From an uncultured Asticcacaulis sp. (GTDB taxonomy: Bacteria > Pseudomonadota > Alphaproteobacteria > Caulobacterales > Caulobacteraceae): a stretch of DNA of 38,122 bases. The translations under genes and the position numbers were made by a program. The stretch lies in the NCBI GenBank assembly GCA_936940865.1, contig CAKZJB010000160.1, positions 1 to 38,122 of the forward strand, written 5' to 3'. Below are positions 1-38,122 of the stretch, piece after piece. The notes under the pieces are model-generated. The model was not told the origin of the DNA. It did not search any database and saw only the letters and a program-made list of their open reading frames with translations. Positions within the stretch are counted from its first letter, which is position 1; each line of letters starts with the position of its first letter.

Positions 1-2605
1 CGCCGAAGCCCAGACCAAGCCCGCCCCCGCCGACAGCGACACCGTCGTGGTGACCGGCTTCCGCAAGAGCCTGGCCAATGCGCTCGACACCAAGAAGCGC
101 GATATCCGCGTCTCCGACAGCATTTCATCGGAGGATCTCGGCAAGTTCCCGAGCGAAAACATTGCTGAAGCCATCCAGCGCATTCCGGGCGTGCAAATGG
201 CCGACGTCAACGGCCGCGGCGCCACGATCAGCATCCGCGGCCTTGGCCCGCAATACGCGCTGACGACCGTCAACGGCCAGGATTTCAAGAGCGCCGACTT
301 CACCGACGGCTTCCGCTACGACATCATCCAGACCGAACTGGCGGCCGGAATCCAGGTCTACAAGTCGCCGACCGCCGACATGGACGCCGGCGGGCTGGCC
401 GGCACGGTCAATATCGAAACCGTCCACCCGCTCGACCGCAAGGGCCGCCAGATCGTGCTGACCGCCAAGGCGCAACAGTCGCAACTGGCCAACGGCAACG
501 CCACGCCCAAGGTCGGCGTAAGTTACGTCGACCATTTCGACGACGGCAAGCTGGGCGTCTTCCTGGGCTACAGCTACCAGGAACTGACCGACCGCGCCGA
601 CTACCTGTGGATGGATCGCTGGTATAGCTCGACCGGTTCGGCGTCGGACGGCTTCGCCAACGTCATCCCGGCGGGCTACGTGCCGCGCCGCCTCCGTTAC
701 CGCCGCATCGACCGCCAGACCCTGCGCCAGCAGGTCAACGCCGCCGTGCAATACAAGCCCATCGACGGCCTGGAACTGGGCCTGACCGGCATCTACTCCA
801 AGGACAATACGCGCTACGACGTCAACCAGCAGGTCTTCCTGTTCAGCAAGAGCGGCATTGCCGGCGTATCGGGCGACGGTTCGACCGAACTGGTGACGAC
901 ACAGTCGAACTACACGCTGGAAAACAACCGCCAGCAGGAAACCCGCAATCTGGCGACCACGGCATGGACCGGTACGGCCAAATGGACCGGCACGGAGAAC
1001 TGGACGCTGAAGGGCACGGCGCACTATTCCAAGGGCCGCGCGCACCTGACCGAGGAAGCGGCCATCCTGGGCGTTTCGATCGCCTCGTCGACGCTCGACA
1101 TCTCGAACCCCGACGACATCAAGTTCACCGTGTCGAACGACCTGTCGAGCGCCACGCCGTACGCGGCAACCAGCCTGACGCGCAACGAATTCCCCGACGG
1201 CGCGCAGCACGCGGACTATTCGGAAGAAGGCGCCGGCCAGTTCGACGCGAAGCGCGACCTCGACTTCGGCGTGCTGTCCTCGGTCAGCTTCGGGGCCAAG
1301 TACAAGCGCGAGGTCTTCTATCGCTACACGACCCGCCGCGACCTGGGCGGCAATATCGCCGCCGTCTATACGCCCGATATCGCCAGCGACGGCTATCTGG
1401 TTTCCGACTTCCTGAACGGCGACGATTCGGTGCAGCACGCCTGGATCGCGCCCAACATGAAGGCGTACGAAGCCGCGCTTGCCGCCGCCGGCATCACCGT
1501 GCCGACCGTCTGGGCGCCGGAAGACAGCTACAAGGTCACGCGCAACGTCACGGCGCTCTACGCCATGGCCAATCTCAAGGGCGAAATCCTCGGCAAGCCG
1601 TATCGCGGCGACGTCGGCGTCCGCTATGAGGACACCGGCCAGGTGGTCAATGCCAACATCACCTCGGGCAGCAATCCGCTCAACGAAAACGTCGGCAATC
1701 CGATCGGCACGCAGCGCACGCCGATGGATTATTCCAACATCCTGCCGTCGGCCAACTTCGTCGTCGACCTCGACCACGACCTCCTGCTGCGCGTCGCGGC
1801 CGCCAAGGTGCTGGTGCGCCCGATCCTCGACGCCAACAACCCGCTGGTCACCACGGTCTCGACCAGCACGCTGACCGGCGGCGGCCAGCAGTTCACCATC
1901 CAGCTCGGCCAGGCGACGCTCAAGCCCCTGACCGCGGATCAGCTCGATGTCGGACTCGAATGGTACTATGGCACGGGCAACGGCCTGAGCGTCGCCGGTT
2001 TCCTGAAGAACGTGAAGAACGGCACCTATGCCACCACGGTCTGCCCGTCTTCGTTCAACGGCACCGCGCTTTCCGGCACCGCCAGCAACTGCACCGACGC
2101 CAGCGGCAACGAATACCAGATCACCTCGGTCGCCAACGATCCGACGATCGTGAAGATCAAGGGCTTCGAGGTCAACTGGCAGCAGTCCTTCGACATGTGG
2201 CTGCCGGTCAAGGGCTTCGGCGTCATCAGCAACTACACCTACGTCACGCCGTCGAAAAACGGCACGTCGGGCTTCCACCTGGCCAACCTGTCGCAGAATA
2301 CGGTCAACGTCACCGGCTACTGGGAAAACAAGGTGTTCAGCGCCCGCCTGTCGGCCAATTACCGCAGCGCCTACAGCCAGACCAGCGCCGAAAGCTTCTT
2401 CGCGCGTGAAGGCCATACGATCGAGGGCCGGACCCAGTACGACCTGACGCTGGGCTATAATGTCAACGACCGGATGAGCCTGTCCTTCGGCGCCATCAAC
2501 ATCACCAATGCCGAGGAAAAGGCATACAAGGACATCAAGACCCGCTGGCAGATGACAAGCGTCGTCGGCTCCAGCTACTACCTGTCCCTGCAGTACAAGA
2601 TGTAA
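1..2605 (+). CDS. TonB-dependent receptor, 5' end missing
   Basis: Outer-membrane receptor that would bring a ligand too large for porins into the periplasm using TonB energy. The frame is open from base 2 to the TAA at 2603-2605, so the start and signal peptide lie outside the window. About 867 residues are visible. They begin with an Ala/Pro linker and a TonB box (DTVVVTGF), then a plug domain with IPGVQM and the SIRGLGPQYALTTVNGQ signature, then a long beta-barrel ending in an aromatic-terminated strand (YLSLQYKM). The plug pattern is that of the large TonB receptor group common in Caulobacter and Xanthomonas, often tied to plant glycans. The next genes are glycosidases, so a glycan or glycolipid head group is the likely cargo, but specificity cannot be read from the sequence. 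A GTG at 47 lies inside the TonB box and is not the start. Confidence 0.95.
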   Translation, partial: AEAQTKPAPADSDTVVVTGFRKSLANALDTKKRDIRVSDSISSEDLGKFPSENIAEAIQRIPGVQMADVNGRGATISIRGLGPQYALTTVNGQDFKSADFTDGFRYDIIQTELAAGIQVYKSPTADMDAGGLAGTVNIETVHPLDRKGRQIVLTAKAQQSQLANGNATPKVGVSYVDHFDDGKLGVFLGYSYQELTDRADYLWMDRWYSSTGSASDGFANVIPAGYVPRRLRYRRIDRQTLRQQVNAAVQYKPIDGLELGLTGIYSKDNTRYDVNQQVFLFSKSGIAGVSGDGSTELVTTQSNYTLENNRQQETRNLATTAWTGTAKWTGTENWTLKGTAHYSKGRAHLTEEAAILGVSIASSTLDISNPDDIKFTVSNDLSSATPYAATSLTRNEFPDGAQHADYSEEGAGQFDAKRDLDFGVLSSVSFGAKYKREVFYRYTTRRDLGGNIAAVYTPDIASDGYLVSDFLNGDDSVQHAWIAPNMKAYEAALAAAGITVPTVWAPEDSYKVTRNVTALYAMANLKGEILGKPYRGDVGVRYEDTGQVVNANITSGSNPLNENVGNPIGTQRTPMDYSNILPSANFVVDLDHDLLLRVAAAKVLVRPILDANNPLVTTVSTSTLTGGGQQFTIQLGQATLKPLTADQLDVGLEWYYGTGNGLSVAGFLKNVKNGTYATTVCPSSFNGTALSGTASNCTDASGNEYQITSVANDPTIVKIKGFEVNWQQSFDMWLPVKGFGVISNYTYVTPSKNGTSGFHLANLSQNTVNVTGYWENKVFSARLSANYRSAYSQTSAESFFAREGHTIEGRTQYDLTLGYNVNDRMSLSFGAINITNAEEKAYKDIKTRWQMTSVVGSSYYLSLQYKM

Positions 2606-2722
2606 CGCCAACGGCGAGTGGCTTTGACCCGGTCGCCATTGGCGAGCGCGAGGAGCCATGCGGCGTCTGGGCTGAAAACCTTATGCCGACGGCCATTTTT
2701 TGACCGTTGGCATAATGGCCCT

Positions 2723-2754
2723 CACGGCGGCCCGGCCAGGGGCGGGCCACCGTG
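2723..2754 (+). terminator. Candidate terminator hairpin after TonB receptor
   Basis: Arms at 2723-2734 and 2743-2754 (CACGGCGGCCCG / CGGGCCACCGTG) pair at 11 of 12 positions around an 8-base loop. There is no T-run after it, so it may be a 3' end stabiliser or a Rho-assisted terminator rather than a full intrinsic one. Confidence 0.4.
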
Positions 2755-2768
2755 CAATGCGCAACAAT

Positions 2769-2782
2769 GGAATATATATTTC
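2769..2782. promoter_or_regulatory. Weak IolR-type site (GGAA-TATATA-TTTC)
   Basis: One mismatch from GGAA-N6-TTCC, the motif known for RpiR-family IolR proteins. It lies 21 bases upstream of the candidate promoter for the nagX-GH89-GH2 operon. It sits in an A+T-rich block, so chance is a real possibility. Confidence 0.35.
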
Positions 2783-2802
2783 ATTTTATATTATATTTGG
2801 AA

Positions 2803-2831
2803 TTGACGTGCCAATCTTTCGGACGTATCCG
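2803..2831 (+). promoter_or_regulatory. Candidate sigma-70 promoter for the GH89/GH2 operon
   Basis: TTGACG (2803-2808), 17 bases, then TATCCG (2826-2831). The -35 is preceded by GGAA, giving GGAATTGAC, the same nine bases found at the -35 of the second TonB receptor (9900-9908). It is the best match in the region, judged by eye. Confidence 0.4.
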
Positions 2832-2932
2832 TAATGTCCTGAGTTGGTTCCAAAATCGCCGCGGGGATGCGATATTGGTCGCATTCACGCCCGACCACGT
2901 CTCCTGACCCGTTCTCATTCCGGACGGGAACT

Positions 2933-2964
2933 GGCCGCCGCAACCCTGGGCGGCGGCCCTTTTT
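2933..2964 (+). terminator. Intrinsic-terminator-like hairpin in the leader of the nagX-like gene
   Basis: Perfect 9-bp stem GGCCGCCGC (2933-2941) / GCGGCGGCC (2950-2958) with an 8-base loop, followed by CTTTTTG. It lies downstream of the candidate promoter at 2803-2831 and upstream of the start codon at 3014. Either it ends read-through from the TonB receptor or it attenuates the operon. Confidence 0.65.
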
Positions 2965-3013
2965 GTCCCCGCCCGGCCTTCGGGCAAGAAAGCACGAACC
3001 GCATAGATCGGCC

Positions 3014-4129
3014 ATGAGCAAACCCCGTTTCCAATCGCTTGATGTCTTTCGCGGCCTGACGATCTGCCTGATGATCGTGGTCAATACGTCGGGCGCCGGC
3101 GCCGATCCCTTTCCGCTGCTCAGCCACGCCAAGTGGTTCGGCCTGACCATCGCCGATCTCGTCTTTCCGGCCTTCCTGTTCGCCGTCGGCAATTCCATGA
3201 GCTTCGGCGACCCGAAAGCCCTGCCTGCGAACGCGTTTTTCCTGAAGGTGATCCGGCGCGCCGCCATCATCTTCGGGCTCGGCTACCTGATGTACTGGTT
3301 TCCGTTCTTCCATCAGGAGCCCGACGGCCACTGGGCTTTCAACGCCATCGAGCACACGCGCATCATGGGCGTGCTGCAGCGCATCGCGCTGTGCTTCCTC
3401 TTCGCCTCGATTGCCATTCGCTACCTGTCGTGGCGGGGTCTGGCGGCGTTGAGCGCCGTTCTGCTCCTCGGCTATTGGGGGGCGCTGATGGCGTTCGGCC
3501 CGCCGGGAGAGCAACTGAGCCCGCTCGGCAATATCGGCGCGCAGTTCGACCGCGCCGTGCTGGGGATCGACCACATGTACGCCAAGGGCCACGGCTATGA
3601 TCCCGAAGGCCTGTTCAGCACCCTTCCCGCCATAGCCAACGTCATCGCAGGCTTCCTGGCCGGACGCTTCATTGCGTCGCAGCCCGACCGCGCAAAAGCC
3701 GTGCGTACGCTCCTGATGGCCGGCGCCGCCGTACTGGCAGCCGGCTTTGCCTGGAGCCTCGCCTTTCCGTTGGCCAAGCGTCTGTGGACCAGCTCTTTCG
3801 CCCTGGTCAATATCGGCCTCGACCTGGCGCTGCTGGGCGCCCTGATCGCCTATGTCGAGATCGCGAAGCTGCGGTTCGGCGTCTGGTTCTGCGAGGTCTT
3901 CGGGCGCAACCCGCTGGCCATCTACCTCTTCTCCGAGCTCTTCGTCACCGGGCTGCAACTGATCAAGGCGCCGGATGGCAACGGCCTCTACGACTGGGTC
4001 GGCATTCATCTCTTCCAGGCCGCCGTCCCGGGGCCCGTGGGCGCGCTGCTGTGCGCCATCGCCTACATGCTGACCTGCTGGGCCTTCGGCTACATCCTCG
4101 ACCGCAACCGCATCCTCATCAAGATCTGA
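3014..4129 (+). CDS. nagX: NagX/HGSNAT-like membrane N-acetyltransferase (COG4299/DUF5009 type)
   Basis: Predicted multi-pass inner-membrane acyltransferase, 371 residues. The family includes bacterial NagX and human heparan-alpha-glucosaminide N-acetyltransferase, which moves an acetyl group from cytosolic acetyl-CoA across the membrane onto terminal alpha-glucosamine. Visible signatures are SLDVFRGLTICLMIVVN at residues 8-24, followed by SHAKWFGLTIADLVFP; by memory, H38 aligns with the luminal active-site histidine of the human enzyme. Many hydrophobic helices follow, and GRNPLAIYLFSELF lies near the C-terminus. The start at 3014 was chosen because the family begins just before R-x-x-SLDVFRG; residues encoded upstream look non-coding. 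No strong ribosome site precedes it. It lies 24 bases before a GntR regulator and upstream of GH89, whose substrate must be N-acetylated. Transfer to glucosamine is inferred from family and neighbours. Confidence 0.85.
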   Translation: MSKPRFQSLDVFRGLTICLMIVVNTSGAGADPFPLLSHAKWFGLTIADLVFPAFLFAVGNSMSFGDPKALPANAFFLKVIRRAAIIFGLGYLMYWFPFFHQEPDGHWAFNAIEHTRIMGVLQRIALCFLFASIAIRYLSWRGLAALSAVLLLGYWGALMAFGPPGEQLSPLGNIGAQFDRAVLGIDHMYAKGHGYDPEGLFSTLPAIANVIAGFLAGRFIASQPDRAKAVRTLLMAGAAVLAAGFAWSLAFPLAKRLWTSSFALVNIGLDLALLGALIAYVEIAKLRFGVWFCEVFGRNPLAIYLFSELFVTGLQLIKAPDGNGLYDWVGIHLFQAAVPGPVGALLCAIAYMLTCWAFGYILDRNRILIKI

Positions 4130-4153
4130 GGCTCCCCAAATCCGAGCAATGAC

Positions 4154-4930
4154 ATGAGCGATCTTCGTCCCCCGTTTGCCGCCGCCACCCTGTCCTTCAG
4201 CGAGATCGTCGGGCCGCTCGACAAGCAGCGCGGCGCGCCGCTCTACATGCAATTGCAGCGATCCCTGCGCGACGCCATCCATACCCAGGTGCTGGTGCCT
4301 GACGACATGATCCCGCCTGAGCGCGACCTTGCCGTGGAACTCGGCGTGTCGCGCATCACCGTGCGCAACGCCATAGAGGGCCTGGTGGCGGAGGGGCTGC
4401 TCACCCGCAAGCGCGGCGCGGGCACCTTCGTGGCGCCCCGCGTCGAAAAGAACTTCTCCCGCCTGACCTCGTTTTCCGAGGACATGGTCGCGCGCGGCCG
4501 CAACCCGCATTCCGAGTGGCTGTCGAAAAGCGAAGGCGTCGTGACGCCGGAAGAAGCCCTGTCCTTCGGCCTGTCGCCCGGCACGCGCGTCTATCGCTTC
4601 CAGCGCCTTCGCTATGCCGACGGGCTCACCATGGCGCTCGAATATTCGACCGTGCCGGCGCATTGCCTGCCCTCTCCCGACGTCGTCGAAGCCTCGCTCT
4701 ACGCGGCGCTCGAACTGACGGGATATCGTCCTGTCCGCGCGCTGCAACGCCTGCGGGCGCTCGCCTTCGACCCCGACCAGGCCGCGTTGCTGGGCGTGGA
4801 GGCCGGCGATCCCGGCCTGTTCATCGAGCGGCGCGGCTTTTCCGCCGACGGCCAGACCTGCGAACTCACCCAGTCCTATTATCGCGGCGACGCCTATGAC
4901 GTAGTGGCCGAACTCAACGACGCAAGATAA
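4154..4930 (+). CDS. GntR-family (HutC/UTRA) transcriptional regulator
   Basis: 258-residue DNA-binding regulator. Residues about 25-95 form a winged helix with the family pattern PPERDLAVELGVSRITVRNA and the wing GLLTRKRGAGTFVA. Residues about 115-250 resemble a UTRA ligand-binding domain (GTRVYRFQRLRYADGLTMALE). This is the subfamily of NagR, DasR and HutC, whose ligands are often amino-sugar phosphates or small metabolites. It sits between the acetyltransferase and the GH89 gene (9 bases to the next start), so it probably controls this operon in response to GlcNAc, GlcN or a phosphorylated form. The ligand is inference. No operator was identified with confidence; TTGG-TT-CCAA at 2844-2853 is a small inverted repeat in the operon leader worth testing. 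Confidence 0.9.
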   Translation: MSDLRPPFAAATLSFSEIVGPLDKQRGAPLYMQLQRSLRDAIHTQVLVPDDMIPPERDLAVELGVSRITVRNAIEGLVAEGLLTRKRGAGTFVAPRVEKNFSRLTSFSEDMVARGRNPHSEWLSKSEGVVTPEEALSFGLSPGTRVYRFQRLRYADGLTMALEYSTVPAHCLPSPDVVEASLYAALELTGYRPVRALQRLRALAFDPDQAALLGVEAGDPGLFIERRGFSADGQTCELTQSYYRGDAYDVVAELNDAR

Positions 4931-4939
4931 GAGCCCTTC

Positions 4940-7192
4940 ATGACCGGACCGTCCCGCCGTCACCTGATCGCCGCCGCCGCGGCCCTGGCCCCCGTGTCCG
5001 CGCTGGCCAGACCCGGGCCGGCCGACGCGGCAGGACCTGTCCTGTCGCGGCTGCTGGGCCAATCCGCATCGGCCTTTCGCCTGTCGATCGACGCAAGGCC
5101 CGCCACGGCGCCGTGGTACGAAGTCACGGCAAAGGGCGGCCGGGTCGCCGTCAGGGGGTCTTCGAGCATCGCCGCTTTACGGGGGGCCTATGCTTACCTG
5201 ACCGCGACAGGCGCCGCCCAGATGAACTGGGAAGGCGACCGCATCCCATCCGGCCCCATGCCCGATTACCGCGGCAGCCGGGTCACGACACCGTTCCAGC
5301 ATCGCGTCTATCTCAATACCTGCACCTACGGCTACACCACCCCCTTCTGGGATTGGAAGCGCTGGCGGCGCGAGATCGACTGGATGGCGCTGCACGGCAT
5401 CGACATGCCGCTGGCCATGGAGGGCCAGGAATATGTCTGGCATAGGCTGTGGCAGGAACAGGGCCTGAGCCCCGCGGAACTCGACGCCTACTTCTCCGGG
5501 CCGGCGTTCACGCCCTGGCAGCGCATGGGCAATATCGAGGGTTACCAGGCGCCGCTGCCCCCCAGCTGGATCCTGAAAAAACGCGACCTGCAAAGACGAA
5601 TTCTGGGCGCCATGCGGGCCTTAGGCATGGAGCCGATCCTGCCGGCTTTCGGCGGTTATGTTCCCAAGGCCTTCGCCGACAGGCATCCGGAGGCGCGGAT
5701 TTACCGGATGCGGGCGTGGGAAGGGTTCCACGAGACATACTGGCTCGATCCGGCCGATCCGCTGTTCGCCCGGCTGGCCGGACACTTCCTCGATCTCTAC
5801 GAGGCGACCTACGGCAAGGGACGCTATTACCTGGCCGACTCATTCAACGAGATGCTGCCGCCGATCGGCGACGGCCCGGCCGTCAAGGGCGCCTATGGCG
5901 ACTCCACCGCCAATGCGGCGAAGGAGGCCGAGATCGATCCGAAGGTCAAGGCGGAACGGCTGGCCGCCTATGGCAAGCGTATCCACGATTCGATCCGGGC
6001 AAAGCGCCCTGACGCCGTCTGGGTGATGCAGGGCTGGCTGTTCGGCGCCGACCAGAAATTCTGGACCGCCGACGCCATCGCCGCCTTCCTCAAGGATGTA
6101 CCGGACAGCGGGCTGATGGTGCTCGATATCGGCAACGACCGCTATCCCAATGTCCATACGACGGCCGAGGCCTTCCACGGCAAGCAATGGATCTATGGCT
6201 ACGTCCATAACTATGGCGGCTCGAACCCGGTCTATGGCGACCTCGACTTCTACCGCCAGGACACGCCGGCGATCGCCGCCAGTCCGGCGCGCGGCAACCT
6301 GAAAGGCTTCGGCGCCTTTCCGGAGGGGCTCGACACCAATTCGGTCGTCTACGAATATCTTTATGACCTGGGCTGGTCCGGCAGGACGGGGGATCTCGGC
6401 GATTGGTTGACCAATTACACGCGCGCCCGCTACGGCCGGACCTCGCCCGAACTGGTGGCGGCCTGGCTGAAGGTGGCTGACGGTGTTTTCCGCACCCGCT
6501 ACTGGACGCCGCGCTGGTGGCATTCGACGGCGGGCGCCTACCTTTTGTGCAAGCGTCCGGACGTCGCCATGGCCGGATACGAAGGCGCGCCCGGCGATCC
6601 CGCCGCGTTGAAGGACGGCCTGTCGCGACTGCTGCGGCTTTCGCCCCAATATGCCGCCTCGCCGCTGTTCCGCTTCGACATGGTGGAATTTACCCGTCAC
6701 AGCGTCAGCCTCGATCTCGACGATCGCATCAAGGCGGCGATCGCGGCCTATCAGGCCGGCGACAAGGCGGCGGGTGACGCCGGGGCGGCCATCATCACGG
6801 CGAAGGTCACCGCGCTCGACGACCTGATGGGTGCGCAACCGTGGAGCCTCGCCACCTGGATCGCCGAGGCGCGCGCCTATGGCGACACCCCCGCCGAAAA
6901 AGCCTATTATGAAAAGAACGCCCGTGCCCAGGTCACCGTCTGGGGCGGCAGCGGCAATCTTCACGACTATGCGTCGAAGGCCTGGCAAGGGCTATATCGC
7001 GATTTCTATCTGCCACGCTGGACACTGTTGTTCGACGCCTTGCGGGACTCGCCGGGTACACCGTTCGACCAGACGGCGGCAACCGCGAGAATCGTCGCCT
7101 GGGAAAACGACTGGGTGGCGTCGACGACTCCCGTCGTCCGCCGCGTCCCCGACGACCCGCTGAAAGCCGCCGCGGCCCTGCTAAAGATATAA
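4940..7192 (+). CDS. Alpha-N-acetylglucosaminidase, GH89 (NAGLU family)
   Basis: Exported enzyme predicted to remove terminal alpha-linked GlcNAc; 750 residues, a usual family length. The N-terminus has a twin-arginine-like signal (MTGPSRRHLIAAAAAL, ending near PADA). The small N-terminal domain is followed by the NAGLU core: WDWKRWRREIDWMALHGI, then GHs' typical PLAMEGQEYVW and ILPAFGGYVP. Both catalytic glutamates are recognisable: E304 in SFNEMLPP (acid/base) and E462 in FPEGLDTNSVVYEYLYDLGW (nucleophile), by homology to human E316 and E446. It lies between the GntR regulator and a GH2 gene in one plus-strand operon. GH89 acts on N-acetylated, not free, glucosamine, which gives the upstream acetyltransferase a job. 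The natural substrate is not shown by the sequence; heparan-like, mucin-type or inositol-glycan alpha-GlcNAc are all possible. Confidence 0.95.
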   Translation: MTGPSRRHLIAAAAALAPVSALARPGPADAAGPVLSRLLGQSASAFRLSIDARPATAPWYEVTAKGGRVAVRGSSSIAALRGAYAYLTATGAAQMNWEGDRIPSGPMPDYRGSRVTTPFQHRVYLNTCTYGYTTPFWDWKRWRREIDWMALHGIDMPLAMEGQEYVWHRLWQEQGLSPAELDAYFSGPAFTPWQRMGNIEGYQAPLPPSWILKKRDLQRRILGAMRALGMEPILPAFGGYVPKAFADRHPEARIYRMRAWEGFHETYWLDPADPLFARLAGHFLDLYEATYGKGRYYLADSFNEMLPPIGDGPAVKGAYGDSTANAAKEAEIDPKVKAERLAAYGKRIHDSIRAKRPDAVWVMQGWLFGADQKFWTADAIAAFLKDVPDSGLMVLDIGNDRYPNVHTTAEAFHGKQWIYGYVHNYGGSNPVYGDLDFYRQDTPAIAASPARGNLKGFGAFPEGLDTNSVVYEYLYDLGWSGRTGDLGDWLTNYTRARYGRTSPELVAAWLKVADGVFRTRYWTPRWWHSTAGAYLLCKRPDVAMAGYEGAPGDPAALKDGLSRLLRLSPQYAASPLFRFDMVEFTRHSVSLDLDDRIKAAIAAYQAGDKAAGDAGAAIITAKVTALDDLMGAQPWSLATWIAEARAYGDTPAEKAYYEKNARAQVTVWGGSGNLHDYASKAWQGLYRDFYLPRWTLLFDALRDSPGTPFDQTAATARIVAWENDWVASTTPVVRRVPDDPLKAAAALLKI

Positions 7193-7211
7193 ATAAAAAG
7201 AGGAAATGCCC

Positions 7212-9686
7212 ATGTTCACGCCCAGCCGCCGCACGGTTCTCGCCACGACCGCCGGCCTCCTTGCCTTGCCTTATGGGGCGATGGCGCAGGCCGTGACGCC
7301 GTACGAGGACCTGAAACCGCGCCAGCGTATCCTGTTCGACGCGGGCTGGCGGTTCGCGCTCGGTCACGCCGCCGATGTCGACCGCGATTTCGGCTGGGGG
7401 CGCGACCAGAAGACCTTCGCCAAACAGGGCCAGGTGAGCATCGCCGAGCCGGCTGCCGCCGACTACGACGATTCCACGTGGACCGCTGTCGACCTGCCGC
7501 ACGACTGGGCGATCGACCTGCCGTTCGCGAAAAACGACCACTTTATCCCACCGAAAAACCCGGAAGACGGCGATCCCGGCGCCGGCCATGGTTACAAGGC
7601 CATCGGCCGGCGCTTTCCCGAACACAGCATCGGCTGGTACCGCAAGGTCTTTACGCTGGACAAGGCGGACGAGGCGAAGCGCCTGACGATCGAGTTCGAT
7701 GGCGTGTTTCGCGATGCCACGGTCGTCCTCAACGGCTATGTATTGACGCGCCACGACAGCGGTTACACGCCGTTCAGCGTCGATATTTCCGACTTCATCG
7801 CGCCTGACGGCGGACCGAACGTGCTGCTGGTCCGCGCCGACGCCACCCTGGGCGAAGGCTGGTTCTACGAAGGCGCCGGCATCTATCGCCACGTCTGGCT
7901 GGTCAAGACGGGCAAGACCTATATCCCGCAATGGGGCGTATGGGCGCACGGCGAAACGTCCGGCAAGATCACGCTTGAAACCCGGATCGCCAACGACAGC
8001 GACGACGCGCAAACCGTGACCCTGGTGTCGCAAATCTTCGACGGCGCGGGCAAGGGCGTGGCCGAAGCCCGGACATCCATGGCCGTTGCCGCGCGAAGCG
8101 AAACGGCTGCCATACAAGCCGCGACGGTCGCCGCGCCGCACCGGTGGTCGCTCGACGATCCTCACCTCTATACGGTGCGCACGGAGGTCCGCTCGGGCGA
8201 TACCCTGCTCGACGTCGCCGTCACGCGCTTCGGCCTGCGCGACATCCGTTTCGATGCGAAGGAAGGCTTCTTCCTCAACGGCAAAAACATCAAGATTCGC
8301 GGCACAAACAACCACCAGGACCATGCAGGGGTCGGCATCGCCATCCCAGACACGCTGCACGCCTGGCGTGTCAAACAGCTGAAAGACATGGGCGCCAATG
8401 CGTGGCGCTGTTCGCACAATCCGCCATCGCCGGCCGTGCTCGACGCCTGCGATCGCCTGGGCGTCCTGGTCATCGACGAGACGCGCGCCATGACGTCGAC
8501 GCCCGACAGCATAGCCGCGCTTCAGACCATGATCCGCCGCGACCGCAACCACCCGTCGGTCATGCTGTGGTCGATCGGCAATGAAGAGACCGCGCAGCAG
8601 GGTACGGCCCGCGGCCTGAAGATCGCGCTCGACATGCGCCGCGCCGTCAAGGCGCTCGATCCGACCCGGCCGGTGACGGCCGCCATGAACCACTATCAGG
8701 GCTACGGTATTACCCCCGCGCTCGACGTCATGGGCTTCAATTACCACGAAAGCGACATCGAGCCCTTCCGCAAGCTCTATCCCGACATGCCGATCATCGG
8801 CTCCGAGACGGCCAGCGCGGTATCGACGCGCGGCGAATATGTCCGCGACGAGAAAAAGGGCTATGTCCGCGCCTATGACCTCGACGCGCCATCCTATGCC
8901 CTGACCGCCGAGAAATGGTGGACGCTATACAATTCCAAGCCTTATCTGGCCGGCGGGCTGGTGTGGACCGGCTTCGACTATCGCGGTGAGCCGACGCCGT
9001 TCAACCGCTGGCCGGAAATCTCATCGCACTTTGGCATCCTCGACACCTGCGGCTTCCCCAAGGACATCTACTGGTACTACCGGTCGTGGTGGCAGGCGGA
9101 CCCCGTGCTGCACCTGTTGCCGCACTGGAACTGGGAGGGCAAGGAAGGTCAGGATATTCAAGTCTGGGCCTACTCCAATCTCGACGCGGTCGAACTGTTC
9201 GTAAACGGCAAGAGCCAGGGCAAGAGGGCCATGCCGAAGGACAGCCACCTGGAATGGACCGTCCCTTACGCCCCCGGCGAAATCGTCGCCTACGGTTACA
9301 AGGGGGGCAAGGTTGTCCTGAAGGCGTCGCGCCGCACGGCCGGCCCGGTTGCCAGGATTGCCCTGACGAGCGAGACCTTGGCGCCGGGAGAAGACGGGAC
9401 GGTTTTGGTGCTTATCCGCGCCGAGGCGGTCGACAAAAATGGAACGCCCGTTACAAAGGCCGACACGTCCGTGCATTTCGGCATCGACGGCCCGGCTGAA
9501 CTGATCGGGGTCGGCAACGGCAACCCGACCAGCCTCGAATCGGACCACGCGCCGTATCGCCGGCTGTTCAACGGCCTGGCGCAAGGGATTCTGCGCGTCC
9601 GGAGCGGGCAGGCAGGCCGCATTTCGGTTACGGCCACGGCGGACGGATTGCCGATGACAGCGATGTCGATTGCGGCAAAGGAGTGA
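7212..9686 (+). CDS. GH2 glycosidase, probable exported beta-galactosidase
   Basis: 824 residues from the start at 7212. That start is preferred over the ATG at 7206 because AGAGG at 7199-7203 then has an 8-base spacing. The signal is twin-arginine-like (TPSRRTVLATTAG, cleavage near AMA-Q). Domain order: sugar-binding jelly roll (about 40-210), immunoglobulin-like domain, TIM barrel (about 315-600), then a DUF4982-like and a further Ig-like domain at the C-terminus. Catalytic residues are visible: acid/base E458 in SIGNEE and nucleophile E532 in IIGSETAS. The architecture matches exported GalB-type beta-galactosidases. GH2 also includes beta-glucuronidases and beta-mannosidases, so the sugar is not certain. 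It is the last gene of the operon, 19 bases after GH89, suggesting that it uncaps the same glycan by removing beta-galactose before alpha-GlcNAc is exposed. Confidence 0.9.
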   Translation: MFTPSRRTVLATTAGLLALPYGAMAQAVTPYEDLKPRQRILFDAGWRFALGHAADVDRDFGWGRDQKTFAKQGQVSIAEPAAADYDDSTWTAVDLPHDWAIDLPFAKNDHFIPPKNPEDGDPGAGHGYKAIGRRFPEHSIGWYRKVFTLDKADEAKRLTIEFDGVFRDATVVLNGYVLTRHDSGYTPFSVDISDFIAPDGGPNVLLVRADATLGEGWFYEGAGIYRHVWLVKTGKTYIPQWGVWAHGETSGKITLETRIANDSDDAQTVTLVSQIFDGAGKGVAEARTSMAVAARSETAAIQAATVAAPHRWSLDDPHLYTVRTEVRSGDTLLDVAVTRFGLRDIRFDAKEGFFLNGKNIKIRGTNNHQDHAGVGIAIPDTLHAWRVKQLKDMGANAWRCSHNPPSPAVLDACDRLGVLVIDETRAMTSTPDSIAALQTMIRRDRNHPSVMLWSIGNEETAQQGTARGLKIALDMRRAVKALDPTRPVTAAMNHYQGYGITPALDVMGFNYHESDIEPFRKLYPDMPIIGSETASAVSTRGEYVRDEKKGYVRAYDLDAPSYALTAEKWWTLYNSKPYLAGGLVWTGFDYRGEPTPFNRWPEISSHFGILDTCGFPKDIYWYYRSWWQADPVLHLLPHWNWEGKEGQDIQVWAYSNLDAVELFVNGKSQGKRAMPKDSHLEWTVPYAPGEIVAYGYKGGKVVLKASRRTAGPVARIALTSETLAPGEDGTVLVLIRAEAVDKNGTPVTKADTSVHFGIDGPAELIGVGNGNPTSLESDHAPYRRLFNGLAQGILRVRSGQAGRISVTATADGLPMTAMSIAAKE

Positions 9687-9869
9687 CCTGATTGGGCGGA
9701 ATGTGGCTTTTCCATCACATCAACTCCGATGGAAGTGGGAATATGTTACCGCACTCCGCCGTCCGCCAACTCGCCTGCAAATCTTTGTAAAATCATATTT
9801 TTCCTCAATTTTTGTCAGGCAGGCTTCTACCGAAGACCCCAATCCGGGAAAACCGGGTCTCAATATTTT

Positions 9870-9888
9870 GAAATGAAAATATCATTTC
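9870..9888. promoter_or_regulatory. Perfect inverted repeat, candidate operator
   Basis: GAAATGA (9870-9876), five bases, TCATTTC (9882-9888): 7-bp perfect arms ending 15 bases upstream of the candidate -35 at 9904. This is a typical place for a transcription-factor site; the protein that binds it is unknown. Confidence 0.45.
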
Positions 9889-9899
9889 CGGCATTTCAC

Positions 9900-9932
9900 G
9901 GAATTGACATTCTGAAGCTTAACTCCTACCCT
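9900..9932 (+). promoter_or_regulatory. Candidate promoter of the second TonB receptor with overlapping IolR-like site
   Basis: Consensus TTGACA at 9904-9909, 17 bases, then TACCCT at 9927-9932. The -35 forms the centre of GGAA-TTGACA-TTCT (9900-9913), one base off GGAA-N6-TTCC. The 12 bases CATTTCACGGAA at 9892-9903 recur upstream of iolC at 19096-19107. A transcript from here would carry a leader of about 310 bases. Confidence 0.45.
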
Positions 9933-10253
9933 TTCTATGTCGCAACGGGCTCCTCAAAAGGCCGTTTGGAACAATAAGAACTACAGCAGGGTTATATGCT
10001 TTTCCCAGGATATCCGGGACAGGCACCGGGTCTTCAGGCCTGAATTCAGTTCTAGCGTACCGGAGAAAATCGGTCCGGCCCGCTGTCCCCCGCGCCTCCA
10101 AGTCGGCGCGACGAGCGGCGGCAAATTGGTCGGCCAATCCTTCGAAGCCGCTGAGAATGGTTTTCAGAACCGAGGCGCTCCTGTGCGACGCGGCACGAGA
10201 AAGAATACGTCCGAGCAAAAAAAAAGCCGGACACCATCATAATGGAGGAAGTA

Positions 10254-13200
10254 ATGGCTCAGCCATCGAGAGGCAAGTCGGGATTCAAATATGCGCTGCT
10301 GGGCGCGTCGATGCTGATGAGCAGCGTCAGCATCGCCCATGCCGAGGACGCGGCCCCCGCGAAGAAGGCCGACAGCGACGTCGTCGTCGTGACGGGCTTC
10401 AAGAAGAGCTATGCCGACGCCGTCCGCGCCAAGCGCAATAATATCGAGATCACGGACGGCATCTCGTCCGACGGCCTCGGCCGTTTCCCCGACCTGAACG
10501 TCGGTGAAGCGCTGCAGCGCATCCCGGGCGTCCAGATCAACCGCGAAGCCGAAGGCCGCAACGCCACCATCGGCCTGCGCGGCATGCCGGGCTATTATGC
10601 CCGCACGACCCTGAACGGCCAGGCCTTCGCCGAGCCGCCGGTCGTCAACACGACGGGCGGCGCCGACGGCACGCCGCTGGGTGCCTTCAACTCGGATATC
10701 TTCACCGCCTTCTCGATCGAAAAGTCGCCCATGGCCAATGCCCAGTCGGGCGGCCTGTCGGGCAATATCGACATGCAGATCGCCCCGGCGCTCAGCCGCA
10801 AGGACGGCGGATTCTTCAAGGCGTCGCTCGAACACAACACGCTCGGCGACCTTAACGCTCCGGCCTACACGCTCAGCTACAACAAGCATTTCGGCTCGGA
10901 CTTCGCGGTCTTCGGCACCATCGCCTACAAGAAGGAAAACTTCCGCCGCGACACCCTGCGCTATAACGGTTACAGCCGGCTGACGCTGCAGAACTCGGGC
11001 CTGACCGCGGCACAATTCGCGTCGAAGTACGGCGCTTACTATAGCGCTGACGCAAGCTGCAACACCACGGCGAATCCCTTCTGCAAGACGCTGTCTTCCG
11101 TTCTTGGCTCGTCGGCTTACAACGACTCGACCACGGGCACCAAGGGCCAGGACGGCGTCTACTATCTCGACTTCCTGCGCCAGTATACCCGCATGAACGT
11201 GGGCAACCTGTGGACGGGTTCGGCCGGCATGGAATGGAAGCCGAACGACAACACCAAGATCGGCCTGATCGGCTTCTATACCGACCGCAACCTGCCGAAC
11301 ACGGTGCAGTACTTCCTGCTGAACCAGGCCTTCGTCGGCACCAGCGGCGTCCTGTCCACGGTGTCTTCGAACGACACGCCGGCGGTTATGTCGGACGGCC
11401 GCGCCCTGCTGCAGACGGTCACCTACACCAACTACGACGGCAAGTCGTCGGCCCGCCTCTATTCGCAGCACCAGCAGTCGAAGGGCTTCATGGCCAATCT
11501 CGACTGGAAGAACGAAACCTGGCACCTGACCGGCGTCCTGACCATGTCGGAAGGTTATAACGCGTCGGTCGAAAGCGAATTCGACCTGCGCACCGTGCCG
11601 ACCGCCGCCGGCAACGGCCTGACCTCGACGATCAACACCGGCTTCGGCAGCCTGTCGGCCTTCTCGCAGGTATCGTCGCCGACGCCGCAACAGGCCATCT
11701 ACGCCCTGCCGTTCTACGACGCCACGGGCGGCTCGTACGTTGCCGGCAACTGGAACTGGAAGAACAGCGATCCGGAAAACCTCTACACGGCGGACGGCAC
11801 GCACGTCCTGAACGTATCGGGTTCGGAAAGCTTCGCCGACAACAAGGTCAGTGCTGCGCAGTTCGACCTCGACCACAGCGTCCAGTGGGGTCCGGTCACC
11901 AACATCGTCGGCGGCATCCGTCTGGAAGACAACCACTATAACCGCCGCGGCTTCCGCAACATGGCCTACGGTATCCAGTCGTCGAAGATCACGTCTTCGA
12001 TGCTCGTGGCGCCGCCGTCGGTCAACGACTTCATGGAAGGCAAGGCCGCGATCACCCAGAACTGGCAGGTCATCGATCCCTTCGCCTTCCTGTCGGCGAT
12101 CACGCCGGTCACCGCCTATAACGGCGGCGGCCTGACGGGCGTCGGCCTTAACACCTATTACGGCGACGGCGCCTATGCCACCGGCAATTACGACGTGTGG
12201 AACAACATGACCGAGGCCTACCTCCAGGCCAAGTACGACACGCAGATCCTGGGTCACCGCCTGCGCGGTAACGTCGGCGTCCGCTCGGAAACGACCGACT
12301 ACAAAGTCCAGACGCTCAACCAGGTCGGTGCGCTCAGCAATGGCAGCGTGGGCTCGGCTTCGAACTTCACGTGGCAGGAATATGGCAAGAAATACAGCCA
12401 CCTCCTGCCATCGGCCATCGCCGTTCTCGACATCAACGACGACATGGTCCTGCGCACCGCCTTCTACAAGACCTATGTCCGCCCGCTGCCGCAGAACAGC
12501 AACCCGGTTCAGAACATCGGCACGACGGCGACGGCATCGACCAATGCCAGCCTGTCGACATCTACCAGCGTCATCAAGGACATCAGCATTTCGCTTTCCG
12601 CCCGGAACCTGAAGGCCTATACGGGCGACTCGTTCGACCTGTCGTGGGAATGGTATAACCGTCCGAACGGCGTAATCTCGCTGGCCTGGTTCAAGAAGAC
12701 GCTGAACAACCGCGTCGAAAACATCACCGATCCGGCAGTCCTCTGCCCGTCGGACGGCGGCGGCTGGGGTCTCGGCGCCCTGACCTGGGACGGCACCTAT
12801 TGTACGGCCGGTTCGCAAACCACGACTTCGGGCGGCGTCACCACCACCTACCACGTCAATACGTCGGGACAGTACAATGTCGACAAGCCGACCTATGTGA
12901 CCGGCCTGGAATTCAACCTCCAGCAGAACCTCGACTTCCTGCCGGGCTTCTGGAAGAACTTCGGCGGCAACTTCAACTACGCCTTCATGCAGGCCAAGCA
13001 AACCGGCTCGGGCGCCAGCGCGTCTCCGTTCCCCGGCATTTCGAAGTATACCTTCAACACGATCGTCTACTACGAAACGCCCAAGTACGGCGTCCGCGCG
13101 GTCTACAACTGGCGTTCGGCCTATCCGCTGACGGCGGCCGGCACCTATACGGGTGCGGCCCGTATCGCGGCGGCCCGCGGCCAGCTCGACGTCTCGGCCT

Positions 13201-13352
13201 CGTACAACATCAACGACCGGATCAGCGTCTCGCTCGATGCCTACAACCTGACCAACTCGTACCGCAAGGAATACGAAACCGATCCGCGCATGGTCCGTTG
13301 GATCGACTATGACGGCCGGACCTATACCTTCACCGTCAAGGGCACCTTCTAA
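10254..13352 (+). CDS. TonB-dependent receptor
   Basis: 1032-residue outer-membrane active-transport receptor. The start at 10254 is set by GGAGG at 10244-10248, 5 bases before it; an in-frame ATG at 10242 would overlap that ribosome site. Signal peptide is residues 1-30 (ending SIAHA). TonB box DVVVVTGF is at residues 42-49. The plug carries GEALQRIPGVQI, ATIGLRGMPGYYARTTLNGQ and an SPMANAQSGGLSGNID segment. A long barrel ends with TYTFTVKGTF and its terminal aromatic. It resembles the first receptor in the plug but is about 150 residues longer in the loops, so it probably takes a different or larger ligand. It stands alone between the GH89/GH2 operon and the convergent iol operon, with its own promoter and a strong terminator. 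Import of an inositol-containing glycan is an inference from context. Confidence 0.95.
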   Translation: MAQPSRGKSGFKYALLGASMLMSSVSIAHAEDAAPAKKADSDVVVVTGFKKSYADAVRAKRNNIEITDGISSDGLGRFPDLNVGEALQRIPGVQINREAEGRNATIGLRGMPGYYARTTLNGQAFAEPPVVNTTGGADGTPLGAFNSDIFTAFSIEKSPMANAQSGGLSGNIDMQIAPALSRKDGGFFKASLEHNTLGDLNAPAYTLSYNKHFGSDFAVFGTIAYKKENFRRDTLRYNGYSRLTLQNSGLTAAQFASKYGAYYSADASCNTTANPFCKTLSSVLGSSAYNDSTTGTKGQDGVYYLDFLRQYTRMNVGNLWTGSAGMEWKPNDNTKIGLIGFYTDRNLPNTVQYFLLNQAFVGTSGVLSTVSSNDTPAVMSDGRALLQTVTYTNYDGKSSARLYSQHQQSKGFMANLDWKNETWHLTGVLTMSEGYNASVESEFDLRTVPTAAGNGLTSTINTGFGSLSAFSQVSSPTPQQAIYALPFYDATGGSYVAGNWNWKNSDPENLYTADGTHVLNVSGSESFADNKVSAAQFDLDHSVQWGPVTNIVGGIRLEDNHYNRRGFRNMAYGIQSSKITSSMLVAPPSVNDFMEGKAAITQNWQVIDPFAFLSAITPVTAYNGGGLTGVGLNTYYGDGAYATGNYDVWNNMTEAYLQAKYDTQILGHRLRGNVGVRSETTDYKVQTLNQVGALSNGSVGSASNFTWQEYGKKYSHLLPSAIAVLDINDDMVLRTAFYKTYVRPLPQNSNPVQNIGTTATASTNASLSTSTSVIKDISISLSARNLKAYTGDSFDLSWEWYNRPNGVISLAWFKKTLNNRVENITDPAVLCPSDGGGWGLGALTWDGTYCTAGSQTTTSGGVTTTYHVNTSGQYNVDKPTYVTGLEFNLQQNLDFLPGFWKNFGGNFNYAFMQAKQTGSGASASPFPGISKYTFNTIVYYETPKYGVRAVYNWRSAYPLTAAGTYTGAARIAAARGQLDVSASYNINDRISVSLDAYNLTNSYRKEYETDPRMVRWIDYDGRTYTFTVKGTF

Positions 13353-13358
13353 TAGTAC

Positions 13359-13391
13359 CCGGCGGGGTCCTTCGTCAGAGGACTCCGCCGG
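13359..13391 (+). repeat. Stem-loop after TonB receptor
   Basis: CCGGCGGGGTCC (13359-13370) and GGACTCCGCCGG (13380-13391) pair over 12 positions with one G-U. There is no T-run, so it is probably a 3' end structure that adds to the terminator 65 bases downstream. Confidence 0.5.
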
Positions 13392-13455
13392 TTGTTCGCG
13401 TTGTTTCCCCGGCGCCGCCCAAATCCACTCCCAGGACCGGCGCCAGCAACTGAAA

Positions 13456-13487
13456 AGCCCGGCACTTTCGTGCCGGGCTCTTTTTTT
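13456..13487 (+). terminator. Strong intrinsic terminator
   Basis: Perfect 10-bp stem AGCCCGGCAC (13456-13465) / GTGCCGGGCT (13470-13479), loop TTTC, followed by CTTTTTTT. It ends the receptor transcript and lies between convergent genes. On the minus strand the stem is followed by CTTTTCA, so it may also slow transcription from iolB. Confidence 0.92.
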
Positions 13488-13501
13488 GTCCGCAAGGATG
13501 A

Positions 13502-14305
13502 TCAGGCCTTGACGATCCACTCGTGCGCCGGATCGTTGCGGAAGATCCAGCGCCGTTCGGGGCCGGCCATGACGTTGAGATAATAGAGTGTATAGCCGTG
13601 CGGGGTGCCGACCGGATGATAGCCTTCGGGCACCATGACGACGTCGCCGTCTTCGACGCAGACCGTCTCGTCCAGGCTGCGGTCGTCGGTATAGACGCGC
13701 TGGAAAGCAAAACCTTGCGGCGGATCGAGACGGTGATAATAGGTCTCTTCCAGCGCCGTTTCCTCGCCATCCGTGGCGGTGTCGTGCTTGTGGGGCGGGT
13801 AGCTCGACCAATGGCCGGACGGCGTCACCACCTCGACGACCAGCAGGCCGTGTGCCGGCCGGTCCTGCGGCAGGATATTGCGCACGAAGCGCGTATTGGT
13901 GTCGCGGCCGCGCACTTCGCGCGACATCTCTTCGGCCGGAATCAAACGCGATGGGTATCCCTCGCCGCCCGGCGCCGTGCAGACCGCCAGTTCGACCGCG
14001 TCCTTCGCAACGATGCGCCAGGGCGTGTCCATGGGCACATAGACCGCACCGGGCGCCTTATCCTCGAACGGAGTCTTGCGGCCGCCGACACCGGCAAAGG
14101 TTTCGTCGCCCACCGTGATGTCGGCCGTACCGGACACCAGCACCAGGCAGGTTTCGCGCGTGGCGTCGCGGCCGGCCGCGGCCTCGCCGGCCGACCTGCG
14201 AATGAGCGAAAAGCCGACATGGGTCCAGCCGGCGCTTTCAGGCGTGATGTCGAGCACCTTGCCGTCCGCATCGGGCGCGGACGGCCGGACGCGGAGCCGG
14301 CTCAC
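13502..14305 (-). CDS. iolB: 5-deoxy-glucuronate isomerase
   Basis: Cytoplasmic enzyme of myo-inositol breakdown that turns 5-deoxy-D-glucuronate into 2-deoxy-5-keto-D-gluconate. 267 residues, normal for IolB. It shows the duplicated cupin fold and the metal-binding cluster PPHKHD followed by EETYYHRLDPPQGFAFQRVY, then VPEGYHPVGTPHGYTLYYLN. The start is a GTG at 14305, overlapping the iolE stop by four bases (GTGA), so translation is coupled. It is the last gene of iolC-iolD-iolE-iolB. Confidence 0.96.
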   Translation of the reverse strand: MSRLRVRPSAPDADGKVLDITPESAGWTHVGFSLIRRSAGEAAAGRDATRETCLVLVSGTADITVGDETFAGVGGRKTPFEDKAPGAVYVPMDTPWRIVAKDAVELAVCTAPGGEGYPSRLIPAEEMSREVRGRDTNTRFVRNILPQDRPAHGLLVVEVVTPSGHWSSYPPHKHDTATDGEETALEETYYHRLDPPQGFAFQRVYTDDRSLDETVCVEDGDVVMVPEGYHPVGTPHGYTLYYLNVMAGPERRWIFRNDPAHEWIVKA

Positions 14306-15207
14306 GCCGCGACCGCTTCATTGAGGCCGGCCGCACGGGCAGCGTCCTTCAACGTCTTAAGGCCGAGTTCGGCATAGGTACGCGGATCGGCCCTGGCCGG
14401 GTCCTGCTCGGCCTCGATGATGATCCAGCCAGAATAACCGATGCGCTTCAGACCCTGCATGATGCGGTTAAAATCGATCGAGCCGTCGCCCGGCACGGTG
14501 AACATGCCGGCCAGCACGCCGTTGAGGAAGCTGTCGTCCTTGCCCGCCGTTTCATCGAAGACCGCCTGGCGCACGTCCTTGCAGTGGACGTGCGTGACGC
14601 GTCCGGGATGCTTTTCGATGACGGCATAGGGATCGATCCCGCCCAGCACGGCATGGCCGGTGTCGAGCGTGACACCGACATTGCCGCGCGTGTTGGCGAA
14701 GAAGGCGTCGAGATCGGCCTGGTCCTGGACGATGGTGCCCAAGTGATAATGATAGGCCAGCTTCAGCCCTTGCGCGTTGACGTAGTCGGCGACGTCGCTC
14801 AGGCGCTCGCCGAATTCCGCCCATTGATCGGCCGCAAGATGCGGGCGCGTCTTCATCGGGACGCTCCGCTGGCCGTGGATGGCGTTGCTGGTTTCGCAGA
14901 TCACGAAGACCTTCGAGCCCAAGGCCTTCAGCAGGTTGAGGTGGTCCTGCAAGGCGGCGATCTCGGCGCGGGCATCGCGCAGCAGGAGTTCGCAGCTGTA
15001 CCAGCCGCCGACCAGTTCCAGGCCGAACCGCCCGAGTGTGGCTTTGAGCGCATCCGGGCCTTTCGGGAAGGCGCCGCCGAGCTCCGTGCCGGCAAAACCG
15101 ACCTCGGCGATATCTTTCAACACGCTGTCGAGCGGAGTGTCGCCGCCCAGTTCCGGCATGTCGTCATTGATCCAGGCGATGGGGCTGACGCCGAAGGTGA
15201 TGCTCAT
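14302..15207 (-). CDS. iolE: Inosose (2-keto-myo-inositol) dehydratase
   Basis: Second step of inositol catabolism: dehydration of 2-keto-myo-inositol to the trihydroxy-cyclohexanedione. 301 residues. It is a xylose-isomerase-like TIM barrel with FGVSPIAWINDDMPELGG at the N-terminus, GGWYSCELL, YHYHLGT, TLDTGHAVLGG and THVHCKDVR, which supply the metal ligands in this family. Its ATG overlaps the iolD stop by four bases (ATGA), and its own stop overlaps the iolB start. No anomalies seen. Confidence 0.96.
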   Translation of the reverse strand: MSITFGVSPIAWINDDMPELGGDTPLDSVLKDIAEVGFAGTELGGAFPKGPDALKATLGRFGLELVGGWYSCELLLRDARAEIAALQDHLNLLKALGSKVFVICETSNAIHGQRSVPMKTRPHLAADQWAEFGERLSDVADYVNAQGLKLAYHYHLGTIVQDQADLDAFFANTRGNVGVTLDTGHAVLGGIDPYAVIEKHPGRVTHVHCKDVRQAVFDETAGKDDSFLNGVLAGMFTVPGDGSIDFNRIMQGLKRIGYSGWIIIEAEQDPARADPRTYAELGLKTLKDAARAAGLNEAVAA

Positions 15208-17039
15208 GCGGATGGGTCCTTGATAGCGTTGAGTTTGTGATCATAGGCCGCACGGGCGGCCCGGACACGCGAAGAGTCGGAGACTTCCGGCACGGCGACG
15301 TCCCACCATGTGCCGCCGATGGCGGTGCCGGGCACGGCGTCCGTGTCGATGACGACGACATTGACCCCGCCGCGCGCGCGGGCGGCCGTAATGGCGGCTT
15401 CGAAGGCCGCGATATCGCCGGCCTTTTCGGCGTGAGCGCCAAGCGAGCCGGCATGCAGCACGAAATCGATATCGGGCAGGACGGCGTGATGGCTGTCTGC
15501 CAGGCGGTTGTTGAAGCCCTCGCCGCCGGTGGCATTCTGCAGGCGGTGGATGCAGCCGAAACCGCGGTTGTCGATGACCACAAGCGTCAGCCGCACCCCC
15601 ATCATGACAGCTGTTGCGATCTCGGAATTCATCATCAGGTAGCTGCCGTCGCCGACCAGCACATAGACCTCGCGCTCCGGCTCGGCCAGGGCGACACCCA
15701 GGCCGCCGGCGATCTCGTAGCCCATGCACGAATAGCCGTATTCCATATGATAGCCGCCGGGGGCTTTCGTCCGCCAGATCTTGTGCATGTCGCCGGGCAG
15801 CCCGCCGGCCGCCGCGACGACGATGGCTTTGTCGTCGATCGCCCGCATCAGCGCCCCCAGCACCCTGGGCTCGGTGGCGCGGCCTTCCGGGGCGATAACG
15901 GCGTCGACCTCTGCGTCCCAGGCCTTGCGCGCCGCCGAAAGCGCCTCGGTCCACGCCGGATCGGCGGTGTAGTCGCCGAGGTCGAGGGTTTCGAGCACGG
16001 CGCGCGCATCGCCGACCACGCTAAGCGCGCCGAATTTCAGGGCGTCGAAGGGCTGGACATTGATGGCCACGATTTTTGCGTGCCTGTTGAACAGCCCGGC
16101 CGACCCCGTGGTGAAGTCCTGCAGGCGCGTACCGACCGCCAGGATCAGGTCGGCTTCGCGGACCGCCGTATTGGCGGCGTCGGTGCCGGTGACCCCAACC
16201 GCGCCGAGATTGCGCGGATGCGTGTCGGCGATGGCGCCCTTGCCGGCTTGCGTTTCACAGAACGGAATGCTGTGGCGTGTCGCAAAGGCGCCCAGCGCGC
16301 ATCCGGCCTTGGCGTAGGCGACGCCGCCGCCGGCGATGATGACGGGTTTGCGCGCTTCGAGGATCGCGGTTTCGAGTTCGGCGATGTCGAGGGCGTCGGC
16401 GGGCTGGCGGCGGATGCGCCAGACCTTCTGCACGAAAAAGCTTTCCGGATAGTCGAAGGCCTCGGCCTGGACGTCCTGACACAGCGCCAGGGTCACCGGC
16501 CCGCATTCGGCCGGATCGGTCAGCACGCTCATGGCGCGCGGCAGGGCTTTCAGTATCTGTCCGGGCCGCGTGATGCGGTCGAAATAGCGCGAAACGGGGC
16601 GGAAGCAGTCATTGGCCGATACGGTGCCGTCGCCGAAATCCTCGATCTGCTGCAGGACCGGGTCCGGGCGGCGGGAGGCATAGACGTCACCCGGCAGGAA
16701 GAGAACCGGCAGGCGGTTGACGTGCGCCACGGCCGCGGCCGTCACCATGTTTGTGGCGCCCGGTCCGATCGAGGTCGTGCAGGCGAAGGCACGTTGCCGG
16801 CGCATCTGCTTGGCGTAGGCGATCGCCGCATGGGCCATCGCCTGTTCGTTGTGCGCGCGATAGGTCGGGAGGGCGTCGCGCGCACCGTAAAGCGCCTCGC
16901 CCAGGCCCGCGACATTGCCGTGGCCGAATATAGCCCACACGCCGGCGAAGAAGGGAACCGCATCTCCGTCGATATCGATGTACTGCTGCGCCATATAGCG
17001 CGTCAGCGCCTGCGCCATGGTCAGTCTGAGGTGGCTCAC
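15204..17039 (-). CDS. iolD: 3D-(3,5/4)-trihydroxycyclohexane-1,2-dione hydrolase
   Basis: Thiamine-diphosphate enzyme that opens the inositol ring to 5-deoxy-D-glucuronate. 611 residues in the three-domain arrangement of the acetolactate synthase superfamily. Seen: RAHNEQAM with the cofactor-activating Glu65, IGPGATNMVTA, a central domain with VIIAGGGVAYAKAG, and the ThDP motif GDGSYLMMN at 463-471. The start is a GTG at 17039, supported by AAGGA near the iolC stop; an ATG seven codons later has no ribosome site. It lies 12 bases after iolC and overlaps iolE by four. Confidence 0.96.
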   Translation of the reverse strand: MSHLRLTMAQALTRYMAQQYIDIDGDAVPFFAGVWAIFGHGNVAGLGEALYGARDALPTYRAHNEQAMAHAAIAYAKQMRRQRAFACTTSIGPGATNMVTAAAVAHVNRLPVLFLPGDVYASRRPDPVLQQIEDFGDGTVSANDCFRPVSRYFDRITRPGQILKALPRAMSVLTDPAECGPVTLALCQDVQAEAFDYPESFFVQKVWRIRRQPADALDIAELETAILEARKPVIIAGGGVAYAKAGCALGAFATRHSIPFCETQAGKGAIADTHPRNLGAVGVTGTDAANTAVREADLILAVGTRLQDFTTGSAGLFNRHAKIVAINVQPFDALKFGALSVVGDARAVLETLDLGDYTADPAWTEALSAARKAWDAEVDAVIAPEGRATEPRVLGALMRAIDDKAIVVAAAGGLPGDMHKIWRTKAPGGYHMEYGYSCMGYEIAGGLGVALAEPEREVYVLVGDGSYLMMNSEIATAVMMGVRLTLVVIDNRGFGCIHRLQNATGGEGFNNRLADSHHAVLPDIDFVLHAGSLGAHAEKAGDIAAFEAAITAARARGGVNVVVIDTDAVPGTAIGGTWWDVAVPEVSDSSRVRAARAAYDHKLNAIKDPSA

Positions 17040-17051
17040 GCCTTAAGTTCC

Positions 17052-19013
17052 TTACGCTTTGACCTTGACAGCCTGCGGCGTCTGCGTCCGGATCGAGGCG
17101 TGCATTTCCTTCCACGCTTCGACCAGGCGCGACAGGCTGGCTGCCATGACTTCGACCGCGGTGGTGTCGTCCATGCCGCCCGACAACCACTGGGCAGCGA
17201 CATCATGGAAGATCGTCCGGCCGATGGCAAAGCCTTTGACGCACGAAAACTGTGCAGCGATCGCAAAGGCCCGCATCAGTTCGTCTTCCGGCGCCGACAG
17301 GCCGAGCAGGACAACCCCGCGGCACAGGGGATCGTTCGCGGCGATGACCGTGTCGATGTTGCGCCATACGGCTTCGTCAGCGACAGGTTCCAGCTTCCAC
17401 CAGTCGGGACGGATGCCGAGGGCGTACATACGCTGCATGGCGCGCGAGCGCGTCTGGGCGTCCGAAGGCATGTCGGGCGGCAGGATCAGTTCCAGCAGCA
17501 GTTCGTGGCCGGATTTACGGCAGGCGTCGAACAGGGTGACCAGCTGGCGCTCCTGCTCGGCGCGCAAGGCATCGGCGTCATCGGGGTGGTAGAGCACCAG
17601 GCACTTGACCACATGGTTGGCCGGCCAGGTATTGATATCGAGGCCGACATCGGCGCCGGATTCGAAGACCAGGGGCCGCGACTTCGGCACCTCGACCGGC
17701 CGGCCGATCCAGTAGGTGGTGTGCGCGGCTTCGCTGAGCGCTTCGGCGCCATAGCGGCCGTCAAGCAGCACGCCGAAGGCGGCATTGCCTTCCGCCAGGT
17801 GGTCGACCGCGCGCAGGGCCAGGCGCTTGAATTCCGGCACCCGCGCCATGTCGGCGCCGAGATCGGCCGCCAGTTCCTCGAACTGGAAGCGGTGGTCCAT
17901 GGCCAGGACCATCAGCGAAGGATAGTCGCGGTGGCGCGTGCGGGCCCAGTGGATATGGTCCAGGCGCTCGATATCGGCCGGCGACATGGGGTGGTGCATG
18001 CCGATAAAGGTCTGGAGCTCATCGAAGGTCGGCATGGCGGGCGCGCAGCCGTGGCGCGTCACGACGATGGCGCCGCAGGCATTGCCCCAGCGGCCGCAGG
18101 TATAGAGGTCCTCTCCGCCCAGCCAGCCGCGCAGGAAGCCGGCCGAAAAGGCGTCGCCGGCGCCGAGCACATTCATGACGTCGATCGGGAAGCCCGGCAC
18201 GACCAGACCGTCCGTCACCTTTGCGGGGATGTCCCCGTCGAAGACGGCGCAGCCGTCGGCGCCCAGCTTGCATACCAGCACGGCGTCGGTCGCCGCGCGG
18301 ATATTGCGCAACGCCGCCACGACATCATCGGCGCCGCCGAGGATGCGAATCTCTTCCTCCGTGCCGATAATCAGGTCGCACAGGGGCGTCACGACCGACA
18401 GCCGGCGGGTGACCTCGGCATTGGCGACATAGCGCTGCTCGCCCATGTCCTTGGCGGCCAGGCCCCACAGCACCGGACGATAGTCGATATCGAAGACGAT
18501 CTTGCCGCCGGCGGCCTTGACCGTTTTTACGGCCTGCAGGCTGGCATCATAGACACTGGCCTGCGACAGGTGGGTGCCGTCGATGACCAAAGCCCGCGCC
18601 GAAGCCAGCCACTGCGTGTCGACATCGGCCATGTCTATGGCCATGTCGGCGCAGTTTTCGCGATAGAAGATGAGCGGGAAGGTTTCCTTGTCGACAATGC
18701 CCAGGATCACAAGGGCGGTCAGGCGCTGAGGATCTGTGACCACGCCCCGGGTATCCACACCTTCGCGGCCGAGCGCCTCAAGGATGAAACGGCCCATATG
18801 GTCGGCGCCGACGCGCGTAATCAGGCCGGCCTTCAGCCCAAGCCGGGCCGCGCCGATAGCGGTATTGGTCGGGCTGCCGCCGACATACTTGGCGAAAGAC
18901 GACATGTCTTCGAGCCGGCCGCCGATCTGCTGGCCGTACAGGTCGACACTGGACCGTCCGAGCGTAATGACATCCGGGCCGCCGTCCGAGCTTCTGGGCG
19001 CTGTAGCGTCCAT
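17052..19013 (-). CDS. iolC: 5-dehydro-2-deoxygluconokinase fused to DUF2090 aldolase-like domain
   Basis: 653-residue fusion. Residues about 14-325 are a PfkB-type sugar kinase (YVGGSPTNTAIGAARLG; NVLGAGDAFSAGF with catalytic D287) that phosphorylates 2-deoxy-5-keto-gluconate. Residues about 335-640 are a DUF2090 domain (LMVLAMDHRFQFEEL; LLELILP; KGFAIGRTIF), found C-terminal to IolC in many proteobacteria and thought to be the TIM-barrel aldolase that splits the product into malonate semialdehyde and DHAP. No separate iolJ is present here, which supports this role. First gene of the iolCDEB operon, with AGGAGGAA before its ATG and an IolR-type operator in its promoter. Confidence 0.94.
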   Translation of the reverse strand: MDATAPRSSDGGPDVITLGRSSVDLYGQQIGGRLEDMSSFAKYVGGSPTNTAIGAARLGLKAGLITRVGADHMGRFILEALGREGVDTRGVVTDPQRLTALVILGIVDKETFPLIFYRENCADMAIDMADVDTQWLASARALVIDGTHLSQASVYDASLQAVKTVKAAGGKIVFDIDYRPVLWGLAAKDMGEQRYVANAEVTRRLSVVTPLCDLIIGTEEEIRILGGADDVVAALRNIRAATDAVLVCKLGADGCAVFDGDIPAKVTDGLVVPGFPIDVMNVLGAGDAFSAGFLRGWLGGEDLYTCGRWGNACGAIVVTRHGCAPAMPTFDELQTFIGMHHPMSPADIERLDHIHWARTRHRDYPSLMVLAMDHRFQFEELAADLGADMARVPEFKRLALRAVDHLAEGNAAFGVLLDGRYGAEALSEAAHTTYWIGRPVEVPKSRPLVFESGADVGLDINTWPANHVVKCLVLYHPDDADALRAEQERQLVTLFDACRKSGHELLLELILPPDMPSDAQTRSRAMQRMYALGIRPDWWKLEPVADEAVWRNIDTVIAANDPLCRGVVLLGLSAPEDELMRAFAIAAQFSCVKGFAIGRTIFHDVAAQWLSGGMDDTTAVEVMAASLSRLVEAWKEMHASIRTQTPQAVKVKA

Positions 19014-19058
19014 GTACGCTTCCTCCTGATGGAACGCCTTGGTTCGCGTTCTCCATCT

Positions 19059-19091
19059 GGAATTTTTATTCCTATATTTTTAAAAATGCAA
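19059..19091 (-). promoter_or_regulatory. IolR-type operator overlapping the iolC promoter
   Basis: GGAA-TTTTTA-TTCC at 19059-19072 is an exact GGAA-N6-TTCC palindrome, the motif reported for RpiR-type IolR. On the minus strand a -35 TTGCAT (19086-19091) lies 17 bases from TAAAAA (19063-19068), so the operator centre would be the -10. The same geometry is seen at iolA (31619-31651). Confidence 0.75.
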
Positions 19092-19122
19092 TTATCATTT
19101 CACGGAAACATTGGAAACGCCG

Positions 19123-19992
19123 TTATTCGGCGCCGTCCTGGGTGGCGAAGGCATAGGCCACGACAAGGCTTTGCACCAGGCACATGGTGGCCGTCAGCGA
19201 GCGGAACGACCGAACCTCGGCTTCGCGGACCAGCAAGGTATGGTGCGCACCCTTGACCAGCGGCGACACATTCGAATCGGTGATCGACAGGACCGTCGCG
19301 CCCTGCTCCAGCGCCAGGCCATGGCAGCGCACCGTTTCCTCGGCATAGGGCCGGAAGCTGATGACAATCAGAAGATCGCCGGCCGTAATGCCGCGAATCT
19401 GGTTGGCCCACAGGCCGCCGGTGCCGTCGATGAAACAGGTGCGCTTGCCGGCGCGCTGCAGGGCATAGGCCAGGTAGGACGCCGCCGGAAAGGCGCGGCG
19501 GAAGCCGGCAATATAGACCGTACCGGCTTCGGCGACGGCCGACACCGCCTGCTCGATCTGGGCGGCTGTAATCGATTGCTTCATATGGCTGAGCGCCAGG
19601 ATGTCGGCCTCGGCATACTCGTCCAGAATCGCGCTGCCCGAGGCGTCGTCCGAAGCCGCGGCGGTCTCGGTGAACTGCCGGGCGCGTTCGCCATAGGCCA
19701 GGGTGATGTGGCTGGCCAGAAGCTCGTCGCGAATGACCTTCTGCATCTGGGAAGCGCCGGGATAGCCCAACGACTTTGCAAAGCGCACGATGGCGGAGGG
19801 CTGGACACCGGCGCGGTCGGCGACGATCGCCAGGGTTTCGAACGCCACGTCTTCGGGCTTATCGAGAACGAAGCTGGCCACCTGTTTCATGCGCCGCGAG
19901 GCATCGTCATATTGCCGCATGATCTCGGCGCGAAGCGCTTCCACCGTCTGCGGCGCGGCCGCGCCCGTCTCGATCTTTTCTGCCTTGGCCAT
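19123..19992 (-). CDS. iolR: RpiR-family transcriptional regulator, probable IolR
   Basis: 289-residue regulator with an N-terminal RpiR helix-turn-helix (VAFETLAIVADRAGVQPSAI, then VRFAKSLGYPGASQMQ) and a C-terminal SIS sugar-phosphate domain (VYIAGFRRAFPAASYLAYAL, VISFRPYAEETVRC, VLSITDSNVSPL). RpiR-type IolR proteins repress inositol genes and respond to a phosphorylated pathway intermediate. The start at 19992 was chosen for AGGGAG upstream; a GTG 16 codons earlier adds unconserved sequence. It lies upstream of iolC (109-base gap holding the operator) and diverges from iolG. Operator-like sequences on both sides fit autoregulation. The IolR identity is inferred from family plus position. 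Confidence 0.9.
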   Translation of the reverse strand: MAKAEKIETGAAAPQTVEALRAEIMRQYDDASRRMKQVASFVLDKPEDVAFETLAIVADRAGVQPSAIVRFAKSLGYPGASQMQKVIRDELLASHITLAYGERARQFTETAAASDDASGSAILDEYAEADILALSHMKQSITAAQIEQAVSAVAEAGTVYIAGFRRAFPAASYLAYALQRAGKRTCFIDGTGGLWANQIRGITAGDLLIVISFRPYAEETVRCHGLALEQGATVLSITDSNVSPLVKGAHHTLLVREAEVRSFRSLTATMCLVQSLVVAYAFATQDGAE

Positions 19993-20053
19993 GCCGGCTC
20001 CCTGCCCCGGAACTCCCGCCCTCACCGGCAAAAATTCCACGTTGACATCATTT

Positions 20054-20067
20054 AGAATTTTTGTTCC
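20054..20067. promoter_or_regulatory. IolR-type site near the iolR start
   Basis: AGAA-TTTTTG-TTCC, one mismatch from GGAA-N6-TTCC. On the minus strand a TTGGCT (20081-20086) lies 17 bases from its centre, repeating the geometry of iolC and iolA, which fits autorepression of iolR. Its -35 and -10 matches are poor. Confidence 0.5.
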
Positions 20068-20121
20068 ATGCTTGACCGCAAGCCAATATGGAATGACAAC
20101 ACGGCCATATTACCGCATATC

Positions 20122-20146
20122 ATTCTAAATTTGGAATAAAAATTTC
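20122..20146. promoter_or_regulatory. IolR-type site and palindrome between iolR and iolG
   Basis: GGAA-TAAAAA-TTTC at 20133-20146 has one mismatch from GGAA-N6-TTCC. Overlapping it, ATTCTAAATTTGGAAT (20122-20137) is a 16-base palindrome with one mismatched pair. The site lies 99 bases upstream of iolG. I find no convincing -35/-10 pair for iolG beside it. Confidence 0.5.
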
Positions 20147-20245
20147 GCGCCCTTGAATATGGAATGGCGCTTTCGGTTTGTTTTGCCGCGCATCTTGTCC
20201 GAAAACCGCTTTACACTTTTCGGGATGCGCTCAGGGAGGTTACTC

Positions 20246-21229
20246 ATGTTCGACGTCGCCGTCATCGGCGCGGGCCGCATCGGCCGCATCCACGCCAAAA
20301 ATGCCGCCGGCCATCCGCGCCTCAATCTCAAGGCCGTCGTCGATCCCGTCGGCGACAACGCGGCCACCCTCGCCGCCGAAACCGGCGCAGCGGTCAGCAC
20401 CTTCGACGCGGTCTTGGCAGACCCGAGCATCCGCGGCATCGTGGTGGCGTCGCCGACCGACCAGCACCTCGACCAGACGCTGAAAGCCATCGCCGCCGGC
20501 AAGGCCGTGCTGTGCGAAAAGCCGATCGACCAGGACCTCAACACTGCCAAGGGGGCGGCCGCGCAGCTCGGCGGCAAGAAGCCCCTTCTCCTTGGTTTCA
20601 ACCGCCGCTTCGACCGCCATTTCGGCGCCCTTAAACGGCAGCTCGACGCCGGCCGCGTGGGCCCGCTGGAAAGCCTGCTGATCGTAAGCCATGATCCGGC
20701 GCCGCCGCCCATCGCCTACGTCAAGGTGTCGGGTGGCCTCTTCAAGGACATGGCCATCCACGATTTCGACATGGCGCGGTATCTGCTGGGTGAAGAACCG
20801 GTCGAGGTCTTCGCCAGCGCCTCGTGCCTGGTCGATCCGGGCATCGGGGCCGCCGGCGACGTCGATACGGCCAAGACGGTGCTGAAGACCGCGTCGGGCA
20901 GGATTTGCGTCATCAGCAATTCGCGCCGTTCGGGCTACGGCTACGACCAGCGCATCGAGGCCTACGGCGAAAACGGCCTGCTCAAGGCCGACAACGTGCT
21001 GGAATCGACCGTCGCGCACTGGGGTGCGGGCGGTCCGGTGCTCGACGCCTTCCAGAACTTCTTCCTGGACCGCTATGCCGAGGCCTACCGCGCAGAGGTC
21101 GACCATTTTGCCGCCGTCATGGCCGGTGAAGCAACCCCGCTGGTCGGCTTCGACGACGCCGTCAAGGCGCTGGAACTGGCCGAAGCCGCCGCGCTTTCGG
21201 TCAAAACGGGTCAGGTCGTGAAGCTTTAA
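20246..21229 (+). CDS. iolG: Inositol 2-dehydrogenase, Gfo/Idh/MocA family
   Basis: First step of catabolism: NAD-dependent oxidation of myo-inositol to 2-keto-myo-inositol. 327 residues. The Rossmann motif VAVIGAGRIGRIHA is at the very N-terminus, then CEKPI with catalytic K92, and GGLFKDMAIHDFDMARYL with D168 and H172, matching the K/D/H triad of B. subtilis IolG (K97, D172, H176). The start at 20246 follows CAGGGAGGT with good spacing, and the Rossmann fold begins there; upstream codons are not conserved-looking. It is transcribed away from iolR and ends in a strong terminator, so it is a single-gene unit. Specificity for myo-, scyllo- or D-chiro-inositol cannot be told apart. Confidence 0.95.
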   Translation: MFDVAVIGAGRIGRIHAKNAAGHPRLNLKAVVDPVGDNAATLAAETGAAVSTFDAVLADPSIRGIVVASPTDQHLDQTLKAIAAGKAVLCEKPIDQDLNTAKGAAAQLGGKKPLLLGFNRRFDRHFGALKRQLDAGRVGPLESLLIVSHDPAPPPIAYVKVSGGLFKDMAIHDFDMARYLLGEEPVEVFASASCLVDPGIGAAGDVDTAKTVLKTASGRICVISNSRRSGYGYDQRIEAYGENGLLKADNVLESTVAHWGAGGPVLDAFQNFFLDRYAEAYRAEVDHFAAVMAGEATPLVGFDDAVKALELAEAAALSVKTGQVVKL

Positions 21230-21256
21230 ATCGCGCCTGACACTGCGAAAAAGGGA

Positions 21257-21286
21257 AGCCGGCCTGTGGGAACAGGCCGGCTTTTT
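21257..21286 (+). terminator. Intrinsic terminator of iolG
   Basis: Perfect 10-bp stem AGCCGGCCTG (21257-21266) / CAGGCCGGCT (21273-21282), 6-base loop, followed by TTTTC. Confidence 0.9.
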
Positions 21287-21291
21287 CAATG

Positions 21292-21339
21292 TTTCCCATA
21301 TTGGGAAATATTGTTGACTTGTTGTTCCCAATATGGGAA
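21292..21339 (+). promoter_or_regulatory. Paired operator palindromes and promoter of the toxin-antitoxin module
   Basis: Two near-identical palindromes: TTTCCCA-TAT-TGGGAAA (21292-21308) and TTCCCA-ATA-TGGGAA (21325-21339), with centres 32 bases apart. TTGACT (21314-21319) lies between them as a possible -35. This is the usual arrangement for HigA-type autorepression. Confidence 0.75.
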
Positions 21340-21347
21340 ATTCGATC

Positions 21348-21650
21348 ATGAGGATCATCGCCCGCAGCACGATCGTCGAATATTGGGAAGTCCATCCGAC
21401 GACGAAACCTTCGCTGACACATTGGCTGTCCGTGGCGAAAGACGCCAACTGGACAGACCCTCAGGCTGTCGCAGCAGATTTCTCCAAGGCAAAAGTTCTC
21501 AACGGAGAACGCGTGCGCTTTGAAGTCGCCGGCGGAGATTACCGCTTGATCGTGGCCTTTGATTTTGGTCGCCAGATCGCGTTCATCAAATTCATCGGCT
21601 CCCACGCGGAGTATGATAAAATCGACGCGCTTGCCGTGTCACAGTTTTAG
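21348..21650 (+). CDS. higB: HigB-type toxin (mRNA interferase) of a type II toxin-antitoxin module
   Basis: 100-residue protein of the HigB toxin family, ribosome-dependent mRNA endonucleases. The family pattern is clear: start MRIIARSTIVEYW, then KPSLTHWLSVAKDANW, YRLIVAFDFGRQIAFIKFIG and SHAEYDKIDA near the C-terminus. The start at 21348 is preferred because the family begins with MRII; an in-frame ATG at 21333 lies inside the operator palindrome. The toxin gene precedes the antitoxin by 10 bases, the inverted order typical of higBA. Confidence 0.88.
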   Translation: MRIIARSTIVEYWEVHPTTKPSLTHWLSVAKDANWTDPQAVAADFSKAKVLNGERVRFEVAGGDYRLIVAFDFGRQIAFIKFIGSHAEYDKIDALAVSQF

Positions 21651-21660
21651 GAGGTCCGGC

Positions 21661-22032
21661 ATGGATATTCGACCTATTCGTAATGACGAGGATCACAAGG
21701 CAGCTGTCCGTGAAATCGAGAGACTGTGGGGTGCGCCTGAAAATACCCCAGAAGGCGATCGACTTGATATTTTGGCGACACTTGTCGATGCCTACGAGGC
21801 AAAGCGCTGGCCCATTCCCGACACGGATCCTGTCGAAGCGATCCAGAATAGCATGGCGATGGAAGGGCGCAGTCAGTCTGACCTTGCCGCTCTCCTTGGT
21901 TCTCCATCCCGAGCCTCGGAGATCCTGACCCGAAAACGCGCCCTGACTATGAAAATGGCCTATACGATCCATTCAAAATGGCATGTGCCTGCCGAAGCTC
22001 TCATTCGTCCTGTCAAGCGCGAGCGCGCCTAA
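21661..22032 (+). CDS. higA: HigA-type antitoxin
   Basis: 123-residue partner of HigB. The N-terminus is acidic and would bind the toxin (DIRPIRNDEDHKAAVREIERLWG). The C-terminal half has a helix-turn-helix (SQSDLAALLGSPSRASEILT, then RKRALTMKMAYTIHSKWHVP) that should bind the palindromes upstream. Preceded by AGGAGGT. The first 60 bases have 28 G or C, clearly lower than the neighbouring genes, which points to a foreign origin. It ends 2 bases before the stop of the convergent GH92 gene. Confidence 0.88.
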   Translation: MDIRPIRNDEDHKAAVREIERLWGAPENTPEGDRLDILATLVDAYEAKRWPIPDTDPVEAIQNSMAMEGRSQSDLAALLGSPSRASEILTRKRALTMKMAYTIHSKWHVPAEALIRPVKRERA

Positions 22033-22034
22033 CT

Positions 22035-24215
22035 TTATTGGGGCACCGCCTGCCCTATGCCCCAGGTCCCGGGCTTTTGGCCCATGATAAGTTCAAGCCT
22101 GCCGCCATTAACGATATCCGACTGATGCAGGAAGGCGGCCGTCAGCGGTTTGCCATTCAGCGTCGCCTTCTGGATATAGATGGCGTCCGGCCCGGCGTTC
22201 TTCGCCACGATCTCGAATGACTTCCCGTTTTCGAGGTGAATCACGGTCAGGGGCTGTCTCGGCCCATGCAGATAATAGAGATCACTTCCGAGTTTCGGGA
22301 AAAATCCGATACGGTTGAAGACGTAGTGCGAACTCATGGCGCCGTTGTCCTCGTCGCCCGGATAGGCGTCGGCGGTGAACTTCCTGAAGATGGCGTCGGC
22401 CCAGAAGGCCGACAGGTCGGGCCGGCCGATAGTGTGGAACAGCCACGGCGTCGAGAAAGACGGTTCGTTGGTGATGTCTATCAGGCCTGACGACAGGGCA
22501 TGCTGCAACCGGTCGCGGAACATGTCCGGCCCGCCCATGGCGGCGATCATGCCGGGAATGTCGTGCAGCATGTCGTACGAATAGACCCAGGCCGTGCCTT
22601 CGTAAAAGCCGACATTGTTGTAGGTCTTGCCGTCCCAGCCGGTCTTGGGGTCGAGGTCCTGGAAACGCCCGTCGGCATATTTCGGGATGACGAAGCCCTT
22701 GAACCCGTCGCTGACGGCATCCTTGTTCCACACCTTCTTCCAGTTTTCGGACCGCTTCATCAGGACGGCGGCCTCGTCGGCGTGCCCGGCCTTTTCGGCG
22801 ACCTTGGCCCCGAAATAGTCGTTGAGCGCGAAGCCCACGGTCGACGACCCCGATTTGGCGCGCTGGTTGTTCGATTCGGGGCTTAAGTCCCCCACCGCGA
22901 AATAGCCGTCGATCAGGTAGCGCGGCCGGCGGCGCTCGAAGGCATTGAAGTGGGTGACGCGGTACGCCTGGCTCCAGTCGATACCATCTACGCCGCGGAC
23001 CAGGCCTTCGCCGATGATGTTGTCGACCTCGTCGCCGCCCTGGCCGACATGGTAGTTGCGCCCGCCGATAAAGGCGGTGTCGGCATAGCCGAATTTATCG
23101 AAGGTATGAACGATCGAGGCGACATTGGCCGCGTATTCCTTCGGCGCGATCAGCGACAGCAGGGGGAATTCGGTGCGATAGGTGTCCCACAGCGTATAGT
23201 AGTCGTCCCAGTAGGGCGCGTGGAGTTCTGAATCCGCCTGGTCGAGCGTGCGCTCGCGCGGCTGGATCGCCGTGTGATAGAGCGCGGTATAGAAACGTCT
23301 CAGGTCGGCGTCCGGCACGCCCGAAATTTCGATGCGCGACAACTCGCTGTTCCATTGGGCCCGCGCATTGGCGCGGACCGCGTCGAAGTCCCAGCCGGGA
23401 ATGTCGTGGTCGAGCAGGAATTGCGCCCGTTCCGCCGAGGTCAGCGACACGGCGACCTTCATCAGCACGGGCTGTTTGGCGGCGAACGCCCACCAGGCGC
23501 CAAGGCGCTCGTCGGGGCCGCTTGTGCCGTGCGTCGCCCCTGCCTGTTTGTCGGCGCCCTTGAACACGCCCCAGGCCACAGGCTTGACGTTGAGCTCGGC
23601 GACGAACCAGATGTCGAAGGCCTGAGGGTTCCAGTAGTCCTTGGCCTTGACGCGGCCTGTCAGCCGGCCGGTCGCCGGATCGAGCGTCACCTCGGCATTG
23701 TCGCTGGCCATCACGCCCAGGATTTTACGCGTAATGTCGAAGACGATGTCGGACTGGCCGCTTTCCGGGAAGCTGAAGCGGTACATGGCGGCGTAATGGG
23801 CGGGCGTGACCTCGGCCTTGATATTGTAGCGGCTGAGCGTCACGGCATAGAGATCGGCCGCCGCGTTTTCGCCCGCCTTGGGCGACGTATGCTTCGTCTC
23901 GTCGAACTCGGGATCGCCGACCTGCGGTGAGACGAGAAACGTCCCGTAGGTGGTGATGCCGCCCGACCCTTGCGTATGCAACTGGGCAAAGCCGCTGAGC
24001 TCGGCCTTCGGATCGTAACCGGCATTGGAACCGGTCAGGGTCTCGGGGCTGGGATGGATCGAGCCGTGCGGCAGGGCCGGTCCGGGCACCGTATCGCCCT
24101 GGTTGTCGTTGCCCACGCCGACCATGGGATCGACGTAGGTGTACAGCGGTTTCGGCGCGGCGGCGACAACCGGTGTCGCAACCAGGGCCAGGGCGACGAT
24201 AACGAATTTCATCAT
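22035..24215 (-). CDS. GH92 exo-alpha-mannosidase (copy B)
   Basis: 726-residue exported glycosidase. Signal peptide at residues 1-20 (MMKFVIVALALVATPVVAAA). GH92 hallmarks: YVDPMVGVGNDNQGDTVPGP at 27-46, DDYYTLWDTYRTEFPLLS at 337-354, FYEGTAW with the probable acid E539, and YPGDEDNGAMSSHYVF with D621 and D623, equivalents of the calcium/base aspartates. GH92 enzymes are calcium-dependent alpha-mannosidases, mostly exo-acting. The start ATG overlaps the stop of the other GH92 gene (ATGA), so it is coupled to it. It differs strongly from copy A, e.g. GGRNYHVGQGGDEVDNIIGE against GANGMTQGGSNGD, so the two probably act on different mannosides. Last gene of the ibpA operon. Linkage is unknown. 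Confidence 0.93.
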   Translation of the reverse strand: MMKFVIVALALVATPVVAAAPKPLYTYVDPMVGVGNDNQGDTVPGPALPHGSIHPSPETLTGSNAGYDPKAELSGFAQLHTQGSGGITTYGTFLVSPQVGDPEFDETKHTSPKAGENAAADLYAVTLSRYNIKAEVTPAHYAAMYRFSFPESGQSDIVFDITRKILGVMASDNAEVTLDPATGRLTGRVKAKDYWNPQAFDIWFVAELNVKPVAWGVFKGADKQAGATHGTSGPDERLGAWWAFAAKQPVLMKVAVSLTSAERAQFLLDHDIPGWDFDAVRANARAQWNSELSRIEISGVPDADLRRFYTALYHTAIQPRERTLDQADSELHAPYWDDYYTLWDTYRTEFPLLSLIAPKEYAANVASIVHTFDKFGYADTAFIGGRNYHVGQGGDEVDNIIGEGLVRGVDGIDWSQAYRVTHFNAFERRRPRYLIDGYFAVGDLSPESNNQRAKSGSSTVGFALNDYFGAKVAEKAGHADEAAVLMKRSENWKKVWNKDAVSDGFKGFVIPKYADGRFQDLDPKTGWDGKTYNNVGFYEGTAWVYSYDMLHDIPGMIAAMGGPDMFRDRLQHALSSGLIDITNEPSFSTPWLFHTIGRPDLSAFWADAIFRKFTADAYPGDEDNGAMSSHYVFNRIGFFPKLGSDLYYLHGPRQPLTVIHLENGKSFEIVAKNAGPDAIYIQKATLNGKPLTAAFLHQSDIVNGGRLELIMGQKPGTWGIGQAVPQ

Positions 24216-26449
24216 TGGCCTCCGCTGGCCCATTTGGAGGGCTTGTCGCCCATATCGAGTTCGAGGACGCCACCGGCCATCAGTTCGGCATGGCTGAGCG
24301 TGGCGCGGTCGATCGGCTTGCCGTTCAGCCGCGCGGCCTGAACATAGAGGTTGGTGGCGGACGTCTTCGGCGCCGAAACGGTGAAGGTCTTGCCGCCTTC
24401 CAGGTGGATGACGCTGCGCGCGAAGACCGGCGAACCGATATAGTAGAGCGGCTTGCCGGCCAGCGGATACAGCCCCATCGAAGACCAGACGTACCAGGAC
24501 GACATGGCGCCGGCATCGTCGTTACCGGGCAGCCCCGCGCGCCCGGTGCCGTACTGGGTGGCGAGGAGATGGCGCACACGCTCGGCCGTGCGGTCTGGGC
24601 GGCCCGCGTCGATATACATCCACGGCGCCAGGATATCGGGTTCGTTGCCCTGGTTGTAGTGGCCTGCGTCGAACAGGCGGTCGAGCCAGGCGACGAAGGC
24701 GTCGCGCCCGCCGACCTTTTTGACCAGGCCCGGCACGTCCTGCGGCACATAGGTCGAATATTGCAGCGAATTGCCCTCATAGAAGGGCGCTTCCCACCAC
24801 GGCGTCGTCTTGTCGGGATAGTCGTAGGCGCAGCTGAAGTTCTCGAGGCCGCGGCCGTCCGGATAGCGCGGGCGGATGCAGCCGAGACCGTCGTCCCACA
24901 GCTTCTCCCAGCCCCTGGAACGCTGGCGATAGGTCTCGGCCACCGCCTTGTCGCCCATATGGTCGGCGACTTCGGAAATGGCGAAATCGTCATAGGTATA
25001 TTCGAGCGTGCGCGACGCAGAGCGCGCCTGGGTCAGCGGCACGTAGCCGAGGGTTAGATAGTCCTTGAGGACGCGGCCCTGCAGCAGCGGCTGGTCGGAC
25101 TCGACCTCACCGTCCTTGCGGATCGCCTCATAGGCCGTGCGGACGTCGAAGCCGCCGAGGTTTTTCACCACGGCATCGGCCACCAGGACGTCGCCGTTCG
25201 ACCCGCCCTGCGTCATGCCGTTGGCCCCGGCGATGCGCGCATCCGGCAGCCACCCGGTATGTCTATAGGTATCGACCAGGGACCGGACCATGCCGCGCTG
25301 GGCGTCCGGCTGGATCACCGTCAGCAGCGGATGCAGCGTCCGGAAGGTGTCCCACAGGGTATAGAAGTCCTCGTAGTGGGGTTCGCTGGACTGCCACCAC
25401 ACGTTCTCGCCCGTCAGGTCGTGCGGCATGGTGTGGCTGCGATAGAGCGCGGTGTAGAAGATACGGCGCTGGTCGTCGCTGCCGCCCGACACTTCGATCT
25501 GGCCCAGCGCCTTGCGCCACTGCACTTCGGCTTTTGCCTTCTGCGCATCGAAATCCCAGCCCGGCATTTCGGCTTCGAGATTGGCGCGGGCCTTGTCGGC
25601 GCTGATGAAGGAAACGCCGAGCTTGAGCTCGACGACCGGGTTTTGCGTGATATCGAAGCTGGCCCATGCGCCCAGCCGGTTCGAAAACTCCTGCCGGGTG
25701 TCGTAATCGACCATCAACGCCGCCTTGTCGGCCTGGGTCTTGGCCTGGGGCTCGCCGTCGAGTCCGCCCTTCCCCGCCTGTTGCACCAGCCTGCCCTGCG
25801 ACGCCTTCCATGCGCCGAAGGTGGCGGCGGGCCGATCCAGCACGGCGTAGAAGTAGAGCTTGTACGGCGCGGGATTCCAGCCGCCTTCGAAGCTGGCCCA
25901 GCCGGAGATGGTGTGGTCGTCGATGACGTCGACGTGGGCGCCGGTAGCGCGCTGGCCTTCGCCGCGCAACGTAATGATCGATGTCGCATCAAGGATCAGG
26001 TTGCCGGGCTGCGCGCCTTTGGGGAAGGTCACGCGCATCAGGCCGGTCAGGCGCGATGCGGTCAGTTCCGAACGGATGCCGTTCAGCGTCACGGCGTAGT
26101 AACCCGGCGAAGCGGTTTCGTCCGACTTCGGGAAGGCGAGATTGTGCACGCCCAGGACGCCAAGCGTCGGCGTGACCTTGAAGTTGCCGTACTTGCTCTT
26201 GCCACCCGTGCCGGTGACGTGGGTGAAGCTGAAGCCGGTAATGGCGCTTGCCGAGTCGTAGCCGTTGGTCTCGCCATTGGCCGTGTCGGGGCTGAGCGAC
26301 ACGAAACCGAAGGGCACGCCCGCGCCCGGAACCGTATTGCCGCCGCCGTCGGCGCCGACGAACGGATCGGCCAGTTTCAGCGGGTCGATCTGGGCTGTTG
26401 CCGTGAGGGGCAAGGAGACCAGACAGAAAACGAGCGCGAGCGCCTTCAT
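24212..26449 (-). CDS. GH92 exo-alpha-mannosidase (copy A)
   Basis: 745 residues from the ATG at 26449, chosen because a clear signal peptide begins there (MKALALVFCLVSLPLTATAQ); codons upstream in this frame lie in iatP. Family motifs: LADPFVGADGGGNTVPGAGV at 27-46, YEDFYTLWDTFRTLHPLLT at 359-377, APFYEGNSLQYS with probable acid E558, and GLPGNDDAGAMSSWYV with the aspartate pair D644/D645. It starts 2 bases after the iatP stop and overlaps copy B by four bases. Direct coupling to an inositol transporter is unusual and suggests mannose linked to inositol as the substrate (inference). GH92 includes alpha-1,2, -1,3, -1,4 and -1,6 specificities, and I cannot assign one. Confidence 0.94.
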   Translation of the reverse strand: MKALALVFCLVSLPLTATAQIDPLKLADPFVGADGGGNTVPGAGVPFGFVSLSPDTANGETNGYDSASAITGFSFTHVTGTGGKSKYGNFKVTPTLGVLGVHNLAFPKSDETASPGYYAVTLNGIRSELTASRLTGLMRVTFPKGAQPGNLILDATSIITLRGEGQRATGAHVDVIDDHTISGWASFEGGWNPAPYKLYFYAVLDRPAATFGAWKASQGRLVQQAGKGGLDGEPQAKTQADKAALMVDYDTRQEFSNRLGAWASFDITQNPVVELKLGVSFISADKARANLEAEMPGWDFDAQKAKAEVQWRKALGQIEVSGGSDDQRRIFYTALYRSHTMPHDLTGENVWWQSSEPHYEDFYTLWDTFRTLHPLLTVIQPDAQRGMVRSLVDTYRHTGWLPDARIAGANGMTQGGSNGDVLVADAVVKNLGGFDVRTAYEAIRKDGEVESDQPLLQGRVLKDYLTLGYVPLTQARSASRTLEYTYDDFAISEVADHMGDKAVAETYRQRSRGWEKLWDDGLGCIRPRYPDGRGLENFSCAYDYPDKTTPWWEAPFYEGNSLQYSTYVPQDVPGLVKKVGGRDAFVAWLDRLFDAGHYNQGNEPDILAPWMYIDAGRPDRTAERVRHLLATQYGTGRAGLPGNDDAGAMSSWYVWSSMGLYPLAGKPLYYIGSPVFARSVIHLEGGKTFTVSAPKTSATNLYVQAARLNGKPIDRATLSHAELMAGGVLELDMGDKPSKWASGGQ

Positions 26450-26451
26450 GT

Positions 26452-27432
26452 TCAGACCTTTCCGCGATGCGACTTGGTGTAGGAATCGAAGGCGACGGCG
26501 GCGACGATGATCAGGCCGATCACCACCTGCTGGAAGTAGGACGAGACGTGCATGATGACGAGGCCGTTCGACAGCACGCCGATCAGCAGCGCGCCGATCA
26601 GCGTGCCGCGGATGCTGCCCGACCCGCCGGCCAGGCTGGCTCCGCCGATAACGACCGAGGCGATGACGCGCAGTTCGTAATTCCCCCCGGCGACCGCCTC
26701 GGACGAGCCGAGACGCGCCGACAGGAGGAAGCCGGAGAGCCCGGCCAGGAAACCGACGATGGCGTAGACGCTGACGATGACGGCCCTGACATCGATACCC
26801 GACAGTCGCGCCGCCTCGGCATTGCCGCCGACGGCGTAGACCTGGCGGCCGTAACGGGTGTGGCGCAGCGTGACATGGCCGATCAGGGCCACGACGGCGA
26901 AGATGACGACCGGCACCGGCACCCCCATGATCGCCCCTGTCCCCCACCAGCGATAGCCGTCGTCGAAACCGGCGATCGGCCCGCCGTCATTGAGGATCAG
27001 CGTCGCCCCCCGCCACACGGTCATGCCGCCAAGCGTCACGATAAAGGCGGGAACGTTTAGGAGTGTAATCGCCTTGCCGTGCAGGAAGCCCGCCCCCAGT
27101 CCAATCGCCGAGGCGACGCTCAAGGCCACCAGCCACTGCGGCACGCCGGGCGCCAGGTGCTGTACGGTCCAGGCGGCGGCGATCGAGGCGAAGGCCAGCA
27201 GCGAACCCACCGCCAGGTCGACGCCGGCGGTCAGGATGACGAAGGTCATGCCGACGGCGATGACGCCGTAAATCGACACTTCGGTCAGGATGTTGGTGGC
27301 ATTGCGCAACGACAGAAAGCGCGGGTTCTGCGAGGCGAAGACGGCGACCAGCAGCAGCAGGAACAGGGTGGTGCCCCAGGTGCGCAAAAAGCCCACCGTA
27401 TCGAAGGGCCGCTTTTCGGAAATGGCGTTCAT
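26452..27432 (-). CDS. iatP: Inositol ABC transporter permease
   Basis: 326-residue inner-membrane permease of the ribose/xylose/inositol family (BPD_transp_2). Many hydrophobic helices; typical segments are VISVYAIVGFLAGLSGFLLS and YELRVIASVVIGGASLAGGS, then GSIRGTLIGALLIGVLSNGL. It follows iatA by 15 bases and precedes GH92 copy A by 2. Inositol as substrate is inferred from ibpA/iatA order, as in Caulobacter, and from the flanking iol genes. Confidence 0.92.
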   Translation of the reverse strand: MNAISEKRPFDTVGFLRTWGTTLFLLLLVAVFASQNPRFLSLRNATNILTEVSIYGVIAVGMTFVILTAGVDLAVGSLLAFASIAAAWTVQHLAPGVPQWLVALSVASAIGLGAGFLHGKAITLLNVPAFIVTLGGMTVWRGATLILNDGGPIAGFDDGYRWWGTGAIMGVPVPVVIFAVVALIGHVTLRHTRYGRQVYAVGGNAEAARLSGIDVRAVIVSVYAIVGFLAGLSGFLLSARLGSSEAVAGGNYELRVIASVVIGGASLAGGSGSIRGTLIGALLIGVLSNGLVIMHVSSYFQQVVIGLIIVAAVAFDSYTKSHRGKV

Positions 27433-27447
27433 ACTGTCCCTGTCATT

Positions 27448-28965
27448 CTATGCTGCAACCGAGCTGGTCATCAGCCCCATCAGGGTCTCTTCGTCGACCC
27501 CGTTGTTTTCAAGCACGCCGGTGACCCGGCCTTCGCGGAAGACGACGATGCGATCGCTGACCGCCATGACCTCCGGCAATTCCGACGAAATGACGATGAC
27601 GGCGACGCCCGTGGCGGCCAGGTCGAACAGGACCTGGTGGACGTCGGCCTTGGCGCCGACATCGATGCCGCGCGTCGGCTCGTCGACGATCAAAACCTTG
27701 GGCGACAGCGCCATGCAGCGCGCCAGCAGCACCTTCTGCTGGTTGCCGCCCGACAGCGTTCCTATGGCGACGCCGTCATTGGCCATCTTGATGTTGAGTT
27801 TCCGGCGATAGTCCTCGACCAGGCGTTTTTCCGCGCCTTCGTCGACAAAGACCCCCCAGCGCGACAGGCGCCTGAGGCTCGGCAGGCTTAGGTTATGACG
27901 GATAGAATGGCCGAGGAAGCAGCCCTGCTGCTTGCGATCCTCGGGAACCAGCGCGATGCCGGCCGCCAGGGCATCGCACGGCGACGTCACCTTCAGGGCC
28001 TTCCCGTCAAGCCATATGGTCCCGCTGTCCTTGCCCTCGGCGCCGAAAACGATGCGCGCCAGTTCGGTGCGCCCGGCGCCCACCAATCCGGCCAGGCCGA
28101 CGATTTCGCCTGAGCGCACTTCGAAACCGATATCGGTCAGGGTCGTCCCGCGCGCCTCGTTGCTGCCGCGCTTGCGGCCTATGCCTTCGAGTTTGAGCAC
28201 GACCTCACCGGCAGCCTTGTGCGACGGGCGCTTCAGGAACTCGACGTCGCGCCCGACCATCAGCCGCACCATGCCGTCGATTTCGATATCGGCGACGCGG
28301 CCGCTGGCGACGAACCTGCCGTCGCGCAGGACGGTGTAGCCATCGCACACGGCCTTCACTTCACGCAGCCGGTGCGTCACGTAGATGACCGCGACGTTTC
28401 TGTCTTTCAGCGTCCGGATGATGCGGTGGAGGATATCGACCTCGCGGTTGCTGAGCGCCGCGGTCGGTTCGTCCATGATGATCAGCCTGGCGTTCAACGT
28501 CATGGCGCGCGCGATTTCGACCATCTGCTGTTCGGCGACGCTGAGGCGGCGGACCTCGGTGTCCGGGTCGAGATCGAGGCCAAGGCTGTCCAGCACGGCG
28601 CGGGCGTCGCGGCGCAGACGCGCCCAGTCGATCAGGCCCAGGCGCAGCGGTTCGCGGCCGAGATACATGTTTTCGGCCACCGTCAGGAACGGCTGGAGGT
28701 TGAACTCCTGGTAGATGGTGACGATGCCGGCGTCCTGGCGGCGTACCGGCGTGTCGCGCGCATCGAGTTCGGCGCCGGCAAAAGACAGGCGCCCGGAATC
28801 GCACGGTTGCGCGCCCGACAGGATCTTCAGCAGGGTCGATTTGCCCGCGCCGTTTTCGCCCAACAGGGCGTGCACCTCCCCGGCCTCGACCGAGAGCCTG
28901 GCTCCGTCGAGCGCGATGACGCCGGGAAAGCGCTTGGTGATGTCGGCAATATCCAGCAACGCCAT
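27448..28965 (-). CDS. iatA: Inositol ABC transporter ATP-binding protein
   Basis: 505 residues with two nucleotide-binding domains, as usual for sugar importers of this class. The first has Walker A GENGAGKSTLLK, signature LSVAEQQMVEIARA and Walker B LIIMDEPTAALSNRE. The second has a degenerate Walker A (GLVGAGRTELARIVFG), a good signature LSGGNQQKVLLARCMA and VLIVDEPTRGIDVGAKADV. The degenerate second site is normal for the family. AAGAGG precedes its ATG; it starts 14 bases after ibpA. Confidence 0.94.
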   Translation of the reverse strand: MALLDIADITKRFPGVIALDGARLSVEAGEVHALLGENGAGKSTLLKILSGAQPCDSGRLSFAGAELDARDTPVRRQDAGIVTIYQEFNLQPFLTVAENMYLGREPLRLGLIDWARLRRDARAVLDSLGLDLDPDTEVRRLSVAEQQMVEIARAMTLNARLIIMDEPTAALSNREVDILHRIIRTLKDRNVAVIYVTHRLREVKAVCDGYTVLRDGRFVASGRVADIEIDGMVRLMVGRDVEFLKRPSHKAAGEVVLKLEGIGRKRGSNEARGTTLTDIGFEVRSGEIVGLAGLVGAGRTELARIVFGAEGKDSGTIWLDGKALKVTSPCDALAAGIALVPEDRKQQGCFLGHSIRHNLSLPSLRRLSRWGVFVDEGAEKRLVEDYRRKLNIKMANDGVAIGTLSGGNQQKVLLARCMALSPKVLIVDEPTRGIDVGAKADVHQVLFDLAATGVAVIVISSELPEVMAVSDRIVVFREGRVTGVLENNGVDEETLMGLMTSSVAA

Positions 28966-28979
28966 GCGCCTGAAGCCTC

Positions 28980-29942
28980 TTATTTGACTTCGGAAATCCG
29001 TGAAGCCTGGTTGAGGTTGTCTTTGGTGATCAGTACGGGAGTCAGGCTTTGCGAGGCGATCGCCTTCTTGTCGCGCAGGGCGCCGACGACCTGGCGCAGC
29101 GCCGTGCGGATCTGTTCGCCCGGATTCTGCTCGACGGTCGCGGCCATATCGCCGGCCTTGATGCGGGCCAGGGCTTCCGGGATGGCGTCGAAGCCGAGGA
29201 CACGAATCTGCTGCGGCGTGAAGCCCGCTCCATGGATGGCTTCGAGCGCGCCCATGGCCATGTCGTCATTGAGGCACAGGATGGCGTCCGGGTGCTGCCC
29301 GCCCATCGAGGTCAGGATGTTCTGCGTCACGGTCAGCGCCTGGTCGCGCTTGGAATTGGCCGTCTGCTCGGCGACGATGAAATAGGATGCGCCGCCCGCG
29401 GCGAAGCCTTCGTGCACGCCCTTGACACGCTCGATCGACGACGAGCTGCCGGGATCGTTGGTAATGACAACGATCTTCGCGCCCTTGGGGAAGGTCTTGA
29501 CCACCCACTCGGCCATGGCGCGGCCGCCGGCGACATTGTCGGCGCCGAAATGCGGCACGGGATGCTTGGCGTTTTCGATATGGCGGTCGACCGAGACCAC
29601 GATGACACCGTCATCGGCCAGCTTGTCGGTTTCGGAAGCCAGCGCCTTGGAGTCGGTCGGCGCGATGATGACCGCGCCCACGCCCTGGACGCCGGCGGCA
29701 TCGAGGTCGGAGACCTGCTTCGATGAATTGTTCTGGCCGTCCAGCACCTGGACTTTCACGCCCAGCTTCTGCGCCTCGTCTTCCAGGTCGCGGCGCATGG
29801 CGACGAAGAAGGGCTGGGACAGGTCGCTGAAACTGACGACGATGTCCTGCGACCCGGTATTTCCACCCTTCGAACAGCCGGCCAGGGCCGCCAGCCCGAA
29901 GGCGGCGCCGGTGGCGAGAAGCGCTCGGCGATTAAGCGACAT
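28980..29942 (-). CDS. ibpA: Inositol-binding periplasmic (lipo)protein
   Basis: 320-residue substrate-binding protein of the ribose/galactose type (peripla_BP_4). It begins MSLNRRALLATGAAFGLAAL and has a lipobox ending at Cys23 (LAGC), so it may be a membrane-anchored lipoprotein. Core motifs: VSFSDLSQPFFVAM, VGAVIIAPTDSKALASE, VVSVDRHIE, ILCLNDDMAMGALEAI, VLGFDAIPEAL and GDMAATVEQNPGEQ. The start at 29942 follows GGAGGAAATC; the in-frame ATG at 29954 overlaps that ribosome site. First gene of ibpA-iatA-iatP-GH92-GH92. The Caulobacter homologue binds myo-inositol; identity here rests on family resemblance and the iol context. Confidence 0.9.
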   Translation of the reverse strand: MSLNRRALLATGAAFGLAALAGCSKGGNTGSQDIVVSFSDLSQPFFVAMRRDLEDEAQKLGVKVQVLDGQNNSSKQVSDLDAAGVQGVGAVIIAPTDSKALASETDKLADDGVIVVSVDRHIENAKHPVPHFGADNVAGGRAMAEWVVKTFPKGAKIVVITNDPGSSSSIERVKGVHEGFAAGGASYFIVAEQTANSKRDQALTVTQNILTSMGGQHPDAILCLNDDMAMGALEAIHGAGFTPQQIRVLGFDAIPEALARIKAGDMAATVEQNPGEQIRTALRQVVGALRDKKAIASQSLTPVLITKDNLNQASRISEVK

Positions 29943-29998
29943 GATTTCCTCCATCGATGAGGCGTCACGCGCCTCGATGATCCTGTTTTTTGATATTT

Positions 29999-30028
29999 GT
30001 TATACTTAGAATATTTTTTACCGGTCAA
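29999..30028 (-). promoter_or_regulatory. Promoter of the ibpA-iatAP-GH92 operon
   Basis: Minus strand TTGACC (30028-30023), 18 bases, TATAAC (30004-29999). The spacer contains GGTAAAAAATATTCT, which resembles the IolR palindrome with an extra base, so IolR control is possible but not shown. It lies 56 bases upstream of the start codon. Confidence 0.6.
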
Positions 30029-30064
30029 CGCCGGGCCGCACAGATTTCTATACGAGAACCGCTC

Positions 30065-31573
30065 CTAATTCATCGTCGGAATAACGAAGCTCTGATCGGG
30101 GGCTACAGCACCACCCGCCACGCTTGCCGGCCAGCGCTGGGTGACCGTCTTGACCTTGGTGTAGAAGCGCACGCCGTCCGTGCCGTACTGGTTGAGGTCG
30201 CCGAAGCCCGAGCGCTTCCAGCCGCCGAAGCTGTGATAGGCGACGGGCACGGGAATGGGCACATTTATACCGACCATGCCGACGTCGACCCGGTCGGCGA
30301 ACTGCCGCGCATAGTCGCCGTTGCGCGTGAAGATCGCGACGCCGTTGCCGTAAGCGTGGCGACTGGGCAGGTCGAGCGCCGCCTCGAAACTGTCGGCGCG
30401 GACCATTTGCAGTACGGGCCCGAAGATTTCGTCCTGGTAGGACTTCATGTCGGGCGTCACGCGGTCGAACAGGGTCGGCCCCAGGAAATAGCCGCTCTCG
30501 TGGCCTTGCAAGGCAAAGCCGCGGCCGTCGCGCACCAGTTCGGCGCCCTCGTCGACGCCCATCTGGATATAGGATTCGATGCGCGCCTTGTGCGCCGCGG
30601 ACACAACAGGGCCGTACTGGGCTTCGGCATCGGTCGAGATGCCGACACGCAAACCGTCGATAGAGGCCAGAAGGCGGTCGCGCAGGGCGTCGGCCGTCTT
30701 GTCACCAACCGGCACGACGACCGGCAGCGCCATGCAGCGCTCGCCGGCCGAGCCATAGGCCGCCCCCATGATGTCGTTGACGGCCTGGTCGAGATCGGCG
30801 TCGGGCAGGACGATGCCATGGTTCTTGGCGCCGCCCATGCACTGCATGCGCTTGCCGTTTTGCGCGCCTTTGGCGTAGACGTACTGCGCAATATCGGACG
30901 AACCGACGAAGCTGACCGCGCGGATCGCCGGGTGGTCCAGAATGGCATCGACGACCGTCTTGTCGCCTTGGACGACATTGAGCACGCCCGCCGGCAGGCC
31001 CGCCTCGATCAGCAGTTCCGCCAGGCGCACTGGCACGGACGGATCGCGCTCCGATGGCTTCAGGATGAAGGCGTTGCCGCAGGCCAGCGCCGGGGCGAAC
31101 ATCCACATGGGGATCATGGCGGGAAAGTTGAACGGCGTGATGCCGGCGACGACGCCGAGCGGCTGGCGCATCGAATAGACATCGATGCCGGGACCGGCGC
31201 CCTGGGTGTATTCGCCCTTCAAGAGGTGCGGGATGCCGCAGGCGAATTCTACGACTTCCAGCCCGCGCTGGATATCGCCTTTCGCATCGGCGATGACCTT
31301 GCCGTGTTCCGATGACAGGAGATAGGCCAGCGAGTCCATATCGCGTTCGAGCAACCGCTTGAACTCGAACAGGACGCGGGCGCGGCGCTGCGGATTGGTC
31401 GCGGCCCAGCCGATCTGCGCGGCGGCCGCGTTGCACACGGCTTCGTCGACAAGCGCCGCATCGCCCAGTTCGACGATGGCCTGGACGGTCCCGGTATTGG
31501 GGTCGTAGACGTCCGATGTCCGCACCGTCTTGCTTAAGGGTTGCCCGCCGACAAAGTGGCCGATAGTTCGCAT
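30065..31573 (-). CDS. iolA: Methylmalonate/malonate-semialdehyde dehydrogenase (CoA-acylating)
   Basis: 502-residue aldehyde dehydrogenase that converts malonate semialdehyde to acetyl-CoA, the last step of inositol catabolism; the same family (MmsA) acts in valine breakdown. Seen: ITPFNFPAMIPMWMFAPALA with N149, LKPSERDPSVP with K172, KRMQCMGGAKNHGIVLPDAD, where the usual general-base Glu is absent as expected for this family, and catalytic C280 in GSAGERCMALPV. GAGG precedes the ATG. It is separated from ibpA by 122 bases with its own promoter and is divergent from GH115. The site in its promoter matches the IolR motif, favouring the inositol role over valine. Confidence 0.95.
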   Translation of the reverse strand: MRTIGHFVGGQPLSKTVRTSDVYDPNTGTVQAIVELGDAALVDEAVCNAAAAQIGWAATNPQRRARVLFEFKRLLERDMDSLAYLLSSEHGKVIADAKGDIQRGLEVVEFACGIPHLLKGEYTQGAGPGIDVYSMRQPLGVVAGITPFNFPAMIPMWMFAPALACGNAFILKPSERDPSVPVRLAELLIEAGLPAGVLNVVQGDKTVVDAILDHPAIRAVSFVGSSDIAQYVYAKGAQNGKRMQCMGGAKNHGIVLPDADLDQAVNDIMGAAYGSAGERCMALPVVVPVGDKTADALRDRLLASIDGLRVGISTDAEAQYGPVVSAAHKARIESYIQMGVDEGAELVRDGRGFALQGHESGYFLGPTLFDRVTPDMKSYQDEIFGPVLQMVRADSFEAALDLPSRHAYGNGVAIFTRNGDYARQFADRVDVGMVGINVPIPVPVAYHSFGGWKRSGFGDLNQYGTDGVRFYTKVKTVTQRWPASVAGGAVAPDQSFVIPTMN

Positions 31574-31585
31574 TCCATCCTCTTC

Positions 31586-31602
31586 GCGGGCTCGAAGCCC
31601 GC
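31586..31602 (-). repeat. Stem-loop in the iolA leader
   Basis: Perfect 7-bp arms GCGGGCT (31586-31592) and AGCCCGC (31596-31602) with a 3-base spacer, just upstream of the iolA ribosome site. It may affect translation or mRNA stability; function unknown. Confidence 0.45.
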
Positions 31603-31618
31603 CGTCATTTTCATTTCC

Positions 31619-31651
31619 GGAATAAATATTTCATCTTGTTGTCATTTGCAA
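31619..31651 (-). promoter_or_regulatory. iolA promoter with overlapping IolR-type operator
   Basis: GGAA-TAAATA-TTTC at 31619-31632 is one mismatch from GGAA-N6-TTCC. On the minus strand -35 TTGCAA (31646-31651) is 17 bases from TATTTA (31623-31628), the centre of the operator. This repeats the geometry at iolC. The site is also just upstream of the GH115 promoter. Confidence 0.65.
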
Positions 31652-31666
31652 TGTTCGTTTTATAGT
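31639..31666 (+). promoter_or_regulatory. Promoter of the GH115-phosphatase-GntR operon
   Basis: TTGTCA (31639-31644), 16 bases, TATAGT (31661-31666). It overlaps the iolA promoter on the other strand, so a repressor at 31619-31632 could affect both directions. Confidence 0.55.
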
Positions 31667-31757
31667 GCGCGCGACTTCGGCGCGGACATGCCCGGAAAAA
31701 TACGGTTATAAGAAGAGCGGCGGCGCCCGGCCGCTCCGGAATCAGGGACAAAATGCC

Positions 31758-34526
31758 ATGAGGCCTGTTCTTTGCTTTGTATCGGTGCTGTTCGCCACCG
31801 TGATGACCGCCCTGCCCGCCTGTGCGGATGAAACGGCACTTTACGATGGACACACCGTGGCGGGCATCGTCCATGACGATCGCGGCGCCGGCAAGACCCT
31901 GTCCCTGGCGGCGGATTTGCTGTCGCGTGACCTGACAGCCCTGACGGGCCAGGCGCCCGGGGCCTGCACGAAGGTGTGCATCGTCGTCGGGCTTTACGAT
32001 TCGCCTGTCGTCAAAAAGATCGCAAAAATCGGAAATGTCGACCTCTCCGACCTCAAGGGTCAATGGGAGGTCTATCGTCGCGCCGTGATCAAGAGCCGCG
32101 GCAAGACCTACGTCCTGATCGCCGGTTCTGACCGCCGCGGCGCCGTCTTCGGCACGGTCGACCTGTCGCGGCAGCTGGGCGTTTCGCCGTGGGAATGGTG
32201 GGCCGACGTCACGCCGCGCCACCACGACCGGCTGGCTATCTCCGACGACACGGTCACGTCGAAAACGCCGTCGGTCAAATATCGCGGCATCTTCATCAAT
32301 GACGAGGACTGGGGGCTGGAGCCCTGGGCGGCGAAAACTTTCGATCCCAAGACCGGCAATATCGGCCCGAAGACCTATGCGAAGGTCTTCGAGCTGATGT
32401 GGCGGCTGAAGGCCAATACCCTGTGGCCGGCCATGCACTCGGTCTCGACGCCGTTCTACGGCAATCCCGGCAATGCGCCGCTGGCGGCCGACTATGCCGT
32501 CATCGTCGGCACGTCGCACGCCGAGCCGATGATGCGCAACAACCTGCGCGAATGGGACGAAACGAAGAAGGGCCCCTTCGACTTCACGCGCAACAAGACG
32601 GCCATCCTCGACTACTGGCGCCAGCGCGCGGACCAGGTCAAGGGCTACGACAATATCTATACGGTGGGCCTGCGCGGCATCCACGACGGTCCGATGCAGG
32701 GCGCGTCGACCATGGAGGAACGCAAGACCATCCTGCAAAACGTCATCGGCCTGCAACGCGATATCCTCAGTCAGGTTTACAAAAAGCCCGCCGCCGAAGT
32801 GCCCCAGGTCTACGTCGCCTATCACGAGCTCCAGGAAGCCTACGACGCCGGGCTGAAGGTCCCCGACGACGTGACGCTGATGTGGGCCGACGACAATTAC
32901 GGCTATATCCGCCGTTTTGCCGCGCCGGAGGAAAGAAACCGTTCCGGCGGGTCGGGCGTCTATTATCACCTGTCCTACTGGGGGCGGCCGCACGACTATC
33001 TGTGGCTGGGGACGACGCACCCGGCCCTGATCCGTGAGGAGATGGGCCGCGCCTGGGATCTCAACGCGCGCCGTATCTGGATCGCCAATTCCGGCGACAT
33101 CAAGCCGATCGAATATCTGACGCAGTATTTCCTCGACCTCGCCTTCGACGCCGGCACCTTCAAGGAAACACCGCGCGAGCATCTCAAGGGCTTCATGGCC
33201 GAAACCTTCGGGCCTGACCATGCCGACGAGTTGGCCGGACTGATGCTGCGCTATTACGACCTCGCGTTTGCGCGCCGGCCGGAATTCATGGGCTTCGGCC
33301 AGACCGAGTGGGTCACGCAGAACCGCCATACCGATTTCGTCCAGTCGGACGGCGAGGAGGCGCAGGCGCGTATCGCCGCCTATCAGGCGATCCAGGCCCA
33401 GGCGGAGAAAATCGCCGCCGGCATTCCCGCCGACCGCCGCGATGCGTTTTACGAGCTGGTCCTCTATCCGGTGCGCGCCAGCGCGGAGCTGAATACGCGC
33501 ATCCTGAAGCTCGACCTGGCCGACCTCTATGCCGGCCAGCAGCGGGCGTCGGCCAACGCCTATGTCGATCAGGCCAAAGCCGCGCATGACGGGCTGGTGC
33601 GCGATACCGCTGCCTTCAATGCGCTGCAGAACGGCAAGTGGCAGGGCATGATGGACATGCAGCCGCGCCGCCTGCCCGTCTTCGACGAGCCCGTCTGGCC
33701 GCACTGGTCGGAGTCGAAGAAGGACGGCTGCGACACCGCCCTGTTCGGCCAGTGGTTCAACGACCACAACACCCTGCCCTTCGTTGAAGGCCGCGCCGAA
33801 ACACGGCCGCTGACGCTTTTCGGCTATCGCGCAACCGGCCAGAACTGGTCTCTGAAACAGGGCGCGCAAGGCTTTGCCCTGTCCCAGACCTCGGGGACGC
33901 TGGACGCGGGGAACGCCTATGAACAGCGCCTGACGATCCGTTATGACGGCCGCGAATCATCGGGGGATCACACACTCACGATCGAATGCGGCGGCCAGTC
34001 CCTGCCCGTCTATGTCCGCATCCTGCCGGGCCTGCCTCCAGCCACAGCCATCGAAGACAACCGTATCGTCACCCTGCCGGCCGCGGCGATTGATCCGGGT
34101 ACGGACTGGCAAAAGATCGGGGGGCTGGGCTCGACCGGCGCGGTCCTCCGTGCCCGGCTGGATCTCTCCGGCCAGGGCGCGCCGGCGGTTTACACCTTTG
34201 CCACCTCGACCGAGGTCGGCGGGGCGCTGAAGATTATCGCCCTGCCCACGCATCCGCTCGATCCGGCCAAGGGCGTACGCATCAACATCCAGCTCGACGG
34301 CGGCGCGCCGCAGATGCTCGACCTGTCGACGCTTGGCCGCAGCGACGTCTGGCGGCAGAACGTCCTGACCAACACGGCTGTCGCCACTGTTCCCCTCCGC
34401 CTGCTCAAGGCTGGATCGCACGAACTCAAAATCTATCCGCTCGACCCGGGCGTGACGCTCGACCGCATCGACATCAACCTCGACCGCGCGCCGGGCCATT
34501 ATGGCGCCGAGGAGCCCCAGCCATGA
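31758..34526 (+). CDS. GH115 alpha-glucuronidase
   Basis: 922-residue exported enzyme predicted to release alpha-linked glucuronic acid; characterised members remove alpha-1,2-GlcA or 4-O-methyl-GlcA from xylan. The start at 31758 has AGGGA upstream and begins a signal peptide (MRPVLCFVSVLFATVMTALP, ending ACA). Family segments: LIAGSDRRGAVFGTVDLSRQ, LGVSPWEWWADVTP, KYRGIFINDEDWGLEPWA, MWRLKANTLWPAMHSVSTPF, GTSHAEPMMRNNLREWD, VGLRGIHDGPMQG, MWADDNYGYIRRF and YYHLSYWGRPHDYLWL, then the C-terminal Ig-like region. First gene of an operon with a phosphatase and a GntR regulator. Next to inositol genes, GlcA-alpha-1,2-inositol is a candidate target as well as glucuronoxylan (inference). Confidence 0.95.
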   Translation: MRPVLCFVSVLFATVMTALPACADETALYDGHTVAGIVHDDRGAGKTLSLAADLLSRDLTALTGQAPGACTKVCIVVGLYDSPVVKKIAKIGNVDLSDLKGQWEVYRRAVIKSRGKTYVLIAGSDRRGAVFGTVDLSRQLGVSPWEWWADVTPRHHDRLAISDDTVTSKTPSVKYRGIFINDEDWGLEPWAAKTFDPKTGNIGPKTYAKVFELMWRLKANTLWPAMHSVSTPFYGNPGNAPLAADYAVIVGTSHAEPMMRNNLREWDETKKGPFDFTRNKTAILDYWRQRADQVKGYDNIYTVGLRGIHDGPMQGASTMEERKTILQNVIGLQRDILSQVYKKPAAEVPQVYVAYHELQEAYDAGLKVPDDVTLMWADDNYGYIRRFAAPEERNRSGGSGVYYHLSYWGRPHDYLWLGTTHPALIREEMGRAWDLNARRIWIANSGDIKPIEYLTQYFLDLAFDAGTFKETPREHLKGFMAETFGPDHADELAGLMLRYYDLAFARRPEFMGFGQTEWVTQNRHTDFVQSDGEEAQARIAAYQAIQAQAEKIAAGIPADRRDAFYELVLYPVRASAELNTRILKLDLADLYAGQQRASANAYVDQAKAAHDGLVRDTAAFNALQNGKWQGMMDMQPRRLPVFDEPVWPHWSESKKDGCDTALFGQWFNDHNTLPFVEGRAETRPLTLFGYRATGQNWSLKQGAQGFALSQTSGTLDAGNAYEQRLTIRYDGRESSGDHTLTIECGGQSLPVYVRILPGLPPATAIEDNRIVTLPAAAIDPGTDWQKIGGLGSTGAVLRARLDLSGQGAPAVYTFATSTEVGGALKIIALPTHPLDPAKGVRINIQLDGGAPQMLDLSTLGRSDVWRQNVLTNTAVATVPLRLLKAGSHELKIYPLDPGVTLDRIDINLDRAPGHYGAEEPQP

Positions 34527-36019
34527 AGACGTTTCTCTTTTTGCTCGCTCTGCTGCCCGCCACGGCAATGGCCGCCGACGCCACGAAGAACCCGCAGTTC
34601 GTCGCCGGCCGGGCTGCGCTCGAACAGGCGCTTGACCGCCCCCAACCCGGCCGGCACGCCCGTAACATCATCCTGTTCATCGGCGATGGCATGGGCATCA
34701 ATTCGGTGACCGCAGGACGCATCTTCGCCGGCCAGGCGCGCGGGCTCGACGGCGCCAGCTACAAGCTGTCCTTCGAGACCCTGCCCTTTGGCGGCTTCTC
34801 CAAGACCTATTCCGCCGACAAGCTGGTGACCGACTCGGCCAACGGCATTTCGGCGATCATGACGGGGGTCAAGACGATCAATGCCGCCATCGGGGTCGAC
34901 GACACGGTCAGGACCAAGGACTGCCAAAGCGCCCTTTCCGCCCGCATCGAGACCCTGGCCGAACAGGCCAAGCGCTCGGGCCGCGCCGCCGGCGTCGTCA
35001 CCACGGCAGGCATCACCGACGCGACGCCGGCCGGCGCCTATGGTCACGTGCCGTTCCGCGGCTGGCGCGCCGACGCCGATCTGCCGCCGGACGCGGTCAA
35101 GGCCGGCTGCGTCGACCTGGCGCGGCAACTGGTCGAGGCGCCCGATGCCGTGCGCATGGATCTGGCCTTCGGCGGCGACCTGCAGGACTTCGTGCCCGTG
35201 GGCACCGGTCCCGGCAAACGCGCCGACGGCCGCGACCTGACGAAAACCTGGCTGGCGCGGCCCGGTGCGCGTTACGTCACGGACGCGGGGGCGCTATCGT
35301 CGCTGGCGCCCAGGGGCGGCCCGGTACTGGGGCTGTTCGCGTCCGGCGACCTGCCGTCGCCCGTCGACACCGACCTGCACAAGAACGTGCCGACGCTGGT
35401 AGAAATGACGTCGAAGGCGATCGACATCCTGGCCGCGAAAAAGACCGGCTACTTCCTGCTGGTCGAATCGGCTTCGATCGACAAATGGCACCACGCCAAC
35501 AACGCCTACCGCGCCCTGACCGATGTCGACGAGCTGTCCAAGGCCGTGCGCGCCGCCATGGACAAGACCGATCCGAACGATACCCTGATCATCGTCACCG
35601 CCGATCACAGCCACGGCCTGGTGATTTCGGCGGGATCGTCGCGCGAAGAGCCGATCACCGGGCTGGTGCGCAACCACGGCGTCAACCTTCCCGACGGCAA
35701 TGGTAATCCCCGCACGACCCTGTCCTACGCCACCGGTCCCGGCGGCCCCAGGGACGGCGTCGCCCGCCCCATCCCCGACGAAGCCGCCGCCACGTCACCC
35801 GACTATCGCCAGCCGGCCCTGGTCTATATGGAAAGCGCCCAGCACGCCGGCGAGGACGTGCCGGTCTATTCGCGCGGCCCCGATTCCGACCTGCTGACCG
35901 GGACTTTCGAGTCGAGCTACATCTATCAGGTCATGGCGCATGCCTTTTCGCCGGCTGATGGCCCCAGGCTTGCAAAGCCGGTGAAAACACACAGGCGGAG
36001 GCACGCCCATGGACGATAG
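34523..36019 (+). CDS. Periplasmic alkaline phosphatase, PhoA family
   Basis: 498-residue exported phosphomonoesterase. Signal peptide at residues 1-18 (MKTFLFLLALLPATAMAA). The metal and catalytic residues of E. coli PhoA are recognisable: D55 in FIGDGMG, nucleophile S105 in TDSANGIS, E315/D320/H324 in VESASIDKWHH (same spacing as E322/D327/H331) and D361/H362 in TADHSHG. The C-terminal part has AQHAGEDVPVYSRGP. The start overlaps the GH115 stop (ATGA), so the two are translated together. That coupling suggests it removes phosphate from the same glycan, e.g. inositol phosphate, rather than serving general phosphate supply; no Pho box was seen in front of it. It overlaps the next gene by 11 bases. 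Confidence 0.93.
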   Translation: MKTFLFLLALLPATAMAADATKNPQFVAGRAALEQALDRPQPGRHARNIILFIGDGMGINSVTAGRIFAGQARGLDGASYKLSFETLPFGGFSKTYSADKLVTDSANGISAIMTGVKTINAAIGVDDTVRTKDCQSALSARIETLAEQAKRSGRAAGVVTTAGITDATPAGAYGHVPFRGWRADADLPPDAVKAGCVDLARQLVEAPDAVRMDLAFGGDLQDFVPVGTGPGKRADGRDLTKTWLARPGARYVTDAGALSSLAPRGGPVLGLFASGDLPSPVDTDLHKNVPTLVEMTSKAIDILAAKKTGYFLLVESASIDKWHHANNAYRALTDVDELSKAVRAAMDKTDPNDTLIIVTADHSHGLVISAGSSREEPITGLVRNHGVNLPDGNGNPRTTLSYATGPGGPRDGVARPIPDEAAATSPDYRQPALVYMESAQHAGEDVPVYSRGPDSDLLTGTFESSYIYQVMAHAFSPADGPRLAKPVKTHRRRHAHGR

Positions 36020-36785
36020 TCCCGTAAAGCCCGTACAGGTGGCGCGCGACCGCCGCGCCTACCAGGACATCGGCAAGCACCTGATCGGCCGCATCCGCTC
36101 GGGTGAGTTCGGCGCCACCGGCCGCCTGCCGCCCGAACGGGATCTCGCCCTGTGGTACGATGTCGGCCGCACCGTCATCCGCGACGCCCTGGTCATGCTG
36201 GAAGTCAAGGGTCTGGTCGAGCCGCGCCAGGGCTCGGGCATCTACATCACCAAGCGCGCCTACGACGCAGTCATCGCCGACGAGGCCCGCGTCGAACGCC
36301 CGGCGCCGTGGGACGCCCTGCCGCCGGCCGGCCCGTTCGAGCTGCTGCAGGCTAGACAATGGCTGGAAAGCCACATCGCGCGCCTGGCGGCACACAACGC
36401 CAGCGACGAGGATATGGAGACTATCGAGAAGGCGTACGAGGACCACCGCCGCGCCCATTACGGCGAGCCCAAGGAAAACTACGACATCCGCTTCCACATG
36501 GCGATCGCCCAGGCGACGCAGAACAGTGAGCTGGCGCTTCTGGTCAACCAGCTCTGGCACCGCCGCGACAACAATCCCCTATGGAAGAGCCTGCAGGCGC
36601 ACATCCCCGATCCGCGCTACCGCGACAAGTGGGTACACGACCACGACCAGATCGTCGAAGCCCTGCGCCGCCGCGACGGCGACGGGGCGTTCGTCGCCAT
36701 GTGGAACCATATCGAGAACGTGAAATCGTTCCTGCTGCAGTCGAACGCCTTCAGCGAAGACGGAAGGCCGTCAGGCAAGGGATAG
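36009..36785 (+). CDS. GntR-family regulator, FadR/FCD subfamily, UxuR/ExuR-like
   Basis: 258-residue regulator. N-terminal winged helix at about 17-85 (GRLPPERDLALWYDVGRTVI, then RDALVMLEVKGLVEPRQGSG). C-terminal all-helical FCD ligand domain at about 105-240, with RQWLESHIARLAA, DIRFHMAIAQATQNSEL and HDHDQIVEALRRRDGDGAF providing the usual Asp/His metal-binding residues. The sequence style is that of the UxuR/ExuR uronate regulators. Position after GH115 supports glucuronate or a GlcA-containing fragment as inducer (inference). It overlaps the phosphatase gene by 11 bases and ends 5 bases before the convergent kinase gene. Confidence 0.9.
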   Translation: MDDSPVKPVQVARDRRAYQDIGKHLIGRIRSGEFGATGRLPPERDLALWYDVGRTVIRDALVMLEVKGLVEPRQGSGIYITKRAYDAVIADEARVERPAPWDALPPAGPFELLQARQWLESHIARLAAHNASDEDMETIEKAYEDHRRAHYGEPKENYDIRFHMAIAQATQNSELALLVNQLWHRRDNNPLWKSLQAHIPDPRYRDKWVHDHDQIVEALRRRDGDGAFVAMWNHIENVKSFLLQSNAFSEDGRPSGKG

Positions 36786-36790
36786 GCCCC

Positions 36791-38122
36791 TTATCCTGGC
36801 TCCGAAACCGGTTCGGCATTGACGGGTTGCGTTTCCAGGACAACGGTCATCGCAGACAGCAGGTGCACAGCGTCTATGGGCTTGGCGACGCAAGCCGCCA
36901 TGCCGGCGGCCTTTGCGCAGGCGGTACGATCTGCGGTGACGTCCGCCGTCAAGGCAATTATCGGCATTCCACGAAGGGTCGGATCCGCCCGGACGAGGCG
37001 TGCCGTCTCGAGCCCGTCCAAGTCCGGCATGTTGATATCCATCAACACGACGTCGAAGGCGGCGGCTTTCAGGCTCCGTAACGCCGCCCGGCCGCCTTCG
37101 GCCTCGACGATTTCACAGCCGAGCGGCATCAGAATGGTCCGGACGACCTTGCGGTTTATCGGATGATCATCGACGACAAGAACGCGTAGACCGGCCATAT
37201 CCGCGATCGCGCCTTGCGCGCGGCCGGCATCGGAAATCTCCACGGCCGCCTCGGGTATGCGGGCGAAAAAGGTCATGACGAAGGTCGATCCTTCCCCTTC
37301 CACGCTTTCGGCCGTTACGCCGCCCCCCATCATTTCCGCCAGGGTCCGCGTGATACTGAGCCCCAGCCCCGTTCCGCCGTAGGTTCCGCTGATGGTGGCA
37401 TCCGCCTGGGTAAAGCTTGAAAACAGGCGCGACAGGGCCTGCGGCCCCATGCCGATACCGGCGTCGCGGACGGTGATGGACACCTGCCAGCCATCGCCGG
37501 ACGGAACCCCGTCGATCGCGACCGCTACCTGTCCGCGCGGCGTGAACTTAACAGCGTTCGAAATCAGGTTGGCCAGGCACTGGCGGACACGCAGGGCATC
37601 GAAAATGAGGCTGGACGGCAGGGCATCGGCGACCTTCAGCGTCAGGACGACACCTTTTTCATCGGCGCCAGCTTGGTACAGACGCACGGTCCGGGCGCTG
37701 ATGTCGCGCAGATCCGCCACGGCCGGAACGATTTCGAGCTTTCCGGCTTCGATCTTCGCCGTATCCAGCAGGTCGTTGAGCAGGGTCAGCATGTCGCCGC
37801 CCGACTCGAGCAGGGTATGAACGGCGTCGGACTGGCCCTTGTCGAGCCGGCCGTGCGTCATCGCCCTGGCCATGCCCAGGATACCGGTCAGCGGCGTGCG
37901 CAGTTCGTGGCTGATCACCGACAAAAAGGCGGATTTGGCGGCATTGGCCGATTCCGCGCGGGCGCGCGCCAGTTTCAGGTCGCGGGTGACCCGGCGCAGG
38001 TGCAATACCCAGCCTGCCCCTGCCAGGCAAAGGCCGGCAAAAAGCGCCGCCGCAAGCCCCCAGACAAGGCTGAGCTGTTGCTGCAGCTCGGCCTGCCGCC
38101 GCAGCCGGGCGCTTTCGCTGCG
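36791..38122 (-). CDS. Hybrid sensor histidine kinase, N-terminus missing
   Basis: Membrane sensor kinase with a C-terminal receiver; the frame runs to the window edge, so the start and any sensor domain are outside. 443 residues are visible. In this fragment: a coiled stretch, one membrane helix (about 17-40, LSLVWGLAAALFAGLCLAGA), a short linker, HisKA with H72 in SHELRTPLTG, the ATPase domain (ANLISNAVKFTPRG; DAGIGMG; YGGTGLGLSITRTLAEMMGG) and a receiver with VLVVDDHP and phospho-acceptor D362 in LMDINMPDLDG. No Hpt domain or partner regulator is visible. TTG at 38003-38005 begins an in-frame stretch but lies at the end of the membrane helix and is not the start. Relation to the glycan genes is unknown. 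Confidence 0.93.
   Translation of the reverse strand, partial: RSESARLRRQAELQQQLSLVWGLAAALFAGLCLAGAGWVLHLRRVTRDLKLARARAESANAAKSAFLSVISHELRTPLTGILGMARAMTHGRLDKGQSDAVHTLLESGGDMLTLLNDLLDTAKIEAGKLEIVPAVADLRDISARTVRLYQAGADEKGVVLTLKVADALPSSLIFDALRVRQCLANLISNAVKFTPRGQVAVAIDGVPSGDGWQVSITVRDAGIGMGPQALSRLFSSFTQADATISGTYGGTGLGLSITRTLAEMMGGGVTAESVEGEGSTFVMTFFARIPEAAVEISDAGRAQGAIADMAGLRVLVVDDHPINRKVVRTILMPLGCEIVEAEGGRAALRSLKAAAFDVVLMDINMPDLDGLETARLVRADPTLRGMPIIALTADVTADRTACAKAAGMAACVAKPIDAVHLLSAMTVVLETQPVNAEPVSEPG

Follow-up and report, generated by a model that had tools for sequence, protein, structure and literature searches.

We analysed a whole contig of 38,122 nucleotides from an uncultured Asticcacaulis sp. 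(C160, the window), and we put at roughly 60% the probability that it carries a locus by which head groups are harvested from plant-type glycosyl inositol phosphoceramides (GIPC), an estimate that rests on comparative genomics. Since the window is one whole contig, both of its ends are assembly edges. GIPC heads have the structure GlcNAc(α1-4)GlcA(α1-2)Ins-P-Cer, extended by Ara, Gal or Man, and free inositol phosphate glycans occur in uninfected plants. The sequence evidence favours an inositol-phosphate-linked glycan with GlcA and GlcN(Ac) as the target; such a glycan has been described in the plant GIPC heads. A literature search showed no bacterial locus described for GIPC, and bacterial breakdown of these heads, an abundant nutrient from the main plant membrane sphingolipids, appears to be undescribed.

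What we observed is a set of gene families, their linkage and the placement of a motif. Matches in Pfam, NCBIfam and the PDB recovered all of the genes named in a preliminary description of this DNA: TonB receptors, an HGSNAT-type protein, GH89, GH2, two GH92, GH115, a phosphatase, the importer and iol genes. On the plus strand, TonB-dependent receptor 1 (2..2605; PF00593 116 bits, PF07715) has lost its 5' end at the contig edge. It is followed by genes for an HGSNAT/NagX-family transmembrane glucosamine N-acetyltransferase (2867..4129, true start possibly 3014), a putatively NagR-like GntR-UTRA regulator (4154..4930; PF07702, PF00392), a GH89 α-N-acetylglucosaminidase (4940..7192) with all three NAGLU domains (PF12971, PF05089 at 404 bits, PF12972), and a GH2 protein, probably a β-galactosidase (7206..9686; PF02836, PF18565, PF16355). 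The GH89 and GH2 proteins each have a Tat-like signal as judged by eye. The acetyltransferase matched HGSNAT_cat at family level (PF07786, 33.2 bits, Pfam cut-off 22) and scored 142.5 bits against the NagX equivalog of NCBIfam, under the cut-off of 480. Therefore, of the "NagX type" proposed earlier the family assignment stands, and we regard the protein as a member of the HGSNAT family, not as NagX itself. TonB-dependent receptor 2 (10242..13352; PF00593, PF07715) lies further along the same strand; a Pfam scan of 28 window reading frames detected no SusD domain. The plus strand also encodes a GH115 α-glucuronidase (31665..34526; PF15979 421 bits; likely start 31758, Sec signal), an exported PhoA-type alkaline phosphatase (34523..36019; PF00245 340 bits), the best PDB matches of which are animal alkaline phosphatases, and a GntR-FCD regulator, putatively a uronate-type sensor (36009..36785; PF07729, PF00392).

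The full pathway of inositol catabolism described earlier was confirmed, as every enzyme scored above its curated NCBIfam cut-off. The minus strand encodes IolB 5-deoxy-glucuronate isomerase (13502..14305; TIGR04378, 331 bits, cut-off 205), IolE inosose dehydratase (14302..15207; TIGR04379, 400 bits, cut-off 290), IolD (15204..17039; TIGR04377, 913 bits, cut-off 715), an IolC kinase-aldolase fusion with DUF2090 (17052..19013; NF047869, 768 bits, cut-off 600; PF09863) and the CoA-acylating semialdehyde dehydrogenase IolA/MMSDH (30065..31573; TIGR01722, 633 bits, cut-off 448.5). An RpiR-family regulator, putatively IolR-like (19123..20040, minus strand; PF01418, PF01380), precedes IolG inositol 2-dehydrogenase on the plus strand (20246..21229, start about 20246; TIGR04380, 414 bits, cut-off 355). 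The importer is complete on the minus strand: the myo-inositol-binding protein IbpA (28980..29954) adjoins the ABC ATPase IatA (27448..28965; PF00005 in two stretches) and the permease IatP (26452..27432; PF02653). IbpA had no inositol-specific NCBIfam match; it scored 437 bits against PDB 4irx, which we take to be the Caulobacter inositol-binding protein, the next best match being 243 bits. Directly behind the permease are two GH92 α-mannosidases on the minus strand, one whose ATG at 26449 comes 2 bp after the stop codon of IatP (24212..26449; PF07971 516 bits), and a secreted one (22035..24233, start 24215 possible; PF07971 368 bits). A HigB-type toxin gene and a downstream partner sit between iolG and GH92. 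A search of the IolG region against its own genome found a short interspersed repeat just 5' of iolG, which we judged irrelevant to the locus.

The acetyltransferase-GH89 unit on the plus strand and the iol operons on the minus strand are separate transcription units, and a motif resembling an operator, putatively of the RpiR/IolR type, occurs 5' of both. The sites are GGAATATATATTTC (2769..2782, plus strand), 84 bp before the HGSNAT-GntR-GH89-GH2 unit, GGAATAAAAATTCC (19059..19072, minus strand) upstream of iolC, GGAATAAAAATTTC (20133..20146, plus strand) between the RpiR gene and iolG, and GGAATAAATATTTC (31619..31632, plus strand) inside the iolA/GH115 divergent promoter. Four of the five matches in the whole genome fall in the window. 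The GGAATAAAAATTTC site is kept in genomes G003, G007 and G008, and the GGAATAAATATTTC site is kept there with 2 mismatches. GH115 and iolA share a divergent promoter with an operator-like site in four genomes. A GGAATATATATTTC-type site before HGSNAT was absent from the regions of ten relatives scanned. As a regulator of GH115/GH89 loci in genomes with unlinked iol genes the motif was rejected, with a single site in G011. Within the window, the putative operator forms a link among the iol, GH115 and GH89 units, and the IolR-like repressor probably ties together the iol, GH115-phosphatase and HGSNAT-GH89-GH2 units.

The substrate, the order of cleavage, repressor binding and all enzyme specificities are what we infer from this arrangement. 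The substrate would most likely be free inositol-(phosphate-)glycans, freed by phospholipases of plants or fungi. The TonB receptors would import the glycan, and periplasmic exo-enzymes would trim it from outside inward, GH2 taking off Gal and GH92 taking off Man. The HGSNAT-type protein would acetylate the terminal GlcN across the inner membrane, after which GH89 would remove GlcNAc; a Bacteroides GH89 cleaves GlcNAc α1-4 GlcA. GH115 would then split the α-1,2-linked GlcA from inositol, which would be a new activity for this family (GlcA α1-2 inositol). The phosphatase would take off phosphate, and inositol would enter via IbpA/IatAP to the iol pathway. Microbial attack on plant GIPC has a precedent in a phospholipase C of Botrytis that releases inositol phosphate glycans from it (PMC11496612); this enzyme is fungal, and the sections of that report on which we rely describe the lipid-cleaving step only and no head-group catabolism.

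A candidate enzyme had also been claimed for every phosphate bond, and this part is unsupported: a member of a phosphomonoesterase family is encoded in the window, and no obvious phosphodiesterase. PI-specific phospholipase C (PI-PLC) is present in 14 of 25 Asticcacaulis genomes, by coordinates never within 25 kb of GH115, and the Flavobacterium-type PI-PLC-C1 (PF16670) had no match in the genome of the window. Phosphatases are swapped for non-homologues among loci, namely alkaline phosphatase, histidine phosphatase (G018/G021) or metallophosphoesterase.

Further, we examined gene linkage in 25 Asticcacaulis genomes, 19 with GH89 and 10 with iol genes, using the IolC fusion as the iol marker. 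GH89 lay within 25 kb of GH115 in 13 of the 19, with or without iol and in several gene orders. HGSNAT adjoined GH89 or was one gene off in all 17 GH89 loci examined, the window counted, and relatives of TonB receptor 2 adjoin GH115/GH89. In G022 the GH89 gene is split, and in G019 it contains a stop codon. The iol genes stood apart from GH115/GH89 in 5 of the 10 iol-bearing genomes and were missing from 9 of the 19 with GH89. The preliminary description had held that unlinked iol genes in relatives would refute the GIPC reading, and this is the case in half of the iol-bearing genomes.

GH115, GH89 and HGSNAT occur together, in varied order, in Asticcacaulis, Sphingomonas and Flavobacterium. 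Ten of 12 Sphingomonas GH115 loci have HGSNAT and GH89, and these ten are without GH92; the inositol genes probed were absent from the Sphingomonas loci, except for one 34% IatA-like ATPase in L024. A Bacteroidota-dominated clade related to the window GH115 comprised 37 named loci, with metallophosphoesterase in 33, GH92 in 31 (many at 24-39% identity), PI-PLC in 24, HGSNAT in 14, myo-inositol oxygenase (MIOX) in 13 and GH89 in 9. Nine loci combine PI-PLC, GH115, phosphoesterase and MIOX, with no GH89 or HGSNAT in view. In Bacteroidota relatives that encounter the lipid intact, PI-PLC would act once inositol O-2 has been freed by GH115.

We then compared linkage with chance in 199 Flavobacteriaceae genomes. 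PI-PLC was within 5 kb of GH115 in 4 of 14 cases (expected 0.05), the other 10 not being beside GH115, and GH89 within 10 kb in 5 of 17 (expected 0.1). Long MIOX was within 25 kb in 7 of 12 (expected 0.26) and other MIOX in 0 of 17, a division of the 29 genes by match length drawn after the scores were seen; a general MIOX-GH115 linkage was rejected, as linked genes fell only among the 12 longer-matching ones. One of the 17 other MIOX genes, in G143, sits within 10 kb of PI-PLC. As controls we took 34 stretches surrounding further copies of GH115 from the same genus; GH89, GH92, PI-PLC, MIOX and core iol genes occurred in none of them and HGSNAT in one, at an edge. Co-occurrence beyond chance, which had been put forward as a check, was thus observed.

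The window might instead be a loose or chance neighbourhood of independent cassettes: an α-GlcNAc glycan cluster, an ordinary operon for the catabolism of inositol or phytate, and an enzyme for uronate/xylan side chains. The unlinked or missing iol genes and the three distinct regulators (GntR-UTRA, RpiR, GntR-FCD) fit this, as does the finding that 34 of 80 named GH115 loci, including Massilia, Rhizomicrobium and several Asticcacaulis, lacked HGSNAT/GH89 as well as PI-PLC/MIOX/iol over the stretch examined. We consider it unlikely, since the linkage tests with their controls, the GH115/iolA promoter with its site in four genomes, and recurrence across phyla with PI-PLC and MIOX argue against it. 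The GIPC reading itself is favoured by recurrence in three groups, by the PI-PLC, phosphoesterase and MIOX links and by the motif, and weakened by the unlinked or absent iol genes, the 34 GH115 loci devoid of partners, the near absence of the probed inositol genes from Sphingomonas loci, the narrow spread of the operator among relatives, the PI-PLC genes away from GH115, the split or interrupted GH89 of G022 and G019, the lack in the window of a GH43 that 16 of 16 Asticcacaulis GH115 regions carry, the nearness of GH115 to an arabinogalactan enzyme, and the absence of a PI-PLC-C1 match, which leaves phosphodiester cleavage unassigned.

The closest solved enzyme to the window GH115 is BtGH115A (PDB 5by3, 43% identity), reported to be active on arabinogalactan. 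By a quick tree method, the window clade is sister to that of BtGH115A (SH-aLRT 94), and the xylan enzymes SdeAgu115A and BoAgu115A form part of a distinct group of 18 rows, to which the window GH115 does not belong; xylan was therefore rejected as its target. A rather unlikely alternative is breakdown of GPI-anchored arabinogalactan-proteins, with GH115 acting on arabinogalactan α-GlcA, GH2, GH43, GH51 and GH29 on side chains, while the Man-GlcN-inositol GPI anchor would be taken apart by GH92, HGSNAT, GH89, the phosphatase and the iol enzymes. Besides BtGH115A, it draws on the GH43, GH51, GH29 and GH31 added in relatives' loci and on Maribacter GH115 proteins observed during growth on arabinogalactan, one of which was likewise present on every other sugar tested. 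However, Flavobacterium operon L083 has no recognised endo-galactanase, the ten Sphingomonas loci without GH92 would be unable to open a GPI glycan capped with Man, and the nine PI-PLC loci keep MIOX with no GH89/HGSNAT in view. The GH115 of Bacteroides L096 groups with BtGH115A; this locus has rhamnogalacturonan lyase and GH88 as neighbours and, unlike the window, has no GH89, HGSNAT or inositol genes in the 16.5 kb examined. In Maribacter L092, checked for arabinogalactan-type enzymes, a divergent GH115-like gene, GH92, GH29 and GH3 are the four genes before PI-PLC.

GH92 also lies beside importer genes in relatives, including four in which GH115 is distant or on another contig. This would suit harvest of fungal GIPC or GPI (mannosyl- or GlcN-inositol phosphoceramides), for which HGSNAT, GH89, GH92 and iol would be enough, with GH115 serving a separate substrate. 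We regard this as improbable, as it leaves the GH115-GH89 linkage in three groups and the operator in the GH115 promoter unexplained. Sphingomonas-type GlcA-ceramide glycolipids bear GlcN, Gal and Man on GlcA, and Sphingomonas itself has the GH115-GH89-HGSNAT set; although the monosaccharides are identical, these lipids lack inositol and leave the PI-PLC, MIOX and iol links unexplained, which makes their breakdown a very improbable explanation.

Returning to plant GIPC heads, we see an even chance that the loci form an undescribed catabolic system for plant or algal heads in at least two phyla, with varied gene orders and phosphatases, in which the glycan is cut back to GlcA-inositol, the 2-hydroxyl of inositol is freed by GH115, and release of inositol by PI-PLC and phosphatases, to feed iol or MIOX, becomes possible only after that step, the window being one inositol-responsive regulon. 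If true, this would explain recycling of the GIPC pool by plant-associated and aquatic bacteria and would supply enzymes for sequencing GIPC glycans. Such a locus would resemble TonB-receptor carbohydrate loci and Bacteroidota polysaccharide utilisation loci in its TonB receptors, periplasmic exo-glycosidases, dedicated regulators and inner-membrane importer; it would differ in its predicted target, a sphingolipid head group, and in including a phosphatase and inositol catabolism, and it works through TonB receptors without the SusD-like partner of SusC/SusD-type loci. Caulobacter catabolises inositol by iol genes and the IbpA/IatAP importer. The window has the same full pathway and a related IbpA; unlike Caulobacter, it has GH92 genes after the permease and GH115-phosphatase on the iolA promoter. 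In human lysosomal breakdown of heparan sulfate, HGSNAT acetylates terminal α-GlcN, and a GH89-type enzyme (NAGLU) then cleaves GlcNAc α1-4 GlcA; the window would share these two steps and, in contrast, would follow them with an α- rather than a β-glucuronidase, next to inositol genes.

We observed that every gene named in the preliminary description of the window was borne out by Pfam and NCBIfam matches, and that the observation of the gene set was right. Curated NCBIfam cut-offs were passed by IolB, IolE, IolD, the IolC-aldolase fusion, IolG and the CoA-acylating dehydrogenase. The binding protein matched PDB 4irx, which we take to be the Caulobacter inositol-binding protein, with 437 bits (next chain 243). 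Signal-like N-terminal sequences, judged by eye, are present on the extracytoplasmic enzymes. The window spans the whole of contig C160, from a genome of 5.07 Mb in 245 contigs; the tree and the relatives of its GH115 in named genomes assign it to Asticcacaulis. Judged from strands and spacing, it splits into separate transcription units. TonB receptor 1, the group HGSNAT, GntR-UTRA, GH89 and GH2, and TonB receptor 2 form three units on the + strand. They are accompanied by iolC-D-E-B (one unit, - strand), RpiR (own unit), iolG (own unit, + strand), iolA, ibpA, iatA, iatP and two GH92 genes (one unit, - strand), and GH115, alkaline phosphatase and GntR-FCD (one unit, + strand). The first GH92 has its start codon 2 bp beyond the stop of iatP, and iolA and GH115 have a common divergent promoter of approximately 90 bp (approximately 185 bp with 31758 as the GH115 start).

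Several minor features were observed along the same contig. Two genes lie at 21348-22032 between iolG and the GH92 genes. The first encodes a toxin of HigB type (PF09907, 84 bits); the small gene after it had no Pfam match and is HigA-like by eye, and two palindromes TTCCCATATTGGGAA/TTCCCAATATGGGAA stand ahead of the toxin gene at 21293 and 21325. An interspersed repeat of approximately 50-75 bp (approximately 20160-20245), directly upstream of iolG, recurs at 13 more genomic places with 77-90% identity, and a second short stretch of the same query (343-374) has two other genomic matches. A hybrid sensor kinase/response regulator gene on the - strand (36791-38122) is cut by the contig end.

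The pattern GGAATAAAWATTYC was built from three sites, those ahead of iolC and iolG and the one in the shared iolA/GH115 promoter. Allowing up to one mismatch, there were 5 matches genome-wide, 4 of them in the window (2769, 19059, 20133 and 31619); the reversed control pattern gave 3. The window matches comprise the three source sites and one before HGSNAT-GntR-GH89-GH2, which played no part in building the pattern. We infer that the RpiR protein binds these operator-like sites. The iolA/GH115 site is retained with two mismatches in three compared genomes (G003, G007, G008). Exact matches in nine relatives lie at or near iol loci, with one exception in G023 (strain C19); those of G016 and G022 stand some kb from iolG, ahead of a long gene, which in G016 encodes a TonB receptor. 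In G011, where iol lies elsewhere, a one-mismatch site precedes the TonB receptor of the GH115/GH89 locus. No site before HGSNAT was seen in the regions of the ten relatives scanned.

We surveyed 25 Asticcacaulis genomes, with the IolC fusion as iol marker. GH89 was found in 19 and the IolC fusion in 10; GH89 was present in 10/10 iol-bearing versus 9/15 iol-less genomes. GH115 lay within 25 kb of GH89 in 13/19 (G000, which is the window genome, G003, G006, G007, G008, G011, G016, G018, G019, G021, G022, G023, G024) and not in six (G002, G004, G009, G013, G014, G015), in some of which the genes are on different contigs. The GH89 of G022 is split in two pieces and that of G019 carries an in-frame stop. 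HGSNAT adjoins GH89 or is one gene off, as in the window, in 17/17 GH89 loci read, those of G002 and G004 being left out. The linkage of iol to GH115/GH89 held in part: they share the same 40 kb in 5/10 iol-bearing genomes (G000, G003, G007, G008, G016), but iol lies elsewhere in the other five (G006, G011, G019, G022, G023). In four of these five (G006, G011, G019, G023) a GH92 gene stands between iolG and the importer genes.

Alkaline phosphatase follows GH115 in the window genome, G007 and G008. Among the 25 genomes searched, PI-PLC-C1 was not found in these three or in 8 more. G018 and G021 have a histidine-phosphatase-superfamily gene after GH115 and GH92. G018 has MIOX near the GH115 locus and no IolC fusion, which would fit oxidation of inositol to glucuronate instead; in this region (L125) the MIOX and histidine-phosphatase genes beside GH92-GH115 are at 2707-3528 and 6378-7583. 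Tryptophan-halogenase-family genes recur in GH115 or TonB-receptor-2 regions (L110, 18211-19722, and 10 other Asticcacaulis regions; one member scanned). Beside iolG in L108 (3163-10298) are genes for a GH4 hydrolase, a PfkB kinase, an amino-acid-permease-type transporter and a TonB receptor. These genes may serve the use of other inositol glycosides in the cytosol; a set of ORF lengths in G022 resembles this set.

As controls we used 34 stretches around other Asticcacaulis GH115 copies, xylan-type and second copies (26 of approximately 20 kb, eight of 4.4 to 19.4 kb, some limited by contig ends). GH89, GH92, PI-PLC, MIOX, core iol and alkaline phosphatase were each found in 0 of the 34, HGSNAT in 1 (L174, near its edge, with 35% identity) and an IatA-like ATPase in 2. 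One control, L177, also contains a window-like GH115 with GH43.

Further, we compared GH115 loci across bacterial groups (best 80 of 180 confirmed; stretches often approximately 10 kb per side, sometimes ended by the contig), taking PI-PLC, MIOX, iol, IbpA or IatP as inositol marker. Among these 80, HGSNAT/GH89 occurred with an inositol marker in 11 loci and without one in 15, a marker without HGSNAT/GH89 in 20, and neither within such stretches in 34. Ten of the 12 Sphingomonas loci have HGSNAT and GH89 (GH2 8, GH29 5, GH92 2). A Bacteroidota-dominated clade of 37 named loci, which includes two from Alteromonadaceae (L070, L080), has PI-PLC-C1 in 24, metallophosphoesterase in 33, GH92 in 31, HGSNAT in 14, MIOX in 13, GH89 in 9, and PI-PLC or MIOX in 27; membership was taken from the tree, in which near-identical sequences were collapsed, and each locus's best match. 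The order in the Flavobacterium operon L083 is GH28, GH92, GH43, GH89, HGSNAT, PI-PLC, GH115, metallophosphoesterase, hybrid regulator, MFS, KduI/IolB-type isomerase, SDR. PI-PLC, GH115, phosphoesterase, MIOX and symporter occur together in nine loci (L055, L059, L061, L062, L063, L072, L077, L092, L093), and the stretches covered had no GH89/HGSNAT matches.

Co-occurrence exceeded chance in a sample of 199 genomes of Flavobacteriaceae, spaced evenly around G125, with random placement in 4 Mb as expectation. PI-PLC lay within 5 kb of GH115 in 4/14 (0.05 expected), GH89 within 10 kb in 5/17 (0.1 expected) and longer-matching MIOX within 25 kb in 7/12 (0.26 expected); for other MIOX genes in these genomes it was 0/17. 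Excluded were 4 PI-PLC and 4 GH115 matches below 80 bits and MIOX matches below 100 bits, three of the latter above the family cut-off. Without G125, G126 and G128, the genomes of already known loci, the values were 3/11, 3/15 and 5/10. The Poisson p-values (approximately 1e-8 to 2e-7) are too small, because the expectation ignores the kinship of the genomes.

The preliminary description had read the locus as serving the use of plant glycosyl inositol phosphoceramide (GIPC) head groups. This interpretation is partly supported, more by other genomes than by the window genome, and we give plant-type GIPC head-group utilisation a probability of roughly 0.6. By predicted family, the head-group parts match GH43/GH51 (in relatives), GH2, GH92, HGSNAT/GH89 and GH115 one by one. 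PMC9113257 likewise places Man or GlcN(Ac) on GlcA-IPC, and PMC8225759 reports cleavage of GlcNAc a1-4 GlcA by a Bacteroides GH89. Among the references of PMC11496612 is one to an oligosaccharide from rose cells that includes mannopyranosyl-(1-4)-alpha-glucuronopyranosyl-(1-2)-myo-inositol. According to a GIPC structure paper, some of the Ara and Gal in GIPC preparations is perhaps cell-wall contamination. Free head groups as substrate would explain a phosphatase without PI-PLC in the window genome. No bacterial GIPC utilisation locus was among the matches listed from open-access PMC literature without preprints; the closest described work among them concerns a Botrytis phospholipase C (PMC11496612) and Maribacter arabinogalactan (PMC11036162), and GIPC digestion is not clarified according to the review PMC8268314.

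In a tree obtained by a quick method, the window GH115 does not group with the xylan enzymes SdeAgu115A and BoAgu115A; the clade it belongs to is sister to that of BtGH115A (SH-aLRT 94), and the next branch is the PI-PLC-linked clade. Identity was 43% to BtGH115A, 37% to L083 and 34-37% to the xylan enzymes. BtGH115A is, according to PMC13059095, the one GH115 reported active on arabinogalactan, and the tree therefore does not settle specificity. The same sister relation would also fit a role of the locus in degradation of GPI-arabinogalactan-proteins, which we regard as unlikely. L092 (666-2717) and similar places in other marine Flavobacteriaceae encode a divergent GH115-like protein (approximately 690 aa, approximately 55-70 bits to PF15979) at a distance of approximately 6-13 kb from the GH115 linked to PI-PLC; such proteins possibly form a new GH115-related family.
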